NCBI RefSeq assembly: GCF_902652685.1
Contig: NZ_CACRUY010000003.1
Location: 1 to 64,000, forward strand
Source of the DNA: Mycobacterium sp. Marseille-P9652
GTDB taxonomy: Bacteria; Actinomycetota; Actinomycetes; Mycobacteriales; Mycobacteriaceae
Reading direction: 5' to 3'
DNA: 64,000 nucleotides
Shown here piece after piece: positions 1 through 64,000 of the stretch. A program made the position numbers and the translations under genes. The first letter of the stretch is position 1. Every line of letters begins with the position of its first letter. The notes beneath the pieces are model-generated. The model searched no databases, was not told the origin of the DNA, and was given only the letters and a program-made list of their open reading frames with translations.

Positions 1-12
1 GGCATTGTCAAT

Positions 13-30
13 CGGTTAGTGCAACATCTG
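13..30 (+). repeat. IS30 terminal inverted repeat (outer left)
   Basis: The sequence CGGTTAGTGCAACATCTG matches the reverse complement of 1250-1267 at 16 of 18 positions. It lies just downstream of the transposase stop codon. Confidence 0.85.
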
Positions 31-31
31 G

Positions 32-1231
32 TCAGGCGGCTTGGTCGAGGAGTTGGGCGAGTCGTTGGGCGGGGGTGTCGAGGTTGAGTGTGGGGCGGGG
101 CCGGCGGTTGAGGGTGTCTTGGATGCGTTTGAGGTCGGCTTTGGTGTAACGGCTTAGATCGCTGCCCTTTTCGAACCAGAACCGCAGAAGCCGGTTGGTG
201 TTTTCGTTACTGCCGCGCTGCCAGGGTGAGTGCGGGTTGCAGAAGTAGACCGGGGCGCCTAGTTGCAGCGAGATCTCGCGCCAGTTAGCCATTTCGCTGC
301 CGCGATCCCAGGTGATGGCGCGCCGCAGGTGCTCGGGCAGCTCGCTCATCGCCTCGATCATCGCGGCGGCGACGGCCGCGGCGCTGTGGCCGGTGGGTAG
401 GTGCAACAGGATGGTGAAGCGGGTGCTGCGTTCGACCAGGGTGCCGATCGCGCTGGCGCCGCCGGGCCCCAAGATCAGATCGCCTTCCCAGGAACCGGGC
501 ACGGCGCGGTCCTCCGCCTCGGCGGGACGATCGCTGATCGTGAATTCCTCGCCGTTGTAGACGCCGTGGCTGACGTAGCGGCCCCGCGCTTTGCGTGCCG
601 CCCGTTTGGTGGACAGGCATTTGTGCAGATCAGCGCGCAGACTGCCGCGGGTCTGCACATACAGGCTTTGGTAGATGGTTTCGTGGCTCACCCGGGCCTG
701 CCTGTCATGGGGATGATCGCGGGCCAACATGTCGGCGATCAGTTTGGGACTCCACCCATCATCCATCCAGGCTTCGATCAGCGCGCAGAGCGGATTGTCC
801 TTGAGCTTGAACTGCTTGGGTCGGCGTGCTCGGTCTGCGGCACGACCATGGGCCATCAGCGCGTGGTAGTCGCCGTCGGCGTTCCGGTTTCGTCGAACCT
901 CGCGATACACCACGCTGCGATCACGGCCGATCTGCTTGCCGATGTCAGCATCACTGAGGCCGGCGTCGCGCCCGCGCATGATCATCACCCGCTCCTCGGC
1001 GCTGAGCCGGTGCCCATGCCCACCCGGGCGTGACAGATCCCCCGGATTGGCTAAACCCGAACTCCATTAATTTCGTCCGATCTTCATGGCGCCAGCCTCC
1101 CGCCACCAGCGCGACCCGGTATTCAGCGACACACCCACCACGCGCTCGGCCCGAATCACCGGCATGCCTTGGCACACCAGATCCAAAAACTCTCGCCGCA
1201 CCGCCCTCGAAAACGGATAACCACTCGGCAT
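32..1231 (-). pseudogene. IS30-family transposase with an in-frame stop
   Basis: The full reading frame would start at ATG 1231 and encode 399 residues. It has an N-terminal helix-turn-helix-like segment (start MPSGYPFSRAVRREFLDLV) and a C-terminal DDE integrase core with Asp in GDLILG, Asp in TWDRGSEM and Glu in GSNENTNRLL, typical of IS30. A TAA at 1067-1069 interrupts it after codon 54, and the frame stays open on both sides. The downstream part could still be read from ATG 988 as a 318-residue protein that keeps all three catalytic residues but lacks the first HTH segment. I therefore call it probably inactive; readthrough or internal initiation could still yield an active form. Confidence 0.8.
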
Positions 1232-1249
1232 GGCAACTCCTCAAAACAA

Positions 1250-1267
1250 CGGATGTTGCACTGACCG
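1250..1267 (-). repeat. IS30 terminal inverted repeat (outer right)
   Basis: Partner of the repeat at 13-30, located just upstream of the transposase start. The two copies differ at two internal positions. Confidence 0.85.
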
Positions 1268-1363
1268 TATGAATCCGCCCGGCGTGTCGTCGCAGCCGTT
1301 TACGTGTCACGGGTGTCCAGCCACCGGTCGGTCACCACCCGTTCCGGCCCCTAAGCTGAGCCG

Positions 1364-1789
1364 GTGGGCGACTTCGACCCCAGGGCCAGCTTCGCGCGGT
1401 CCCCGGTGGCCCGCCTGGCCACGACGGCGCCCGACGGGACGCCGCACCTGGTTCCGGTGGTGTTCGCGGTCGGCACTGACGACGGGGACGACACGGACGT
1501 GGTCTACACCGCCGTCGACGCCAAACCCAAGACCACCCGGCGGCTGCGCCGCCTGACCAACATCCGCGCCAACCCGCTGGTCTGCCTGCTGGCCGACCAT
1601 TACGCCGACGACTGGACGCGGCTGTGGTGGGTGCGGGCCGACGGCGTCGCCACGGTGCACCAGGACGACGAGGCGATGGCGGTCGGCTTTCGCCTGTTAC
1701 GCGCGAAATACCCTCAATACCAGTCGGTTTCGCTGAACGGCCCGGTCATCGCGGTGGCCGTGCGCCGCTGGTCGAGCTGGCACGCCTGA
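1364..1789 (+). CDS. PPOX-class F420-dependent oxidoreductase, Rv0121c type
   Basis: This 141-residue protein has the split-barrel pattern of pyridoxamine-phosphate-oxidase-like enzymes that bind F420 or flavin. It opens with a short helix (FARSPVARLATTAPDGTPHLVPVVFA), in which the ATxxxDGxPHxVP signature forms the cofactor-binding strand, and it has a conserved central WWVRADG strand. Mycobacterial relatives include Rv0121c, which neighbours fusA2 as here. The start is GTG 1364; no good ATG lies nearby. The gene ends 109 bp before fusA2 on the same strand and may be co-transcribed with it. The substrate is unknown. The cofactor assignment follows from the family and was not tested here. Confidence 0.85.
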   Translation: MGDFDPRASFARSPVARLATTAPDGTPHLVPVVFAVGTDDGDDTDVVYTAVDAKPKTTRRLRRLTNIRANPLVCLLADHYADDWTRLWWVRADGVATVHQDDEAMAVGFRLLRAKYPQYQSVSLNGPVIAVAVRRWSSWHA

Positions 1790-1898
1790 GCAGGGCGCCC
1801 CGGGTGATCGTCCCCGCCGGTCTTGTGGTCGGCGGAAGTTGGGGGAATGGTAGCTAGATAGGTACGCAACGACGCGGCCGAAGTCACGGAGGATTGTC

Positions 1899-4058
1899 AT
1901 GGCGGACAAGACGACTGCTTCCCAGGGCGCGGCGACGGCCCCCACCGCCAACGGTCCGGGCGACATCCGCAACGTGGTGCTGGTGGGACCGTCGGGAGCC
2001 GGCAAGACCACCCTGGTCGACGCCCTCCTGGTGGCGGCGGGCGTGCTGTCGAGGCCGGGCTCGATCGCCGACGGCAGCACGGTCTGCGACTACGACGACG
2101 CCGAGATCCGTCAGCAGCGCTCGGTCGGCCTGGCCGTCGCATCCCTGGCCCACGAGGGCGTCAAGATCAACCTCGTCGACACGCCGGGGTACGCCGACTT
2201 CGTCGGGGAGCTGCGGGCCGGCCTGCGCGCCGCGGACTGCGCGCTATTCGTGATCGCGGCGAACGAGGGCGTCGACGAGCCGACGAAGTCGCTGTGGCAG
2301 GAATGCAGCCAGGTCGGCATGCCCCGGGCGGTGGTGATCACCAAGCTCGACCACGCCCGCGCGAACTACTCCGAGGCGCTGGCCGCGGCCCAGGATGCGT
2401 TCGGCGACAAGGTGTTACCGCTCTACCTGCCGACCTCCCCCGCCAACTGCGACGGTTTGATCGGGTTGCTCTCGCAGAAGCGCTACTCCTACACCGGCGG
2501 CAAGCGCGCCATTCACCCGCCCGACCCCGCGGACGCCGACCGGGTCGAGGAGGCGCGGGGCGCCCTGATCGAGGGCATCATCGAGGAGTCCGAGGACGAG
2601 TCGCTGATGGACCGCTACCTCGGCGGCGAGTCGATCGACGAGGCGGTGCTGATCGCCGACCTGGAGCGGGCCGTCGCCCGGGCGACGTTCTTCCCGGTGA
2701 TCCCGGTGTGCAGCGGCACCGGCGTCGGCACGCTCGAATTGCTCGAGGTGGCCACGCGCGGTTTCCCGTCGCCCCTCGAGCATCCCCTCCCGGAGGTGTT
2801 CACGCCGGTCGGCGCCCCGCACGCGACCCTGTCCTGCGCCGCCGACGCGCCGCTGCTGGCCGAGGTGGTGAAGACGACGTCGGACCCGTACGTCGGCAGG
2901 GTCAGCGTGGTCCGGGTGTTCTCCGGAACCATCAGGCCCGACGCGACCGTCCACGTGTCGGGCCATTTTGCGTCGTTCTTCGGCGCCACCAACGGGAACG
3001 GGCACACCCATCCCGACCACGACGAGGACGAGCGCGTCGGCGCCCTGTCCTTTCCGCTCGGCAAGCAGCAACGGCCGGCGACGGCGGTGGTCGCGGGTGA
3101 CATCTGCGCCATCGGCAAGCTCAGCCGCGCCGAGACGGGTGACACGCTGTCGGACAAGGCCGAGCCGCTCGTGCTGCGGCCGTGGACGATGCCCGAGCCA
3201 CTGCTACCGGTCGCCATCGCGGCGCACGCCAAGACCGACGAGGACAAGCTGTCGGTGGGCCTCGGGCGGTTGGCCGCCGAGGACCCGACGCTGCGCATCG
3301 AGCAGAACCCCGAGACCCACCAGATCGTGCTGTGGTGCATGGGCGAGGCCCACGCCGGGGTGGTGCTCGACGCGCTGGCCAACCGCTACGGGGTCACCGT
3401 CGACACGGTGGAGTTGCGGGTCCCGCTGCGGGAAACGTTCGGCGGCAAGGCCAAAGGCCACGGCCGGCACGTCAAGCAGTCCGGCGGCCACGGCCAGTAC
3501 GCCGTGTGCGACATCGAGGTGGAACCGCTGCCCGAGGGCACCGGTTTCGAATTCCTCGATAAGGTGGTCGGCGGGGCGGTGCCGCGGCAGTTCATCCCGA
3601 GCGTCGAGAAGGGGGTGCGCGCGCAGATGGAGAAGGGTGTGCACGCCGGTTATCCCGTGGTCGACATCCGGGTCACGCTGCTCGACGGCAAGGCGCACAG
3701 CGTGGACTCGTCCGACTTCGCGTTCCAGATGGCCGGTTCGCTGGCGCTCCGGGAGGCGGCCGCGGCCACCAAGGTGACCTTGCTGGAGCCCATCGACGAG
3801 ATCTCGGTGCTGGTGCCCGACGACTTCGTCGGCGCGGTGATGGGTGACCTGTCGGGCCGGCGTGGTCGCGTGCTCGGCACCGACACGGCGGGCAACGAGC
3901 GGACCGTGGTGAAGGCGGAGGTGCCCCAGGTGGAGCTGACGCGCTACGCGATCGACCTGCGGTCGCTGGCGCACGGTGCCGCGTCGTTCACCCGGTCGTT
4001 CGCCCGGTACGAGCCGATGCCCGAATCGGCGGCCGCACGCGTGAAAGCGACCGTCTGA
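1899..4058 (+). CDS. fusA2: Elongation factor G-like GTPase FusA2
   Basis: The 719-residue protein follows the EF-G plan. It has a G domain with P-loop GPSGAGKTT (about residues 28-36), the DTPGYADF G3 motif and the TKLDHAR G4 motif, followed by domains II-V. GGHGQY and the C-terminal beta-alpha-beta folds are readable. FusA2 proteins are paralogues of the essential EF-G FusA, and their precise role in translation or ribosome rescue is unsettled. An unusual Gly/His/Asp-rich loop (GNGHTHPDHDEDE, about residues 367-379) lies in domain II. ATG 1899 is preceded by a GGAGG ribosome-binding site. Order and orientation relative to the Rv0121c- and fadD7-type neighbours match M. tuberculosis Rv0120c. 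Confidence 0.92.
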   Translation: MADKTTASQGAATAPTANGPGDIRNVVLVGPSGAGKTTLVDALLVAAGVLSRPGSIADGSTVCDYDDAEIRQQRSVGLAVASLAHEGVKINLVDTPGYADFVGELRAGLRAADCALFVIAANEGVDEPTKSLWQECSQVGMPRAVVITKLDHARANYSEALAAAQDAFGDKVLPLYLPTSPANCDGLIGLLSQKRYSYTGGKRAIHPPDPADADRVEEARGALIEGIIEESEDESLMDRYLGGESIDEAVLIADLERAVARATFFPVIPVCSGTGVGTLELLEVATRGFPSPLEHPLPEVFTPVGAPHATLSCAADAPLLAEVVKTTSDPYVGRVSVVRVFSGTIRPDATVHVSGHFASFFGATNGNGHTHPDHDEDERVGALSFPLGKQQRPATAVVAGDICAIGKLSRAETGDTLSDKAEPLVLRPWTMPEPLLPVAIAAHAKTDEDKLSVGLGRLAAEDPTLRIEQNPETHQIVLWCMGEAHAGVVLDALANRYGVTVDTVELRVPLRETFGGKAKGHGRHVKQSGGHGQYAVCDIEVEPLPEGTGFEFLDKVVGGAVPRQFIPSVEKGVRAQMEKGVHAGYPVVDIRVTLLDGKAHSVDSSDFAFQMAGSLALREAAAATKVTLLEPIDEISVLVPDDFVGAVMGDLSGRRGRVLGTDTAGNERTVVKAEVPQVELTRYAIDLRSLAHGAASFTRSFARYEPMPESAAARVKATV

Positions 4059-4078
4059 CAATTCGTTTCGAGGTTTGG

Positions 4079-5647
4079 TCAGACTCCGCCGAATTGACTG
4101 GCCACGGCCCGCCGGTCGAGCGAGCCCTTCGCGGTGTGTGGCAGCTCGGCGCTCAGTTCGAAGCTGGCGGGCACCTCGTAGGGGGCGAGCCGGCCGCGGC
4201 AGAACTCCGCGAGCTCGTCGGGCGTGGGCGCGGTGGTCCCACGCGGGACGATCACCGCGGCGACCGTCTCCCCGTACATGGGGTCCGGCCGGGCGAAGAC
4301 GGCTACCTCCAGCACGTCGGGATGGTTGGCCAGGACGCCCTCGACGTGCTCCGGGGAGATCTTCTCCCCGCCGCGGTTGATGAGCTCCTTGATGCGGCCG
4401 CGGATCGTCAGATCGCCCGCCGCCGACAACGAGCCCAAATCGCCGGTGCGCAGCCACCCGTCGGTGAAGTTCGCCGCGGTGATCGCGGGGTCGCCGAGGT
4501 AGCCGCGCACGACGGTGGGGCCGCGCAGCCAGACCTCCCCGACGGCGTCCGGGGGCACCGGCTCGCCGCCGGGCCCGGCGATCCGGATCTCGGGTCCGGT
4601 CGAGCGTCCGACCAGACCCGGTGTGGCCGCCGGGTTTTCGCCGTGTTCGGCGCGGGTGGTGGCCACCTGGTGGGTGGCCTCGGTCATGCCGAAGGCGCAC
4701 ACCACCGGCGCCGAGAACGCGTCCTGCAGCGCGCGGGCGGCCTCGGCGGTGAGCGGGGCGCTGCAGCTGCGGATGAAGCGCAGCCCGACCGGGCCGTCCC
4801 CCTCGCGCCCGGTCTTGGCGCGCTCCAACAGGATCTGGTGGATGGTCGGGACCGCGGTGTACCACGTCGCGCGCGCGGCGGCGACGTCGTCCCAGAACGT
4901 GTGCGCCGAGAACCGGCCGCGGGCGGGCAGCAGCACGGTGCCGCCGGCGGCCAGGGTGGCCAGCAGGGCGGCGAGCAGCCCGTGGCCGTGGTACAGCGGC
5001 ATCACTGCCACGGTCGCGTCGTCGGGACCGAGGCCGTATCCCGCCACGATGGCCCGCACCGACGCGGCGAGGTTGTCGCGCGTCCAGGGAACCATCTTCG
5101 GCACCCCGGTGGTTCCCCCGGTGAACATGATCATCGCGTCGTCGTCCCGGAGGCCCTCGGGCGTGGCGACGGCGTCCCGCGCCGGCCCGGCGGCCCGCAG
5201 GCGCACCGCGGGCGTGCCGCCGTCGGCGCTCACCGCGATGGGCCACCACCACCCTTCGCCGGCGGGTTCACCGTCGACCAGCACGGCCCGCGCGCCCACC
5301 CGCTCGCAGCGGGTCCGCTGCTCCTCGACGGGCAGGGCCGGGTCCAGCGGCACCGCGACGAGATCGCCCCGCGACGCCGCCAGCAACCCGACGACGAACT
5401 CGGCGTTGCTGCCGGCCCGCAGCGCCACCCGGTCGCCGGGCCGCAGACCGGCGCCCGCCAACTGCGCGGCCAGGTCCTCGGCCAAACCCGCCAGGTCGCG
5501 ATAGGCGATGGGCGTGCGGTTGTCGGTGATCACCAGGGCCGGCTTCTCGGGAAACCGGCGCGCCGACGCCCCGACCAGGTCGGCGATCCGGGGTGCCGCG
5601 CCGCCGGCGGCCGGAACTTCGCTGCCGGTCATCGAGTCAGACGTCAT
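4079..5647 (-). CDS. fadD7: Acyl-CoA synthetase FadD7, candidate oxalate-CoA ligase
   Basis: A 522-residue ANL-superfamily adenylating enzyme. The AMP-binding loop reads MIMFTGGTTGVPKM, the Asp of the TGDLG motif is present, and a C-terminal hinge/lysine region ends with HTAKGSLDRR. Family members form an acyl-AMP and then an acyl-CoA. It diverges from oxcA, the oxalyl-CoA decarboxylase. Eukaryotic Pcs60/AAE3 relatives of this subgroup are oxalate-CoA ligases, so an oxalyl-CoA-forming role is likely (inference). I chose ATG 5647, which has GAGGAG seven bases upstream, over the ATG 13 codons earlier. The resulting length is close to M. tuberculosis FadD7 (Rv0119). Confidence 0.85.
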   Translation of the reverse strand: MTSDSMTGSEVPAAGGAAPRIADLVGASARRFPEKPALVITDNRTPIAYRDLAGLAEDLAAQLAGAGLRPGDRVALRAGSNAEFVVGLLAASRGDLVAVPLDPALPVEEQRTRCERVGARAVLVDGEPAGEGWWWPIAVSADGGTPAVRLRAAGPARDAVATPEGLRDDDAMIMFTGGTTGVPKMVPWTRDNLAASVRAIVAGYGLGPDDATVAVMPLYHGHGLLAALLATLAAGGTVLLPARGRFSAHTFWDDVAAARATWYTAVPTIHQILLERAKTGREGDGPVGLRFIRSCSAPLTAEAARALQDAFSAPVVCAFGMTEATHQVATTRAEHGENPAATPGLVGRSTGPEIRIAGPGGEPVPPDAVGEVWLRGPTVVRGYLGDPAITAANFTDGWLRTGDLGSLSAAGDLTIRGRIKELINRGGEKISPEHVEGVLANHPDVLEVAVFARPDPMYGETVAAVIVPRGTTAPTPDELAEFCRGRLAPYEVPASFELSAELPHTAKGSLDRRAVASQFGGV

Positions 5648-5743
5648 GCCGCGCTCCTCGGGTGTGAAGGGTTCTGATGGCACCATGCCGAACCGCCCAC
5701 CCGTAAGTCCAATACTGACTCGCTCACAACCGATAACCGCCGC

Positions 5744-5769
5744 CTATCGATAGACACCGTCGATCGGTG
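5744..5769. promoter_or_regulatory. Palindromes in the fadD7-oxcA divergent promoter region
   Basis: The 230-bp gap between the divergent fadD7 and oxcA genes contains a perfect palindrome, CTATCGATAG (5744-5753), followed at once by the inverted repeat CACCG-n5-CGGTG (5755-5769). Such paired dyads are usual for LysR-type operators. OxyS is encoded just past oxcA and is the obvious candidate regulator, but no binding is shown. Confidence 0.4.
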
Positions 5770-5877
5770 CATAGCGGCTTAGTCTTGGACAGCCGCCCGC
5801 CGCGTCGACCACAGTGGTCAACGGGCGCGGCGCACGCCACGCGCCGGAAAGACGCGGGGAGAGAAGGGGTCGCCACC

Positions 5878-7581
5878 ATGACCGCAGTCACGGGACGCCT
5901 GACCGACGGCTTCCACCTGGTGGTGGAAGCGCTGAAGGCCAACGACATCGACACCATCTACGGCATCGTCGGCATCCCGATCACGGACCTGGCGCGCAGC
6001 GCCCAGGCGTCGGGCATCCGCTACATCGGATTTCGCCAGGAGGCGTCGGCCGGCAACGCCGCGGCCGCTGCCGGCTTCCTCACCCGGCGGCCCGGCGTGT
6101 GCCTGACGACGTCGGGCCCCGGCTTCCTCAACGGACTGCCAGCGCTGGCCAACGCGACCGCCAACTGCTTCCCCATGATCCAGATCTCGGGGTCCAGCAA
6201 CAGGGCGAAGGTGGACCTGCAGCGGGGCGACTACCAGGACCTCGACCAGCTCTCTGCCGCAAGGCCGTTCGCGAAGGCGGCCTACCGCATCGGCCGGGTC
6301 GAGGACGTCGGCCGCGGCGTCGCGCGCGCGCTGCGCACCGCGATCTCCGGGCGGCCGGGCGGCGTGTACCTCGACATCCCCGGCGCCGTGCTGGGCCAGG
6401 CGATGGACGCCGCCGCCGCGGCGGCCACGGTGTGGCGGGTCGTCGACCCGGCCCCCCGCCAGCTGCCGGCACCGGAGGCGGTCGGCCGCGCGCTCGACGT
6501 GTTGCGCGAGGCGCGCCGGCCCCTGATGGTGCTCGGCAAGGGCGCCGCCTACGCACAGGCGGACGGCGCGATCCGTAAGTTCCTGGAGGACACGGGGATT
6601 CCGTTCCTGCCGATGTCGATGGCCAAGGGCCTGCTGCCCGACTCGCACCCCCAGTCCGCCGCCGCCGCCCGGTCGCTGGCGATCTCGCGCGCCGACGCCG
6701 TGCTGCTGGTCGGTGCGCGACTGAATTGGCTTCTCGGCCACGGGGAGTCACCCCAGTGGTCCGCCGACGCGAAATTCGTGCAGGTCGACATCGACGCCTC
6801 GGAGCTGGACAGCAACCAGCCGATCGCCGCGCCACTGGTCGGCGACATCGGTTCGGTGATGTCGGCGCTCTGCGACGCGGTGGCCGACCGGCCGCTGACC
6901 GTCGCCGCCGAGTGGGCCGCCGAGCTTGCCGACCGGAAGGCGCGCAACGACGCCAAGATGTCAGAACGGCTGGCCGAAAACCCGCACCCGATGCGGTTTT
7001 ACAACGCGCTCGGCGCCATCCGGGCGGTGCTGCAGGACAATCCGGACGTCTACGTGGTGAACGAGGGAGCCAACGCCCTGGACCTCGCGCGCAACGTCGT
7101 CGACATGGAACTGCCACGCCACCGGCTCGACACGGGCACCTGGGGCGTGATGGGCATCGGCATGGGCTACGCCATCGCCGCCGCCGTGGAGACCGGCCGG
7201 CCGGTGGTGGCGATCGAGGGCGACAGCGCATTCGGTTTCAGCGGAATGGAAGTCGAGACCATCTGCCGCTATCGCCTGCCGGTGACCGTCGTCGTCCTCA
7301 ACAACGGCGGCGTCTACCGCGGCGACGAAGCGCCCGCGGACGGCCACCCGGCGCCGACCGTGCTGAACGCCGGGGCTCGGCACGAGCTGATCGCTGAGGC
7401 GTTCGGCGGCAAGGGACATCACGTCACCACGCCATCCGAGCTGCGGGCCGCCCTCGCCGATGCCATCGCCTCACACGGGCCCGCGCTCATCGACTGCCAA
7501 CTGGACCCGGCGGCCGGGGTGGAGAGCGGGCACCTGTCGAGCCTGAACCCGAAGGCGTCGGGCGTCAGCGCCGGTGCGTGA
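5878..7581 (+). CDS. oxcA: Oxalyl-CoA decarboxylase (ThDP-dependent)
   Basis: A 567-residue ThDP enzyme that decarboxylates oxalyl-CoA to formyl-CoA. The N-terminal Pyr domain has the catalytic Glu55 in FRQEASAGNAAAAAGF. The C-terminal PP domain has the cofactor/Mg motif from GDSAFGFSGMEVE (about residue 447) to LNN. Length and motifs match bacterial oxalyl-CoA decarboxylases (about 568 residues) and M. tuberculosis Rv0118c. The start is ATG 5878, preceded by GGGAGAGAAGGGG; a frame extending upstream to 5767 lacks such support. It diverges from fadD7, and its 3' end overlaps that of the convergent oxyS by 17 bp. With FadD7 it forms a plausible oxalate-degradation pair. Confidence 0.93.
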   Translation: MTAVTGRLTDGFHLVVEALKANDIDTIYGIVGIPITDLARSAQASGIRYIGFRQEASAGNAAAAAGFLTRRPGVCLTTSGPGFLNGLPALANATANCFPMIQISGSSNRAKVDLQRGDYQDLDQLSAARPFAKAAYRIGRVEDVGRGVARALRTAISGRPGGVYLDIPGAVLGQAMDAAAAAATVWRVVDPAPRQLPAPEAVGRALDVLREARRPLMVLGKGAAYAQADGAIRKFLEDTGIPFLPMSMAKGLLPDSHPQSAAAARSLAISRADAVLLVGARLNWLLGHGESPQWSADAKFVQVDIDASELDSNQPIAAPLVGDIGSVMSALCDAVADRPLTVAAEWAAELADRKARNDAKMSERLAENPHPMRFYNALGAIRAVLQDNPDVYVVNEGANALDLARNVVDMELPRHRLDTGTWGVMGIGMGYAIAAAVETGRPVVAIEGDSAFGFSGMEVETICRYRLPVTVVVLNNGGVYRGDEAPADGHPAPTVLNAGARHELIAEAFGGKGHHVTTPSELRAALADAIASHGPALIDCQLDPAAGVESGHLSSLNPKASGVSAGA

Positions 7582-8497
7582 GCGCCCTGAGTCGCGAGTC
7601 GAAGAACTCGTCGAGCTTCAGCTGCCCGGCCGACGCGGTGAGCGCGCGCGCGACCGGCGAGCCCGGTCCGGAACCTCCTGTGGCGAGCGCGATTTCGGCC
7701 GTCAGTACCGGGTCGGCCAGCTCCACGGCGCGGGTGTCGGCGCCCAGCGGTGACGTCCACAGCCAGGTATGCGGCACGATGCAGGCCCAGTTTCCGGTCG
7801 CTACCTGAGCGAACAGCGAAGCGACGGAATCGGTTTCGACCTGCGGCACGACGGTGAAGGCGTGTTCGCCGAAGGCCGCGTCGATCATCTGGCGGTCCCG
7901 CATGTCGGGCGTCAGCAGCGCCAGTGGCAGCTGAGCGGCCTCAGGCCACGTGAGCGTCGACGCCCCCGGGAGAAGCATGTCCGCCGGGCACAGCAGGACA
8001 TAACGCTCCCGGTACAGCGGCACCAGGTTCACGTCGTGGGCCTCCGCCGGGTCGGAGTGGACGATCGCGGCGTCCAGCTCGAATTCGCGCAGGCGCCGGT
8101 ACAGTTCGGTGGCGGCGAGGCGGGATTGGATGTGCACCTTGGCCAACGGGTGTGCCGAGCAGAACGCGGAGAGAACCAGGGACGCCGTCGTCGACGCGGT
8201 GGGAACCGTGCCCAGCCGCAGCGTCCCGGTGATGCCCGAGCGCACCGCGCGCACCTCGGCGGTGAACGCGTCGTGCTCGGCGAGAATCCGCTTGGCCCAC
8301 ACCACCAACCGGTCACCCTCGGGGGTCAGGCCCTCGAAGCTGTGCCCGCGGTTGATCAGCGTGACATTCAGTTCCCGTTCGAGCTTGGCGATCGCGGCGG
8401 ACAACGCCGGCTGGGAGACATGGCATTTCTCGGCCGCGCGGGCGAAATGGCGCTCCTGAGCCACCGCGACGAAGTACTCCAGTTGACGAAAGAGCAC
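7565..8497 (-). CDS. oxyS: LysR-type regulator OxyS
   Basis: A 310-residue LysR-type transcription regulator. The N-terminal winged HTH reads FRQLEYFVAVAQERHFARAA and continues with SQPALSAAIAKLE; the effector-binding domain occupies about residues 90-300. GTG 8497 is chosen because GGGGAGG lies five to six bases upstream; the longer open frame to 8599 would run into the ldtA upstream region. It corresponds in position to M. tuberculosis Rv0117, which was named OxyS in studies of catalase/oxidative-stress control. Its location between oxcA and ldtA also allows a role in controlling the oxalate genes (inference). Confidence 0.88.
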   Translation of the reverse strand: MLFRQLEYFVAVAQERHFARAAEKCHVSQPALSAAIAKLERELNVTLINRGHSFEGLTPEGDRLVVWAKRILAEHDAFTAEVRAVRSGITGTLRLGTVPTASTTASLVLSAFCSAHPLAKVHIQSRLAATELYRRLREFELDAAIVHSDPAEAHDVNLVPLYRERYVLLCPADMLLPGASTLTWPEAAQLPLALLTPDMRDRQMIDAAFGEHAFTVVPQVETDSVASLFAQVATGNWACIVPHTWLWTSPLGADTRAVELADPVLTAEIALATGGSGPGSPVARALTASAGQLKLDEFFDSRLRALTHRR

Positions 8498-8619
8498 CCG
8501 CACCTCCCCGGATGCCGGGCCACCGACGTCGCCGAGGCAATGTTTGCTGAAAACCGTAATGGGTAGACGGCCAGTAGAATACCGTTGTGTCGAATGCACC
8601 AGCGCGAAGGGTAAAGGCC

Positions 8620-9375
8620 ATGCGTCGAGCGGTTCGTTATCTACTCGTTATGGTAGCGGTCGCGTCGCTCGGCCTGTTCGGAAGCGCCGCGCGCGGCCTG
8701 GCCGCGGTCCCGCTCCCCCAGCCCGTGCCCGCAATAGCCTCGATATCGCCCGCCAACGGCGCGGTGGTGGGGGTGGCGCATCCCGTCGTCGTCACGTTCA
8801 GCGCACCGGTCACCGACCGCGCCGCCGCCGAGCGGACGATCCGCGTGACGTCACCGGTGATGACCGGGCACTTCGAGTGGCCCGAAAACAACGTCGTGCA
8901 GTGGGTTCCGGCCCACTACTGGCCCGCCCACTCCCACGTCTCGGTCACGGTCCAGGCGCTCGACAACACCGGTTTCGAGACCGGCGACGCGCTGCTGGGG
9001 GTGGCCAGCCTGTCCGCACACACCTTCACCGTCAGCCGCAACGGCGAGGTGCTGCGGACCATGCCGGCGTCGATGGGCAAGCCCAGCCGCCCCACCCCGA
9101 TCGGCAACTTCACCGCCCTGGAGAAGGAACGCACCGTGGTCATGGACTCGCGGACCATCGGCATCCCGCTGAGTTCGCCCGAGGGCTACAAGATCACCGC
9201 CAGTTACGCCGTGCGCGTCACCTGGAGCGGTGTCTACGTGCACTCCGCGCCGTGGTCGGTGGACTCGCAGGGCCACGCGAACGTCAGCCACGGGTGCATC
9301 AACCTGAGCCCGGACAACGCCGCATGGTACTTCAACCAGGTCAACGTGGGCGACCCGATTCAGGTGGTGGCCTGA
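8620..9375 (+). CDS. ldtA: L,D-transpeptidase LdtA (LdtMt1 type)
   Basis: A 251-residue exported enzyme that makes 3-3 cross-links in peptidoglycan by joining meso-diaminopimelate residues. It has an N-terminal signal or anchor helix (RYLLVMVAVASLGLFGSAA), one Ig-like domain (about residues 35-120) and a YkuD catalytic domain. The catalytic motif SHGCINLS places the nucleophile at Cys226, the residue number of the known M. tuberculosis LdtMt1 nucleophile. ATG 8620 gives 251 residues, as in Rv0116c, and has GAAGG upstream; GTG 8587 would add 11 residues. It diverges from oxyS and ends four bases from the convergent lipoprotein gene. Confidence 0.95.
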   Translation: MRRAVRYLLVMVAVASLGLFGSAARGLAAVPLPQPVPAIASISPANGAVVGVAHPVVVTFSAPVTDRAAAERTIRVTSPVMTGHFEWPENNVVQWVPAHYWPAHSHVSVTVQALDNTGFETGDALLGVASLSAHTFTVSRNGEVLRTMPASMGKPSRPTPIGNFTALEKERTVVMDSRTIGIPLSSPEGYKITASYAVRVTWSGVYVHSAPWSVDSQGHANVSHGCINLSPDNAAWYFNQVNVGDPIQVVA

Positions 9376-9379
9376 CCCG

Positions 9380-9988
9380 TCAGCCGGGCGGATTGGCCTT
9401 GATGGCGGCGTCCTGCTTGCGGCCGATGTCCGCCGCCGCGGCCTGGTCGATGGGATCGTTGGGCGCGCTGTCGAATTCCATGTTCACCAGCGCCTTGCCC
9501 TCGGTGAACAGCAGCACCGTGATCGCCTGCGAGTTGTCCGGCGACGTGCCCTGAATGATGTTGCCGTTGGAGCCGACGTCGACGGGCTGCCAGGTTCCGC
9601 TGACTTTGCTGGCGTAGTTGGCCTTCGTGTTTTCCACCCCCGCCGCCGCGGCCGCGGGGTCGGCCACGATCAGGATGGTGTCGCCGATCCGGCGGCTGTT
9701 GTCGGGGCTGGCGAACAACTGCGCGACACCCGCCGCGTTGTTGGGGTTCAGCACGGGCGGTTGCGGGGCGGCGACGTCGCCGCCGATGTCGCTCGGCTTG
9801 ATCAGCAGGCCGCTGTAGTCCTTGGGTTGCGCAGCCGCCGACGGGCTCGTGACGGTGCTGGACGAGGCGCTGGTCGACGACGACCCCTTGTTCTTGTCTT
9901 TGTCGTTGTCTCCACATCCGCTTACCAGGGCGCCCGTCACCAGAGTGGCGACGGCCCAGCCGGCGACGGCGCTGCGAGCAACCTCCAT
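9380..9988 (-). CDS. Conserved mycobacterial lipoprotein
   Basis: A 202-residue exported lipoprotein. A hydrophobic signal sequence ends in the lipobox LVSGC (Cys at about residue 24), followed by a low-complexity Lys/Ser/Thr linker and a soluble domain with no motif I can assign. ATG 9988 lies seven bases after GGAGGG; a GTG five codons earlier overlaps that site and is less likely. It is convergent with ldtA and far upstream of the divergent oxidoreductase gene. Location on the outer face of the membrane follows from the lipobox; the function is unknown. Confidence 0.75.
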   Translation of the reverse strand: MEVARSAVAGWAVATLVTGALVSGCGDNDKDKNKGSSSTSASSSTVTSPSAAAQPKDYSGLLIKPSDIGGDVAAPQPPVLNPNNAAGVAQLFASPDNSRRIGDTILIVADPAAAAAGVENTKANYASKVSGTWQPVDVGSNGNIIQGTSPDNSQAITVLLFTEGKALVNMEFDSAPNDPIDQAAAADIGRKQDAAIKANPPG

Positions 9989-10131
9989 GGGTGATCCCTC
10001 CACGTCGATCGATGTCCGATGGGAATTACGGCGCCTATGAAGATACGCGCAAGGCGTCGCCGGTGGGTACGCCTAAAGCGGCCTAAGCTGGCGTGCGGAA
10101 ACGGAGCCGGCGGGGTGAGGAGTCTTCGACG

Positions 10132-11076
10132 ATGACGGCTGAGACGGCGCATGCCGTGCGGTTCGACCGCTACGGCGGCAGGGATGTGTTGTACGTGGCC
10201 GACATCGACATGCCGTCGCCCGGGGCCGGCGAGGTGGTGGTCGAGGTCCGCGCGGCCGGCATCAATCCCGGCGAGGCCGGCATCCGCGTCGGGGCGTTGC
10301 ATGACATGTTTCCCGCCACCTTCCCGTCCGGGGAGGGCAGCGACCTCGCGGGCGTGGTGACCGCGGTCGGAGCGGGCGTCACCGAGTTCGCCGTCGGCGA
10401 CGAAGTGCTGGGCTTCAGCCTGCGCCGGTCCAGCCATGCCACCCACACCGCGGTGCCCGTCGGCCAGCTGATCCGCAAGCCCGCCGAATTGAGCTGGGAG
10501 GTCGCGGGTTCGCTGTATGTCGTCGGCGCGACGGCCTACGCCGCCGTCCGCGCGGTGGCGCCCCGGGCGGGGGACACGGTCGCGGTGTCGGCGGCCGCGG
10601 GCGGGGTGGGCAGCCTGGTCGTGCAGCTGCTCGTGCTGCGCGAGGCGGTGGTGCTCGGCATCGCCGGACCGGACAACGCGCAGTGGCTGCGGGAACACGG
10701 CGCGATTCCCGTCGAGTACGGTGACGGCCTGACGCAGCGGTTGCGTGAGGCGGCACCTGACGGCGTCGACGCCTTCATCGACCTGTTCGGGCCGGACTAT
10801 ATCGACGTGGCGGTCGACCTCGGCGTCGCGCCCGAGCGGATCGAGACCATCATCTCGTTCCAGAAGGCCGCCGAGGTGGGCGCCAAGACCGAGGGCAGCG
10901 CGGATGCGTCGACGCCGGAGGTGCTGGCCGAGATCGCCGAGCTGGTCACCAGCGGCGCAGTCGAGTTCGACATCGCCGCGACCTTCCCGCTGGACCGGGT
11001 GGCCGACGCGTTCGAACTTCTCGAGCAGCGCCACACTCACGGCAAAATCGTTCTGCTGCCGACCAATTCGGGGTGA
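10132..11076 (+). CDS. NADP-dependent quinone-oxidoreductase-like MDR enzyme
   Basis: A 314-residue zinc-independent medium-chain dehydrogenase/reductase. The N-terminal GroES-like domain has the AAGINPGEAGIR and GSDLAGVVTAVG motifs, and the Rossmann motif AAAGGVGSLVVQ lies near residue 158. No zinc-binding Cys cluster is present, which places it with quinone oxidoreductases or enoyl/zeta-crystallin types. The start is ATG 10132, after GGTGAGGAG. The O-methyltransferase gene follows about 50 bp downstream on the same strand. The substrate is not predictable. Confidence 0.82.
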   Translation: MTAETAHAVRFDRYGGRDVLYVADIDMPSPGAGEVVVEVRAAGINPGEAGIRVGALHDMFPATFPSGEGSDLAGVVTAVGAGVTEFAVGDEVLGFSLRRSSHATHTAVPVGQLIRKPAELSWEVAGSLYVVGATAYAAVRAVAPRAGDTVAVSAAAGGVGSLVVQLLVLREAVVLGIAGPDNAQWLREHGAIPVEYGDGLTQRLREAAPDGVDAFIDLFGPDYIDVAVDLGVAPERIETIISFQKAAEVGAKTEGSADASTPEVLAEIAELVTSGAVEFDIAATFPLDRVADAFELLEQRHTHGKIVLLPTNSG

Positions 11077-11127
11077 AGCAAAGCTCCATTCGGTGAGCAG
11101 ACCCCTGACGTGGTTACCCTCGACACC

Positions 11128-11787
11128 ATGGCCAACACTTTGCAGGATCCCAGGGTCGCGACGGTGCTCGACGCGATGTACGCCGAGGCGAACAACCAGA
11201 TGTCGCTATTGCGCGACAGGCGGGGCGATTTCGATCGGCCGATGAACGCGCGGGAACGCGCCGAGGCGATGAGCGAGTTCTACATCCCGGTGACCCCCGA
11301 GGCCGGCCGCCTGCTGTATTCGCTGGTGCGGGCGACGCGACCGGCCACGGTCGTCGAATTCGGCATGTCCTTCGGCATTTCGGCCCTTCACCTGGCGTCG
11401 GCGGTGCGCGACAACGGCAGCGGCCGGGTGGTGACCACCGAGCTCAGCCCCACCAAGATCGCCGCGGCGAAGAAGACGTTCGCCGACACTGGATTGGACG
11501 ACGTGATCACCGTTCTCGAGGGTGACGCGCTCGAGACGCTGGCGAAGCTCGACGGACCGGTCGATTTCGTGCTGCTCGACGGGTGGAAGGATCTGTACCT
11601 GCCAGTGATCGAACTGCTCGAGCCGCGCCTGTCGCCGGGTGTGCTGATCGTGGCGGACAACACCAATGCGGCAGACACACAGCCGTACCTGGACCGGGTG
11701 CGCGACCCGGCCAACGGCTACGTGAGCTTCAACTTCCTGGTGCGCGACAGCGACAGCATGGAAGTCAGCTGCCGCACGGGCGATTAG
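11128..11787 (+). CDS. SAM-dependent O-methyltransferase
   Basis: A 219-residue class I methyltransferase of the catechol/caffeoyl-CoA O-methyltransferase type. SAM motif I reads VVEFGMSFGISALHLA (about residues 68-83), acidic motif II is TTELSP, and VDFVLLDGWKDLY carries the metal/SAM-adjacent Asp. A GTG at 11110 could add six residues; neither start has a strong ribosome-binding site. The acceptor is unknown. It ends just before a GC-rich repeat region shared with the convergent acyltransferase. Confidence 0.8.
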   Translation: MANTLQDPRVATVLDAMYAEANNQMSLLRDRRGDFDRPMNARERAEAMSEFYIPVTPEAGRLLYSLVRATRPATVVEFGMSFGISALHLASAVRDNGSGRVVTTELSPTKIAAAKKTFADTGLDDVITVLEGDALETLAKLDGPVDFVLLDGWKDLYLPVIELLEPRLSPGVLIVADNTNAADTQPYLDRVRDPANGYVSFNFLVRDSDSMEVSCRTGD

Positions 11788-11806
11788 TCGCGATCGCGAG
11801 CGCGGC

Positions 11807-11853
11807 GGCGGGGATCGCAAGCGCGGCGTAGCCGGGCGCAGCGGGTCCCCGCC
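11807..11853. terminator. GC-rich stem-loop and short repeats between convergent genes
   Basis: GGCGGGGA (11807-11814) pairs with TCCCCGCC (11846-11853), with further GC pairing possible in the loop. A 14-bp direct repeat, GGCGTAGCCGGGCG, occurs at 11825-11838 and again at 11858-11871. The position between two convergent genes suggests a bidirectional terminator built in repeat-rich DNA. Confidence 0.45.
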
Positions 11854-11892
11854 AAAAGGCGTAGCCGGGCGGGGCCGGTCGCGACCGTAGGA

Positions 11893-13902
11893 CTAGCGCA
11901 GCGACTCCTCGAGCCACGGCGTCAACCACTTCACGCCCTCGGGGGTGAGGTGGACGCCGTCGCTGCGTACCTTGATGCCGTCGACCTTGGCGGTGTAAAC
12001 GCCGTCGGGACACAGCTTCTTGTTCAGGTCCAGGATCTGGACACCGGGGTGGTGCGCAACGGCCTTGCGCAGCATGGTGTTCCATAGGTTGACCCGCTCG
12101 GGCTGGTCCTCGGGATACAGGCGGCCGTCCGGCTTCTCGCCGCCCCGGCTGTAGGGCACCGTCGCGACGACGACCCGAACGCCGCTCGAGCCGGCGATGT
12201 CCAGGGCCCGCTCGAGCTCCCCGTTGAGGTAGGCGTCGAAAGTGGGGTCGCCGATGTGCGTCCACTGGCCCTCGTTGACGCGGTCGACGGTCTCCCAGCG
12301 ACCGATGATGAGCAGCGCGACGTCCGGCTGATCCTGGCTCACCTGATTCGACCACCTGATCGGCCAGCCGTCGCACTCCGGCCGCTGGTCCAGCGTCTTG
12401 CCGATGTACCGGTACGGCGTGCCGCGCACCAGGCTGCAGCCGATCACCGTGTGGTCCAGGAACGCGAACCCGGGCGTCGGGGGCAGGTAGTGCATCCACG
12501 TCCACCCGATCGAGTCGCCGAAGACGGATACGGTGAACGGCCGATTGGGATCCCGTGGCCGCGGGCGGCTCCCCCCCGGGGGAGACGGCGAGACCGCGGC
12601 GACCGACGAGACGCCGGGCGGGAGGCCGTCCTCCCGCAGCCCCGGCCCGGTGCCCACGGGGACCACCAGCAGGGTCACCGCGGCGGCGCTGGCCACGGTG
12701 GCCGCCGCGAGCGGCAGCAGCGGCACCCGCGCCGGCCGCCAGCGCCGGATTGGTTGCTCGATCAGCCACCACGACAGCGCCGCCACCGCGACCGTGACGG
12801 CGCAGCGGGCACCGAACAGCGGCAGACCGGACCAGCCCGTGCGTTCGCCGTTGAGCGCCAAGAAGATCGGCCAGTGCCAGAGGTAGACGCCGTAGGAGAT
12901 AGCACCCAGCCACACCAGCGGTCGCCAGGACAGCGCGCGGGCCACGGCTCCGCGTTGCTCGAGCGCCACCGGCGCGACGACGAGCACGGCCGCGAGCGCG
13001 ACGCCGATCAGCAGCCCGTGGCGGAACTCTCCTGCCTCGCCCGTCGCGTAGTGCACGGCCGCCGCCAGGCCCGCCAGCCCGAGCACCGGCAGGATGCGGG
13101 CGACCCGGCGCCCCCACCGGGTGCCGATCAGGCACCAGCCCCGGTTCAGCGATGGCCAGTCCCGCACGAGCAGGGCCGCCGCGGCGGCGCCAATGAGCAA
13201 CGCCTGCGCGCGGGTGTCGGTGCCGAAGTAGACGCGGTCGCGCGTCCCCGGGGACGTCAGCGCGATGGCGGCCGCGGCGGAGGCCAGCGCCCCCACGGTG
13301 GCGATGAGGAACATGGCGAAGCGCACCCCGCCGACGGTGGCGCGGGCGCGACGACGCCGCGCCCGCGCGGCCAGGGCGAGCGTCACCGCGATCAGCAACA
13401 CCGGCCAGACGAAGTAGTACTGTTCCTCCACACCCAGGGACCAGGTGTGTTGCAGCGGCGACGGCGGGGCGCCCTGGGTGAAGTAGTCGGTGTTCTGGGC
13501 GACGAACCGCCAGTTGGCCACCCACAGGAACGCGGCGATCGCGTCGTTCCGCAGGCCCGTTAGGGCCTGGTCCGGAAGCAGCCCGCGGGCCGCGGCGACG
13601 GTGAGCACCATCAAGACCAGGGCGGGCAGCAGCCGCCGCGCCCGCCGAATCCAGAAGCCGGTCAGGTCGATACGGCCATTGCGGCCCAGTTCGTCCAGGA
13701 GCAGGGAGGTGATCAGGAAGCCGCTGAGGACGAAAAACACGTCCACGCCGATGAAGCCGCCGCCGACGCCGGGGATCCCGCCGTGCCCCACCAGCACGAG
13801 TCCGACCGCGATGGCGCGCAGCCCGTCCAGCGCGGGAATGCCGTTGGCCCGTTCGGGTTTGTCCCAGACCGCGAGCCGACCGACCCGGCGCACGGGCGCC
13901 AC
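11893..13902 (-). CDS. Membrane acyltransferase with SGNH domain, Rv0111 type
   Basis: A 669-residue OafA/YrhL-type acyltransferase. The N-terminal acyltransferase-3 domain has about ten membrane segments and the motif FIGVDVFFVLSGFLIT near residue 50; YGVYLWHWPIFLAL is also typical. After an Arg/Pro-rich linker, a C-terminal extracytoplasmic SGNH domain carries FGDSIGW (Ser nucleophile) and SDGVHLTPEG (Asp-His pair). Such enzymes O-acetylate cell-envelope glycans or lipids. The start is GTG 13902. It matches Rv0111 in type and in its position relative to ldtA, except that the M. tuberculosis sugar genes gca-gmhA-gmhB-hddA are absent here. Confidence 0.87.
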   Translation of the reverse strand: MAPVRRVGRLAVWDKPERANGIPALDGLRAIAVGLVLVGHGGIPGVGGGFIGVDVFFVLSGFLITSLLLDELGRNGRIDLTGFWIRRARRLLPALVLMVLTVAAARGLLPDQALTGLRNDAIAAFLWVANWRFVAQNTDYFTQGAPPSPLQHTWSLGVEEQYYFVWPVLLIAVTLALAARARRRRARATVGGVRFAMFLIATVGALASAAAAIALTSPGTRDRVYFGTDTRAQALLIGAAAAALLVRDWPSLNRGWCLIGTRWGRRVARILPVLGLAGLAAAVHYATGEAGEFRHGLLIGVALAAVLVVAPVALEQRGAVARALSWRPLVWLGAISYGVYLWHWPIFLALNGERTGWSGLPLFGARCAVTVAVAALSWWLIEQPIRRWRPARVPLLPLAAATVASAAAVTLLVVPVGTGPGLREDGLPPGVSSVAAVSPSPPGGSRPRPRDPNRPFTVSVFGDSIGWTWMHYLPPTPGFAFLDHTVIGCSLVRGTPYRYIGKTLDQRPECDGWPIRWSNQVSQDQPDVALLIIGRWETVDRVNEGQWTHIGDPTFDAYLNGELERALDIAGSSGVRVVVATVPYSRGGEKPDGRLYPEDQPERVNLWNTMLRKAVAHHPGVQILDLNKKLCPDGVYTAKVDGIKVRSDGVHLTPEGVKWLTPWLEESLR

Positions 13903-14100
13903 CCACCGCGTCCGCGCAGCAGAGGGCGCCGGCGCGGGATACCTCCCGCCCGGCTCAGCGTTCGCCGTCAGCGCGCCCTTGTGACCCTGTCGCCCGGCGC
14001 CATAGTTGATGCCGATACGTCGCTGCCCCTCCTCGTGATCGGAGCAAGCCTAAATGCGGGGAACTCCGATGGCCGGAAGACACGCGCGCCCCGAGCCGCA

Positions 14101-15309
14101 TCAAAGGGGAAAACGACGACGGACGCCGTCGAAGCGCTCCCACATCAACGCTGTGCGTTCGGCGCTGGTGACGCGCGGGGTCTCTCGAGGCAGCGCCTCT
14201 GGGAGGTCGGCATGCTTGACCAGCCGGGTGGTCAGCGCCGCGGGCTCACCCGCGAGCATGTGGCGGTAGGTGAGGTTCCCGCGTTCGAACCCCTGGGTGT
14301 CGACCCAGTTGTGATAGCCGGGGTCGTGGTGGGCCAGAATCAGCCTCACTTTGCCGTCGCCGTCGACTGACGCCCGGCTCGGCGTGTAGCTCACCGGCCG
14401 GTAGAGAAAATCCATGCTGGTGAAGTACGCGCCCATGTTCGTGATCATCCACAGGCCCTCGTGGGCATCGAACTCGACGATGAGGGCTTCGTCCGGCCCC
14501 AGTTCCCAGTACATGTTGGCGGCGGTTCGTCCGCGCTTGCCGTCCGCATCCGACGGGTCCGGGCGGGGGAACCGGTTGGGATGCCGATGGTCTACGCCCC
14601 CATGGGCGAACGGGAAGTCGGGCCAGTCGCTCATCAGCCCGGTGACGAAATCCCCCGCCCAGCCCATCGCCTCGACCATCGTGGCGGGCGTCGGCACCGG
14701 CTTGGGCGACGTCATGTCGACGCGCTCGATGCGCATCCGCGCGGGGCGCTCATCCCAGCGGTCGAAGCCCTGACGGATGAACAGTTTTCGCGACGCGGCG
14801 GTGGTCGGCAACCAGTTCGGCCCACGCTCGGGACCGCCGACGTACAGCTCGAAAGTGCCGTCCGGCTCGACACGGAGTTGGTCGCCGAGCAGGTTCACCT
14901 CCGGCACGTCGCCAAAGGGCTCGTGCAGCACGCCGGGACCCCCCGGACGCGCGCCCTGCACGGTGACATTGAAAAACGGCGCGGTGCCGCGGGTTCCGGA
15001 GATGCGGTACGTCGATCCGCCGTCGATCCAGACCTGTTGGTAGGTGAAATCGGCGCAGTCTCCCCCGAGTTTGCGGGTCGGGTTACAGAAGGCGTGCAGC
15101 ACCGGATAGCGGCTGTCGCGGGTTTCCAGTGCCAGATCGAAGGCCTGCCCCAGATTCTGCGTGAGAAAGCGGAACGCGTCGGCGCGCTGCACACCCGACG
15201 TCGCGTTGAAGTCCTTGAACGCCTGCCTGCCGGCCGCTTTCAACCGCTCGCAGAACTGATCCCACGCGTCGCCGAGCGCCGCATCGTCTGCCCCTTCGCC
15301 GAAAGCCAT
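14101..15309 (-). CDS. DUF1214-domain protein
   Basis: A 402-residue protein of the DUF1214 type, with GPNWLPT and a C-terminal beta-rich region containing the conserved NMYWELGPDEALIVEFD stretch. Relatives are found in mycobacteria and rhodococci, often in catabolic clusters, and have no established reaction. The start is ATG 15309, preceded by GAAGGGG. It is the last gene of the leftward catabolic operon, 16 bp after the TIM-barrel gene. Its stop codon is the left edge of the inserted block; a further 200 bp without recognised features precede the Rv0111-type gene. Confidence 0.75.
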   Translation of the reverse strand: MAFGEGADDAALGDAWDQFCERLKAAGRQAFKDFNATSGVQRADAFRFLTQNLGQAFDLALETRDSRYPVLHAFCNPTRKLGGDCADFTYQQVWIDGGSTYRISGTRGTAPFFNVTVQGARPGGPGVLHEPFGDVPEVNLLGDQLRVEPDGTFELYVGGPERGPNWLPTTAASRKLFIRQGFDRWDERPARMRIERVDMTSPKPVPTPATMVEAMGWAGDFVTGLMSDWPDFPFAHGGVDHRHPNRFPRPDPSDADGKRGRTAANMYWELGPDEALIVEFDAHEGLWMITNMGAYFTSMDFLYRPVSYTPSRASVDGDGKVRLILAHHDPGYHNWVDTQGFERGNLTYRHMLAGEPAALTTRLVKHADLPEALPRETPRVTSAERTALMWERFDGVRRRFPL

Positions 15310-15325
15310 TGCATCCCCTTCGTTC

Positions 15326-16129
15326 TCAGGCGCCGAGCCTGTCGAGCATCGCGCTCACCGTCGCGCACGCCCGGCCGGCCGCCGCCAGCCTGCCCTCGGC
15401 GTCGATTCGCGGCCCGAGCAGTTCCAGGTCGAAGCCGAACCGGTAGCCCCCGGCCAACGCCTGAGCCACGAACGACTCGATCGGAATCGTGCCGTCGCCG
15501 GGCACCGCCCTGGCCGGCAGAGCCCGGTCTCCCAGCACGTAATCGCTCAACTGGATGAGTTGCGTCCGCGGCAGCGCCCGCCGCAGCAGGCCCGCGAGAT
15601 CGGCTTCGGCCCAGCAGTGGAACAGGTCGATGCAGACGCCGAGCCCGGCCCGCTCGGCGAGGGTGACGGTGTCCCGCAGGGTGTGTGCGATATGGATGTC
15701 GGCGTAGAGGCTGGACGCGTTCTCGATGGCCAGGGCGACGCCGGCCTCCTCCGCCTCCCGCACGCACGGTTCGATCGCGCGACAGAACCGGTCGGCCGCC
15801 TGCTCCCAGTCCAGTTCACCGCGCCCGCCGGTGAGCATGTAGATGCACCGCGCTCCCACCCCGGCGGCGGCATCGATGAGCCCGGACAGGTGCGCGCGTC
15901 CGCCGGTTACCGACTGCCCTTCCGCCGACAATCGGCCGTCGCCGAACAGGTGGTAGACCGCCTCGACCCGGTAACCCTCGCCCCGGACCAGCCGCGCGAA
16001 GCCGGGGTCGAGAAGTTGGGCGTCGAGGACGCTCAGGTGTCGCAGGCCGAGGGATGTCCAATGCCGTTGCAGCTCAGCGAGGTCCGCCCCGAGGAAGGTG
16101 ACATTGTGGACAGAGAGCCTGCTGCGCAT
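15326..16129 (-). CDS. Xylose-isomerase-like TIM-barrel protein
   Basis: A 267-residue sugar-phosphate isomerase/epimerase-like TIM barrel (AP-endonuclease-2 fold). Candidate metal ligands are IENASS (Glu), CIDLFHCW (Asp, His), QLSDY (Asp) and DLELLG (Glu). Such proteins isomerise or dehydrate small hydroxy-keto compounds in catabolic pathways. ATG 16129 begins seven bases after the sulfotransferase stop; an upstream extension to 16174 would overlap that gene. The substrate is unknown, but the placement indicates a role in the same pathway. Confidence 0.72.
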   Translation of the reverse strand: MRSRLSVHNVTFLGADLAELQRHWTSLGLRHLSVLDAQLLDPGFARLVRGEGYRVEAVYHLFGDGRLSAEGQSVTGGRAHLSGLIDAAAGVGARCIYMLTGGRGELDWEQAADRFCRAIEPCVREAEEAGVALAIENASSLYADIHIAHTLRDTVTLAERAGLGVCIDLFHCWAEADLAGLLRRALPRTQLIQLSDYVLGDRALPARAVPGDGTIPIESFVAQALAGGYRFGFDLELLGPRIDAEGRLAAAGRACATVSAMLDRLGA

Positions 16130-16136
16130 CGGTGTG

Positions 16137-17306
16137 TCAATCGCGCTCTTCGATGCCGACGCCGAACCGCTCACGGAAGGGCGTGAATTCGGCGTGCAGG
16201 TCTTCGAGATTCTCCCCGATGTCGGTCAACACGCGCGTGGAGTACCGGAACTTGCCGTAGCGGTCGCCGCGGTTGTGGGCCAGGTAGTCGCGCATGGCCG
16301 CCTCGGCCTCCGCGGTGAGGGTGCGGCCGCAGAAGGCGTAGTAGCGGCCCACGGTCGCGACCGGATCGGCGATGAAGTCGGAATAGGGGACGTGCAGGAT
16401 CCGGGGGTCGTCCACCATCGGGTGGGTCATGGTGTTGGCGATGCTGGCCCGAGTCATCTCGAGATGCTTCTTCGCCTCCACGGCGAGGTCGATCCCACCG
16501 ACGATGCCGTCGAGGATGTCGGCCATCATCATGGTGCGGGACGCCGCGACCTGGACGGGGTCGCGGTGCAGCCACACCAGGGTCGCGTCGGGATAGGCAC
16601 CGAACAGCTCCTGCAGGCGAAACCCGTGAAAGCCCTTCAGCACCCAGTATTTTCGCGGGCGGTTGTACTGGAACTGTTGCAGCATCGCCTTGTGCAGCCG
16701 GTACTGCGCCGCCGCGTCCGTCGGCAGGCCGGCGACCAGTGTCTGCATCGGGACCCGCCACCACGCCGTCGGGGTCATCACCCGGAAGTCGAAGGCCCAG
16801 GTGCGCTCGTCTTCCGGAAGACCGTCGCCGAGCATGTCGTTGTAGGGGTGGCTGAGCAGCCATTTGGGCATCTTCGCGTTGATCTCACGCCAGTCGGCGT
16901 CCGCCCGGGACCGGCGCGGGTCGTCCGGGCCGGTGACGCCGGGCGGCGGTGACGGGTACATCACCTCCCAGAAGCGCAGCGCGCGGGCGTGTGGATCCAC
17001 CGCCATCAGGGCGTGCATCAGCGTGGTGCCCGAGCGCGGCTCGCCCGTCACGAACATCGGCCGATCGATCACCTCGGCGGCGATCGGATAGCGGTTGCGG
17101 TCCTCGATGAACTCCAGCCGCGACGTCAGCAGCCAGTGACAGACGTCCTCCGCCTGTGCGACGCCGTTCGGGTCCATGCCGATGGCGTTGAGGTGGTCGA
17201 CCGCCAAGCGGAACCGCTCCGGCAGCGTCGGATCGCCGTAGTCGTCGAGTCCCGTCTCGGTGCGGGCGCGGGCGAGCATCGCGTTCGCGTCGAGTGCTGC
17301 CGTCAC
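16137..17306 (-). CDS. Sulfotransferase family protein
   Basis: A 389-residue protein with the 5'-phosphosulfate-binding loop GEPRSGTTLMHALM (about residues 88-101) and a 3'-phosphate-type segment WLHRDPVQVAASR. These are the PAPS-binding elements of sulfotransferases. Many mycobacterial paralogues have this architecture without proven activity. GTG 17306 shares its TGA with the stop of the upstream luciferase-like gene (GTGA overlap), which supports translational coupling. A sulfotransferase inside a catabolic operon is unusual; it may modify a hydroxylated intermediate or serve another nucleotide-dependent role. Confidence 0.78.
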   Translation of the reverse strand: MTAALDANAMLARARTETGLDDYGDPTLPERFRLAVDHLNAIGMDPNGVAQAEDVCHWLLTSRLEFIEDRNRYPIAAEVIDRPMFVTGEPRSGTTLMHALMAVDPHARALRFWEVMYPSPPPGVTGPDDPRRSRADADWREINAKMPKWLLSHPYNDMLGDGLPEDERTWAFDFRVMTPTAWWRVPMQTLVAGLPTDAAAQYRLHKAMLQQFQYNRPRKYWVLKGFHGFRLQELFGAYPDATLVWLHRDPVQVAASRTMMMADILDGIVGGIDLAVEAKKHLEMTRASIANTMTHPMVDDPRILHVPYSDFIADPVATVGRYYAFCGRTLTAEAEAAMRDYLAHNRGDRYGKFRYSTRVLTDIGENLEDLHAEFTPFRERFGVGIEERD

Positions 17307-18430
17307 GGCTGAGCTCCACACAGACTCAACAACTCGTCCTCCGTCTTGCGCACGTTGACCTGCGAGGCGGCGCTGAACTCGAGTCCGGCCATCGCACCGT
17401 AGTCCAGGATCTTGGGAACGCGAAGCCCCGCATCCACATACGACTTGATGATTCGGGCAACCTCGTGTGGTGTGCCGTGCGGCACGACCGCCCGGATCGC
17501 GTCCGGGTCGACGCGGCGAAGGAAGTCGACGATCCGTTCGCGCGTCAGCGTCGTCGGGTCGATGTCGTGAAACCCGCCCCAGTCATCTCCCATCGGGTGA
17601 GCAAAGCCGAAGCGGCGCAGCTGTTTCGCCGGCACCTGCAGCAAGAACGCCGCCACCAGCGGGGCGCGCACGATCTTCTCGATCGCGTCGTCGTCTTCGC
17701 CGATCAGGCAGACCTGCACGTAGCACGGTGTGATCGCCATCGGGTCGCGGCCGGCCCGTTCGGCCGATTGCCTTATCGCGCCGAGCATCTCGGCGTAGTG
17801 GTCGGGGGTCCATGCTCCGGCCGGCCACCAACCGTCGGCGTAACGCCCGACGATGTCGAGCATCCGTGGCCCGCTGGCGCCGATCCAGATGGGCGGGAAG
17901 CGCCCCTGGTACGGCTCGGTGTCCAGCCGGGCATGACGCAGCCGGTAGAACCGGCCCTCGAAGTCCACCGGCCCGTCGCTGTCCCAGAGGAGTCGAATGA
18001 CGTTCAGGGCTTCCTCGAAACGGCTGACGGGTCGGGCGAAGTCGAAACCGTAGGGCAGGATGTTCTCGGCCTCGCCGCTGCCCAGGCCGAGGATGAACCG
18101 CCCGCGGGAAAGGTGGTCGATGGTCAGCGCGCTCTGGGCCAGCATGGCCGGGTGGCGGCGGACCGTGTCCACCACACTCGTGGCCAACGGCACGTTGTCG
18201 GTCAGCACGGCCGCGGCCGCGGCGACCGCCATGCCGTCGAGGTGGCGGTGCGGCGACGGCGAGGACGTCGCGAGGTCGGTGAACTCCGGCGTCCACAGCG
18301 CATCGGGCCAGAAGCTCACCATGTGGTCGGGCAGCCAGATCGAGTGGTAGCGGCCGGTATCCAACTCGGCCAGGCCCGACAGGTTCAATGGAAGCGTCGT
18401 GCGTACGAACGCGGCGGGCCACACGTTCAC
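17303..18430 (-). CDS. Luciferase-like (LLM-class) flavin/F420-dependent oxidoreductase
   Basis: A 375-residue LLM-class enzyme related to F420-dependent glucose-6-phosphate dehydrogenase and phthiodiolone ketoreductase. Typical segments are [76 protein letters not shown] and a C-terminal [18 protein letters not shown]. These bind the deazaflavin or flavin cofactor in a TIM barrel. GTG 18430 overlaps the SDR stop as GTGA; the frame stays open far upstream, but that part lies inside the SDR gene and reads as shadow sequence. Likely role: reduction or oxidation of a pathway ketone. Confidence 0.83.
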
Positions 18431-19209
18431 CGCTCGATCCACTCCGAGTTCAGCGCGAAGTCGGACAGGTACCGGGTCGAGCTCCACCCGCCGTCGACGA
18501 CGATCGTCTGCCCGTTGATGAAACTCCCGCCGGGCGAACACAGGAACGCGACGGTGCTGGCGATGTCGTCGACCATCCCCAGCCGCTGGTGGGGCGTCAG
18601 CTCGGTGTTGATCTTGCGGAACCGGTCGTCTTCCAGGCGATTCTCGACCATCGGCGTCACGGTCACACCGGGCGCGACGGCGTTGCAGCGGATGCCCGAG
18701 GCGCCGTACTGGCAGGCGATGTGGGTGGTCAGCGCGGTCAGCCCACCCTTGGCCGCCGAATACGCCCCGCCGCGAAGCCCGCCGACGACGGCGAACGTCG
18801 ACGTGATGTTGATGATCGCCGCCGGAGGCCGCAGGTGGGGAAGCACCTCGCGCGCGAGCCGAAACGGCGCCCGCAGCATCAAACCCAGGAAATAGTCCAA
18901 GGTTTCGTCGTCCGTCTCGTGCAGCGGCTTGGGATTGCCCACCCCGGCGTTGTTGATCAGGAAGTCGACGTGCCCCCACCGGTCGACGGCGAGGTCGACA
19001 ATCCGTCGCGGAGCGTCGTCCTGGGTCAGGTCGACGGCCAGGGTGGCGACCCGCGCCGGGTCGCCGATAGACCGTTCGAGCGCGGTCAACCGATCCTCGT
19101 CACGACCCGTGCCGAGGACGGCCATCCCCATCTCGGCGAGTTTCGTCGCGCAGCCCAGACCGATGCCGCTGCTTGCGCCCGTGACGATCGCGACCTGCAT
19201 GTCAGCCAT
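18427..19209 (-). CDS. Short-chain dehydrogenase/reductase (leftward operon)
   Basis: A 260-residue classical SDR. The NAD(P)-binding motif is [10 protein letters not shown] (residues 10-19), followed by NNAG, a catalytic Ser in INITS and YSAAKGG (Tyr-xxx-Lys). ATG 19209 has GGGAGA eight bases upstream and overlaps the acyl-CoA ligase stop by eight bases; its own stop overlaps the next gene by four. It probably oxidises a hydroxy intermediate to a ketone; cofactor preference and substrate cannot be told. Confidence 0.85.
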
Positions 19210-20845
19210 CCCGTGTCTCCCGGCGGCGACCCGCCGCGCCTTCGGGTGCCACGGACGTCAGCACCGCTCTGATCCGATGTTTGAGGACCTTGCCCGCGTC
19301 GTTCTTGGGGAGCGCGTCCCAGATGACCACCTGCTCGGGCGCTTTGAACGTGGCGACACCCTTGCTCTTCAGCGCGGCGAGCAGGCTCGCGACGTCGGGC
19401 CCCGACTCCTGCGCCGGGACGATCACCGCGCACGCCCGTTCCCCGGTCCGGTCGTCGGGCAGTCCGACCACCGCGATCTCGGCGATGCCGGGGTGGTCGG
19501 CGAGCAGGTCCTCGACCTCCTTCGCCGAGATGTTCTCGCCGTTGCGGATGATGACGTCCTTGGCCCGCCCCGTCACGAGGAGGTACTGGTCGTCGACCCA
19601 GCGGCCGAGGTCCCCGGTGCGGAAAAAGCCTGCGGCGTCGAATGATTCGACGTCGTCCTCGGGGTGACGGTAGCCCAGCAGCATCTGCGGTCCGCGCACA
19701 CAGATCTCACCGTCGCCCACCGGGGCGGCGTCGTGTGGGACAAGCTTGATCTCGGCGATGCCGGCCCGTCCGTCGGTGTCCGCGGCCCGATCGGCTTCGT
19801 CGCGACGGGGTGCGCCGACGGTCGCGACCGGCACTTCGGTGCAGCCGTACACCCGGGTCACGACCGCCCGATCGAAATACCCGGCGGCGCGCCGGATCAG
19901 CGAGGGCGCCACGGACGCGCCGCCGCAGATGAAGACCTTCAGATCCGGCAGACGTGTGCCGGCGCGTTCCGCGGCGGAGAGCAGCTGCTGCAGAAACGGT
20001 GTCGCCCCCGCCATGTGGGTGCAGCGTTCGCCATCCATCAACGTCACCGCCGTCGACGCGTCCCAGCGGTCCATCAGCACCGCGGTGGTGCCGAGGATCA
20101 GCGGGCACTCGAACGCGTAGATTGAACCGCCGATGTGAGCGATGGGCGAGGGAACCAGGAACGCGTCACCCGCCTCGACGTTCCACTGGTCGCGGATCTG
20201 ACAGATCAGGGCGTGGATCGAGTTGTGACTGTGCAGAACGCCTTTCGGGCGCCCGGCGGTGCCCGACGTGTACAGGACCATTCGGACCGCGTCCGGGTCC
20301 AGGGCCGGCAACTCGCGCGCGTCCCGCCGCTCGCTCAGCAGCCGGGGGTACGGAGTGTGTGCACCGGGTTCACCGCGCAGCACCACGACCTCGGGGGCAC
20401 GGCGCATCGCGGCGGTCACGCGGTCGAGCATCGCCACGTAGTCATGGCCGCCGAACCGGTGCGGGACGAAGACCATGGCGGCCTCGACGTCTTCGAGGAT
20501 GAAGCGCAGGTCGTGGTCGCGCAGCGACGGCAGGATCGGGTTCACCACCATCCCGGCAAGCGTCGCCGCCAGGTAGATCACCGCGGCCTCGTGCCAGTTC
20601 GGCAGCATGAACGACACCGTGCTGCCGGGCGGGAGGCGTGCCGTCAGGGCGGCGGCCAACCCGGCGGCCTGCGCGTGGAGCGTGGCGCAGTCCAGCCGAG
20701 TGTCGCCGTCCACCAACACCGTTCGCTGGGGTGAGGTCTCCGCGGCGGCCCGCAGTGAATCGGCCAGCGTGGTGTGCACCCACCATCCGGCCCGGTACGC
20801 CTCCGCCGCGCGTACCTCGTCCATCGCGACGCCCGGCCTACTCAT
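19202..20845 (-). CDS. Acyl-CoA ligase (cyclohexanecarboxylate-CoA ligase-like)
   Basis: A 547-residue ANL ligase that activates a carboxylic acid to its CoA thioester through an acyl-AMP. The adenylation loop is [14 protein letters not shown] (about residue 193), with TGDLG and the motif [17 protein letters not shown]; the C-terminal catalytic Lys is in [11 protein letters not shown]. The overall layout resembles AliA-type cyclohexanecarboxylate ligases and medium-chain FadD proteins. ATG 20845 overlaps the GntR stop by eight bases; ATG 20824 is an alternative start. It probably activates the ring-opened acid of this pathway. Confidence 0.83.
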
Positions 20846-21578
20846 TCACGCGGCGCATGGTCATCGCGTAGCGAAAGCTCGACGACAGATGGGTGTTGAT
20901 CGTCACCTGGGCGACCTCGCCATCGGAGGTCTCGTAGGTGCGTCGCATCTGTAGCGCGGCGGTGCCCGCCGTCACTCCGAGGCCGTCGGCCAGCTCGGGA
21001 GGCAGCAGCACTGCGGCGATCTCCTGGCGCAGCTCGGCGATGCTCACACCGAACAGGTCCTCGATCAACGGGAAGATCGGGCCGGTGTGGCGCTGCAGCA
21101 GCCTGCCGACCGCGGCGAAATCGCGGTTGATGTAGTACTCTGTCCGGCACAACGGCGCCTGCGCGCCGTCGGCCTGCCGGTAGCCGCGCACCGAGAGCCA
21201 CTGTGTGCCGGGCGCCAGACCCGTGCGGGCGGCGAGTTCGTCGTCGATCACCACCATCTCGTTGGACTCGATGGTCAGCTGCGCACCGGCCGCGAACGCG
21301 AGCAGGTCGTCGATCGACATCGTCTCCTGCGCATAGGAACTGGACGCCGGACGGGGAACCACACGGGTGCCCGCCCGAGGTCGCGAGGCGACGAGGTTGT
21401 CCTCGCTCAGCCGGCGCAGCGCTTCGCGGACCGTGTAGCGGCTCACCGCGAATCGCTCACACAGTTGGTGTTCGGTCGGTAGCTGCGAACCCACCGGGTA
21501 CACGCCGTCGACGATCTCCTTGCGCAGCGTGCGCGCGATCTGCAGGTAGCGGTGTTCGCTCGAAATGGCCTGGGACAT
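20838..21578 (-). CDS. GntR-family regulator, HutC/UTRA subfamily
   Basis: A 246-residue regulator. The N-terminal winged HTH (about residues 5-75) has the GntR signature VGSQLPTEHQLCERFAVSRYTVREALRRL. The C-terminal UTRA ligand-binding domain (about residues 95-240) contains CRTEYYINRDFAAVGRLL. ATG 21578 shares its A with the TGA of the upstream beta-propeller gene (TGATG). As the only regulator inside the block it is the prime candidate for controlling both divergent operons through the GTCC(A/G)GACAA sites at 23262 and 23358. The ligand is likely a pathway substrate or intermediate. Confidence 0.88.
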   Translation of the reverse strand: MSQAISSEHRYLQIARTLRKEIVDGVYPVGSQLPTEHQLCERFAVSRYTVREALRRLSEDNLVASRPRAGTRVVPRPASSSYAQETMSIDDLLAFAAGAQLTIESNEMVVIDDELAARTGLAPGTQWLSVRGYRQADGAQAPLCRTEYYINRDFAAVGRLLQRHTGPIFPLIEDLFGVSIAELRQEIAAVLLPPELADGLGVTAGTAALQMRRTYETSDGEVAQVTINTHLSSSFRYAMTMRRVNE

Positions 21579-23200
21579 CAGCGGTTTTCCCGCGATCGGC
21601 GCAGGGCCAGGATGCTGCCGTCGCCGTCGGCCGAGAGGTAGAGCGTGCCGTCGGCCGCGGCGGCGATCCCGGCGAATGGGCCCTGCGGACCGGAGAACGG
21701 CGGCATGCCCTTGAGCGGCTTGGGCACCACGCCCGGCGGCGGGCCGACGGGCAGCCCGGACGCGATGGTCCGTCGGGCCTTGGTGTCCGGATCGAACCCG
21801 ACCACCTCCCCGGTGCCGGCGTCGACGATGTAGAGCACACCGTCGTGCACGCAAATCCCTTGCGGGCGTTGCAGGTCGGCAACGACGGTGTCGACCCTGG
21901 ATCCGTTCGCCGCGACCACCCGGCCGGCACCCGCCTCCGCCACCAGGCATGTCCCGTCCGGGCCGATCGCAACGCCGACCGGGTCGCGCAAGTCGGTGGC
22001 CAGCGCCTCGGTGTGGCCGGACCGCAGCGACAGCACGCGTCCGGTGCCCAACTCGGCGACGAGAACACCGCCGGCGCCGACCGCGACCCCGTAAAGCTGG
22101 TCGAAACCGTCTGCCAGCACGTCGGTTTCGTGCGCCGCCGGCCGGTAGCGGCCGACCTGACCACCCGAGGTCGTGACGACGAACTCGCCGGGACCGCTCG
22201 ACGCCACGCCGCGGAGGAATCCGGGATAGCCGGGGCTGAACAGCATCCCCACGGTCTGCAACGATCCGTCCGGCAACGCCACGTAGAAGTACGTGCCGTC
22301 GGCGATGTAGAGCCGCCCGTCGTCGCCCACCGTGAGATCCAGCGGCCAGTTGAGCCCGCCGGGCAGCACCGTGCGCGTCGCGCCGTCCGGTGATATCTCG
22401 GTGATCTCCCCGGTGAAATTGGAGACGAGCAGTCGGTCGCCGACGAAGGTGCAGTTGTCCAGCCCGGGTCTCAGCTGGGCCAGCACCCGCCGATCGCCGC
22501 TGCGGGGATCGATGCGCAGCACCTGTCCGCTGGCGACCTGGGTCGAAACGATGTGGCCCTGAGCGTCGAACTTGACCGAGTCCGGCACGCCGAGATCGCC
22601 GGCGACGCACTGCGGTTGGCCGCCGTCCGGGTCGACGCGCCAGATCTCGTTGGCGCCCATCACCGGGAAATACAGCAGGCCGTCGGGTCCGACCTCCATC
22701 GCGTTCGGCGACGGCACGTTGTCCAACAGCACCCGTGGCGGCCCGCCGGTCATGTCGAGCTCCACGATGCGCCCGCCCTCGCGGCATTCGCCGATGAACA
22801 GCCGGCCCCGGTACACGGTGATGCCGTTGGCGGACGGGAGGTCGTCGCGCAGCACCGTGGTGCGCCCGGTCGTGTCGAGCAGGCTGACCCGTCCGTCCAT
22901 CACCTCCGTCGCGTACAGGTTGCCGGCCGCGTCGAACGCGACGTCGTCGGGAGCCACGATCTCGCCGCCCTTGGCGCTCACCACTCCCAGTTCCCCGGTG
23001 CGAGGGTCCAGCGCGCTGATCTGGCTGCCGGTGACCTGTGCGATGTAGACGCGCCCATCCGGACCGGTGCGCAGGCCGTTGGCGCCGAACAACCTGCTTC
23101 CAGGCGTGACCCTGGCGAGTTCCCAGTCCTCGGCGATGTCGATCGGGTGGGCGACCGCATACCGCGATGGTTGCGCCGCGGTGGCCCGTGAAGTCGACAT
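21578..23200 (-). CDS. Beta-propeller SMP-30/NHL-type protein, possible lactonase
   Basis: A 540-residue protein made largely of repeated beta-propeller blades. Recurrent motifs include PDGRVYIAQ, AAGNLYATE, PDGLLYFPV and DDGRLYIADG. The pattern is that of SMP-30/gluconolactonase or strictosidine-synthase-like hydrolases, with more blades than a single six-bladed domain. No signal peptide is apparent, so it is likely cytoplasmic. ATG 23200 has GGAAGGA upstream. As first gene of the leftward operon facing a Baeyer-Villiger monooxygenase operon, hydrolysis of a lactone product is a sensible role (inference). Confidence 0.72.
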   Translation of the reverse strand: MSTSRATAAQPSRYAVAHPIDIAEDWELARVTPGSRLFGANGLRTGPDGRVYIAQVTGSQISALDPRTGELGVVSAKGGEIVAPDDVAFDAAGNLYATEVMDGRVSLLDTTGRTTVLRDDLPSANGITVYRGRLFIGECREGGRIVELDMTGGPPRVLLDNVPSPNAMEVGPDGLLYFPVMGANEIWRVDPDGGQPQCVAGDLGVPDSVKFDAQGHIVSTQVASGQVLRIDPRSGDRRVLAQLRPGLDNCTFVGDRLLVSNFTGEITEISPDGATRTVLPGGLNWPLDLTVGDDGRLYIADGTYFYVALPDGSLQTVGMLFSPGYPGFLRGVASSGPGEFVVTTSGGQVGRYRPAAHETDVLADGFDQLYGVAVGAGGVLVAELGTGRVLSLRSGHTEALATDLRDPVGVAIGPDGTCLVAEAGAGRVVAANGSRVDTVVADLQRPQGICVHDGVLYIVDAGTGEVVGFDPDTKARRTIASGLPVGPPPGVVPKPLKGMPPFSGPQGPFAGIAAAADGTLYLSADGDGSILALRRSRENR

Positions 23201-23261
23201 GTCCGGTCGAAATCCTTCCACCCGTGAGCGCCCGTCTGCCACGGACGCTACCAAGCGGCAC

Positions 23262-23273
23262 TAGTCCAGACAA
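23262..23273. promoter_or_regulatory. Candidate GntR operator, copy 1
   Basis: TAGTCCAGACAA lies 62 bp upstream of the leftward operon's start codon. It shares the near-palindromic core GTCC(A/G)GAC followed by AA with the site at 23358. The core resembles operators of HutC-type GntR proteins, such as the GGTCTAGACC centre of DasR sites. Confidence 0.5.
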
Positions 23274-23299
23274 TAGCCGCAAACGCGCCCTTTCCCGAC

Positions 23300-23328
23300 C
23301 TTGACAGCCTGGGTTCTCGGTGGGAATA
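23300..23328 (+). promoter_or_regulatory. Candidate promoter for the rightward catabolic operon
   Basis: A TTGACA hexamer near 23300 is followed about 17 bases later by GAATAG, upstream of the SDR start at 23396. Copy 2 of the putative operator lies downstream of it, a position suited to repression. Start of transcription is not known. Confidence 0.4.
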
Positions 23329-23357
23329 GTGTTCTCCAAAAGGCAGAATCCGACTTG

Positions 23358-23369
23358 TGGTCCGGACAA
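23358..23369. promoter_or_regulatory. Candidate GntR operator, copy 2
   Basis: TGGTCCGGACAA contains the perfect palindrome GTCCGGAC. It lies between the candidate promoter at 23300 and the first start codon of the rightward operon, where a bound repressor would block transcription. Confidence 0.5.
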
Positions 23370-23395
23370 ATGTTTGGGCGCTCGGGAAGCAGGTC

Positions 23396-24244
23396 ATGCA
23401 CGATTTCCTCAGGCTCGACGGCCGCATCGTCGTGGTGTCCGGTGCCGGCGGCGGCGGGATCGGCACGACGGTCACGGCGATGGCCGCCGCGGCGGGCGCC
23501 ACCGTGATCGCGGTGAGCCGCTCGAAGGAAAACCTCGACGAGCACGTCGTTCCGTTGGCGCGCCAGGGCTTGACGGTCGTGCCCGTCGCCGCCGACGCGT
23601 CGACCGACGAGGGCATCGCCGCTGTCATCGACCGTGCGCGGCGCGCCGACGGAAACCTCTACGGACTGGTGAACGTCGCCGGCGGCGCCGAACCGTCGAC
23701 GTGGATGCCGTCGACCCGCGTGACGCGCGGCGACTGGCGCAAGATCTTCACCGACAACCTCGAAACGGCGTTTTTCATGAGCCAGGCGGTGGCCGCCGAA
23801 CTCGTCGCGCGGCAGCAGCCCGGGTCGATCGTGTCGATCTCGTCGATCAGCGGCATGAACACCGCGCCGTTTCACATCGCCTATGGCACCGCCAAGGCCG
23901 CGATCGCGGCGATGACCCGGACGATGGCGCTCGAGCTGGCCTTGTCCGGCATCCGGGTGAACGCCGTGGCGCCGGGCGTCACCGAGACCGCGGCCTCGCG
24001 CACCTATGTCGACGAGGATCCGGAGCGCGATCGACAGGCGATCGCGATGGGCCGCCGCGGCCGGCCCGAGGAGCAGGCCGGCGCCATCCTTTTCCTGCTC
24101 TCCGACCTCTCGAGCTACATGACCGGCCAGACGCTGCTCGTCGACGGTGGGCTCGACCTCAAATGGAGCCATCTGGGCCCCGACAACACCTCGCTGTTCC
24201 TCAAGGACGAATCCTTCCGCGCGGCGATCAGGAGGCTGACATGA
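23396..24244 (+). CDS. Short-chain dehydrogenase/reductase (rightward operon, first gene)
   Basis: A 282-residue SDR. The nucleotide-binding motif is altered to SGAGGGGIGTT, then come VAGGAE, a catalytic Ser in VSISSISG and the catalytic Tyr-Lys in YGTAKAA. The C-terminal TGQTLLVDGG is normal. ATG 23396 follows GGGAAGCAGG; upstream in-frame starts at 23357 would include the operator. Its TGA overlaps the ATG of the Rieske gene (ATGA). It probably oxidises a hydroxylated ring product, or serves as the dehydrogenase after the oxygenase. Confidence 0.82.
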   Translation: MHDFLRLDGRIVVVSGAGGGGIGTTVTAMAAAAGATVIAVSRSKENLDEHVVPLARQGLTVVPVAADASTDEGIAAVIDRARRADGNLYGLVNVAGGAEPSTWMPSTRVTRGDWRKIFTDNLETAFFMSQAVAAELVARQQPGSIVSISSISGMNTAPFHIAYGTAKAAIAAMTRTMALELALSGIRVNAVAPGVTETAASRTYVDEDPERDRQAIAMGRRGRPEEQAGAILFLLSDLSSYMTGQTLLVDGGLDLKWSHLGPDNTSLFLKDESFRAAIRRLT

Positions 24245-25617
24245 CCGACCTGGCCAAGGATGTGAACTCCGAAGCGGTCGAAGAGCTTTCGCAGCCGATG
24301 ACGATCGGCGTCGAGGCGTACATCAGCGACGACTACGCCCGCGCCGAGCGCGACAAATTATGGCGGAAGGTGTGGCAGCAGGTTGGCCGCGTCGAGGAAC
24401 TGCCCGAGGTGGGCAGTTACCTGACCTATGACATCCTCGACGACTCGATCATCGTGGTGCGCACCGGGGACAACCAGTTTCAGGCCCACCACAACGTCTG
24501 CATGCACCGTGGCCGCCGGCTGATCGACACACCCCAGGGCGCGAAGAACGCCCGCGGCCGGGCCCGCAAGTCGTTCGTCTGCGGATTCCACGGCTGGACT
24601 TACGGTTTGGACGGGGCCTGCACGCACATCCGCGAGGAACAGGACTGGCAGGGCGCGCTGACGCCGGAGAACACGCACCTGCGTCCCGTCAGGGTGGACA
24701 CCTGGGGCGGCTGGCTGTGGATCAACATGGACCCCGACTGCGAGCCGCTGGCCGACTACCTGTTCCCCGCCGCGAAGATCCTCGACCCCTTCGGGCTGGA
24801 GAACATGCGCTACAAGTGGCGCAAATGGCTGCACTTCGACTGCAACTGGAAGGTCGCGTTGGAGGCGTTCAACGAGACCTACCACGTCTACACAACCCAT
24901 CCGGAATTCAACCAGTTCGGCGAATTCAAGGGCTGGGCCAAGGCGCAGGGCAAGCACAGCAACATCGGCTACGACGCTCCCGACGACCTGGAGGCCACCA
25001 AGTCCAAGATCCGCCTCGGCACGGGCGCGGATCCGCGGGTCTCGACCGCCCAGATGCAGATCTACACCATGGAGGAGACCAACACCTCCACCACCGAGAC
25101 GCTCGTGAACGCCGCCAAGCGACTGGTCGACGAATTGCCGGAGGGCACGCCGGCCGACAAGGTGCTCGAGCACTGGTTGGCGTCGGCCCGCCGCGACGAC
25201 GAGGCCCGGGGCGTCATCTGGCCCGACATCCCTCCCGACATTCTGGGTCAGGCCGGCACCGCATGGCAGATCTTCCCGAACTTCCAGATCGGTCAAGGTC
25301 TGACGGTCGCGCTGTGCTACAGCGCCCGGCCACATCCCAGCTACGACCCGGACAAGTGCATCTTCGAGGTCTCGGTCTTCGAGCTGTACCCCAAAGGTCA
25401 AGAGCCGCAGACGCAATGGGAGTACACCCCGCCCGGGGATCCGCGGTGGCTGTCGGTTTTGCCCCAGGACTTCTCGAACATGGCGGCGGTGCAGCAGGGG
25501 ATGAAGTCCTTGGGCTTCCGCGGCACCATGCCCAACCCGTACCGCGAGCGCAGCACCGTGAACCTGCACTACCAACTGTCGAAGTACATGGGTACCGGCG
25601 AACCAGAAGAGCTTTGA
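24241..25617 (+). CDS. Rieske non-heme iron oxygenase, alpha subunit
   Basis: A 458-residue aromatic-ring-hydroxylating-type oxygenase. The Rieske [2Fe-2S] ligands are Cys87-x-His89 and Cys114-x2-His117, in NVCMHRGRR and FVCGFHGWTYG. The mononuclear iron motif is NETYHVYTTH, with His215 and His220. No beta subunit, ferredoxin or reductase gene is in the operon, so electron partners must come from elsewhere. The start ATG 24241 overlaps the SDR stop. It likely performs the first hydroxylation or an O-demethylation; the substrate is unknown. Confidence 0.88.
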   Translation: MTDLAKDVNSEAVEELSQPMTIGVEAYISDDYARAERDKLWRKVWQQVGRVEELPEVGSYLTYDILDDSIIVVRTGDNQFQAHHNVCMHRGRRLIDTPQGAKNARGRARKSFVCGFHGWTYGLDGACTHIREEQDWQGALTPENTHLRPVRVDTWGGWLWINMDPDCEPLADYLFPAAKILDPFGLENMRYKWRKWLHFDCNWKVALEAFNETYHVYTTHPEFNQFGEFKGWAKAQGKHSNIGYDAPDDLEATKSKIRLGTGADPRVSTAQMQIYTMEETNTSTTETLVNAAKRLVDELPEGTPADKVLEHWLASARRDDEARGVIWPDIPPDILGQAGTAWQIFPNFQIGQGLTVALCYSARPHPSYDPDKCIFEVSVFELYPKGQEPQTQWEYTPPGDPRWLSVLPQDFSNMAAVQQGMKSLGFRGTMPNPYRERSTVNLHYQLSKYMGTGEPEEL

Positions 25618-25630
25618 GGAGAAACGCGCC

Positions 25631-27481
25631 ATGTCATTGTTCGACGAGTGCGGGCCGACCGACACACCCGACGACATCGACCTCGCCGCGCTGCGGGAAA
25701 AGTACCTGCACGAGCGCGACAAGCGGTTGCGCTCGGAGGGCTCCCAGCAATACCTCGAACTGAAGGGTGACTACGCCGACTTCTACGAGGTGGATCCGTA
25801 CACGCCGGTGTCGGTCCGCGATCCGATCGCCGAGGACGTCGAGGTGGCGGTGCTTGGCGGCGGCATCGCCGGTCTGCTGGCCGGCGCCTACCTCAAGAAG
25901 GCCGGGGTCGCCGACATCCGCGTCATCGAAATGGGCGGGGACTTCGGGGGAGTCTGGTACTGGAACCGCTTCCCGGGAATCCAATGCGACAACGACGCAT
26001 ACTGCTACATCCCGCTGCTCGAAGAGCTCGACTACGTGCCGACGAAGAAGTACGCCGACGGCGCCGAGATATTCGCGCACTGCCGCAACATCGGCAAACA
26101 CTTCGGGCTCTACGACGGGGCGATCTTCTCCACCCAGGTCACCGAGATGCGCTGGGACGACGCGATCCAGCGGTGGCGGCTCGGCACCAACCGCGGCGAC
26201 GACATCCGCGCACGCTTCGTGGTCATGACGCAGGGCTCGTTCAACCGACCGAAACTCCCGGGCGTTCCGGGCATCAAGGATTTCACAGGGCACCAATTCC
26301 ATTCGGCGCGATGGGATTACGAATACACCGGCGGCGACGCCAGCGGCGGACTGCACAAGCTCCGCGACAAGCGCGTCGCGCTCGTGGGCACCGGCGCGAC
26401 CGGCGTGCAACTGGTGCCGCACCTGGGCCGGGACGCGCGGCATCTCTACGTCTTTCAGCGCACGCCCTCGTCGGTGGACGTGCGGGGCAACGAGCCGACC
26501 GACCCGAACTGGGCGGCGTCGCTGCGGCCGGGCTGGCAGGAGGAACGCAAACGCAACTTCCACCGCTGGTCGCCCCTGGGCGGAGGGGTGGTCTTCGACC
26601 AGGCCGACATGGTCTGCGACTTCTGGACCGAACTGGGCCGCAACATGACCGCGCGGCTCGCCGCGATGGACGATCCCGCGTCCCTGTCGATGGAACAGCT
26701 CGCCGCGATCCACGAGGAAGAGGACTACAAGGTCATGGAGCGGCTCCGCCGCCACGTCGACGCCGTCGTCGACGACCCGGACACCGCCGAGGCCCTCAAG
26801 CCCTATTACCGGTTCATGTGCAAACGGCCCTGCAGCAACGACGAGTACCTGGCTACCTACAACCGGCCGAACGTGACACTGGTCGACGTGTCGGACTGCA
26901 AGGGCGTCGAACGGGTGACCGAAAAGGGATTGGTGGCCAACGGGATCGAGTACGAGGTCGACTGCATCATCTGGGCCAGCGGCTTCGAGATCACCACCGA
27001 GATCAGCCGGCGCTACGCCATCGACGTCATCGAGGGCCGCGACGGCCTGTCGCTGTTCGACCACTGGCGGGACGGCTATCGGTCGCTGCACGGCATCACG
27101 AGCGCCGGCTTCCCGAACCAGTTCTTCACCGGTTTCATCCAGGGCGGCGTGTCGGCGAACACCACCGCGATGTTCGAGCAGCAGGCCGAACACATCGCCT
27201 ACATCATCGCCGAGGCGATAGCGCGCGGGGCGACGACCGTGGAGCCTAGCCGCCAAGCGCAGGAGGACTGGGTCCAGACGATCCGCGAAGTCGCCGTGGA
27301 CACAACGGAGTTCGCCGTCTCCTGCACGCCGGGCTACTACAACAACGAGGGCGGCGGTGGCGGGGAGGGCATCCGCTCGGCCATCGGCGAATACTATGCG
27401 CCCGGCTTCTACGAGTTCGGTGACCTGATCAAGCAGTGGCGCGACAAGGGCGACCTGGAAGGTCTGGTCCTGGGCGGATGA
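25631..27481 (+). CDS. Baeyer-Villiger-type flavin monooxygenase
   Basis: A 616-residue FAD/NADPH monooxygenase with two Rossmann motifs: GGGIAGLLAG (about residue 76) for FAD and GTGATG (about residue 253) for NADPH. Between them is the exact class I BVMO fingerprint FxGxxxHxxxW (FTGHQFHSARW, residues 218-228). GGVWYWNRFPG is also typical of cyclohexanone- and phenylacetone-monooxygenase relatives. The N-terminal extension of about 70 residues is as in larger BVMOs. The start ATG 25631 has a GAGGAG site upstream. The family converts ketones to esters or lactones. Confidence 0.9.
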   Translation: MSLFDECGPTDTPDDIDLAALREKYLHERDKRLRSEGSQQYLELKGDYADFYEVDPYTPVSVRDPIAEDVEVAVLGGGIAGLLAGAYLKKAGVADIRVIEMGGDFGGVWYWNRFPGIQCDNDAYCYIPLLEELDYVPTKKYADGAEIFAHCRNIGKHFGLYDGAIFSTQVTEMRWDDAIQRWRLGTNRGDDIRARFVVMTQGSFNRPKLPGVPGIKDFTGHQFHSARWDYEYTGGDASGGLHKLRDKRVALVGTGATGVQLVPHLGRDARHLYVFQRTPSSVDVRGNEPTDPNWAASLRPGWQEERKRNFHRWSPLGGGVVFDQADMVCDFWTELGRNMTARLAAMDDPASLSMEQLAAIHEEEDYKVMERLRRHVDAVVDDPDTAEALKPYYRFMCKRPCSNDEYLATYNRPNVTLVDVSDCKGVERVTEKGLVANGIEYEVDCIIWASGFEITTEISRRYAIDVIEGRDGLSLFDHWRDGYRSLHGITSAGFPNQFFTGFIQGGVSANTTAMFEQQAEHIAYIIAEAIARGATTVEPSRQAQEDWVQTIREVAVDTTEFAVSCTPGYYNNEGGGGGEGIRSAIGEYYAPGFYEFGDLIKQWRDKGDLEGLVLGG

Positions 27482-27583
27482 TTCTGACGACGGCCCCCGC
27501 TCGGCGTTGCCAACGTCGACTTGTTGCGGGAAGAAAGCCCATTTCCCCACAACAACTCCGCGCTCGACGCGCGAGGCAAGCCG

Positions 27584-28513
27584 GTGCTTAGGTTCGACGA
27601 CCGCGTGGCGGTCGTGACCGGAGCCGGCCGCGGCGTGGGCCGCGCGTACGCGCAACTTCTGGCGTCACGCGGCGCGAAGGTCGTCGTCAACGACTCCGGC
27701 GTCACACTGGCCGGCGACGGGCCCGACGCCGGACCGGCCGAGCGCGTGGTCGGTGAGATCGCAGCGGCCGGAGGGCGGGCCGTCGCGAGCACCGCGTCGG
27801 TCGGCACCCCCGCAGGGGGCGAGGCGATCATCCGGACCGCGCTCGACTCGTACGGGCGCCTCGACATCCTGATCCACAACGCCGGCATCGTCCGCCGCGG
27901 CTCGCTGAAAGAGATGAGCTACGACGACTTCGACGCCGTCCTCGACGTGCATTTGCGCGGCGCGTTCAACGTCGTACGGCCGGCGTTCCCGGTCATGTGC
28001 GAGTCCGGGTACGGGCGCATCGTGCTGACCTCCTCGATCGGGGGCCTGTACGGGAACCGCGACATAGCCAACTACGCGGCCGCCAAGGCCGGCGTGACCG
28101 GCCTGTCCCACGTCGCCGCCCTCGAGGGCGCCGCCGAGGGGGTCCGAAGCAACGTCATCATTCCGGCGGCCGTGACACGAATGGCCGACGGGATCGACAC
28201 CTCGGCGTATCCCCCGATGGACGCCGATCTCGTTGCGCCCGTGGCGGCCTGGCTCGCCCACGAGTCCTGCTCGGTGACCGGGGAGATGTTCATCGCGCTG
28301 GCGGGCCGCGTCGCGCGCGCCGTCGTCGCCGAGAGCCCAGGCGTGTGCCGGCCGTCGTGGACGATCGAGGATGTCGACGAATGTCTGGACGCCATCCGCA
28401 ACATCGATGCGCCGCTGGTGTTCCCGCCCGTGCCGGATGGTCACGGCGAGCACATCCGCTACAGCTTCGGGCTGGCGCACCGGTCCGGCGATCGGGGCGC
28501 GCTGCATGGCTGA
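27584..28513 (+). CDS. SDR-family dehydrogenase, 17beta-HSD4/FOX2-like
   Basis: A 309-residue SDR that begins LRFDDRVAVVTGAGRGVGRAYA and continues with GAKVVVNDSG, HNAG, LTSSIGGLYGN and NYAAAKAG. This resembles the 3-hydroxyacyl-CoA dehydrogenase domain of multifunctional beta-oxidation proteins, but without hydratase or SCP2 domains. GTG 27584 with GAGGC upstream is preferred to TTG 27521. Its 3' end overlaps the CoA-transferase start by eight bases. The substrate is probably a CoA ester or hydroxy acid. Confidence 0.8.
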   Translation: MLRFDDRVAVVTGAGRGVGRAYAQLLASRGAKVVVNDSGVTLAGDGPDAGPAERVVGEIAAAGGRAVASTASVGTPAGGEAIIRTALDSYGRLDILIHNAGIVRRGSLKEMSYDDFDAVLDVHLRGAFNVVRPAFPVMCESGYGRIVLTSSIGGLYGNRDIANYAAAKAGVTGLSHVAALEGAAEGVRSNVIIPAAVTRMADGIDTSAYPPMDADLVAPVAAWLAHESCSVTGEMFIALAGRVARAVVAESPGVCRPSWTIEDVDECLDAIRNIDAPLVFPPVPDGHGEHIRYSFGLAHRSGDRGALHG

Positions 28514-29684
28514 TCGGACGGGCCCGCTGGCCGGCGTGCTGGTGATCGACCTCACCGCAATGGTGATGGGCCCCTACTGCACGCAGATCATGGCCGACAT
28601 GGGCGCCGACGTGATCAAAGTCGAACCGCCGCAGGGCGACAACACCCGATACATCTCCGTTGGCCCGGCGCCGGGCATGAGCGGGGTGTTCGTCAACGTC
28701 AACCGCGGCAAGCGCAGCGTCGTGCTGGACCTGCACACCGACGACGGCGCACGGGCCCTGCGCGCACTGCTCGAAACCGCCGACGTGTTCATCCATTCCA
28801 TGCGCGCCAAGGCGATCGCCAAGCTCGGCTTCGCCTACGACGACGTCGCCGCCATCAACCCGGCGATCGTCTACACCAACTGCTACGGCTACGGCCGGCG
28901 CGGACCCGATCGCGACCGGCCCGCCTACGACGACACGATTCAGGCCGAGTGCGGCCTGCCGGCGGTGCAGGAGCAGCTGACCGGCGAGGCCGACTATGTC
29001 GGAACCATCATGGCGGACAAGGTCGCCGGCCTCACCGCGCTGTACGCCACCACGATGGCGCTGTTCCACCGCGAGCGCACCGGGGAGGGTCAGGAAGTCG
29101 AAGTCGCCATGTTCGAGACCATGGCGTCGTTCATGCTTGTCGAGCACGCCAACGGCGCCCTGTTCGACCCTCCGCTGGGTCCGGCGGTGTACCCGCGGAC
29201 GGTGGCGCCCAACCGGCGTCCGTATCGCACTAGCGATGGGCACATCGCCGTGTTGATCTACAACGACAAGCACTGGAGCGCGTCGATGGAGGCGGTGCGG
29301 CCGGCTTGGGCCGACGAGTCGTATGCGACGCTGGAACAGCGCGCACGTCAGATCGACACGATCTACGGGTTGGTGGCCGAGACGATGAAACAGCGCTCGA
29401 CCCGGGAGTGGTTGGCGCTGTTGCGCGAACTCGAGATACCGGCCGCTCCCCTGAACACCCCCGGCGACCTCTTCGACGATCCACACCTCAATGCCGTCGG
29501 CATGTTCGAGACCGTGGACACCCCGAACGGGCCGGTGCGCTTCCCGGGCGTCCCCACCTGGTTCTCCCGGACGCCCGGTCGCGTCGCGGGTCCGGCGCCG
29601 GAGCTCGGAGCCGACACCGCGGAGATACTCGAACAGCTCGGGGCGAGCGCGGCGCCGCCGGCTCACGATGGAAAGGAATTTTGA
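28506..29684 (+). CDS. Class III CoA-transferase (CaiB/BaiF family)
   Basis: A 392-residue family III CoA-transferase. It shows the N-terminal LAGVLVIDLTAMVMGPYCTQ, ADMGADVIKVEPP, NVNRGKRSVVLDL, and DDTIQAECG (candidate catalytic Asp). Family enzymes move CoA between carboxylic acids through a mixed anhydride on Asp; formyl-CoA:oxalate CoA-transferase is the best-known member. Start ATG 28506 lies within the end of the SDR gene. It precedes a ThDP enzyme by two bases, the same pairing seen in oxalate frc-oxc operons. Confidence 0.87.
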   Translation: MADRTGPLAGVLVIDLTAMVMGPYCTQIMADMGADVIKVEPPQGDNTRYISVGPAPGMSGVFVNVNRGKRSVVLDLHTDDGARALRALLETADVFIHSMRAKAIAKLGFAYDDVAAINPAIVYTNCYGYGRRGPDRDRPAYDDTIQAECGLPAVQEQLTGEADYVGTIMADKVAGLTALYATTMALFHRERTGEGQEVEVAMFETMASFMLVEHANGALFDPPLGPAVYPRTVAPNRRPYRTSDGHIAVLIYNDKHWSASMEAVRPAWADESYATLEQRARQIDTIYGLVAETMKQRSTREWLALLRELEIPAAPLNTPGDLFDDPHLNAVGMFETVDTPNGPVRFPGVPTWFSRTPGRVAGPAPELGADTAEILEQLGASAAPPAHDGKEF

Positions 29685-29686
29685 GA

Positions 29687-31399
29687 ATGGCTGTGCCCGT
29701 GTACAAACGCATTCTCGACCTTTTCGAGGCCGAGGGCGTGAACACGCTGTTCGGCATCCCGGACCCGAACTTCGTGCACATGTTCGCCGAGGCCGACGCC
29801 CGCGGATGGTCGGTGGTCGCGCCGCACCACGAACTGAGCGCGGGCTTCATGGCCGAGGCGGCGTCACGGATGACCGGCAAGCCCGGGCTGTGCATCGGCA
29901 CCCTCGGCCCGGGCATGGCCAACATCGCCGGAGCGGTCCAATGCGCGCTCGTGGAGAACTCGCCGGTGATATTCCTCGGCGGGCAGCGCGCCCGCGTCAC
30001 CGAGCGCCGGGTTCGGCGCGGACGCATCCAATTCGTCCGCCAGGAGCCTCTTGTCGCAGCGTCGGTCAAGTACAGCGCGTCCATCGAGTACGCCGACCAG
30101 ACCGACGAGATCGTCCACGAGGCAATCCGCCGGGCTATGTCGGGCACACCCGGCCCGGCCTACATCGAGTACCCCTCGCACGTGATACTCGAGGAGCTCG
30201 ACGTCGCGGATCCGCCGCCGCCGCAGCGGTATCGGCTGGTGAACCAGGGCGCGGGTGAGCGGGAGGTGGCCGCGGCCGCGAAGCTGATCCGCGAGGCCAA
30301 GAGCCCTGTCCTGCTGGTCGGCCATGGCGTGCACACCTCCCGCACGCAACAGCAGGTCAAGGAGTTGGCCGAGCTGATGGCCTGCCCGGTGATCCAGACA
30401 TCCGGTGGCACCTCATTCATCCCGGGACTGCAGGAGCGGACGTTCCCCTACTTGTTCTCCCCGGCGGCCAACGAGGCGGTTGAGGAATCCGACCTGTGCG
30501 TCGCGCTGGGTACCGAACTCGGTGAGCCCATGCACTACGGCCGCACCCAGCATTGGGCCGGCAACGACGCGAACCGCAAATGGGTGTACGTGGAGCAGGA
30601 CCCGGCCGCCATCGGCGTCAACCGTCCGATGGACGTGGCGCTGGTCGGCGATCTGCGCGGTGTGGTGCCGCAGCTCGTCTCCGCACTCAAGGATTCTCCG
30701 CGCAAAGCCGCTCCCGCGCTGCAGGTCCTGATCGACAAGGATGCGAAAGAGCTTGCCGCGATGGCGGAATCGGCACCGTCCGGGCGCTCGCCGATCCACC
30801 CGGCGCGCTTCGTCGTCGAGGCCACCAGGGCATTCAACGAACTCGAGGACGGCATCATGGTGCGCGACGGTGGCGCCACGGTGATCTTCGGTTGGACCTA
30901 CTCGCAGGCCAAGCCGCGCGACGTCATGTGGAACCAGAACTTCGGCCACCTCGGCACCGGCCTGCCCTACGCGATCGGAGCATCCGTCGCCGACGGCCGC
31001 AAGCGCCCGGTGATGCTGCTGACCAGTGATTCGAGTTTCCTCTTCCACATCGCCGAGCTGGAAACCGCTGCGCGGCTGAACCTTCCACTGATGTGCGTGG
31101 TGGGCGTCGACCATCAGTGGGGCTTGGAAGTGGGTGTTTACAAGCGCACGTTCTCCCAGCCGTCGCCGCAGCCCGGTGTGCACTGGAGCAAGGACGTCCG
31201 GATGGACAAGGTCGCCGAGGGCTTCGGATGCCACGGTGAGTACGTCGAGAAGGACGAGGAGATCGGTCCGGCGATCGCTCGCGCCTACGCCAGTGGCAAG
31301 GTCGGTGTGGTGCACGTGTGCATCGATCCGAAGGCCAATTCCGAGGAAATGCCCAAGTACGACCGATTCCGGACCTGGTATGCCGAAGGCACTCAGTAA
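29687..31399 (+). CDS. ThDP-dependent lyase/decarboxylase, hydroxyacyl-CoA-lyase-like
   Basis: A 570-residue enzyme with three ThDP-family domains. The catalytic Glu is Glu49 in HHELSAGFMAEAASRM. The PP-domain cofactor motif begins at about residue 447 with SDSSFLFHIAELE, in which the usual GDG is replaced by SDS, and ends with VDHQWG instead of NN. This departs from oxcA in the same window. Next to a class III CoA-transferase and an aldehyde dehydrogenase, a 2-hydroxyacyl-CoA lyase releasing formyl-CoA and an aldehyde is my preferred guess. Acetolactate-synthase-like or benzoylformate-decarboxylase-like chemistry remains possible. Confidence 0.8.
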   Translation: MAVPVYKRILDLFEAEGVNTLFGIPDPNFVHMFAEADARGWSVVAPHHELSAGFMAEAASRMTGKPGLCIGTLGPGMANIAGAVQCALVENSPVIFLGGQRARVTERRVRRGRIQFVRQEPLVAASVKYSASIEYADQTDEIVHEAIRRAMSGTPGPAYIEYPSHVILEELDVADPPPPQRYRLVNQGAGEREVAAAAKLIREAKSPVLLVGHGVHTSRTQQQVKELAELMACPVIQTSGGTSFIPGLQERTFPYLFSPAANEAVEESDLCVALGTELGEPMHYGRTQHWAGNDANRKWVYVEQDPAAIGVNRPMDVALVGDLRGVVPQLVSALKDSPRKAAPALQVLIDKDAKELAAMAESAPSGRSPIHPARFVVEATRAFNELEDGIMVRDGGATVIFGWTYSQAKPRDVMWNQNFGHLGTGLPYAIGASVADGRKRPVMLLTSDSSFLFHIAELETAARLNLPLMCVVGVDHQWGLEVGVYKRTFSQPSPQPGVHWSKDVRMDKVAEGFGCHGEYVEKDEEIGPAIARAYASGKVGVVHVCIDPKANSEEMPKYDRFRTWYAEGTQ

Positions 31400-31412
31400 G
31401 TAAGGAGCAGTC

Positions 31413-32834
31413 ATGCGCGAATGCTTGCAGTTCTACATCGACGGCCGCTGGGTGGACCCGGTGCGGCCCAACACGTTTGACGTCGAGAATCCCGCCACCG
31501 AGCGGGCCTCGGGGCGGATCTCCCTCGGCTCGGCCGCCGACGTGGACGTCGCGGTCAACGCGGCGCGGCGTGCCTTCGCCGGTTGGTCGCAAAGCAGCCG
31601 TGAAGAGCGGCTCGACCTGCTGGAGGCCATCCTCGCCGAATACCAGAAACGGGCGGGCGATCTCGCCGAGGCGGTCACCGAGGAGATGGGCGCGCCGCCC
31701 GCCCTGGCCGCCGGCCCGCAGGTGCAGCTGGGGATCGGCCACCTGGTGACGGCGATCGATGTGCTGAAGAACTTCTCATTCGAAGAACAGCACGGGGCAA
31801 CGCTGATCGCCAAGGAGCCGATCGGCGTCTGCGGCCTGATCACGCCGTGGAACTGGCCGATCAACCAGATCGCGGTCAAGGTGTATCCGGCGTTGGCGAC
31901 CGGGTGCACGATGATCCTGAAACCGTCGGAGGTGGCGCCCTTCTCGGCCTACGTCTTCACCGAGATCCTCGACGCGGCGGGCGTGCCGGCCGGGGTGTAC
32001 AACCTCGTCAACGGCGACGGCCCCGGGGTCGGCGTGGCCCTGGCGAGTCACCCCGACGTCGACATGGTGTCGTTCACCGGGTCCACGCGGGCGGGTGTCG
32101 AGGTGGCCAGGAATGCCGCCCCGACGGTGAAGCGGGTGACGCAGGAACTCGGCGGCAAGAGCCCCAACATCGTCCTCGACGACGCGGGCTTCGCCGACAG
32201 CGTGCGCGCCGGCGTGGCCAACATGATGCCGAACACGGGCCAGAGTTGTAACGCGCCGTCGCGCATGCTCGTGCCCAATTCGCGCGTGGCGGAGGCCATC
32301 GAGATCGCGCGGGGTGTTGTGGACCAGGTGAAGGTGGGCGACCCCGGAGACAAGAGAGCCATCGGACCGGTGGCCTCCCAGTCGCAATTCGAAAAGGTGC
32401 AACGCCTGATCCAGACGGGTATCGACGAGGGCGCGACCCTCGTCGCCGGCGGCCCGGGGCGGCCGGCCGGGCTGGACAAGGGCTACTACGTCAAGCCGAC
32501 CGTCTTCGCCAACGTCAGCAACGACATGACGATCGCGCGCGAGGAGATCTTCGGCCCGGTGCTGTGCATCCTCGGCTACGACGATCTCGACCAGGCCGTG
32601 CAGATCGCCAACGACACCGATTACGGTCTGGCGGGCTATGTTTCGGGGGCCGACCTCGACAAGGCGCGAGAGGTGGCCCACAAGATTCGCGCCGGCTGGG
32701 TCACCATCAACCATGCCTTCGACATGAACTCGGCCTTCGGCGGATACAAGCACAGCGGCAACGGGCGGGAGTGGAGCGAATTCGGATTCAACGAGTACCT
32801 CGAAACCAAGAGCACCTTGGGCTACGCGCCGTAA
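31413..32834 (+). CDS. NAD(P)-dependent aldehyde dehydrogenase
   Basis: A 473-residue aldehyde dehydrogenase. The general-base Glu is in QELGGKSPNIVLDD (about residue 245), and the nucleophile is Cys279 in NTGQSCNAPSR. GLITPWNWP and the C-terminal FGGYKHSGNGREWSEFG are family hallmarks. The start ATG 31413 is preceded by AAGGAG. It follows the ThDP enzyme by 13 bases and probably oxidises the aldehyde released there. Confidence 0.92.
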   Translation: MRECLQFYIDGRWVDPVRPNTFDVENPATERASGRISLGSAADVDVAVNAARRAFAGWSQSSREERLDLLEAILAEYQKRAGDLAEAVTEEMGAPPALAAGPQVQLGIGHLVTAIDVLKNFSFEEQHGATLIAKEPIGVCGLITPWNWPINQIAVKVYPALATGCTMILKPSEVAPFSAYVFTEILDAAGVPAGVYNLVNGDGPGVGVALASHPDVDMVSFTGSTRAGVEVARNAAPTVKRVTQELGGKSPNIVLDDAGFADSVRAGVANMMPNTGQSCNAPSRMLVPNSRVAEAIEIARGVVDQVKVGDPGDKRAIGPVASQSQFEKVQRLIQTGIDEGATLVAGGPGRPAGLDKGYYVKPTVFANVSNDMTIAREEIFGPVLCILGYDDLDQAVQIANDTDYGLAGYVSGADLDKAREVAHKIRAGWVTINHAFDMNSAFGGYKHSGNGREWSEFGFNEYLETKSTLGYAP

Positions 32835-32862
32835 CGGCACGGATATCAGCGGGGAGGTCGTC

Positions 32863-34023
32863 GTGAAGTGTCGCGCCGCCGTCATCCGCGGGGTGGGCAG
32901 GGACTGGGAGATCCACGAGATCGAGCTCGATCCGCCCCGCAGCGGTGAAGTGCTGGTGCGCATGGCCGTTGCCGGAGTCTGTCACTCCGACGACCATCTG
33001 TTCACCGGCGATGTCGTGCCGACCCCCGAGGTGCTGGCCGCGAGCGGTCAGCCCGCACCGGACTGGTTCCCGCTCCTCGGCGGTCACGAGGGCGCCGGTA
33101 TCGTCGCCGAGATCGGACCGGGCGTGACGACGGTGCGGCCGGGGGACCGCGTGGCGCTGTCGTTCATCCCCGCCTGCGGCAATTGCCGATTCTGCGTGAA
33201 CGGTCAAAGCTACATCTGCGACATCGGTGCCAGCCTGTTCGTGCGGGAGATGCCCACCGACGGGACGTGCCGCCGGCATCTCGGAGACGAAAACCTCTTG
33301 GCCTACGGCCAACTCGGCACGTTCGCCGAATACGCGGTGCTCTCCGAGAGGTCCGTCATCAAGATCGACGACACGATCCCCTTCCACGCCGCGTCACTGG
33401 TGTCGTGCGGCGTGAGCACCGGGTGGGGGTCGGCGACGATATCGGCGGGCACCGAACCCGGCGACACGGTGGTCGTCATCGGCACCGGCGGTGTCGGGAT
33501 GAACGCTTTGCAGGGTGCGCGGGCCGTCGGCGCGAGGAACGTCGTCGCGGTGGATCCGGTTGATTCCAAGCGGGATTCGGCGAAATTCTTCGGTGCCACG
33601 CATGCCGCCGCCTCCGCCGAGGAGGCGATACCGCTGGTCCGGGAGATCACCGCCGGCGTCATGGCCGACCGCGTCGTCCTCAGTCCCGGAGTGGTGCACG
33701 TGGACCTGATCCCGTTGGCGATGGCGCTGCTCCGCAAGGGCGGGATATGCGTGCTCACCGGAATCACCCCGTTCACCGAACCTCCGGTTCCGTTGGTGCT
33801 GCAGGAGCTCACCCTGTCGGCCAAACAGCTTCGGGGAGCGCTCTACGGCGGGATGAACCCGCGCACCAGCGTGCCGATGCTGTTGTCGCTCTACCAGGCC
33901 GGCGCGCTGAAGCTCGACGAGTTGGTCACCCGGCACTACCGGCTCGACGAGATCAACGAGGCGTTCACCGACCTGCGCGAGGGCCGCAACATCCGCGGCA
34001 TCATCGATTTCACGGGCAGCTGA
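32863..34023 (+). CDS. Zn-dependent alcohol dehydrogenase, NDMA/mycofactocin type
   Basis: A 386-residue zinc MDR alcohol dehydrogenase. Catalytic zinc ligands are Cys40 and His75-Glu76. The structural zinc lobe has Cys105, Cys108, Cys111 and Cys119, and the cofactor motif GTGGVGMNALQG lies near residue 208. The layout resembles the NDMA-dependent alcohol dehydrogenases (Rxyl_3153 family), whose NAD is thought to be recycled through mycofactocin. The start is GTG 32863 after GGGGAGG. It is the last gene of the rightward catabolic operon and ends 18 bp from the convergent SRPBCC gene. Confidence 0.82.
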   Translation: MKCRAAVIRGVGRDWEIHEIELDPPRSGEVLVRMAVAGVCHSDDHLFTGDVVPTPEVLAASGQPAPDWFPLLGGHEGAGIVAEIGPGVTTVRPGDRVALSFIPACGNCRFCVNGQSYICDIGASLFVREMPTDGTCRRHLGDENLLAYGQLGTFAEYAVLSERSVIKIDDTIPFHAASLVSCGVSTGWGSATISAGTEPGDTVVVIGTGGVGMNALQGARAVGARNVVAVDPVDSKRDSAKFFGATHAAASAEEAIPLVREITAGVMADRVVLSPGVVHVDLIPLAMALLRKGGICVLTGITPFTEPPVPLVLQELTLSAKQLRGALYGGMNPRTSVPMLLSLYQAGALKLDELVTRHYRLDEINEAFTDLREGRNIRGIIDFTGS

Positions 34024-34041
34024 GCCGTCGGCCCCGGCCCT

Positions 34042-34503
34042 TCACCCCGGCTGGAAGTGCCGGCTGATCCCCTCGAGCATCGCGATGTGCGCCTTGACCG
34101 CCTCCCGTGTCGTGATCCCGGCCAGGGGGCGGGGCGCGGTGATGCGGATCCGCTCGGTGACGCGAGTGCCGCCCGGGACCGGCTCGAAACTCACCGTCCC
34201 GCGCAGCCGCACGCCGGGAGGCTGGTCGGCCTCGGTGCGCACGTCACCGTCGGCCGGCACGTGCAGCCGCGCGCGATAGGTCGCCTTCAACGTCAACGGC
34301 CCCAACGGGATCCGATCGACCACACGGTAGGCCTGCGAATAGCCGTCCGCCGTCTCGACGCGCGACAACGTCTCCACCGAGACGATCAGCGGGTGGACCA
34401 GCTTGATGTTGTCGAGGTCGACGTAGAAATCCCGGACCGCTTGCGGCGGGGCGGGCACGTCGCGGCTCAGCGTGCACTCGGCCTCGGCGACCCACCAGCT
34501 CAC
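34042..34503 (-). CDS. SRPBCC (polyketide cyclase-like) protein
   Basis: A 153-residue START/SRPBCC-fold protein. It begins WWVAEAECTLSRDVPAPPQAVRDFYVD and ends in a long C-terminal helix (REAVKAHIAMLEGI), as usual for hydrophobic-ligand pockets of this family. GTG 34503 overlaps the rhomboid stop as GTGA, so the two are translationally coupled. The ligand is unknown. The coupling suggests it belongs to the conserved rhomboid locus and not to the inserted catabolic block. Confidence 0.75.
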   Translation of the reverse strand: MSWWVAEAECTLSRDVPAPPQAVRDFYVDLDNIKLVHPLIVSVETLSRVETADGYSQAYRVVDRIPLGPLTLKATYRARLHVPADGDVRTEADQPPGVRLRGTVSFEPVPGGTRVTERIRITAPRPLAGITTREAVKAHIAMLEGISRHFQPG

Positions 34504-35366
34504 AGGGAGAACTCCGTCACCAATTGGGCGGTGCGCCAAGCGATCAGCGCGCCGAATACCGCCAGGGCGGCGATGGTCGCCGTGAGCTGGACCAGGTTGC
34601 GCCGGTCCTTCGGCGGGTAGACGTAGGCGGCACCGACCAACGCACCCGTCACCAGGCCGCCGACGTGCCCCTGCCAGCTGATCTGTTGCGAACTGATCGC
34701 CGGGGCGACGAACGTGAAAACCAGGTTGATCGCGATCACCGCGACCACCCAGCGCACGTCGAGGGTCAGCTTCCTGCCCACCACGAACGTGGCGCCGAAA
34801 AGTCCGAAGATCGCGCCCGAGGCGCCGGCGGTCGCCGTGTTGAGCGGCGACAGCAGGTAGACGAGCACGGAACCGCCGAGGCCGCTGAGCGCGTACAGCG
34901 CGCCGAATCGCAGCCGCCCGAGCCACATTTCGAGCGGCGGCCCCACGACGTACAGGGCCCACATGTTGAAAATCAGGTGCGTCGCCCCGTAGTGCAGGAA
35001 CGCCGCCGTCACCAGGCGGTAGTACTGGCCGCCGGCCACGGCCGGCGGCCACAGGGTGAGGTCGCGCTCCAGGGTTCCCGACGCCATCTGCACGACGAAC
35101 GCCACCACGTTGATCGCGATCAGCGCGTAGGTGACCACGGGCGCGCCGGATCGCTCCCGGCCCCCGAACTGGGTCCGCGGCTGACGGACAGTTCGCGCCC
35201 CCGCCGAGACGCACTCGACGCACTGGTGCCCCACGGCGGCGTCGCGCATGCAGTCCGGGCAGATGTAGCGCTCGCACCGGTTGCACCGCAGGTACGTCGG
35301 GCGGCCCGGGTGGCGGTAGCAGGTGGGCGCCTCGGCCGGCGACCGCGGCGCGCTGGGATGGGTCAT
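34500..35366 (-). CDS. Rhomboid-family intramembrane serine protease, Rv0110 type
   Basis: A 288-residue membrane protease. The first 50 residues form a B-box-like zinc-binding segment (CYRHPGRPTYLRCNRCERYI, then CPDCMRD and CVEC). About six to seven membrane helices follow. The catalytic Ser is in GASGAIFG and the His in SWQGHVGGLVTG, with the HLIFNMWALYVVG motif between. These cut transmembrane substrates inside the lipid bilayer. ATG 35366 opens the coherent protein; an open frame upstream is unsupported. It corresponds to M. tuberculosis Rv0110, normally the neighbour of the Rv0111-type acyltransferase now 20 kb away. Confidence 0.9.
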   Translation of the reverse strand: MTHPSAPRSPAEAPTCYRHPGRPTYLRCNRCERYICPDCMRDAAVGHQCVECVSAGARTVRQPRTQFGGRERSGAPVVTYALIAINVVAFVVQMASGTLERDLTLWPPAVAGGQYYRLVTAAFLHYGATHLIFNMWALYVVGPPLEMWLGRLRFGALYALSGLGGSVLVYLLSPLNTATAGASGAIFGLFGATFVVGRKLTLDVRWVVAVIAINLVFTFVAPAISSQQISWQGHVGGLVTGALVGAAYVYPPKDRRNLVQLTATIAALAVFGALIAWRTAQLVTEFSL

Positions 35367-35441
35367 CGGACCATTGTTGCGTGCCTTTCGCCCTACCGAT
35401 CCCCATTTGCCCCGGGGCCGCGTTGGCATACCGTGTGGGGA

Positions 35442-35807
35442 GTGACCGGTGTCATCGAGCGTTACCTGGAGTGCCTGGCCGCCCACGACTGGGACGGCCT
35501 CGCCGCGACGCTCGCCGACGAGGGGCTCACGCGGGAGGGCCCCTTCTGCGACGTCGTCGAGGGCAAGGCGCACTACGTCGCCTACCTGCGCAAGGTGCTG
35601 ACCAACCTCGAGGGCCACCAATTGCACGTGCAACGTGTGTCGCACGTCGACGACCGCCTGTCGTTCGTCGAATTGACCGAGGCGTTCGAGATCGACGGCG
35701 TGCCCGCGCAATGGCCCGAATGTCTGGCGTTCGAACGGGACGGCACCGGGCTCATCCGTCGGGTCAGCGTCTTCTTCAAACAGCCCGGCGCCGAGCCCGG
35801 CCGGTAG
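35442..35807 (+). CDS. SnoaL-like (NTF2-fold) protein
   Basis: A 121-residue protein that reads as a SnoaL/NTF2-like cone fold, beginning VIERYLECLAAHDWDGLAATLADEGLTREGPFCDVVEGKAHYV. Such domains act as small-molecule isomerases, hydrolases or ligand-binding modules. The start is GTG 35442 after GTGTGGGGA. It diverges from the rhomboid gene across 75 bp. No catalytic residues could be assigned with confidence. Confidence 0.7.
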   Translation: MTGVIERYLECLAAHDWDGLAATLADEGLTREGPFCDVVEGKAHYVAYLRKVLTNLEGHQLHVQRVSHVDDRLSFVELTEAFEIDGVPAQWPECLAFERDGTGLIRRVSVFFKQPGAEPGR

Positions 35808-35846
35808 GCCGGGAATCTATTCCCTCACCCGCCGGATTGACCTACT

Positions 35847-36089
35847 GTGACTTGGGTGGAATCACACGGAACCCCGGAATTGGTGCCCGTAGAAAATTTG
35901 CACTCTGGTGATCCCGTCACCGACGTCAACGGTGGCGGACAGCGGTACATAGTCCTCGAGTCCAAGACCGTCGGCGACGGCTGCGTGGTGCTCGAACTCG
36001 AATCCCGCGTCGATCACCAGTTGCAGGTCATCGAGAAATCGTTCCCCACGGGATACCACTTCGGCAGGGCACACCACCGAATTCTGTAG
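35847..36089 (+). CDS. Small conserved hypothetical protein (Rv0108c position)
   Basis: An 80-residue acidic protein starting at GTG 35847. A second GTG at 35856 would shorten it by three residues. Its position between the rhomboid and ctpI equivalents fits M. tuberculosis Rv0108c, a 69-residue protein of unknown function; I infer equivalence from position only. A strong hairpin lies 24 bp downstream. I see no membrane segment or known motif. Confidence 0.55.
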   Translation: MTWVESHGTPELVPVENLHSGDPVTDVNGGGQRYIVLESKTVGDGCVVLELESRVDHQLQVIEKSFPTGYHFGRAHHRIL

Positions 36090-36112
36090 CCGCTTCGATC
36101 CGGCCGAATATT

Positions 36113-36144
36113 GCGCGGTGTAGCCGTTTCGACGGCTACCGCGC
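36113..36144. terminator. Hairpin terminator between convergent genes
   Basis: GCGCGGTGTAGCCGT (36113-36127) pairs with ACGGCTACCGCGC (36132-36144) across a TTCG loop, with a two-base bulge in the left arm. There is no long T tract, as is common for mycobacterial terminators. It would serve both the small gene ending at 36089 and the convergent DUF899 gene ending at 36180. Confidence 0.7.
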
Positions 36145-36179
36145 ATTCGTGTTATTCGACGGTGTCTTTGGCGTGTAAT

Positions 36180-36911
36180 TCAGCGGGCCGGACGGGGATC
36201 GGCCGAATTCCCGGGTTCGGGGTCGCCGAACCAGCGCGCCGGTGCCCGTTCGCCGTAGGCGTCGTGCCATTCCCACCACTCGTAGGGCGGTGTCTGCGGA
36301 TACGCCTCCGGTGAGTCCTCCCAGTTCTCCTGCCGCCCAAGGGCCGTCAGGTCCAGGAAGCTCCAGGTGGTGCCCAGGGCCTCGTCTCCGCGGTTGTTGA
36401 CGAAATAGGTGCGAAAGACGCGCTCACCGTCGTGGATGAACGCGTTGGTGCCGTGCCATTCGTCGACGCCGAAGTCGGCATCGAAGCCGTCGGTCATGGT
36501 GTACCACGGCATCTCCCAGCCCATCCGCGCCTTGAGGCGCGCGATGTCGGGCTGCTTCGCGCGGGAGGCGAACACCAGCGTGGTGTCGCGGGCGTTCAGG
36601 TGGGCCAGGTGCCCGATGTGGTCGGCGATCATCGAACAGCCCCGGCAGGCGTGGTCGGGCCAGCCGTCCACCCCGGGCTCGAAAAACGCGCGGTACACGA
36701 TGAGCTGGCGCCGCCCCCCGAACAGACCCGGCAGGTCCGTCGTGCCCTCCGGCCCCTCGAACTCGTAGCGCCCGGTCACCTCCAGCCAGGGCATCCGCCG
36801 GCGCAGCGCGGCCAGCGCGTCGCGGGCCCGGGTCAGTTCCTTCTCCTTGACCAGCAGGCGCTCGCGCGCCGCCGCCCACTCCTGCGCCGAGACGATCGCC
36901 GGTGCGTCCAT
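36180..36911 (-). CDS. DUF899 thioredoxin-like protein
   Basis: A 243-residue member of the DUF899 family, whose core resembles thioredoxin/peroxiredoxin folds. YRAFFEPGVDGWPDHACRGCSMIADHIGHL carries a CRGC-type pair, and W-rich motifs occur near the C-terminus (PPYEWWEWHDAYG). The start is ATG 36911, eight bases after GGGAGG; ATG 36917 lies too close to that site. It follows the SDR gene by about 30 bp. Many actinobacterial DUF899 genes sit next to ECF sigma genes, as here. Confidence 0.82.
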   Translation of the reverse strand: MDAPAIVSAQEWAAARERLLVKEKELTRARDALAALRRRMPWLEVTGRYEFEGPEGTTDLPGLFGGRRQLIVYRAFFEPGVDGWPDHACRGCSMIADHIGHLAHLNARDTTLVFASRAKQPDIARLKARMGWEMPWYTMTDGFDADFGVDEWHGTNAFIHDGERVFRTYFVNNRGDEALGTTWSFLDLTALGRQENWEDSPEAYPQTPPYEWWEWHDAYGERAPARWFGDPEPGNSADPRPAR

Positions 36912-36940
36912 TGCCATTGCCTCCCTTCGGGTTTGATTGT

Positions 36941-37699
36941 TCATGCGACCGGCGCGAGGCCCGACGCGGTCAGCAGGTAGGCATCGGCGCCCGGCGCGCC
37001 GCCGGCGAGTTCCAGCACCGCCCTCGCCGTCTGATCGGCGCTCAGCGCGGGACCCGAAGAGCGGACGAACGTGTCGACGTCGACGCCCTGCCGCTCGGCG
37101 TAGGCGGCGACGGCGCTGGCGCCCAACTCGGTAACCGGCGTGAGCCGCGGCAGCAGGGACACGAACCGGATGCCGAGCCCGGCCCGCTCGGCTTCGAGGG
37201 CGGCGTATCCGGCGACGAACCGGACGGTGGCCTTGGCGCCCGCGTAGCCGCCGCTCAGCGGTGACCCGTTGATCGCGGCGCCACTGGACAGCACGATCAC
37301 CGAGCTGCCCGGAGCGAGCGGGCGCCGCAGCGCATGGCGGATCCAGTGAAAGGCCTGTGCGACGTCGACGTTCCAGTTCTCGCTGAAGCTCTCCCACGTC
37401 TGGTCCTGCAGCGGCCTCATCGTGGGCGCCGCCCCGGCGCACAGGACGAGCGTGCGGGGCCGGTGTTCGTCGATGAGGCGGACGGCGGTCGCAGGGTCGG
37501 CGGCGTCGGCGACGACCGGGACGAAGCCCGCGCCCAGCTCGTCGCGAAGCTCCTCGAGGCGCGAACCGGTGCGCGCGACGCCAACGACCTGAGCGCCCGC
37601 CCCCGCCAGGGCGGTGGCGATTGCTCGGCCGAATCCTCGGCTCGCGCCGGTGACGATCGCGGTGGTGCCGGCGAGTCCGCCGGCGCTGACATGAGTCAT
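36941..37699 (-). CDS. Short-chain dehydrogenase near the sigma factor
   Basis: A 252-residue SDR with TGASRGFGRA (NAD(P) site), CAGAAPT in place of the usual NNAG, a catalytic Ser in VLSSGAA and YAGAKAT (Tyr-Lys). The C-terminal substrate lid differs from typical reductases. It diverges from the ECF sigma gene and is followed by the DUF899 gene, so the pair may be a target operon of that sigma factor (inference). Confidence 0.8.
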   Translation of the reverse strand: MTHVSAGGLAGTTAIVTGASRGFGRAIATALAGAGAQVVGVARTGSRLEELRDELGAGFVPVVADAADPATAVRLIDEHRPRTLVLCAGAAPTMRPLQDQTWESFSENWNVDVAQAFHWIRHALRRPLAPGSSVIVLSSGAAINGSPLSGGYAGAKATVRFVAGYAALEAERAGLGIRFVSLLPRLTPVTELGASAVAAYAERQGVDVDTFVRSSGPALSADQTARAVLELAGGAPGADAYLLTASGLAPVA

Positions 37700-37861
37700 G
37701 GTCTGCTCGCTTTCGATACGGGAGTGATCGGCGCCGGCGTGGTGCCGGCCTTCCCTGGTTGAGATACGGCGCGCGGCGCGAATTCATCGCGGCCGGGCCG
37801 ATGAATTTCGGCGCCCGGGTGTCTCTGTACTTCAATAGCGATCGAGCGATAGGAGAGTGCC

Positions 37862-38818
37862 GTGCCGGCTCAGGACGAGTTCATCGAGCAGGCGGCGCCG
37901 TTCCGTGCGGAGTTGATCGCGCACTGCTACCGCATGCTCGGCTCGGTCCACGACGCCGAGGACCTGGTCCAGGAAACCTACCTGCGGGGGTGGCGCGGGT
38001 ACCCGGCGTTCGAGGAGCGCGCGGCCCTGCGCACCTGGCTGTACCGGATCGCGACCACCGCCTGCCTGCGCGCGGTGCAGAACCGCTCCCGCCGCGTGCT
38101 GCCGGCCGGGCTGGGCGACGGCTCGACCGATCCCGACGCGAGGCTGGACGATCACGGCGCGGCATACGAGTGGCTGGAGCCGATTCCGGATGCGCTGATG
38201 TTCCCCGGCCCCGAAGAGGCCGTCACCGCGAAGCACAGCGTGCGACTGGCGGTGATGACCGCCCTGCAGGAACTTCCGGCCCGTCAGCGCGCCGTCCTGA
38301 TCCTGCGTGACGTCGTGCAGTTCAGCGCGGCCGAAGTCGCCGAACTCCTCGAGACCACCCCCGCCGCGGTCAACAGCTCGCTGCAGCGGGCGCGGGCCCG
38401 GCTCGCCGAGATCTCCCCGGACGAGGAGGGCCTGTCCGAGCCCGACGACGCCCCCCGGCGCGAACTGCTGGACCGGTACTGCGCGGCATTCGAGAACGCG
38501 GACGTCGCGGCGCTCACCGAGTTGCTGCAGGCCGACGTCAAACTCGAGATGCCGCCCATGCCCGTGTGGTTCGCCGGCCGCGACGCGGTGCTGCGCTTCC
38601 TCGCCGCGCGGGCCTTCGCGGCCCCCGGCGACGTCGCCATGTTCCCGACGGCGGCGAACTCGCAACCCGCGGTCGCCGAATACCGGCGCGCCGCGGACGG
38701 CGTCCTGCGGGCGCACTCCATCCACGTTCTGACCCGGGGCGCCAGCGGGATCGCGACCGTCACCGTCTTCCTCGAGCCCGGCTTGTTCAGCGCCTTCGGC
38801 CTGCCGCCGGCCCGGTAA
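37862..38818 (+). CDS. ECF sigma factor with C-terminal SnoaL-like domain (SigG/SigJ-like)
   Basis: A 318-residue sigma-70 of the extracytoplasmic-function class. Region 2 covers about residues 12-75 (HCYRMLGSVHDAEDLVQETYLRGWR) and region 4 about residues 135-185 (LPARQRAVLILRDVVQFSAAEVAELLETTPAAVNSSLQRAR). A C-terminal SnoaL-like domain (about 200-310) follows; in ECF41/SigG/SigJ types this extension tunes activity in place of a separate anti-sigma. Its start is GTG 37862. The 162-bp divergent region to the SDR gene likely holds its own promoter. Confidence 0.87.
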   Translation: MPAQDEFIEQAAPFRAELIAHCYRMLGSVHDAEDLVQETYLRGWRGYPAFEERAALRTWLYRIATTACLRAVQNRSRRVLPAGLGDGSTDPDARLDDHGAAYEWLEPIPDALMFPGPEEAVTAKHSVRLAVMTALQELPARQRAVLILRDVVQFSAAEVAELLETTPAAVNSSLQRARARLAEISPDEEGLSEPDDAPRRELLDRYCAAFENADVAALTELLQADVKLEMPPMPVWFAGRDAVLRFLAARAFAAPGDVAMFPTAANSQPAVAEYRRAADGVLRAHSIHVLTRGASGIATVTVFLEPGLFSAFGLPPAR

Positions 38819-38965
38819 GCTTTCGACAGGGCAGCTTTACCCCCGAAGACCAGACGATTCGACCCGCCGTAGCGGCCTACCGCCCGGAGCATCCGTGGAC
38901 GGCTCCCCCACGCGCCGGGATCATGGGAACAATCTCGACGCAGGCGCAAGCGAAGGGTGAGGCGA

Positions 38966-41900
38966 GTGAAGATCCCCGGCGTGACGAGCGTGGTCGCCGG
39001 CGTGGCCGGCGGGGCCGCACTGCTGGTGCGGGCCGGCGTGTCCACCGCGGCCGGGGCGGCGGGCGCCGTGCAGGAGTTGACCAGCCCGGTGGCGGAACTG
39101 GCCGGACCGGTGGTGCAGTCGATGGCCAGCACGACGGGCCGGGCGATCGGGATCGGCGGTGCGGCCGCCCGCCCGGCGGGCGGGGTGACACCGCCGGTGC
39201 GCTGGCAGAGCGGCCGGCGCGTGCACCTCGACCTCGACCCGCTGCTGCCGTTCCCCGGCTGGGTCGAGCACGCGCCCGCGCTGGAGGAGCCGGTGCGGCG
39301 CATCCCCGGAATCGCCAGCGCCCACGTCGAGGGCGCGCTCGGCCGGCTCGTGGTCGAATTCGACGGCGACGCCGACGAGGACGCAGTGCTCGACGAGGTG
39401 CGGGACACGGTCTGCCGCGTCGCCGCCGACCTCACGCTCGTGGTGCCGAAGTCGACCACGCGGTCGGCGCCGTTCGCCGACCCCGGCAACCCGCTGGCGA
39501 TCCTCGTCCCGCTGAGCGCCGCCGCCATGGACGCCGCCGCCATCGGCGCCGCGGTGACCGGCTGGCTGGGCCGATTGCCCGTCGCGCCGCGAAGCGCCCG
39601 CGCGGCCGCGGCCCTGCTGAACCACCAGCCGCGGGTGGTGGCCGTGCTGGAATCGCGCCTCGGCCGGGTCGGCACCGACATCGCGCTCAGCGCATCGACG
39701 GCGGTCGCCAACGGGCTGACCCAGGCGGTCGGCACCCCCCTGCTCGACCTGGCGCAGCGCAGCCTCCAGGTCTCCGAGGCGGCCGCCCACCGGCAACGCT
39801 GGCGGGAGCGCGAGCCCGAGCTGGCCAGCCCGAAACGGCCGCAGGCCCCGGTGGTACCCGTCATCTCGTCGGCCGGGCCCAAATCTCATGCGCCGCGCCA
39901 CAATTGGGCCGCCGCGGCCGCCGGCGAAGTGTCCCACGTGGTGGTCGGCGGGGCGATCGACGCCGCCATCGACACCGCCAAGGGGTCGATGGCCGGCCCG
40001 GTGGAGGAATACACCGACCAGGCCGCGAACGCCTCGCTGGTCGCGGCGGCGGGCGCGCTGCTGGCAGGCGGCGGCACCGAGGACGCGGCCGGCGCCCTGC
40101 TGGCGGGCGTCCCCCGCGCGGCCCACGTGGGCCGGCAGTCCTTCGCCGCGGTCCTGGGCCGCGGGCTTGCCAACGCCGGGCAGCTGATCCTCGACCCGGG
40201 CGCCCTGCGCCGCCTCGATCGGGTGAAGGTGATCGTCATCGACGGGGCGGCGTTGCGCGGCGACAACCGCGCCGTCCTGCAGGCCCGCGGGGAGGTACCC
40301 GGCTGGGACGAGGACCGGGTCTACGAGGTCGCCGACGCGCTGCTGCACGGCGAGGAGGCCCCCGAGCCCGACCCCGACGAGCTGCCGGCGACCGGCGCGC
40401 GCCTGCGCTGGATCCGTGCGCAGGGGCCGTCGGCGGCGCCCGCGCAGGGCCTCGAACACGCCGACCTCATCGTCGACGGGGAACGCGTGGGCAGCGTCGA
40501 CGTGGGCTGGGAGGTCGACCCGTTCGCGATCCCGCTGCTGCAGACCGCGCACCGCACCGGCGCGCGGGTGGTGTTGCGGCACGTCGCCGGCACCCAGGAC
40601 CTCACGGCCAGCGTCGCCGTGAGCCACCCGGCCGGCACGCCGCTGCTGACGCTGGTGCGCGACCTGCGGACCGACCGCGGGCCGGTGCTGCTGATCACCG
40701 CGCTGCACCGCGACTTCGCGTCCACCGACACCCTGGCCGCGCTCGCCATCGCCGACGTCGGGGTGGCGCTCGACGACCCGCAGGCGGCGACGCCGTGGAC
40801 CGCGGACATCATCACCGGCACCGATCTGGCCGCCGCGGTGCGGATCCTGTCCGCGCTGCCGGTGGCCCGGGAGGCCACGGAGTCCGCGGTGCGGCTGGCC
40901 AAGGGCGGCAGCACCCTGGCCGGGTTGCTGCTGGTCACCGGCGACCCGCGCACCGCCAGCCCCTTCGCGGTGCAGCGCTGGCTCAACCCCGTGAACGCCG
41001 CCGCGGCCGCCGCGCTGATGCAGGGCAGCTTCGCGGCCACGCGGGTGCTGCGCCAGGCCGACCCCACGCCGCAGCCGCTCACCGCGTGGCACGCCCTGGA
41101 CCCGGAGATCGTCTACTCGCGGCTGGCCAGCCGCACGCGGCCCCTGACCGTCGAGGCCGGCACGGCGCCGTGGCGGCAGCTCCTTGACGACCTGTCCTAC
41201 AACCCGGTCGTGGCGCCGCTGCGGGGCCCGGCGAGCCGCCTGGGTCGCCTGCTCGCCGCGACGCGGGCCGAGCTGGCCGACCCCCTGACGCCCATCCTCG
41301 CCGTGGGGGCGGCGGCGTCGGCGATCACCGGCAGCACGGTGGACGCGGTGCTGGTCGCGGGCGTGATGACCGCCAACGCGCTGGCCGGCGGGGTGCAGCG
41401 GCTGCGGGCCGAGGCCGCGATCGCCGAGCTGTTCGCCGAGCAGGACCAGCTCGCCCGCCGGGTCGTCCTCCCCACGGTCGCGACGGCCCGCCGCCGCTTG
41501 GACGCCGGCCGCACCGCCGAGCGGACCGTCACGGTCAGCGCGAAATCGCTGCGCCCCGGGGACATCATCGACCTGGCCGCCCCGGAGGTGGTGCCCGCGG
41601 ACGCCCGTCTGCTGGTGGCCGAGGACCTCGAGGTCGACGAGTCCCTGCTCACCGGCGAGTCGCTGCCGGTGGACAAGCAGGTCGATCCGGTCGCCGTCGC
41701 CGACAGCGACCGGGCCAGCATGCTGTTCGAGGGCAGCACGATCGTCGCCGGGCACGCCCGCGCCATCGTGGTGGCCACCGGTGCGGGCACCCAGGCGCAC
41801 CGGGCGATGTCGGCGATCGCCGACGTCGAGTCGGCCGCCGGCGTGCAGGCCCGGCTGCGCGAGCTGACCAGCAAGGTGCTGCCGCTGACCCTCGCCGGCG

Positions 41901-43804
41901 GCGCGACCGTCGCCGGCCTGGCGCTCGCACGCCGGGCGCCGCTGCGTCAGGCGGTGTCCGACGGCGTCGCCATCGCAGTCGCCGCCGTTCCCGAGGGCCT
42001 GCCGCTGGTGGCCACGCTGGCGCAGCTGGCCGCCGCGCAGCGCCTGTCCCAGCGCGGGGCGCTGGTCCGCACGCCCCGCGCGGTCGAGGCCCTGGGCCGC
42101 GTCGAGACGGTGTGCTTCGACAAGACCGGCACGCTCACCGAGAACCGGCTGCGCGTGGTGCGCAGCGTGCCGTACGGGACCCCGCCCGAGGGGCCCTTCC
42201 CCGACCTGACCGACCCGCGGGCCGCCGAGGTGCTGATGGCCGCGGCCCGCAGCAGCACCCAGCCGCACAACGGAGGCGGGCACGCCCACGCCACCGACGA
42301 GGCGATCCTCACGGGCGCCAGTTCCCTTGACAAACAAGCTCTTTCGAATTGGACCGTGCTCGCCGAGGTGCCGTTCGAGTCCAGCCGCGGGTATTCCGCG
42401 TCGGTCGGCGTCCTCGCGGCCGACGGCGGACCGATGCTGGTGGTGAAGGGCGCCCCCGAGGAGATCCTGCCGCGCTGCCGGTTCGACGATTCGGACGCCG
42501 ACCACAACGCCGAGTCCGAGGCCCTCGTGCTGCGGCTGGCGGAGCAGGGCCTGCGTGTGCTGGCGGTGGCGCAGCGCCGCTGGGAGCACGGGACCAGCGA
42601 GGAGGACACCGACACCGACGCCGTCGACGCCGCCGCCCACGACCTCGACCTGATCGGCTACGTCGGCCTGGCCGACACCGCCCGCGCGTCGGCGCGACCC
42701 CTCATCGAGGCGCTCGTCGAGGCCGGCCGCCGGGTCGTCCTGATCACCGGCGACCACCCCGTGACCGCGCGGGCCATCGCCCGTCAGCTCGGCCTGCCCG
42801 CCGACGCGCGGGAGATCACCGGCGCCGAGCTCACCGCCCTGGACGAGGACGAACGCGCCAAGGTCGCTGCCCGCGTGCAGGTGTTCTCGCGCGTCAGCCC
42901 CGAGCAGAAGGTGCAGATCGTCTCGGCGCTGCAGGCCTGCGGCCAGGTGACCGCGATGGTCGGCGACGGGGCCAACGACGCCGCCGCGATCCGGATGGCC
43001 GACGTGGGCATCGGGGTGAGCGGGCGCGGCTCGTCGGCCGCCCGGGGAGCCGCCGACATCGTGCTCACCGAGGACGATTTGGGCGTACTGCTCGACGCGC
43101 TGGTCGAGGGCCGCGGGATGTGGGGCGGCGTCCGCGACGCCGTCGGAATCCTGGTGGGCGGCAACGTCGGCGAGGTGCTGTTCACGATCATCGGGACCGC
43201 CCTGGGCACCGGCCGGGCGCCGGTGGGTACCCGGCAGCTCCTGCTGGTGAACCTCCTCACCGACATGTTCCCCGCGCTCGCGGTCGCGGTCACGCCGCAG
43301 TACCAGCGGCCCGACGAGGACGGTGACGGCGCCGACCGCGACGCCGAAGAGTTGGAGCGCGCCTTCCAGATGGCGACGCTGGGCGGACCGGCGCCGTCCC
43401 TCGACGCGCCGCTGATGCGCCAGATCGTCACCCGCGGCGCGGTAACAGCCGCCGGCGCGACGGCGGCCTGGGCCATCGGTCGCTGGACGCCGGGCACCGA
43501 ACGTCGCACCAGCACAATGGGATTGACGGCCCTGGTCACCACCCAGCTGGCGCAGACGCTGCTGACGCGACGGCACAGCCCGCTGGTGCTTGGCACGGCG
43601 CTGGGCAGCGCGGGCGTGCTCGTCGCGATCGTCCAGACGCCGGGCGTCAGCCACTTCTTCGGCTGCACCCCGCTGGGTCCGGTGGCCTGGACCGGTGTCA
43701 TCGGCGCCACCGCGGGTGCCACCGCCGTCTCGGTGCTGGCGCCCAATTGGCTGGCCAGCAGGGTCGCGGCGCTGGAGCCTGCCGAAGGGGACCGAAGCCG
43801 CTAG
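38966..43804 (+). CDS. ctpI: Giant P-type cation-transporting ATPase CtpI
   Basis: A 1612-residue P-type ATPase, about twice the usual length. The C-terminal half is complete: ESLLTGES (actuator), AAVPEGLPL (membrane, PEGL), phosphorylation site FDKTGTLTEN with Asp near residue 1052, KGAPEE (nucleotide domain), ITGDHP and GDGANDAAAI (hinge). The N-terminal half looks like a decayed copy: VIDGAALRGDNR (Asp about residue 426) aligns with the phosphorylation loop, and AIADVGVALDDP with the hinge. GTG 38966 agrees with M. tuberculosis CtpI (Rv0107c), which begins KIPGV; GTG 38957 is an alternative. Transported ion unknown. Its stop shares CTAG with the convergent ligase stop. Confidence 0.93.
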   Translation: MKIPGVTSVVAGVAGGAALLVRAGVSTAAGAAGAVQELTSPVAELAGPVVQSMASTTGRAIGIGGAAARPAGGVTPPVRWQSGRRVHLDLDPLLPFPGWVEHAPALEEPVRRIPGIASAHVEGALGRLVVEFDGDADEDAVLDEVRDTVCRVAADLTLVVPKSTTRSAPFADPGNPLAILVPLSAAAMDAAAIGAAVTGWLGRLPVAPRSARAAAALLNHQPRVVAVLESRLGRVGTDIALSASTAVANGLTQAVGTPLLDLAQRSLQVSEAAAHRQRWREREPELASPKRPQAPVVPVISSAGPKSHAPRHNWAAAAAGEVSHVVVGGAIDAAIDTAKGSMAGPVEEYTDQAANASLVAAAGALLAGGGTEDAAGALLAGVPRAAHVGRQSFAAVLGRGLANAGQLILDPGALRRLDRVKVIVIDGAALRGDNRAVLQARGEVPGWDEDRVYEVADALLHGEEAPEPDPDELPATGARLRWIRAQGPSAAPAQGLEHADLIVDGERVGSVDVGWEVDPFAIPLLQTAHRTGARVVLRHVAGTQDLTASVAVSHPAGTPLLTLVRDLRTDRGPVLLITALHRDFASTDTLAALAIADVGVALDDPQAATPWTADIITGTDLAAAVRILSALPVAREATESAVRLAKGGSTLAGLLLVTGDPRTASPFAVQRWLNPVNAAAAAALMQGSFAATRVLRQADPTPQPLTAWHALDPEIVYSRLASRTRPLTVEAGTAPWRQLLDDLSYNPVVAPLRGPASRLGRLLAATRAELADPLTPILAVGAAASAITGSTVDAVLVAGVMTANALAGGVQRLRAEAAIAELFAEQDQLARRVVLPTVATARRRLDAGRTAERTVTVSAKSLRPGDIIDLAAPEVVPADARLLVAEDLEVDESLLTGESLPVDKQVDPVAVADSDRASMLFEGSTIVAGHARAIVVATGAGTQAHRAMSAIADVESAAGVQARLRELTSKVLPLTLAGGATVAGLALARRAPLRQAVSDGVAIAVAAVPEGLPLVATLAQLAAAQRLSQRGALVRTPRAVEALGRVETVCFDKTGTLTENRLRVVRSVPYGTPPEGPFPDLTDPRAAEVLMAAARSSTQPHNGGGHAHATDEAILTGASSLDKQALSNWTVLAEVPFESSRGYSASVGVLAADGGPMLVVKGAPEEILPRCRFDDSDADHNAESEALVLRLAEQGLRVLAVAQRRWEHGTSEEDTDTDAVDAAAHDLDLIGYVGLADTARASARPLIEALVEAGRRVVLITGDHPVTARAIARQLGLPADAREITGAELTALDEDERAKVAARVQVFSRVSPEQKVQIVSALQACGQVTAMVGDGANDAAAIRMADVGIGVSGRGSSAARGAADIVLTEDDLGVLLDALVEGRGMWGGVRDAVGILVGGNVGEVLFTIIGTALGTGRAPVGTRQLLLVNLLTDMFPALAVAVTPQYQRPDEDGDGADRDAEELERAFQMATLGGPAPSLDAPLMRQIVTRGAVTAAGATAAWAIGRWTPGTERRTSTMGLTALVTTQLAQTLLTRRHSPLVLGTALGSAGVLVAIVQTPGVSHFFGCTPLGPVAWTGVIGATAGATAVSVLAPNWLASRVAALEPAEGDRSR

Positions 43805-45378
43805 CCGCTCAACTCCCTGCGGACGACCTTGCCTGCGGGATTGCGCGGGATCACGTCCACGATGTTGATGTCGCGGGGCTGCTCGAAGCGAGAAACCCTG
43901 TCCTTCAGGTAATCCCGGAGGGCGTGCGCGTCGACGTCGGCACCGGGCTGCAGCACGACGAACGCGGCCAGCCGGTGCCCGAACCGCTCGTCGGGGACGC
44001 CGATGACCGCGTTGTCGGCGACGCTCGGATGTTCGGCGAGCGCGTTCTCCACCGCGCGGGGGTAGACGTTCTCGCCGCCGGAGATGATCATGTCGTCCTC
44101 GCGGCCGACGATGTACAGCCGGCCCTCGTTGTCGAGGTAGCCCATGTCCCCGGTGCTGGTCATGCCGTCCACGACGGCCTTGGCCTCCGCCACTCCCGAG
44201 CCGCCCGTGTAGCCCTCGCCGGCCAGCTCGCCGCCGACGAAGATGCGGCCGGTGACGCGCGATCCCACGGGGCGGCCCTTCTTGTCGAAGATGCGCACCG
44301 GGCAGCCGGCGACCGGCTTGCCGACGGTCTCCGGGGCGTCGCGCAGGTCGGCGGGGGTCGCCAGCGCCCCGATGCCCACCTCGGTGGAGCCGTAGCCGTT
44401 GTAGAGGATCTCGCCGTAGGCGTCCATGAATCGCTGGCCGAGCCCGGGGTCCAGCCGGTCGCCGCTGGACAGCACCACCCGCAGATACGGCACCGGGTTC
44501 CTGGCGCGGACGCGTCGTGGCAGGTCGAGGATGCGCGCCAGCACGACCGGCACCGCGGTGAAGGCGTCGGCGCGATGCAGCGAGGCTTGCGCCAGCGCCG
44601 CCTCGGCCTCGAAGTGCCGCTGGGTGAGCACGGTGCCGCCGAGGGCGATCGTCATCATGAGCATGCCGAGGCCGAGTCCGTGAAACATCGGCATCGCCAC
44701 CGAGATCCGCGAGCCGGTGTGCAGGCCGGTGCGGTCGAGGATCGTCACCCAGACGCCGACCGCCGACCGCAGCTGCGGCTTGCGCGGAACGCCCTTGGGC
44801 TTGCCGGTGGTGCCCGACGTGAGCAGGATGATCCGGCCCGGCCGGGCCACCTTCGGTCGCGGCCCGGCCTCGTAGGCGGTCACCGTCGCGGGGTCGACGA
44901 CGAGCACCGACTCATCCGCGGCCCGCACTCGGTCCGAGAACTCCTCGTCGGCGACGACGGCGGTGATCCCGTGCGAGCTCAGCGCGGATGCCAGCGCGTC
45001 GGTGCGGAAGTCGGTGTTGACCAGCACGACGTCGGCGCCCACCAGCGCGGCGGCAAAGACGCCCTCGATGAAGCCGCGCCCGTTGCGGCACATGACGCCC
45101 ACCGCCTGGCCGGGCCCGATGCGGGCGTGGGAGAGCTCACGGCCGAGGGACTCGGTCTCCTCGCGCAGCTCGCGGTACGTGAGGACGCCGTCGTCGTCCA
45201 CGATCGCGGCCCGGCCCGGCCACCGGGCCGCCGTGACGGCCAGCAGGGTGTAGGGGTTGGTGCCGCCCCGGCGTGCCTCGCGCAGCAGCCGGAACACCGC
45301 GCCCGGCGGCAGCGGGCCCAGCAGGCCCGAGCGCACGAGCGCCCGCGCCGCGGTGGCGACCACGCCCTCGCCCGTCAT
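43801..45378 (-). CDS. Long-chain acyl-CoA synthetase (FadD-type)
   Basis: A 525-residue ANL ligase. The AMP loop is ILLTSGTTGKPKGVPR (about residue 186), followed by YNGYGSTEVG, TGDMGYLDNEGRLYIVGREDDMIISGGENVYP and PRNPAGKVVRREL with the catalytic Lys. It resembles mycobacterial FadD12-type ligases, but I do not assign a symbol. ATG 45378 overlaps the upstream SDR stop (TGATG), so the two genes are coupled. Its TAG stop and that of ctpI are formed by the same CTAG on opposite strands. The pathway is unknown; it probably activates a fatty or steroid-type acid. Confidence 0.85.
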   Translation of the reverse strand: MTGEGVVATAARALVRSGLLGPLPPGAVFRLLREARRGGTNPYTLLAVTAARWPGRAAIVDDDGVLTYRELREETESLGRELSHARIGPGQAVGVMCRNGRGFIEGVFAAALVGADVVLVNTDFRTDALASALSSHGITAVVADEEFSDRVRAADESVLVVDPATVTAYEAGPRPKVARPGRIILLTSGTTGKPKGVPRKPQLRSAVGVWVTILDRTGLHTGSRISVAMPMFHGLGLGMLMMTIALGGTVLTQRHFEAEAALAQASLHRADAFTAVPVVLARILDLPRRVRARNPVPYLRVVLSSGDRLDPGLGQRFMDAYGEILYNGYGSTEVGIGALATPADLRDAPETVGKPVAGCPVRIFDKKGRPVGSRVTGRIFVGGELAGEGYTGGSGVAEAKAVVDGMTSTGDMGYLDNEGRLYIVGREDDMIISGGENVYPRAVENALAEHPSVADNAVIGVPDERFGHRLAAFVVLQPGADVDAHALRDYLKDRVSRFEQPRDINIVDVIPRNPAGKVVRRELSG

Positions 45379-46364
45379 GCCGTCACCTCCCGGGACTGCG
45401 ACTCGGCGAAGAACCGGCGGTACCACAGCCGGGCCGCGACGTCGGCGGGCCCGGCCAGCAGCACCGAGGCGATCTCGGCGGGCCACACCCAGGGCGGCTC
45501 GTTGGTGCGGGGCCGTTCGATGATCGCCTTGGCGATCGCGTCGGCCGCTTCGTCGGGGGTCATGCCCGGAAGCCGGCCGAGCAGCGGTGTGGGTTCGATC
45601 ATCCGGGTGCGGACGAGCGCGAAGTACACGGAGGTGACGTGCACGCCGTCGGCGTGCAGTTCGGGTGCGACGCTGCGCAGCCAGCGATCGAAGGCGGCCT
45701 TCGACGCCTGATAGGCCCCCCACTGGGGCCCGGGCACGAGCCGAGCGCCGACGCTCGAGACGTTGACGATGTGCCCGCTGCCGCGCTCCCGCATGGCCGG
45801 CAGCAGGCCGAGCAGCAGCCAGATCGGCCCGAGGTAGTTGACGGCGATGGTGCGCTCGAAGTCGTGCGGCCGGTCGTATTGGTGGTGCAGCGAGCGGCGC
45901 AACGACTTGCCCGCATTGCTGACGACGATGTCGACCGCGCCATGGGTGTCGGTGATCCGCTTGGTCAGGTCGGCGATGGCGGCTTCGTCGGTGAGGTCGG
46001 TCGGATACGCCTCCGCCCGACCGCCGCCCGCGTTGATCGAAGCGGCGAGGTCGTCGAGCCGGTCCGCCGACCGCGCCACCAGCAGCACCGTCGCCCCCCC
46101 GGCGGCCAGCCGCCGGGCGGTCGCCTCGCCTATGCCATAGGAGGCGCCGGTGACCAGGGCGACGCTGCCCGCGACGGCGGCACGCAACCTCTCGGGGTCC
46201 GAAACCCTTGCCGGGTTGGCCAATCGGTCGGTCACCCTGGTGAGGAACTGCGCTAAAACGTCCAACTTCGCCGCATCCGCTCGCGTGTCGAGACCCCTCT
46301 GACGGGAAGGCCGTGGCTTGACCCCTACCTCGCACTCAATAGAACTAGCAGACCACACCGCCAT
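45375..46364 (-). CDS. SDR-family oxidoreductase coupled to an acyl-CoA ligase
   Basis: An SDR of up to 329 residues with TGASYGIGEATARRL, SNAGKSL, VNVSSVGARL and YQASKAA (Tyr-Lys), plus a C-terminal region WVWPAEIASVLLAGPADVAARLWYRRFF typical of mycobacterial membrane-associated SDRs. The homologous part begins around ADAAKLDVLAQFLTRV, so the true start may lie within the first 30-35 codons of the frame opened by ATG 46364; I cannot identify it. Co-expression with the ligase is likely. Confidence 0.75.
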   Translation of the reverse strand: MAVWSASSIECEVGVKPRPSRQRGLDTRADAAKLDVLAQFLTRVTDRLANPARVSDPERLRAAVAGSVALVTGASYGIGEATARRLAAGGATVLLVARSADRLDDLAASINAGGGRAEAYPTDLTDEAAIADLTKRITDTHGAVDIVVSNAGKSLRRSLHHQYDRPHDFERTIAVNYLGPIWLLLGLLPAMRERGSGHIVNVSSVGARLVPGPQWGAYQASKAAFDRWLRSVAPELHADGVHVTSVYFALVRTRMIEPTPLLGRLPGMTPDEAADAIAKAIIERPRTNEPPWVWPAEIASVLLAGPADVAARLWYRRFFAESQSREVTA

Positions 46365-46508
46365 CCCGGCCCGAGCCGCGACCCGCCCTTAAGGCCGTCG
46401 ACCTTCGGGGGTTTGGCTCCCGCGCCCGAGACCGCATCTGGCACACGCGAATCCGGCGGTCGAACCCCCGGACCGGGCCGAGCCGAGCGCAGTGCGGCGG
46501 AATTTACG

Positions 46509-46548
46509 GCCGCTTAAAAAATTTAACTAATTTGGTGGTTTAAGCGGC
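46509..46548. promoter_or_regulatory. 10-bp perfect inverted repeat upstream of the cutinase gene
   Basis: GCCGCTTAAA (46509-46518) and TTTAAGCGGC (46539-46548) are perfect inverted copies separated by 20 AT-rich bases. They lie 24 bp before the start codon of the secreted cutinase in an otherwise GC-rich 208-bp gap. This could be an operator or a hairpin in the leader. Confidence 0.45.
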
Positions 46549-46572
46549 GGGCCGGTTGGGCACTTTTGCGCC

Positions 46573-47310
46573 ATGATCGCACGTCATGCCCTAAAGTCCC
46601 TCGTCCCCGCGGCGGTGGCCGCGACGGCCCTTGGCGGGTCCGTCGTCGCCCCCGCCACGTCCGCCCTCCCCTCCGCACAGGCCCAACCGTGTCCCGACGT
46701 CCAGGTGGTGTTCGCACGCGGCACCGGCGAGGCTCCCGGCGTCGGCCCGACCGGGCAGGCGTTCGTGGATGGCCTACGTTCGCGCGTCGGCGGTCGCTCG
46801 TTGGACGTGTACCCGGTGAACTACCCCGCCAGCAACGAGTGGGACACCGGCCTCGACGGCATCCGCGATGCGGGCGCCCACGTCGTGTCGATGGCGCACG
46901 ACTGCCCCAACACCAAGATGGTGCTCGGGGGCTACTCCCAGGGCGCGGCTGTCGTCGGCTTCGTCACGTCGGCCACCGTCCCCGACGGGGTGGACCCGGC
47001 CACCGTGCCGAAGCCGCTGGACCCCGCCGTCGCCGACCATGTTTCGTCGGTGGTGCTGTTCGGGACGCCCAACGTCCGGGCGATGAACTTCCTCGGCGAG
47101 CCGCCCCTCGCGATCGGGCCGCTTTACCAAGCCAAGACCATCAAGGTCTGCGCACCGGAAGACCCGGTGTGTTCCGACGGGATGAACTTCGCCGCGCACG
47201 ACACCTACGCCTCCGACGGAACGATGATCGACAAGGGCGTCGCCTTCGCAGCCAGCCGCCTCGGCACGGGCGGTGCCACGACGGTCGGCGCGCCAGGCTT
47301 CGGCGAGTGA
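46573..47310 (+). CDS. Secreted cutinase-family serine esterase
   Basis: A 245-residue exported hydrolase of the cutinase/Culp family. A signal peptide (about residues 1-37) ends near PSAQAQP, and the mature protein begins CPDVQVVFARGTGE. The nucleophile Ser is in LGGYSQGAAV, the acid is in PEDPVCSDG and the His is in FAAHDTYASDG; Cys pairs are as in cutinases. Mycobacterial relatives (CFP21, Culp proteins) are esterases or lipases in culture filtrate or cell wall. The start is ATG 46573, and a terminator hairpin follows at 47351. Confidence 0.92.
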   Translation: MIARHALKSLVPAAVAATALGGSVVAPATSALPSAQAQPCPDVQVVFARGTGEAPGVGPTGQAFVDGLRSRVGGRSLDVYPVNYPASNEWDTGLDGIRDAGAHVVSMAHDCPNTKMVLGGYSQGAAVVGFVTSATVPDGVDPATVPKPLDPAVADHVSSVVLFGTPNVRAMNFLGEPPLAIGPLYQAKTIKVCAPEDPVCSDGMNFAAHDTYASDGTMIDKGVAFAASRLGTGGATTVGAPGFGE

Positions 47311-47350
47311 TCCGCTGAGGCACGTGCGGCAAGGGCGCCGCGCGGCTTGG

Positions 47351-47379
47351 AGGTCCCCACATGTCGCGTGTGGGGACCT
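47351..47379. terminator. Strong hairpin terminator
   Basis: AGGTCCCCACA (47351-47361) pairs perfectly with TGTGGGGACCT (47369-47379) across a seven-base loop, between the cutinase gene and the convergent LuxC-like gene. No T tract is seen. Confidence 0.75.
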
Positions 47380-47404
47380 TCCCTTCGGACGGACGACGGC
47401 GGCG

Positions 47405-48766
47405 TCAGTCCCCGATGAAGCCCTTGTTGCGCATCAGGGCGTCGGCCAGGAACCCGTCGTGTGGGATCCGCGGCGCCGCGTAGTAGGTCGGGTGGCGGCC
47501 GCGGTAGACGTTGCCGACGGTCGGTTCGGCGAGCAGGCCGTCGATCAGGTCGTCGTCCCCGGTGATCGCGGTGACGACGAGCGAATGCCGCAGTGGCGCA
47601 AGGCCCGCGGCGCGCGACCATGACGACACCCACACGCACGGAAACGGCAGCTCGGTGTTGAGCCTGTCCGGATCGGGGTCTGCCAGTAGGTGCACGGCGG
47701 GGCGCAGCGCGGCGCGGCCGTCACCGAGGTCCGCGACCACCTGGTCGGCGCCGAGCAGCGCGGTCGCGCCCGCGGCCCTGGCCGCGAGGTGGCCCGCCAG
47801 CGCCTTCGCCTTCTCGAGCGGCTGGGTGGGCAGGACGGCCCGCTCGTCGTCGGTCGGGAGTGGCGGGATGGCCGCCAGTTTGTCGGCGATCGCCCGGGCC
47901 AACGGCGCGGCGTCGCCCTCGTACAGCACGGCGGTGGTGTTGACGCATGCCACCCCGCCGAGGTTGGCGACGGAGTCGACGACGAGGTCGACGTAGTCGC
48001 GCCAGTCGCGGTCGGCGGTGATGCAGATCTTGCTGCGCCCGGGCCCGTTGACGATCACGGCCGGATCGCCGGCGTACTTGTCCACCACGTCCTGGCCGCC
48101 GTAGACCATCGCGAGGTCGGCCGACCGGATGATCTCGTCGGCCCCGTCGTGCGCGGTGGGCAGGTAGACCGCGTCCGCGGGTCCGAAACCCGCTTCGCGC
48201 AGGGCGTGCACCAGCCGGTGCGCGGTCAGGGGCTCGCGGCGCGACGGGCGCACAGCGACGCGGTAGCCCAGCGCCAGCGCCTGCGGCCACAGGCCGTGCA
48301 CGCCTGGGCCGTTGCCCGCCGCGTGCACGGCGAACACCTCCCCGCGCCGGGCCCACACCGCGGCACCCTCGCGGGTTACATCGTCGCGCCGGTCGAACGC
48401 GGCGCCGGCCGGGCGTGCCGCCCGCACCGCGGTGAAGGCGTCACGGACGGCGTCGGCCACCCCGGTTGCCCCCGCCCGCGTCACGGCGACCGGAAGCCCT
48501 GAGATCCGGCTGGTGAGCGCGACGTAGCCGTCGAAGTCCAGCCCGGCGACCACGCCGGTGGCGAAGATCTCGGCAGCCGCCGCCAGGGCCTTCTCCCGCA
48601 CGGGAAACGGCGGCGGGGCCGCCTTGCGCTGCGCGGTGATCGCGCGCGAAACATAAAGCGGCGGAACCAGGCTGATCTCGGCGGCCCGGGCACCTGCGGT
48701 GTCGTGAAGGACTTCGCGGTTGCGGGTGCGGTACTCGCCGCCAACGCCGAGGGCATCGAGCAGCAT
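47405..48766 (-). CDS. LuxC-like acyl reductase (aldehyde dehydrogenase superfamily)
   Basis: A 453-residue protein of the LuxC/acyl-CoA reductase branch of the aldehyde dehydrogenase superfamily. AAGNGPGVHGLWPQALALGYRVAVRPS is the nucleotide-binding part. The probable nucleophile Cys lies in GGVACVNTTAVLYEG, and ALMRNKGFIGD ends the protein. LuxC proteins reduce an enzyme-bound or CoA-bound acyl group to an aldehyde with NADPH. The start ATG 48766 follows directly on the TGA of the LuxE-like gene. No luxA or luxB is nearby, so light emission is not implied. Confidence 0.72.
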   Translation of the reverse strand: MLLDALGVGGEYRTRNREVLHDTAGARAAEISLVPPLYVSRAITAQRKAAPPPFPVREKALAAAAEIFATGVVAGLDFDGYVALTSRISGLPVAVTRAGATGVADAVRDAFTAVRAARPAGAAFDRRDDVTREGAAVWARRGEVFAVHAAGNGPGVHGLWPQALALGYRVAVRPSRREPLTAHRLVHALREAGFGPADAVYLPTAHDGADEIIRSADLAMVYGGQDVVDKYAGDPAVIVNGPGRSKICITADRDWRDYVDLVVDSVANLGGVACVNTTAVLYEGDAAPLARAIADKLAAIPPLPTDDERAVLPTQPLEKAKALAGHLAARAAGATALLGADQVVADLGDGRAALRPAVHLLADPDPDRLNTELPFPCVWVSSWSRAAGLAPLRHSLVVTAITGDDDLIDGLLAEPTVGNVYRGRHPTYYAAPRIPHDGFLADALMRNKGFIGD

Positions 48767-49861
48767 TCAGTACACCCCTTCGATGACGGCCTCCCCCTCG
48801 AACGTGGTCACGGGCCGCACCTCGCTGACGGAGTCGCTGAATTCGCCCGTGTCGCAGGGCATTCGGGTGGCCAGATCGCGCTCGAGGTTGTTGGGGACGA
48901 ACATCCCCCTGCTGATGTGGTTCATCACCACCTGCCCCCGCTCCCCGTAGGGCACCCGTTCGCCCGTGTCGGGGTCGATCACCCAGAACACCACGTAGGG
49001 CGTGCGCGGGTGGAAGACGAACGCACCGTCGTCGCCGACCCGGGTGACGGCCTGCGACAGCACCATCGTGCTGCCGAACGCCATCGTGATCGTGGTGGCG
49101 GGGAAGATGTCGCGCAGCAGGTCCAGGGTGTCGGCGTCCACGTGGGCGCCGCTCAGCAGCACGTAGCGGACCTTGTCGTTCAGCAGGTCCACGATCGCGT
49201 CGTCGCGGGCGAAGGCCTCGATCAGCGGGGGCGTCGTGTGCAGGTTGACGATGTCCTGCGTGCGCAGGACATAAACGGCCTGCTCGACGACGTGAGCGAC
49301 GTAGGCGGACATCTCCGCGGCCGCGTTGCGGGCGGCGAGCTTCTTCACCCAGCGGGGGTCGACGTCGACGGTGTGGAAGGTCGCGCCGAGCCGCTCGGCG
49401 ACGCGGCGGGAGAAGTAGCCGACGCCGTGCGGGCCGCTGGGCATGACGCACAGGAACCCGCGCGCGGGAACGAACCCGCCGGTCGCGAAGTCCTCGGTCT
49501 GCCACTCGATCACCTGCGCGATCCAGTCGGGCATCTGGACGGTTCGCTTGGGCGCGCCCGTGGTGCCGCCGGATTCGAAGATCTGCGGGGCGGGCGGTGG
49601 GGTGCCGTACCCGCAGGGGATGAGGTCCTCGGCCGGCGCGTCGCGCAGTTCGTTGACGAGGTTGGGGAACAGGCGGAGGTCGGCGAACGTGCTGACGTCG
49701 GTCAGCGGATCGAAGTCGAGCGTCCGTGCGGCGCGCAGCCAGAAGGCCGATCCGGTGTCCGGTCCGAAGTGCCAGGCGATCGCGGCGCGCAGGTAGGCCT
49801 CGGCGTCCGCCACGGGCGCCGATCGCGGGACGTCCAACAGCGAGAAATCGATATCGGCCAC
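48767..49861 (-). CDS. LuxE/PaaK-like acyl-activating enzyme
   Basis: A 364-residue short adenylating enzyme resembling LuxE (acyl-protein synthetase) and the core of phenylacetate-CoA ligases. IFESGGTTGAPKRTVQMP is the AMP-binding loop and FGSTMVLSQAV the second motif; the C-terminal lid domain is reduced or missing. It likely activates a fatty or isoprenoid acid and hands it to the LuxC-like reductase next to it. The start is GTG 49861. It follows the MpaB-like gene after 94 bp on the same strand. Confidence 0.72.
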   Translation of the reverse strand: MADIDFSLLDVPRSAPVADAEAYLRAAIAWHFGPDTGSAFWLRAARTLDFDPLTDVSTFADLRLFPNLVNELRDAPAEDLIPCGYGTPPPAPQIFESGGTTGAPKRTVQMPDWIAQVIEWQTEDFATGGFVPARGFLCVMPSGPHGVGYFSRRVAERLGATFHTVDVDPRWVKKLAARNAAAEMSAYVAHVVEQAVYVLRTQDIVNLHTTPPLIEAFARDDAIVDLLNDKVRYVLLSGAHVDADTLDLLRDIFPATTITMAFGSTMVLSQAVTRVGDDGAFVFHPRTPYVVFWVIDPDTGERVPYGERGQVVMNHISRGMFVPNNLERDLATRMPCDTGEFSDSVSEVRPVTTFEGEAVIEGVY

Positions 49862-49955
49862 GCCGTCGATCCTGTCTCATTCGCACCGACCGGCCAAGCG
49901 CGGCCCGCCCGATGTGCTTATTTCACAATGAGTTTCGCGGCCGTCCACGCGCCGT

Positions 49956-50903
49956 TCAGCCGACGGTCTCCACGGCGCGTCGGGGGACATTGTGCAGCCG
50001 GCGCGGATCGACGCCGGTGCGACGCCAGGCGGCCGCCGCCCAGGGTGTGTACACGAACCAGAGCGGCATCCGGTTGACCACCGGGTTCAGGGCCCGCACG
50101 ACGGCGGCGAACCGCCGAAAGCGCCTCTCCTTCTTGGCATCCCACTGCAGTCGGCACACCTCGCGCATCTGCGGGGGCAGGGTGCCGACGAGCACCAGCC
50201 GGGTGTAGGCGTTCAGCGGTGCGGACAGCACCCGCCATACGGGCCTGGGAATCCAGCGCGGACCCGGTATCCCCTTGCGGATGTAGCCGGTGCCGTACAG
50301 CACGGTCTTGTGCGGGACGAACCGGTCGAGCATCGCGTCCCAGTAGGCGACGAAGTCGTCGTACGTCTGCGGCTGCCCGCGGTCGCTGACCCCGTAGAGG
50401 GAGTACCAGACCTTGCCCTCCTCGAAGATCTGCCGCTTCTCGGCATCGGAGAGCCTGCGGATGAACGTGTCGGCGGTGTAGATGACCTGGTCGACGAACG
50501 TGGCGTGCGCCCAGTAGAACAGCTCGGGGTTCAGCGCGTGATAGCGGGAGCCGTCGCTGATGGTGCCCTTGATGGGCTTGTGAAAGTCGCGGACCTTGCG
50601 CCCCCACGTGTGCGGGTCGTCGGAGTAGACCGTCTTCATCAGGGGCGGCGCGGTCCGCCTGGCCCGGCCCAGCATGTCGCTGAAGATCACCGAGTGGTCG
50701 AACACGCCCTGGGCCAGTTGCTCGATGCAGTTCTCGACGCCGGCGGTGCGCTGGAACCCGAAGAACTGAGTGCGGTTGTCCCCGTAAAACTTCCAGATCA
50801 GCGACTCCGGCCCCAGGCGCGGGCCGGCGGCGTCGGCCGGTTCCTCCACGGGCATGGGCACGGCCTCGCGGACCCCGGTGTCGAAGTCCGGCTGCGTCGT
50901 CAT
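49956..50903 (-). CDS. MpaB/DUF2236-family oxygenase
   Basis: A 315-residue protein of the DUF2236 (MpaB/rubber-oxygenase-like) family. Shared features include FFGFQRTAGVENCIEQLAQGVFDHS, HALNPELFYWAHATFVDQVIYTADTF with candidate heme-ligand His residues, and a C-terminal PLWFVYTPWAAAAWRRTG. Family members are heme oxygenases that cleave C=C bonds of isoprenoids; many bacterial ones are uncharacterised. The start is ATG 50903. It diverges from a TetR regulator across 111 bp with a dyad and leads a probable operon with the LuxE/LuxC-like pair. Confidence 0.78.
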   Translation of the reverse strand: MTTQPDFDTGVREAVPMPVEEPADAAGPRLGPESLIWKFYGDNRTQFFGFQRTAGVENCIEQLAQGVFDHSVIFSDMLGRARRTAPPLMKTVYSDDPHTWGRKVRDFHKPIKGTISDGSRYHALNPELFYWAHATFVDQVIYTADTFIRRLSDAEKRQIFEEGKVWYSLYGVSDRGQPQTYDDFVAYWDAMLDRFVPHKTVLYGTGYIRKGIPGPRWIPRPVWRVLSAPLNAYTRLVLVGTLPPQMREVCRLQWDAKKERRFRRFAAVVRALNPVVNRMPLWFVYTPWAAAAWRRTGVDPRRLHNVPRRAVETVG

Positions 50904-50932
50904 TGCGTGCCCCCATACCCGCCCAAAAGGCC

Positions 50933-50976
50933 TATTGTGGCGCAGAGAAACAAAACCGTATCTTTGTGTCACCATA
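50933..50976. promoter_or_regulatory. Imperfect dyad between the MpaB-like and tetR genes
   Basis: TATTGTGGCGCAGAG (50933-50947) and the reverse complement of 50962-50976 agree at 11 of 15 positions, centred in the 111-bp divergent promoter region. It is a candidate operator for the adjacent TetR protein. Confidence 0.45.
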
Positions 50977-51014
50977 GCAGCGGTGCGCCGAGAGTGCCGA
51001 GGGGGTCGTGATTC

Positions 51015-51590
51015 GTGCCGAACCACAGCCCAGACGGCAACCTGGACGAGAAGATCCTCGACACGGCGCGGGCCGTGTTCGAGACCTACGGCGTGCGCCG
51101 GGCCAACATCGAGGACGTCGCCGCGCGCGCCGGGGTCAGCCGCAGCACCGTGTACCGGCGCTTCCCGACCAAGGACGACCTCTTCGAGAAGGTGGTGCGG
51201 CGCGAGGCCGAGTTCTTCTTCAGCACGCTCGACCAGGCCACGACCGGGTGCGACCCGCAGGAGGCCGTCGTCGAGGCGTTCGCGCTCGGGGTGCGCCTGG
51301 TCCAGGATTCGCCGCTCTACTCGCGCATCGTCGACAGCGAGCCGGAGCTGTTCGGCCTGTTCTCCCGCTCGCACGTCTTCCCGATCCGCCAGTTCGCCGA
51401 CGGCATCGCCCACACGCTGCGGCGTTGCGGCGCCGACGTTCCCGACGACGAGCTCGCCGACATCGCCGACATCCTCCTGCGGGTGGCGCTGGGCATCATC
51501 GTCTTCCCCACCGACCGTCTGGACATTTCGGATCAGGCGGCCGTCCGCCGCTACGCGGCCCGCTACCTCGTTCCGATCATCGGCCGCTAG
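51015..51590 (+). CDS. TetR-family regulator
   Basis: A 191-residue TetR-type repressor. Its N-terminal HTH reads ILDTARAVFETYGVRRANIEDVAARAGVSRSTVYRRFPTKDDLFEKVV, a classical TetR DNA-binding domain, and a helical ligand-binding domain makes up the rest. GTG 51015 is the start. It diverges from the MpaB-like gene and is followed after nine bases by the LipJ-type gene. It likely controls both directions. Confidence 0.87.
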   Translation: MPNHSPDGNLDEKILDTARAVFETYGVRRANIEDVAARAGVSRSTVYRRFPTKDDLFEKVVRREAEFFFSTLDQATTGCDPQEAVVEAFALGVRLVQDSPLYSRIVDSEPELFGLFSRSHVFPIRQFADGIAHTLRRCGADVPDDELADIADILLRVALGIIVFPTDRLDISDQAAVRRYAARYLVPIIGR

Positions 51591-51599
51591 CCTGGAGCC

Positions 51600-52985
51600 A
51601 TGTCTGGGACCTCTGCGGTTCCGCGCACCCGATACGCCAGCTGCGGCGAAGTCGACATCGCCTATCAGGTCTTCGGCGAGGGCCCGACCGACCTGCTCGT
51701 CCTGCCGGGTCCCCTCATCCCGATCGACTGCGTCGACTCCGAGCCGTCGATGTACCGCTTCCACCGGCGGCTGGCCTCCTTCAGCCGGGTGATCCGCTTC
51801 GACCAGCGCGGCATCGGGCTGTCCTCCCGGGTCGCCTCGCTCGACGCCATCGGGCCGACGTCGTGGGCCCAGGACGCCGTCGCGGTGATGGACGCGGTCG
51901 GCTCCGAGCGGGCGACGGTATTCGCCCCGGGGTTCACCTCGCTGGCCGGGCTCGTCCTGGCGGCCGACTTCCCCGACCGCGTGGCCAACCTGGTGATCTT
52001 CAACGGCTCGGCGCGCACCCTGCGCGGGCCCGACTACCCGATCGGCAGCGACATGACCGCGTCGGACCCGTTCACGACGGTCGGGATCGAGCCCGACGCC
52101 GTCGAGCGGGGCTTCGACATCCTCGGAGTCGTCGCCCCGTCTGTCTCCACCGACGGGGCCTTCCGCGCGTGGTGGGACCACGCCGGCAACCGCGCGGCGT
52201 CGCCGAGCATGGCGCGCGCGTTCATCAGGAAGATCCGCGAGGCCGACGTCCGCGACACCCTGGCCCGCATCACGGTGCCCACCCTGATCCTGCACCGCGA
52301 CAACCCGCTGTTCAGCCCGCTGGGCCACGGCGTCTACCTCGCCGAGCGCATCGCCGGCTCGCGGCTGGTCGAGCTGCCGGGCGAGGACGCCCTGTACTGG
52401 GTCGGCGACACGGCGCCGATGCTCGACGAGATCGAGGAGTTCGTCACCGGGGTCCGGGCCGCCTCCTACACCGAGCGCCTGCTCACCACGATCGTGTTCA
52501 CCGACATCGTCGGCTCCACCGAGCGCGCCGCGGCTCTCGGCGACCATCGGTGGCGTGACCTGCTCGACAATCACGACCGCATCGTGCGCCACGAGCTGCA
52601 GCGCTTCGGCGGGCGCGAAGTCAACACGGCCGGAGACGGATTCGTCGCGACATTCAGCAGCCCGAGCGCGGCCATCGCCTGCTCCGACGCCATCGTCGAC
52701 GCGGTCGGCGTCCTCGGCATCGAGGTGCGGGTCGGCATCCACGCCGGCGAGGTGGAGGTGCGCGAAGCCTCGAGAGTGGACGTCGCCGGCATGGCCGTGC
52801 ACATCGCGGCGCGCGTGGCGGCCCTCGCCCGCCCCAGCGAAGTGCTGGTCTCCTCGACCGTGCGGGACATCGTCACCGGATCACGCCACCAGTTCACCGA
52901 CCGCGGCGAGGCCGAGCTCAAGGGTGTGCCCGGCCGGTGGCGCCTGTGCGCGTTGGTGCGCGAAAACGCCGTGGCGAGGCGGTAA
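51600..52985 (+). CDS. lipJ: Alpha/beta-hydrolase fused to a class III adenylate cyclase, LipJ type
   Basis: A 461-residue fusion. Residues 1-290 form an alpha/beta-hydrolase fold ([10 protein letters not shown] is typical), but the nucleophile elbow reads APGFTSLAG without a GxSxG serine. Residues 300-455 form a class III cyclase with metal Asp in [11 protein letters not shown] and in NTAGDGF. The substrate-specifying Lys is replaced by Asn342 and the transition-state Asn by His401 (AVHIAARV). M. tuberculosis Rv1900c (LipJ, 462 residues) has the same design and non-canonical Asn342/His402 and is an active cyclase, so activity is plausible. Start ATG 51600. Confidence 0.88.
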
Positions 52986-53064
52986 TTCGCGGGAGCAACG
53001 GCGTAGCCTGATCGAAGTCTCGATACGCGCTGTCCCGCTTCGGGATTGCTTCGAAGGAGTGCGC

Positions 53065-53802
53065 ATGACCGACGTCCGCATCTCGCTGCCCCCCGCGCTG
53101 CGCCGCGCGGTCGACCTACTCGCCGACCGGCCGACCGACATCGATGCGAGCAAGGGTTATCTCGACCTGCTCGACCCCGCGGACGACGACGTGCCGAGGA
53201 ACACCGGCCCGATCCAGGCGGCGTGGGCGTCCCCCGTGGGGTCGATGCTCTACGACAACACCCAGGCCCTGGCCCGCCGGCTGGTCAACGCCTGGCGACT
53301 CCCGATCGAGTGGCTCCGCATCCCGCCGGGCGGCATCGCGCTCGACGTCGGTTCGGGCCCGGGCAACATCACCGCGTCGTTGGCGCGCGCCGCGGGCCCG
53401 GACGGGCTCGCCCTCGGCGTCGACATCTCTGAGCCGATGCTCGAGCGCGCCGTCCGCAACGAGGCGGGGCCACGGGTCGGGTTCATTCGGGCCGACGCGC
53501 AACGGCTTCCGCTGCGCGACGGATGCGTCGACGCCGTGGTCTCGACCGCCGTGTTGCAACTGGTCCCCCACCCGACGGCGGCCCTCGCCGAGATGGGCCG
53601 GGTGCTCCGTCGCGGCGGGCGGCTGGCCGTCATGGTGCCGACCGCCGGGCCCCTGGCCCGGTTCTGGCAGAAACTGCCCAACGTGGGGGCGCACGTGTTC
53701 GGCAACGACGAGATCGCCGACATCCTGCGGGACCACGGGTTCACCCGCGTGCGGGTGAAGAATCTCGGCACGATCCAGTGGGTGCGCGGCACCAAGGCGT
53801 GA
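53065..53802 (+). CDS. SAM-dependent methyltransferase
   Basis: A 245-residue class I methyltransferase. Motif I is ALDVGSGPGNITASLA (about residues 92-107), motif II LGVDIS and motif III DAVVSTAVLQLVPHP. AAGPDG and VLRRGGRLAVMVPTAG are typical of UbiE/MenG-like and small-molecule methyltransferases. The start ATG 53065 follows AAGGAG by five to six bases. It is convergent with the SDR gene ending at 53815. The acceptor is unknown. Confidence 0.8.
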   Translation: MTDVRISLPPALRRAVDLLADRPTDIDASKGYLDLLDPADDDVPRNTGPIQAAWASPVGSMLYDNTQALARRLVNAWRLPIEWLRIPPGGIALDVGSGPGNITASLARAAGPDGLALGVDISEPMLERAVRNEAGPRVGFIRADAQRLPLRDGCVDAVVSTAVLQLVPHPTAALAEMGRVLRRGGRLAVMVPTAGPLARFWQKLPNVGAHVFGNDEIADILRDHGFTRVRVKNLGTIQWVRGTKA

Positions 53803-53814
53803 GCCGGGAGCCGA

Positions 53815-54636
53815 TCAGCGCCCTTTGAAGGCCGGGTGGATGCGCGCCAGCATCGGCAACATCAGCTCGGGCGGGGCGGCCCGGAAGATCGCCGCGGCCG
53901 CCCGGTTGACGCGACCCGGGACGACGACGGCCTTGCCGGCCGCGAGCCCCTCGATGCCGGCCCGCGCGACCTCCTCGGCGGGCACCCACATCGGCCGGGG
54001 CAGCGCGGCTTCCGCGTCCTCCTTGGAGAACCCCGCCGCCTCGCCGAACCCGGTGTCGACCGGGCCGGGACACAGCGCGGTCGCGCTGACCCCGGTGCCG
54101 CGCAACTCCCCGCGCAGGCTGTGCGTGTAGGACAGCACGAACGCCTTGGCGGCGCCGTAGGCGGCCTGCCCCGGCAGCGGACCGAAGGCGGCGACGCTGG
54201 CGACGTTGAGGATGGCGCCGCGGCGGCGGTCGACCATTCCGGGCAGGAACCGGCTGCAGAGGTCCACCACGGCGGCCACGTCGACCTCGACGAGGTCGAG
54301 CTCGCGCTCGGGGACGGATTCGGCGACCACACCGAGCGTCGAGAACCCGGCGTTGTTGACCAGGATGCCCGGCGTGAGGCCGAGCGCCGCGACCCTGTCG
54401 GGCAGGGCCGCCCGGGCGGCCCGATCGGACAGGTCGGCCGGCAGCGGGTGCGCGTTGGGTCCCAGTCGCCCGGCGAGCGCGTCCAGTCGGTCGGCGCTGC
54501 GGGCCACCAGCACCACCGGATAGCCGCGCCGGGAGAGTGTTTCGGCGAGCTGCTCTCCGATGCCGGACGAGGCGCCGGTGACGATGGCGGCGCTGTCGCC
54601 GCCGGGTGGGGGCAGAGCGGGGTGCGATCGGCTCAC
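53815..54636 (-). CDS. Short-chain dehydrogenase coupled to an SRPBCC protein
   Basis: A 273-residue SDR with [35 protein letters not shown] and YGAAKAF (Tyr-Lys), and a basic C-terminal tail. GTG 54636 overlaps the SRPBCC stop (GTGA). Mycobacterial SDRs of this group act on fatty or steroid-type alcohols, but the substrate here cannot be told. Confidence 0.8.
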   Translation of the reverse strand: MSRSHPALPPPGGDSAAIVTGASSGIGEQLAETLSRRGYPVVLVARSADRLDALAGRLGPNAHPLPADLSDRAARAALPDRVAALGLTPGILVNNAGFSTLGVVAESVPERELDLVEVDVAAVVDLCSRFLPGMVDRRRGAILNVASVAAFGPLPGQAAYGAAKAFVLSYTHSLRGELRGTGVSATALCPGPVDTGFGEAAGFSKEDAEAALPRPMWVPAEEVARAGIEGLAAGKAVVVPGRVNRAAAAIFRAAPPELMLPMLARIHPAFKGR

Positions 54637-55094
54637 TGATCCGACGCCTGCGCGAGTGTGGCCAGCCGATCCATCGACGCACGCAGCATCTCGGGCGTCG
54701 TCGCGCGGGCGCGCTCCAGCCGGGCGCTGTCGGTCAGCGCCGTCCAGTCGTAGGTATGGGTGACGCTGGTGAGGGTCGGGTTGATCTGGCTTACTTCCCA
54801 GCGCCACAGGTGACCGGCCGGCAGTTTCTTGGGATCCGCGGGCTGCCAGGCGATCTTGCTGCCCTCGATGAATTCCACGACGTGGTTCTCGCGCACAGCG
54901 CCGTTGGTCAGCTTGGTCGTGAAAATGTCTCCGACGCCACGGACGCGCTGCCCCGGGGCGGCTGAGGCCAGGTTGCCGTTGCCGTCCCAGCTCGGGTGGC
55001 GCGCCGGGTCGGCGATCAGCTCGAAGATGCGTTCGGCGCTGGCCGAGATGACCCGGGTGGCGCTCACGATGCGGTCCTCGTCGGTGTCGGGCAT
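54633..55094 (-). CDS. SRPBCC-family protein
   Basis: A 153-residue START-like protein beginning RIVSATRVISASAERIFELIADPARHPSWDG, a classic polyketide cyclase/SRPBCC opening. A C-terminal helix (EMLRASMDRLATLAQ) closes the ligand cavity. ATG 55094 is preferred over starts up to 55223, which have no homologous sequence. It is translationally coupled to the downstream SDR. Ligand unknown. Confidence 0.78.
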   Translation of the reverse strand: MPDTDEDRIVSATRVISASAERIFELIADPARHPSWDGNGNLASAAPGQRVRGVGDIFTTKLTNGAVRENHVVEFIEGSKIAWQPADPKKLPAGHLWRWEVSQINPTLTSVTHTYDWTALTDSARLERARATTPEMLRASMDRLATLAQASDQ

Positions 55095-55158
55095 ACCGCT
55101 ATCCAAACACGTCGCGCCCGTGCGGACCTGCCACCCGCAATGGGTACGGCCATCACCC

Positions 55159-55851
55159 CTAAGCCACGACGAGTGTCTCGACGGGACCCGACAGAGCCGC
55201 CTTGACCTGACGGGTGTCGTCATCGGCCAGCACCTCGGGCTCGCCGCGCTCGATGCCGTCCACCACCGCGCGCGCCACGTCCCGCGGATCGTTCTTGGCC
55301 ACGTCGAACCCGTTGGTCATGTCGGTCTCGGTGTAGCTCAGGTGTACGCCGACGACCAGGGTGCCCTGCTTCTCGAGCTCGACGCGCAGCGAGTTCGTGA
55401 TCGACCACAGGGCGGCCTTGGACGCGCCGTAACCGCCGAAGCCGGGCAGCCAGGACAGGATCGACAGGATGTCGACCAGCGCTCCGCCACCGTTGTCGGC
55501 GAGGACCGGGGCGAAGGCCCGCGCCACCCGCAGGGCGCCGAAGACATTCGTCTCGAAGACGGCCCGCACCTCGTCGATGTCGCTGGCGAGCAGGTTCGGG
55601 GCGGCGAGGATGCCGGCGTTGTTGATGACGATCTCGGCGTCGGACGCCGTGACGGCCAGCGCCGCCACCGAATCGGGGTCCGTCACGTCCAGCTCGACGC
55701 TGACCACGCGCGGGTCCGCACTGGGCTTCGGCGCCCGTGCCGTCGCGTACACCTTCGCGGCTCCCCGCTCCAGCAGCTCGGCCACGATTGCCTTCCCGAG
55801 TCCACGCTGCCCGCCGGTCACCAGTACCGTCGCGCCCTTGACGTTGACCAT
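55159..55851 (-). CDS. Short-chain dehydrogenase divergent from a CGNR regulator
   Basis: A 230-residue SDR with TGGQRGLGKAIV, NNAGIL, DILSILSW at the catalytic-Ser position (ILS) and YGASKAA (Tyr-Lys). The start is ATG 55851. An 11-bp inverted repeat lies between it and the divergent CGNR gene, so it is the likely target of that regulator. Confidence 0.82.
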   Translation of the reverse strand: MVNVKGATVLVTGGQRGLGKAIVAELLERGAAKVYATARAPKPSADPRVVSVELDVTDPDSVAALAVTASDAEIVINNAGILAAPNLLASDIDEVRAVFETNVFGALRVARAFAPVLADNGGGALVDILSILSWLPGFGGYGASKAALWSITNSLRVELEKQGTLVVGVHLSYTETDMTNGFDVAKNDPRDVARAVVDGIERGEPEVLADDDTRQVKAALSGPVETLVVA

Positions 55852-55885
55852 GATGCACTCCTTATGACGTAGGTGAAAGCTTTTA

Positions 55886-55921
55886 GATTCTGTCACGGTA
55901 ATTGTGGTTAGTGACAGAGTC
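55886..55921. promoter_or_regulatory. Near-perfect operator dyad in the SDR-CGNR divergent region
   Basis: GATTCTGTCAC (55886-55896) and GTGACAGAGTC (55911-55921) form an inverted repeat matching at 10 of 11 positions with 14 bases between. It fills most of an 85-bp divergent promoter region and is a strong operator candidate for the CGNR protein. Confidence 0.6.
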
Positions 55922-55936
55922 AAGTACTCTTTGACT

Positions 55937-56539
55937 ATGTCAGATGCATGGCCTGCGTCACAGCGCTACGGCTTGGACTCGGCACCCGGCGGCCTGGGAC
56001 TCGTGCAGGACTTCCTGAACACCTCGGGCATCGAGGGCTACGGCCCGGACCTGCTGGCCGATCCGGCCCGAGCCGCGGCCTGGGTCGCGGGCGCGGTGCG
56101 CACGTGGGCCCGCCTGCATGGCCGACACGTCGAGCTCCCGGTCCTGGCCGAGGCGGACCTGGCCCGGCTCCGCGCGCTGCGCGCGACGATCGGCTCGTTG
56201 GTGGCCCCCGATATGGACAGCGCTCAGCCGGGCGTTGCGGTGGCGCCGGTCGCGGCGTCGCTGACCCTGTCCGACACCGGCGAGGTGCGGCTGGAGCCCG
56301 CCGGCGCCGGGTGGCGTTGGCTGGCCTCGGCGCTGTGTGGCGAGATCCTGCTGAGCCAGCACGCGGGGACCTGGAGGCGGGTCAAGCGGTGCCGAAACCA
56401 CCGGTGCGCGTCGACGTTCTACGACCGCTCGAAGAACAACAGCGGGGTGTGGCACGACGTGAAGACGTGCGGCAACGCCGCCAATCTGCGTGCCTCGCGC
56501 GCCCGTCGGCGCGAGCGCGAGCGCGCCAACGAATCCTGA
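55937..56539 (+). CDS. CGNR zinc-finger regulator with ABATE domain
   Basis: A 200-residue protein with an N-terminal ABATE-type ligand domain (about residues 1-140) and a C-terminal CGNR zinc finger: CRNHRCASTFYDRSKNNS, then HDVKTCGNAANLRASRARRR. The signature CGNR is here CGNA. Such proteins are predicted stress- or ligand-responsive transcription regulators. ATG 55937 has no clear ribosome-binding site, so the transcript may be leaderless. It probably acts at the dyad at 55886-55921, controlling itself and the SDR. Confidence 0.82.
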   Translation: MSDAWPASQRYGLDSAPGGLGLVQDFLNTSGIEGYGPDLLADPARAAAWVAGAVRTWARLHGRHVELPVLAEADLARLRALRATIGSLVAPDMDSAQPGVAVAPVAASLTLSDTGEVRLEPAGAGWRWLASALCGEILLSQHAGTWRRVKRCRNHRCASTFYDRSKNNSGVWHDVKTCGNAANLRASRARRRERERANES

Positions 56540-56546
56540 AGCCAGT

Positions 56547-57185
56547 TCACGGTTTTCGCCACTTCAGGCGGTAGCGGTAGTAAAGCCCGCGCCTGATGCG
56601 GGAGCCGGGCAGCAGGTCGTCGGCCGCCCGGCGGATCTCGGCGAGGCTTTCGCGCGGCTGCGCCACCGCCACGCCGATGTCGCGGGTCTCCCCATGCAGC
56701 CACGATCCCGCCCGCGCGGGCGGGGTGCACAGGCCCGACCAGACCCAGTCGGCGACGCTCTTGTTCGCCGCGAGCCCGACGACCGCGAGCTCGCCTCCCG
56801 GTGCGAGCATCCGGCGCGCCTCGAGCAACGTCTCGCGCAGCGGCAGGTGGTGCAGGCTGGCGACGAAGGTGATGAGGTCGTACGGGCGCCGCGCGGCGTC
56901 CGGGCCGGGGAAGCCGGTCAGCTCGACGGAGGCGTTGCCGACGGACCGCAGTCGCTGCCGCGCGCGCCGCACGGACTGGGGGTCGGGATCGATGCCGAGG
57001 ACGTCGGTCGATACGGCCGCCAGTCGCTGCACCAGCAACCCCTCGCCGCACCCCACGTCGAGGACCCGGCCGCGGAGCCGCGCCGCGATGCCGACCAGCC
57101 AGGCGTGGTAGGCGGTGTTGTGGTTCCAGTACTCGTCCACCGACCGCTCAGTCTGCCGGGTGGCGCGGTCAGCAGCGCTCGGCAC
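56547..57185 (-). CDS. SAM-dependent methyltransferase (downstream of a small gene)
   Basis: A 212-residue class I methyltransferase. Motif I is RVLDVGCGEGLLVQRL (about residues 40-55), motif II GIDPDP, and then DLITFVASLHHLP and MLAPGGELAVVGL. The YWNHNTAYHAWLV start is typical of UbiE/Coq5-like small-molecule methyltransferases. GTG 57185 overlaps the end of the 58-residue small gene just upstream, so the two are probably co-translated. The acceptor is unknown. Confidence 0.78.
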   Translation of the reverse strand: MPSAADRATRQTERSVDEYWNHNTAYHAWLVGIAARLRGRVLDVGCGEGLLVQRLAAVSTDVLGIDPDPQSVRRARQRLRSVGNASVELTGFPGPDAARRPYDLITFVASLHHLPLRETLLEARRMLAPGGELAVVGLAANKSVADWVWSGLCTPPARAGSWLHGETRDIGVAVAQPRESLAEIRRAADDLLPGSRIRRGLYYRYRLKWRKP

Positions 57186-57345
57186 CCCTGGGCATCAGGC
57201 GGACGTCGGGGCCGCCCTGGCCGAGCAGACCCTTCGGCCTGCTCCGGAGGACGGCGTAGAGCGCGTGGCACGCGCGCTCCTTGATCGGGGTGACGACGTC
57301 GAGGTTCGTAGGGCCCTGGCCGATCAGGGCCTGCAGTGTGGACAC
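57169..57345 (-). CDS. Small hypothetical protein, 58 residues
   Basis: A short frame starting at GTG 57345 encodes 58 residues (begins STLQALIGQGPTNLDVV, ends LMPRGAERC). GAAGGA lies eight bases before the start, an excellent ribosome-binding site, and the 3' end overlaps the methyltransferase start. There are no membrane segments; the C-terminal part is basic and Gly-rich, with Cys at positions 26 and 58. I do not recognise the family. Likely translated and coupled to the methyltransferase. Confidence 0.55.
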   Translation of the reverse strand: MSTLQALIGQGPTNLDVVTPIKERACHALYAVLRSRPKGLLGQGGPDVRLMPRGAERC

Positions 57346-57382
57346 GCTATCGATCCTTCGTTGGGCCGGCGGTATGCCGACT

Positions 57383-57407
57383 TTCTAGAATTTGACGCTA
57401 GTCGAAT
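57383..57407 (-). promoter_or_regulatory. Candidate promoter/operator upstream of the small gene
   Basis: The palindrome TTCTAGAA (57383-57390) adjoins TTTGAC-GCTA-GTCGAA, an inverted repeat with one mismatch. It is the only AT-richer patch in the 144-bp gap between the SDR stop at 57490 and the small gene. Confidence 0.3.
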
Positions 57408-57489
57408 TACAGCATCGCCCCGCCGGGGTGAACGCCACAAGAAGCGGCGCTGTTGCGTCACCCACATCCCCGACGGAGTGCGTCGTGGG

Positions 57490-58338
57490 TCACACTCCGC
57501 GGTTGCGGAACTTGCGCAGGTAGCCGGGTAGCCGGCGGACCGGCACGGGTTTGGGCCAATCGTCGGAGCGGAAATACGCGTCGGTTCCGCCGTCGACGAA
57601 AACGATGCTGCCACAGAGGAAGTCGGCCGACTCCGAGAGCATGAAGCACATCCAGGCGGCCATGTGCTGCGCCTCGCCGAACCCGCCGACCGGGACGGGG
57701 AACGAGCGAACCGCCTTGGCCTGCATCGGGTTTGACAGTTGCTCTTCGAGCAACGGCGTCATGATGGCCCCCGGCGCGAGGGCGTTCAGGCGGATGCCCG
57801 CCCCCGCCCACTCCGGCAGCACCGCATGCCGCCGCACCCACCGGCTGACGGCGATCTTCGAGGCCGCGTACATCATCGTCGGCGCGGCCGGCCCCATCAG
57901 CCGCACCGATCGCACCGCCTTCTCGGCGTCGTGGGCGAGCAGGGCCCTGATGGTGCGGCGCGGCACCGCCGGGACCGTCGTCGCCGAATTGCTCGCGACC
58001 ACCACGACCTTCGCGCCGCCGGCCGCGGCCAGCGCCGGTCGCCACGCGGCCAGCGATTCGACGACCCCGAGGTAGTTCACCTGGGCGATCTGGCGCGGCC
58101 GGTCCCGGCCGGGGCTGGGGCCCAGCCCGGCGGCCAGCACGGCGCCGTCGAGCCTGCCGCCGCAGGCCTCGAGGACACCGTCGGCGGCGTGCCGGCGGCC
58201 GGCGGGGGTGGACAGGTCCGCGGGGATGTCGGCGCCTTTGATGTCGACGCCGATCACGGTGTGTCCGTCGCCCCGCAACCGCAGCGCGGTCTCGCGGCCC
58301 ATCCCGGAAGCCGATCCGGTGATCGCATAGGTGCCCAT
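57490..58338 (-). CDS. Short-chain dehydrogenase (3alpha-HSD-like)
   Basis: A 282-residue SDR with ITGSASGMGRETALRL, GVDIKGADIPADLST and a shortened Rossmann region as in bacterial 3alpha-hydroxysteroid dehydrogenase-like SDRs. The catalytic Tyr-Lys is in YAASKIA; the Ser is probably in VVASNSAT. GSIVFVDGG follows near the end. The start is ATG 58338. Substrate unknown; steroid or terpenoid alcohols are possible. Confidence 0.8.
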   Translation of the reverse strand: MGTYAITGSASGMGRETALRLRGDGHTVIGVDIKGADIPADLSTPAGRRHAADGVLEACGGRLDGAVLAAGLGPSPGRDRPRQIAQVNYLGVVESLAAWRPALAAAGGAKVVVVASNSATTVPAVPRRTIRALLAHDAEKAVRSVRLMGPAAPTMMYAASKIAVSRWVRRHAVLPEWAGAGIRLNALAPGAIMTPLLEEQLSNPMQAKAVRSFPVPVGGFGEAQHMAAWMCFMLSESADFLCGSIVFVDGGTDAYFRSDDWPKPVPVRRLPGYLRKFRNRGV

Positions 58339-58472
58339 TGGCGTCTCCGTTCCTGCCGTGGGCAGTATGCCCGGCCCCGCGGCGCGTGACGGGCCCGGGC
58401 GGTCCCCGTGCCAGTACTCGAATTCTCGTGCGAGGCGGTCTCGACTGCCCGCGCCGGGAGTCGGGGCGTCCT

Positions 58473-59600
58473 TCAGACGTTGCCCGGCAGGTCGGGTTGG
58501 CGATAGACGAGCAGCGCGACGTCGTCATCGTGGCCACCGGCGAGAAGTTCGTCGACCAGCCGATCGGCGACGGCGGACGGCGTCAGGTAGCGAGTCTGGG
58601 CCAAGATATCTGCGGCGCAATTGATTCCGATATCAATCGATTGCCTGCGGCGTTCCACCAGCCCGTCGGTGTACAACAACCAGGTCGAACCCCCGGGCAG
58701 TCGCGCCGTCGTCTCGGGGCGGCGGGCTTCCACGGAGACGCCCAGCGGAACCGACTGGGCTTCGTCAAGCAGCCGGTATGCGGCGCCGCCGTCATCCACG
58801 ATGGGCGGGGGATGACCGGCGCTGCTGTACCGGACCGTCCCCGCAACCGTGTCCACGCATCCGCAGAACACTGTGGAGAAATGCCCCCCGGGCACGGTGG
58901 CGACGAAAGTGTCGAGAGCGGTGAGCGTTTGGGCGGGGCCGTGACCGTCGAGCAGCAGAGCACGGGCAGCGCTGCGCAACTGGCCCATGACCGCCGCCGC
59001 GGCAATTCCCTTTCCGACCACGTCACCGACCAGAAGCGACATGCGCCCGTCGCGCAGCCGAACCACGTCGTACCAGTCCCCGCCGACGGTCAGCGCCTCC
59101 ACGGCCGGCTCGTAGCGCATGGCGAGGCTGACCCGATCCTGGGCCGGGAGGTCTTCCGGAAGGAGGTGGCGTTGCAGCACCTCGACGATCTCGCGGTCGC
59201 GCTGAGACTCCGCCCGCAGCCGGGCCTCCGCTCTTCGGCGCTCGCTGATATCGCGGCCGATGGCCTGCCACAGCCCGTCGGGAGTGAAGGCGTGACTGAG
59301 CTCGAGAGCCACATGGCGCCCGTCGGCCGTGCGGGGTTCCCATACGTCGGTGACACGACCGCCCTGCGCCAGGGTGCTTCTGAGCTCCTGCAGCCGCGCC
59401 CCGGTCTCGGCCGACCCGACCAGGTCTTCGACGGTCAGGCGCAGATGCTCTTCGCGGGAATACCCCAGGATTCGGCACGCGGCCGGATTCACGTCGAGGA
59501 ACCGGCCGTTCTGGTCCGCCAACCAGATCCCGTCGGTCGCCCAGTCGAACAGCAGCCGGAACCGCTGCCGAACGTATTGCAAATCACCGTTTTCGGGCAC
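58473..59600 (-). CDS. PAS-domain PP2C/SpoIIE-type serine phosphatase
   Basis: A 375-residue signalling phosphatase. A PAS domain (about residues 10-125, ATDGIWLADQNGRFLDVNPAACRILGYSREE) senses an unknown signal. The SpoIIE/PP2C domain (about 155-370) has GGDWYDVV, LVGDVVGKG, YSSAGHPPP, YTDGLVERR and HDDDVALLV, which hold the metal-binding Asp residues. Such enzymes usually dephosphorylate anti-anti-sigma proteins. No partner gene is adjacent. The start is GTG 59600; the protein is soluble. Confidence 0.87.
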   Translation of the reverse strand: MPENGDLQYVRQRFRLLFDWATDGIWLADQNGRFLDVNPAACRILGYSREEHLRLTVEDLVGSAETGARLQELRSTLAQGGRVTDVWEPRTADGRHVALELSHAFTPDGLWQAIGRDISERRRAEARLRAESQRDREIVEVLQRHLLPEDLPAQDRVSLAMRYEPAVEALTVGGDWYDVVRLRDGRMSLLVGDVVGKGIAAAAVMGQLRSAARALLLDGHGPAQTLTALDTFVATVPGGHFSTVFCGCVDTVAGTVRYSSAGHPPPIVDDGGAAYRLLDEAQSVPLGVSVEARRPETTARLPGGSTWLLYTDGLVERRRQSIDIGINCAADILAQTRYLTPSAVADRLVDELLAGGHDDDVALLVYRQPDLPGNV

Positions 59601-59652
59601 AAGCGCGATTGTGACATCCTCCGCGCCGTCGCGCGTCGCGGTTCGCGATCGG

Positions 59653-60417
59653 TCAAGCCCCGGCGGCGGCCCGTTCGACGTCGAGCAGCTGCTCGCCTTT
59701 CCGCTCTTCGTCGTAGGCTTTGCGCCCGCCCCGCAGGCCGAACAGCCGCTTGGAGAACAGCAGGTAGACCACGGCGGCCACGTTGATGGCGAACGTCACC
59801 AGCCGGGTCATCGTGATGCCCTTGGCGAGGTCGTGGATCTCGAGGGGCAGGAAGACCGACGTGGCGATCACGGCGAAGTACTCGCCCCACCTCTTCAGCA
59901 GCCACAGGCCGACGGCCTCGATGACCTCGATCAGGGCATAACCGGCGAGCATCGCGGTCAGCAGCGCCAGCGTAGACGGCCGGGCGGCCAGCGCCTTCTC
60001 CAGCTCGTGCACGATCGTCATCTGGTCGACCTTGAAGCCGGCCGCGCGGAACACCGGCAGGTCGCGGTCCAGGGTGTCCTGGATCGCGCCCCGGGCGCCC
60101 CGGAACTTCCAGACGGCGTAGGCGGCCAGCGCGATGATCACCGCGCGGAAGAGCCGCTCCACCGCGAGGGCGCGGATGATGATGGCCTGACGTAAAGCCT
60201 TGCCGCGCATGATCATCGGCGCGTCTTCGGCGGGGCCGTGGCGCGCCGGTTTGCCGAGGGTGAACTCGCCGCAGCGCAGGCAGCGCCACACTTCCCCGAG
60301 CCCGGTGTGGCCGCTCAGCCTCTCGGCGAGGGCCGTGTCGTCGGGCGCGTAGGTGACGTGTCCCCGAGTCCCGCAGGTGACCAGCTCCCAGCGGTTGGTG
60401 CCGCGTTCGTTGCGCAT
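59653..60417 (-). CDS. DUF2127 membrane protein
   Basis: A 254-residue protein of the DUF2127 family. An N-terminal zinc-ribbon-like part (Cys in VTCGTRG and WRCLRCGEFTLG) is followed by about four membrane helices (AVIIALAAYAVWKF, LALLTAMLAGYALIEVIEAVGLWLL, YFAVIATSVFLPLEI, FAINVAAVVYLLF). The C-terminus is charged and cytoplasmic. The start is ATG 60417. The family has no established function. Confidence 0.8.
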   Translation of the reverse strand: MRNERGTNRWELVTCGTRGHVTYAPDDTALAERLSGHTGLGEVWRCLRCGEFTLGKPARHGPAEDAPMIMRGKALRQAIIIRALAVERLFRAVIIALAAYAVWKFRGARGAIQDTLDRDLPVFRAAGFKVDQMTIVHELEKALAARPSTLALLTAMLAGYALIEVIEAVGLWLLKRWGEYFAVIATSVFLPLEIHDLAKGITMTRLVTFAINVAAVVYLLFSKRLFGLRGGRKAYDEERKGEQLLDVERAAAGA

Positions 60418-60481
60418 GCCCCCCGATCATTCCAGTGCGGGCGGCGAGCAACGCACGAGGGCACGCGCGGCCGCTCCCCCG

Positions 60482-61888
60482 TCAGAACCGGGCCTTGCCG
60501 CGCGGCCGCAGCGCGGTGGGGCTCGCCGCGCCCAGCAGGCCGGTCAGCTCGGCGATGCCGAGGTGGTCGAGCCGATCGACCGCGGCGACGATGTCGGCCC
60601 GCAGGGCCTCGTCGCAGAACGGCTCGGCCAGCCAGTGGAACTTGTCGACGACGCGGTCCCAGGTCAGGGGGCGCGTCGGTGAGCCCTCGTAGTCGGTCTG
60701 CTCGCGAGAGAACTCCCGGCCGTCGTGCGTGACGATGTGCACGCGGGCAGCGGTGCGTTTCGGATAGTCCGCGGTCAGGTCGGCGCCGGGCTCGACGTTG
60801 ACCCGGGCCAGCAGGTCCTGCACGTCGCCGCGCCGCACGCGTTCGTCCTCGAGTTGTTCGGGCCCGACCCCGCCGTCGATCAGCGCGACCGCGCTGAGGT
60901 ACTTCAGGTTGTAGTCGGCCTGCTCCTTGGTTTGCGGGTGGCTCTTGTCGCCGTACGCCCCGCCGCCCGCGAAGTCATACGCGCCCTGGAACACCTCGAG
61001 GTCCACCCGCGCGACGTCGTCGCCCCGCAGCCGGTTCTCGTCGCGCAGTGCCAGCACGGCGTCGATCACGACCTGGCCGTGGATGAGCGAGCAGTACTGC
61101 TTCAGGTAGGTCTGCTCGACGCAGTTCAGGGCGCGGTCGCCGCTGCGCAGGTCGATCGGCTGACCAAAAAGCTGGACCAGGCCGTGTGGCCCGTCGAACA
61201 ACGCCTTGGGGCCGGTGATGCCGCGGGCGGCCAGCATGGTCGCGTACACCGCGCGCATGCCGGTGATCGCGGGCGAGATGCCCTTCCAATGCGCGACCGG
61301 TTCGGCGTGCACCGCCGCCACCGAGACGTTGTCGGCCGCCGCCGCCGCGATCGCGCTTGCGGTCCGTTCGGCGTCGAGCCCGAGTAACTTTGCCGAGCCC
61401 GCGGCGACCGACATCGCCAGTTGCAGAGCGTGATTCAGGCCCCGGGCCATGACGGGAACGGCGGCACTGAACCGGCATTGGACCTCGTAGGCGACCGCCA
61501 GGGCGAGCAGGAAGTCGGCCCCGGTCGCGCCGGTGTGCTCGGCCACGGCCAACACCGCGCCCAGGTTGTCGGCGGGGTGGCACAGCCCACCCATCGTCAG
61601 GTACGTGTCGAGCAGGTCGGGGTAGCGCACGAGCACGGCGTTGAAGAAGGCGGCCTGATCCACCGACGCCCGGCCCCCGCCGACCAGGGTCGCCGTCGGC
61701 ACGCCGCTGAACTGGTCGGTGTGGTCGCGGATCGTTCCGACGATCCCGCCGTCGAGGGAGCCGATCGCGCAGGCGATGCTGTCGAGGACGTTGCGTTTGA
61801 GCAGCGCCCGCGAACCGGCCGCCAGGTCGGCCTGCTCCGCGCCGACGACGAAGCCGGCCAGCTCGTCCACCAGGTAGGTCTGTGTCAC
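60482..61888 (-). CDS. MmgE/PrpD-family protein
   Basis: A 468-residue MmgE/PrpD protein related to 2-methylcitrate dehydratase and cis-aconitate decarboxylase. Conserved parts include VLDSIACAIGSLDG, YLTMGGLCHPADNLGAVLAVAE, EVQCRFSA and DKSHPQTKEQADYNLKYLSAVAL. GTG 61888 sits after GGAGGGTGACC; GTG 61894 would place the start within that site. It probably dehydrates or decarboxylates a branched tricarboxylate-like acid. It is downstream of a LysR regulator on the same strand. Confidence 0.85.
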   Translation of the reverse strand: MTQTYLVDELAGFVVGAEQADLAAGSRALLKRNVLDSIACAIGSLDGGIVGTIRDHTDQFSGVPTATLVGGGRASVDQAAFFNAVLVRYPDLLDTYLTMGGLCHPADNLGAVLAVAEHTGATGADFLLALAVAYEVQCRFSAAVPVMARGLNHALQLAMSVAAGSAKLLGLDAERTASAIAAAAADNVSVAAVHAEPVAHWKGISPAITGMRAVYATMLAARGITGPKALFDGPHGLVQLFGQPIDLRSGDRALNCVEQTYLKQYCSLIHGQVVIDAVLALRDENRLRGDDVARVDLEVFQGAYDFAGGGAYGDKSHPQTKEQADYNLKYLSAVALIDGGVGPEQLEDERVRRGDVQDLLARVNVEPGADLTADYPKRTAARVHIVTHDGREFSREQTDYEGSPTRPLTWDRVVDKFHWLAEPFCDEALRADIVAAVDRLDHLGIAELTGLLGAASPTALRPRGKARF

Positions 61889-61979
61889 GGTCACCCTCCA
61901 CGTCGCGTTACCTCAACCGAAGCGCAGTGGGGGACGGGGCGTCCAGGACCAATCCCTTACGAGCGCTTGGCGGGAGTTC

Positions 61980-62927
61980 TTACCGCTGGCCGGCGCCCAG
62001 GGCGTCGCGGTGCGGGTCGCCGGGCGGCACCCACCACCGCTCGGCCGGCGGTGTCAGCCAATCGCGGCCGCGCGCGGACGCCAGCAGCGCGTCCACCACG
62101 TTGCGGACGCTGACCCGGTCGTCGTCGCGGCGTCGCAGAAGCGACCACGTCCACAGCGGCACCGGCTCGGCGACGGGCCGCCGGCCGAGGCTGGGCGGGA
62201 GCGCGGCGGTGTGGCGCTTGGGGGATGCGAGGACGGCGGCGCCGATCCTGCGCACGTGCGCGTGGAACGCGTCCCCGGTGACGCCGCCATCGTCGATCCT
62301 GATGACGCGCGCGCCGGTGTCGGCGGCGAACTGGGTGGCAAACCGATTCCAGGACGACCATGCCGATTCGTCGGCGTCGACCAGGACGTTGAGGCGTTGT
62401 GCCGCAATGGGTTCGGAGGATGTCAGCCCGGGACTGACGGCGCCCAGGGGCTCGACGCGCAGCAGCTGCGCGATCAGACCGCGCCGCTCGACGTGCTCGT
62501 CGGTGACCCACGCCACCGCGACGTCGAGGGTGCCCTCCGCCACGCGGTCGGCCTGGGCGTGCGACGGCAGCACCCATTCGTCGATGCGCAGCGCCTTGAA
62601 CTCCACCATCTCGTTGATGCCGTCGGGCAGCCAACTGACGTAGCCCAGGCGCACCGGGGTGCTGGAGGCGGCCGCCTGCTGCAGCCGGCGCTTGGCGTCG
62701 TCGGCCAGGGACAGGATCCTGCGCGCGTCGACGAGCAGCGACCGTCCGGCCTCGTTCAGCCGGACGCTGCGCCGGTCGCGCACGAACAGGTCGGTGCCCA
62801 GTTCGCGCTCCAGCGCCAGGATCTGTTGCGACAACGCGGGTCCCGAGATGTGCAGGCGCCGGGCGGCGCGGCCGAAGTGCAACTCCTCGGCAACCGCCAC
62901 GAACGAGCGCAGCTGCCGCAGTTCCAT
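61980..62927 (-). CDS. LysR-type regulator next to the MmgE/PrpD gene
   Basis: A 315-residue LysR-type regulator. The N-terminal HTH reads LRQLRSFVAVAEELHFGRAARRLHISGPALSQQILALE; the effector domain covers about residues 90-300. The start is ATG 62927, ten bases after the IclR-type gene stop. It is the likely local regulator of the MmgE/PrpD gene. Confidence 0.87.
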   Translation of the reverse strand: MELRQLRSFVAVAEELHFGRAARRLHISGPALSQQILALERELGTDLFVRDRRSVRLNEAGRSLLVDARRILSLADDAKRRLQQAAASSTPVRLGYVSWLPDGINEMVEFKALRIDEWVLPSHAQADRVAEGTLDVAVAWVTDEHVERRGLIAQLLRVEPLGAVSPGLTSSEPIAAQRLNVLVDADESAWSSWNRFATQFAADTGARVIRIDDGGVTGDAFHAHVRRIGAAVLASPKRHTAALPPSLGRRPVAEPVPLWTWSLLRRRDDDRVSVRNVVDALLASARGRDWLTPPAERWWVPPGDPHRDALGAGQR

Positions 62928-62937
62928 ACGCCGATTC

Positions 62938-63831
62938 TCACACCGCGCGATCGACGGCGGCCGCCCGCGGGGGTTCGCTGATCGCCCGCGTCTCGTCGGT
63001 GAGGTGCTTGCCGATGACCCGGATCTGCCGGGCGCTCAGGGGGCACAGCGGGTGCACCGCCACCATCAGGGCAACCTGCCGTTCGTCGAAAACCGGTGCG
63101 GCGATGGTCACCACGGGCCGCTTGCGCCGGCCGGGGTTGTCGTCGGACAGGAAGCCGATGGTGGTGAATTCGACCAGCAGCTGGTCCATGATCTGGCGCA
63201 CCGACGCCGGCATCTCGTTGATGTCCAGCGTGGTCACCACCTGCACGGCCTGCGCCAGGGCGGGCGTGGTCCAGTCCACGTCGAACCCGCGCTCGCGCGT
63301 GTGCCTGAGCACCTGCCGCAGGCGCTCGATGCGATCGGCGTTGTCGCCCGCGCCGCGACGGATCCACGCGCGCTGCTCCTCCTCGGTGTCCCACGCGGCG
63401 ATGGCCACCCCGAACGGCGGGGCGTAGGGGATGCGGTCCCCCGGGATCCCGGACGGCTGGGTGGCGGGCTCACCCTCGAACGCGGTGACCACCAGGGAGT
63501 CGCCGAATCGCTCGACCACCGAGCAGGCGTACCCGACCTGACCCGAGAGCCGCAGCGCCGCGGACCGGGCCGCGTGCGCCAGCGGCCGGGCGGTGTCCGT
63601 CCGCGCCGCCACCACCGCAAGCGCCGGGCCCAGGGTGAACGTCTTGGCGATCGGGTCGCGGCTGGCCCACCCCCGGTCGCACAACGTCTTGAGGATCGCG
63701 TGCGCCGTCGCTTGCGTCAGGTCGAGTTCGCGCACGACGTCGGAGAACCGCAGGCGCGCATTGCCGGACCGGGCCAGGAGCTCGACAACGTCGAGCACCC
63801 TGGCGGTCGGCGCTGACGTCGATCCGCGAAT
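62938..63831 (-). CDS. IclR-family regulator, start uncertain
   Basis: An IclR-type regulator. A winged HTH (ARVLDVVELLARSGNARLRFSDVVRELDLTQATAHAILKTL) is followed by an effector domain ending with PLCPLSARQIRVIGKHL. The frame is open to ATG 63957, but that codon overlaps the start of the opposite-strand gene and the added residues look non-coding. The only strong ribosome-binding site (AGGAG) lies seven bases before an ATT at 63831, which would give 297 residues. I mark that start, with low certainty. Confidence 0.72.
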   Translation of the reverse strand: MRGSTSAPTARVLDVVELLARSGNARLRFSDVVRELDLTQATAHAILKTLCDRGWASRDPIAKTFTLGPALAVVAARTDTARPLAHAARSAALRLSGQVGYACSVVERFGDSLVVTAFEGEPATQPSGIPGDRIPYAPPFGVAIAAWDTEEEQRAWIRRGAGDNADRIERLRQVLRHTRERGFDVDWTTPALAQAVQVVTTLDINEMPASVRQIMDQLLVEFTTIGFLSDDNPGRRKRPVVTIAAPVFDERQVALMVAVHPLCPLSARQIRVIGKHLTDETRAISEPPRAAAVDRAV

Positions 63832-63873
63832 CGCTTGACTCCTCTGCGGCGCCGTTCCTACAGTGAGGCGAAC

Positions 63874-63902
63874 ATTCGAGAGTCTATATCGATTATTCGA
63901 GA
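63874..63902. promoter_or_regulatory. Direct repeats in the IclR divergent region
   Basis: ATTCGAGA occurs at 63874-63881 and 63895-63902, exactly 21 bases (two helical turns) apart, between the IclR-type gene and the rightward gene beginning at 63956. They are candidate IclR binding half-sites. Confidence 0.4.
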
Positions 63903-63955
63903 TAGTTAACGGGTAGCAGCGCCGGCATCGTGGTCCAGCCGAACGGAGACGTCGC

Positions 63956-64000
63956 ATGACCGAGCGTGAGGACCGTCAGGACATCGCCGACCTGCTGGTG
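63956..64000 (+). CDS. Start of a further gene (truncated by the window end)
   Basis: ATG 63956, preceded by GGAGAC, opens a frame that reads MTEREDRQDIADLLV up to the window edge. This opening is common in SnoaL/NTF2-like proteins, but 15 residues are too few to be sure. It diverges from the IclR-type regulator. Confidence 0.5.
   Translation, partial: MTEREDRQDIADLLV

Follow-up and report, generated by a model that had tools for sequence, protein, structure and literature searches.

Positions 14101–34023 of the window, by which we mean the whole 64,000-nucleotide stretch of Mycobacterium sp. Marseille-P9652 DNA that was analysed, appear to encode an inducible catabolic locus (probability about 0.55), which would oxidise and open a ring and pass an acid to CoA-linked breakdown. 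The region consists of two divergent arms of eight intact genes each, one arm per strand, as judged by open frames, third-position G+C, and Pfam matches, and none of the sixteen frames contains an internal stop. These observations bear out an earlier, sequence-only reading of sixteen genes in two divergent operons. The families it named were likewise recovered, by Pfam for the block and by NCBIfam for SDR_A, and its view of the block as one coherent set of oxidative, catabolic genes that includes a GntR regulator of its own is supported.

The minus-strand arm encodes, in coordinate order, a DUF1214 protein (14101–15309; PF06742, 28.3 bits, cut-off 25), an AP_endonuc_2 or sugar-isomerase-like TIM barrel (15326–16174, with a possible start at 16129; PF01261, 67.1 bits), a Sulfotransfer_3 sulfotransferase (16137–17321; PF13469, 90.9 bits), an LLM-class (Bac_luciferase) oxidoreductase (17303–18424, starting at 18424 or 18430; PF00296, 188.6 bits), SDR_A (18427–19209), an AMP-binding acyl-CoA ligase (19202–20845; PF00501, 238.7 bits), a GntR/UTRA regulator (20838–21578; PF00392 and PF07702), and a beta-propeller protein (21578–23200). 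The plus-strand arm encodes SDR_B (23396–24244), a Rieske/Ring_hydroxyl_A oxygenase alpha subunit (24241–25617; PF00355 and PF00848), an FMO-like type I Baeyer-Villiger monooxygenase (BVMO; 25631–27481), SDR_C (27521–28513; PF00106, 142.1 bits; start set to GTG 27584 for later comparisons), a family III CoA-transferase (28506–29684; PF02515, CoA_transf_3, 382.1 bits), a ThDP-dependent enzyme (29687–31399; PF00205, PF02775, and PF02776), an aldehyde dehydrogenase (ALDH; 31413–32834; PF00171, 493.4 bits), and a Zn-ADH alcohol dehydrogenase (32863–34023). The last scored 492.9 bits against TIGR03989 (cut-off 440), which places it in the NDMA-dependent, mycofactocin-coupled type of family, and a mycofactocin radical-SAM gene was located elsewhere in the genome (675.1 bits, cut-off 265). 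The LLM-class enzyme scored 140.4 bits against the F420-type TIGR03619, under its cut-off of 166.9. Since the LLM, sulfotransferase, TIM-barrel, and DUF1214 genes occur together in only one of 20 related fetched stretches, we regarded them as accessory; the alcohol dehydrogenase was also classed as such, and the DUF1214 gene itself was present in 1/20 related loci.

Seven of the genes are shared well beyond mycobacteria, with numerous further actinobacteria from soil. They lie contiguously on one strand, in the order propeller, SDR_B, Rieske oxygenase, BVMO, SDR_C, ThDP enzyme, ALDH, at 53 of the 65 non-mycobacterial actinomycete loci compared, in Nocardia, Rhodococcus, Actinomadura, Pseudofrankia, and other genera; among the remaining 12 loci, two have all seven with one intervening frame and several are truncated by contig ends. 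Rhodococcus coprophilus and R. globerulus are examples of species with the operon. Because the gene content, and for these seven genes the order, recur in distant genera, the set lies far beyond chance. Mycobacteria keep the seven together in a rearranged form, with the propeller inverted, and add the UTRA-type GntR, the CoA ligase, SDR_A, and the CoA-transferase. Each of these four was found in all 20 loci fetched for a BVMO orthologue across the range of identities, as were all nine genes of the mycobacterial core. The CoA ligase, SDR_A, and GntR had no orthologue in any of the 65 non-mycobacterial loci and the CoA-transferase had one in 10, which makes their link with the shared chemistry specific to the lineage; other CoA-ligase-like genes lay near the operon in 14/65. 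Within the genus, a BVMO orthologue was detected in 110 of 148 genomes, including that of the window, and the ThDP gene lay at most 30 kb from it in 66 of the 74 genomes having both. An insertion specific to the window is ruled out by this recurrence and by the operon in other genera.

The block is flanked by an acyltransferase gene (11893–13902, minus strand) and a rhomboid gene (34500–35366, minus strand), the equivalents of Rv0111 and Rv0110, which are presumably neighbours in M. tuberculosis. The sequence-only reading had placed the block between these two genes; both flanks are present, but a small SRPBCC gene (34042–34503, minus strand) also intervenes before the rhomboid gene. We fetched 20 rhomboid neighbourhoods in genomes where no BVMO orthologue lies close to that gene, and one of them (G016) showed a compact acyltransferase-rhomboid junction, with 254 bp between the matches. 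Among the 91 genus genomes with both BVMO and rhomboid genes, the window's genome counted, 23 carry the block at this site, 19 in one orientation and four in the other. The site is thus one of several addresses of the block, in either orientation, and the idea that the set belongs uniquely here was not sustained, the seven genes being a widespread operon. When location between the acyltransferase and rhomboid genes (13/74 rows, with some rows unchecked for the site and scored as elsewhere) is mapped onto the BVMO tree, it needs five changes, at least four of them on starred branches, a pattern that singles out neither one insertion nor one ancestral placement.

The arms diverge from a 195-bp spacer that holds two operator-like sites, TNGTCCRGACAA, spaced 95–97 bp apart and conserved in mycobacteria. 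In the window, these are TAGTCCAGACAA at 23262–23273 and TGGTCCGGACAA at 23358–23369, both on the plus strand, and a conserved −35-like element, TTGACA (23301–23306, plus strand), was recognised in the conservation footprint. The 10-mer GTCCAGACAA occurred in all 31 mycobacterial divergent stretches (29 of them distinct), and a second site lay 95–97 bp from it in 29 of the 31; columns of the sites were 95% conserved, compared with 56% outside. The operator was absent from 56/56 non-mycobacterial upstream stretches, and a GntR/FCD regulator is common in the non-mycobacterial loci instead of the block's own GntR (47 loci, Pfam run on one). The whole genome contains three exact copies. Allowing one mismatch gave 71 matches on both strands, exact copies included, versus 43 in a reversed control, which defined no wider regulon; with two mismatches, the window yielded four matches versus 4.16 expected, a chance-level number, and all four fell on the two sites. 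The regulator scored 89.1 bits against TIGR02018, the HutC histidine utilisation repressor, below the cut-off of 220.

The conserved double operator makes co-regulation of the two arms very probable. Position and co-occurrence suggest that the GntR protein is the putative ligand of the TNGTCCRGACAA sites; it would bind both operators and repress both arms, and a substrate or intermediate would release it and switch both arms on. If the arms were instead unrelated operons that share a promoter region and serve separate substrates, the absence of SDR_A and CoA ligase orthologues from all 65 non-mycobacterial loci would fit, as would three genus genomes that retain only the CoA-transferase, CoA ligase, and SDR_A at the acyltransferase-rhomboid site. 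However, the same pair of conserved operators lies in front of both arms. Moreover, in other actinomycetes the propeller gene, here in the minus arm, immediately precedes SDR_B and shares its strand, so that shared genes sit in both arms, and we consider separate substrates very improbable.

Type I BVMOs are marked by the fingerprint FxGxxxHxxxW(P/D) and two GxGxxG/A nucleotide-binding motifs. The block's enzyme contains FTGHQFHSARWD at residue 218, GGGIAG at 76, and GTGATG at 253. Its nearest relatives are PtlE (by NCBIfam) and PDB 5mq6 (392.1 bits), which we take to be a polycyclic ketone monooxygenase. It shares with 5mq6 and the pentalenolactone D synthases PtlE/PenE the type I class, a length of about 600 residues, and strong similarity over nearly the whole length, but it scored 700.2 bits against the PtlE/PenE equivalog NF045818 (cut-off 1100), and PtlE/PenE are biosynthetic, whereas the genes around the block's BVMO look catabolic. 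The kinship to PtlE, the sulfotransferase, and the propeller's score against the ScyD/ScyE family (124.7 bits, above the cut-off of 80) could be taken to indicate a biosynthetic or tailoring cluster acting on one of the cell's own terpenoids or lipids. Against this, the Pfam matches of the block's genes include no terpene synthase, polyketide synthase, or peptide synthase family. Acyl-CoA dehydrogenases lie inside the cluster of many relatives: they come after the CoA-transferase in all 11 long-spacing loci that were fetched (Pfam), and an orthologue of one of these dehydrogenases occurs in 30/65 non-mycobacterial loci. By Pfam, one relative locus (L125) adds enoyl-CoA hydratase, citrate-lyase-like, and acetyl-CoA-hydrolase-like genes, and two others (L144 and L153) carry branched-chain-type ABC importers. 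Such neighbours fit breakdown, and we consider a biosynthetic role decidedly unlikely.

Rieske non-haem iron oxygenases combine a CxH...CxxH cluster motif with a 2-His-1-carboxylate site. The corresponding residues C87/H89, C114/H117, H215, H220, and D410 were invariant in 16/16 sequences, D410 being assigned by analogy as the putative third iron-site ligand; no reductase or ferredoxin for this enzyme was found in the block. The best PDB match was 6y9c, and the closest solved relatives are the carnitine monooxygenase CntA and the glycine betaine monooxygenase GbcA. The enzyme has Glu at the bridging position of ETYH, presumably a CntA feature. It differs from that pair in its setting, as no quaternary-ammonium genes were recognised in the block, and it scored only 121.8 bits against NF058607, far under the equivalog cut-off of 670, with the N-terminal half alone aligned.

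The propeller protein probably consists of two propellers, according to an AlphaFold2 model (pLDDT 89.9). VIA-align matched this model to the lactonases 8djf, 3dr2, and 2p4o, among others, and to non-enzymatic NHL and PknD propellers, which fit as well or slightly better; Foldseek returned LRP6-type propeller pairs at low TM-score. Lactonases of the SMP-30/gluconolactonase type are propellers that have a metal site at their centre and hydrolyse lactones. Polar residues at the blade entry are conserved in the block's protein, and we retain it as a candidate lactonase.

An activating Glu and a metal-binding Asp are hallmarks of the ThDP-dependent superfamily, in which Asn is usual at the second metal-site position. 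Here, E49 and D448 were present in 22/22 homologues, and the second metal-site residue is Asp475, which together with a GIPDPN motif and an Arg-rich loop, RARxTExRVRRGRIQ, characterises the family. The best solved relatives, by sequence and by the fold of a weak model (pLDDT 66.0, therefore used for superfamily placement only), are 2-hydroxyacyl-CoA lyases and oxalyl-CoA decarboxylases, which share the superfamily fold, length, activating Glu, and an active-site Gln. This kinship raises the alternative of alpha-oxidation, in which the CoA ligase would activate a branched acid for hydroxylation at C-2 by the Rieske enzyme; the ThDP enzyme would then split the 2-hydroxyacyl-CoA into formyl-CoA and an aldehyde, the CoA-transferase would recycle formyl-CoA, and the ALDH would oxidise the aldehyde. 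Among solved structures, the CoA-transferase comes closest to one named formyl-CoA transferase, but the block's protein scored 174.6 bits against the formyl-CoA:oxalate CoA-transferase model TIGR03253 (cut-off 504.2).

According to published work on 2-hydroxyacyl-CoA lyases (PMC8760513, PMC11271303), two arginines of HACL/S bind acyl-CoA and R156 and R276 bind ADP. In a phmmer alignment, the block's enzyme has A261 and W403 at the former positions and T154 and E277 at the latter; W403 and E277 occur in all 22 homologues, A261 in 20, and T154 in 21, with Arg in one. The same work describes AcHACL as a working lyase that binds no ADP, so the residue test is not absolute, and Q115 of the block's enzyme aligns with a Gln kept in both AcHACL and acetolactate synthase. 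Nevertheless, an acetolactate synthase scored nearly as high in phmmer, the HACL/S model NF058623 gave 150.7 bits (cut-off 600), and the non-mycobacterial operons have no CoA-ligase orthologue next to them and seldom one of the CoA-transferase. The absence of all four arginines disfavours release of formyl-CoA, which weakens that form of the C1 release previously proposed, and lowers alpha-oxidation to an unlikely reading.

Under the preferred ring-opening catabolism, the substrate would probably be a bulky alicyclic or perhaps terpenoid compound. The Rieske oxygenase would hydroxylate the ring, the SDRs would convert alcohols to ketones, the BVMO would turn a ring ketone into a lactone, and the propeller may hydrolyse it. 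The ThDP enzyme would cleave a C–C bond beside a carbonyl, in an alpha-hydroxyketone, 1,2-dione, or 2-oxo acid, to yield an aldehyde, which the adjacent ALDH would oxidise to a carboxylic acid; mycobacteria would then use the CoA ligase and CoA-transferase to form an acyl-CoA for beta-oxidation. More tentatively, and at less than even odds, the carnitine-monooxygenase-like Rieske enzyme, a bulky-ketone BVMO, and a ThDP lyase subfamily of new catalytic type may constitute an undescribed ring-opening pathway widely shared by actinobacteria, in which the carbonyl substrate of the lyase is free and not bound to CoA.

The earlier statement that no pathway with this exact set is known to have been described stands, in that searches of one open-access library turned up no gene-for-gene match. 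An operon of seven enzymes kept in order across genera, for which those searches gave no substrate, suggests that some common natural compound is degraded by a route still undescribed. The locus would reveal what many mycobacterial species can feed on, and a compound that induces both arms from the conserved double operator would name the pathway. Both the BVMO and the ThDP enzyme may also be useful as biocatalysts.

BLAST against plasmids returned partial matches only. A plasmid of Sphingobium sp. RAC03 carries a close CoA-transferase gene (75% identical in DNA across 792 bases), whose neighbours include Rieske and acyl-CoA dehydrogenase genes; neither a BVMO nor a ThDP gene is annotated in that stretch, the gene table of which is incomplete. 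The Mycobacterium branderi plasmid pJCM12687 carries ThDP, ALDH, Rieske, BVMO, SDR_C, and CoA-transferase genes together (67–83% identity), although this cluster differs in being plasmid-borne, in having no GntR/CoA-ligase arm annotated or called within its 34-kb stretch, and in containing a P450, a mycofactocin-coupled SDR, and an FCD regulator.

The block at 14101–34023 comprises two divergent gene arms, as the sequence-only reading had observed. Analysis of open frames and third-position G+C, together with family searches, confirmed eight genes on the minus strand (14101–23200) and eight on the plus strand (23396–34023), with both arms diverging from a 195-bp spacer. The left flank is occupied by an acyltransferase gene (11893–13902), and the right flank by SRPBCC (34042–34503) and rhomboid (34500–35366) genes.

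We surveyed 148 genomes of the genus Mycobacterium, counting the window's own, and detected an orthologue of the type I Baeyer-Villiger monooxygenase (BVMO, 25631–27481) at ≥69% identity in 110 of them, the next best matches reaching ≤55%. The ThDP-dependent enzyme (29687–31399) had a match at E 1e-150 in 76 of the 148. Where both genes were present, they lay <30 kb apart in 66/74 genomes, with ThDP upstream of BVMO in 3 of these 66; in the other 8/74, ThDP was distant from BVMO or on a different contig. The spacing was 3.8–4.1 kb in 22 genomes, the kind to which the window belongs, and 8.0–9.9 kb in 41 (the long-spacing kind). We fetched 20 loci from BVMO-bearing genomes, chosen to span the identity range. 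One arm was shared by SDR_A (18427–19209), the CoA ligase, GntR, and the propeller protein in 20/20 loci, and the other arm by SDR_B (23396–24244), Rieske, BVMO, SDR_C (27521–28513), and the CoA-transferase, also in 20/20; these counts include SDR_A in L033 and SDR_B in L024, which gene calling had overlooked. An acyl-CoA dehydrogenase gene set, checked with Pfam on one member of each of four kinds, adjoins the core in 14/20 loci, including all 11 long-spacing loci. The DUF1214, TIM-barrel, sulfotransferase, and LLM genes were all present in one of the 20 (genome G058), and in five, Rieske and BVMO are separated by a different kind of LLM. The module was also observed in rearranged form on the 864-kb plasmid pJCM12687 of Mycobacterium branderi (L046), close to a MobF relaxase gene (PLSDB type non-mobilizable); the pathway can thus be plasmid-borne.

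Beyond the genus, GTDB species genomes were scanned once with the ThDP protein of a relative outside Mycobacterium. The best 80 of 367 encoding stretches were used, a sample biased to close relatives of the query, in which some species are represented by several strains and the genomes G167, G058, and G134 occur again. These 80 comprised 65 non-mycobacterial actinomycete, 12 mycobacterial, and three proteobacterial loci. A contiguous run of propeller, SDR_B, Rieske, BVMO, SDR_C, ThDP, and ALDH genes, in that order and on one strand, was present in 53/65. Among the other 12, two had one intervening frame, several reach a contig end, and a few are rearranged or missing a gene. Mycobacteria keep the same seven genes together, but the propeller gene is reversed and the CoA-transferase gene, often with dehydrogenases, precedes ThDP. 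The idea of a locally unique gene set was therefore not borne out; the block is a real, widely conserved catabolic cluster.

Near the operon in the non-mycobacterial genera of this best-80 sample, we found a GntR/FCD regulator (47 loci), a TauD dioxygenase (37), an SDR (33), and a carboxymuconolactone-decarboxylase-like protein (31); Pfam was run on one member each of the GntR/FCD, TauD, and carboxymuconolactone-decarboxylase-like groups. One acyl-CoA dehydrogenase has an orthologue in 30 of these 65 loci and the CoA-transferase in 10, while orthologues of the CoA ligase, SDR_A, and the block's GntR were found in 0/65. Pfam assignments of selected neighbours identified parts of a branched-chain-type ABC importer in L144 and L153, and enoyl-CoA hydratase, acetyl-CoA hydrolase/transferase, citrate-lyase-like, and acyl-CoA dehydrogenase genes in L125. 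The three proteobacterial loci come from metagenome bins. L185 has Rieske and ThDP, and L188 has ThDP and ALDH. L186, a gammaproteobacterial metagenome-assembled contig, holds six of the seven, their order scrambled, with BVMO, Rieske, ThDP, and ALDH grouped and SDR_C and propeller close by, which suggests either transfer between phyla or mis-binning.

The divergent promoter was compared across 31 mycobacterial stretches, 29 of them distinct (L025/L193 and L030/L190 are identical contigs judging by length; L194 and L195 were left out). The 10-mer GTCCAGACAA occurred in 31/31, and a second GTCC(A/G)GAC lay at a distance of 95–97 bp in 29/31, being absent at that distance in L038 and L184. Mean conservation was 95% in the 28 operator-site columns versus 56% in the remaining 168, and the plus side also has a conserved TTGACA element. 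The operator was found in 0/56 upstream stretches of non-mycobacterial loci. In the window's genome, the full pattern TNGTCCRGACAA has three exact copies, namely the two spacer sites and G000:C19:16681–16692 (L242 7682). This third copy is at one edge of an acyl-CoA-dehydrogenase-like gene, next to a second cluster of Rieske, SDR_C-like, enoyl-CoA-hydratase-like, and amidohydrolase-like genes, all assigned to families by eye. The GT-N4-AC symmetry is consistent with GntR operators, and the block's GntR is a putative binder of these operator-like sites. The two arms are very probably co-regulated.

The BVMO carries the type I fingerprint, and its nearest relatives are PtlE of the pentalenolactone pathway (family search) and PDB 5mq6. 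The Rieske cluster and iron-site residues are intact in 16/16 homologues, with Glu212 at the bridging position. The predicted propeller structure (pLDDT 89.9) has the appearance of two propellers; its residues 35–273, with conserved Asn/Asp at the blade entries, can be aligned to single lactonase propellers and, just as well, to NHL propellers. The ThDP enzyme retains Glu49, Gln115, and Asp448 and is without the four arginines of 2-hydroxyacyl-CoA lyases (HACL/S). The alcohol dehydrogenase (ADH, 32863–34023) scores above the NDMA-dependent family cut-off, and a mycofactocin radical-SAM gene is encoded elsewhere in the genome. The best solved match of the CoA-transferase bears the name formyl-CoA transferase; in NCBIfam, the protein is slightly closer to succinate-glutarate and mesaconate CoA-transferases than to formyl-CoA transferases. 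The combined chemistry would comprise oxidation, ring expansion, lactone opening, C─C cleavage to an aldehyde, acid formation, and CoA activation, in an order that we propose tentatively; a terpenoid substrate would be a guess.

The block had been read as an insertion between the Rv0111 and Rv0110 equivalents. Across the genus, BVMO lies <40 kb from rhomboid in 23 of the 91 genomes having both, in one direction in 19 and in the opposite direction in four (G000, the window's own, G001, G051, and G058). The window's block is an extended form in the rarer of the two orientations. Acyltransferase was seen on the far side in 4/5 fetched site loci other than the window; the fifth stretch, from G058, ends before reaching it. 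In both G134 and the window, ADH and SRPBCC are tail to tail, but in G134 the remainder of the block is reversed relative to the window; given this arrangement, an inversion sparing ADH would explain its position at the end of the window's plus arm. Against a simple inversion, ADH runs in the opposite direction in G097, the window's closest relative. These two are sisters in the BVMO tree (support 100/100), joined with weaker support (89/71) by Mycobacterium interjectum of the M. simiae complex.

We further inspected 20 rhomboid neighbourhoods, with 9 kb downstream, in genomes where BVMO has no orthologue near the rhomboid gene. Three (L204, L199, and L207, from G026, G029, and G064) have only CoA-transferase, CoA ligase, and SDR_A between the acyltransferase and rhomboid genes, a short form that is either ancestral or what remained once the oxygenase module had been lost. 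The junction is compact in one (G016), and 16/20 showed no recognisable acyltransferase within the 9 kb. The site thus holds as a recurrent address for the block, and not as a universal one.

The window's genome measures 5.70 Mb in 128 contigs. A second BVMO, with 50% identity to that of the block, is encoded on the minus strand of the same contig ~37 kb past the block (G000:C3:70630–72402). Near the rhomboid gene, window positions 38921–43804 hold overlapping open frames of 1577 (minus) and 1615 (plus) codons with 74–77% G+C, which we take to be perhaps a PE_PGRS-like gene.
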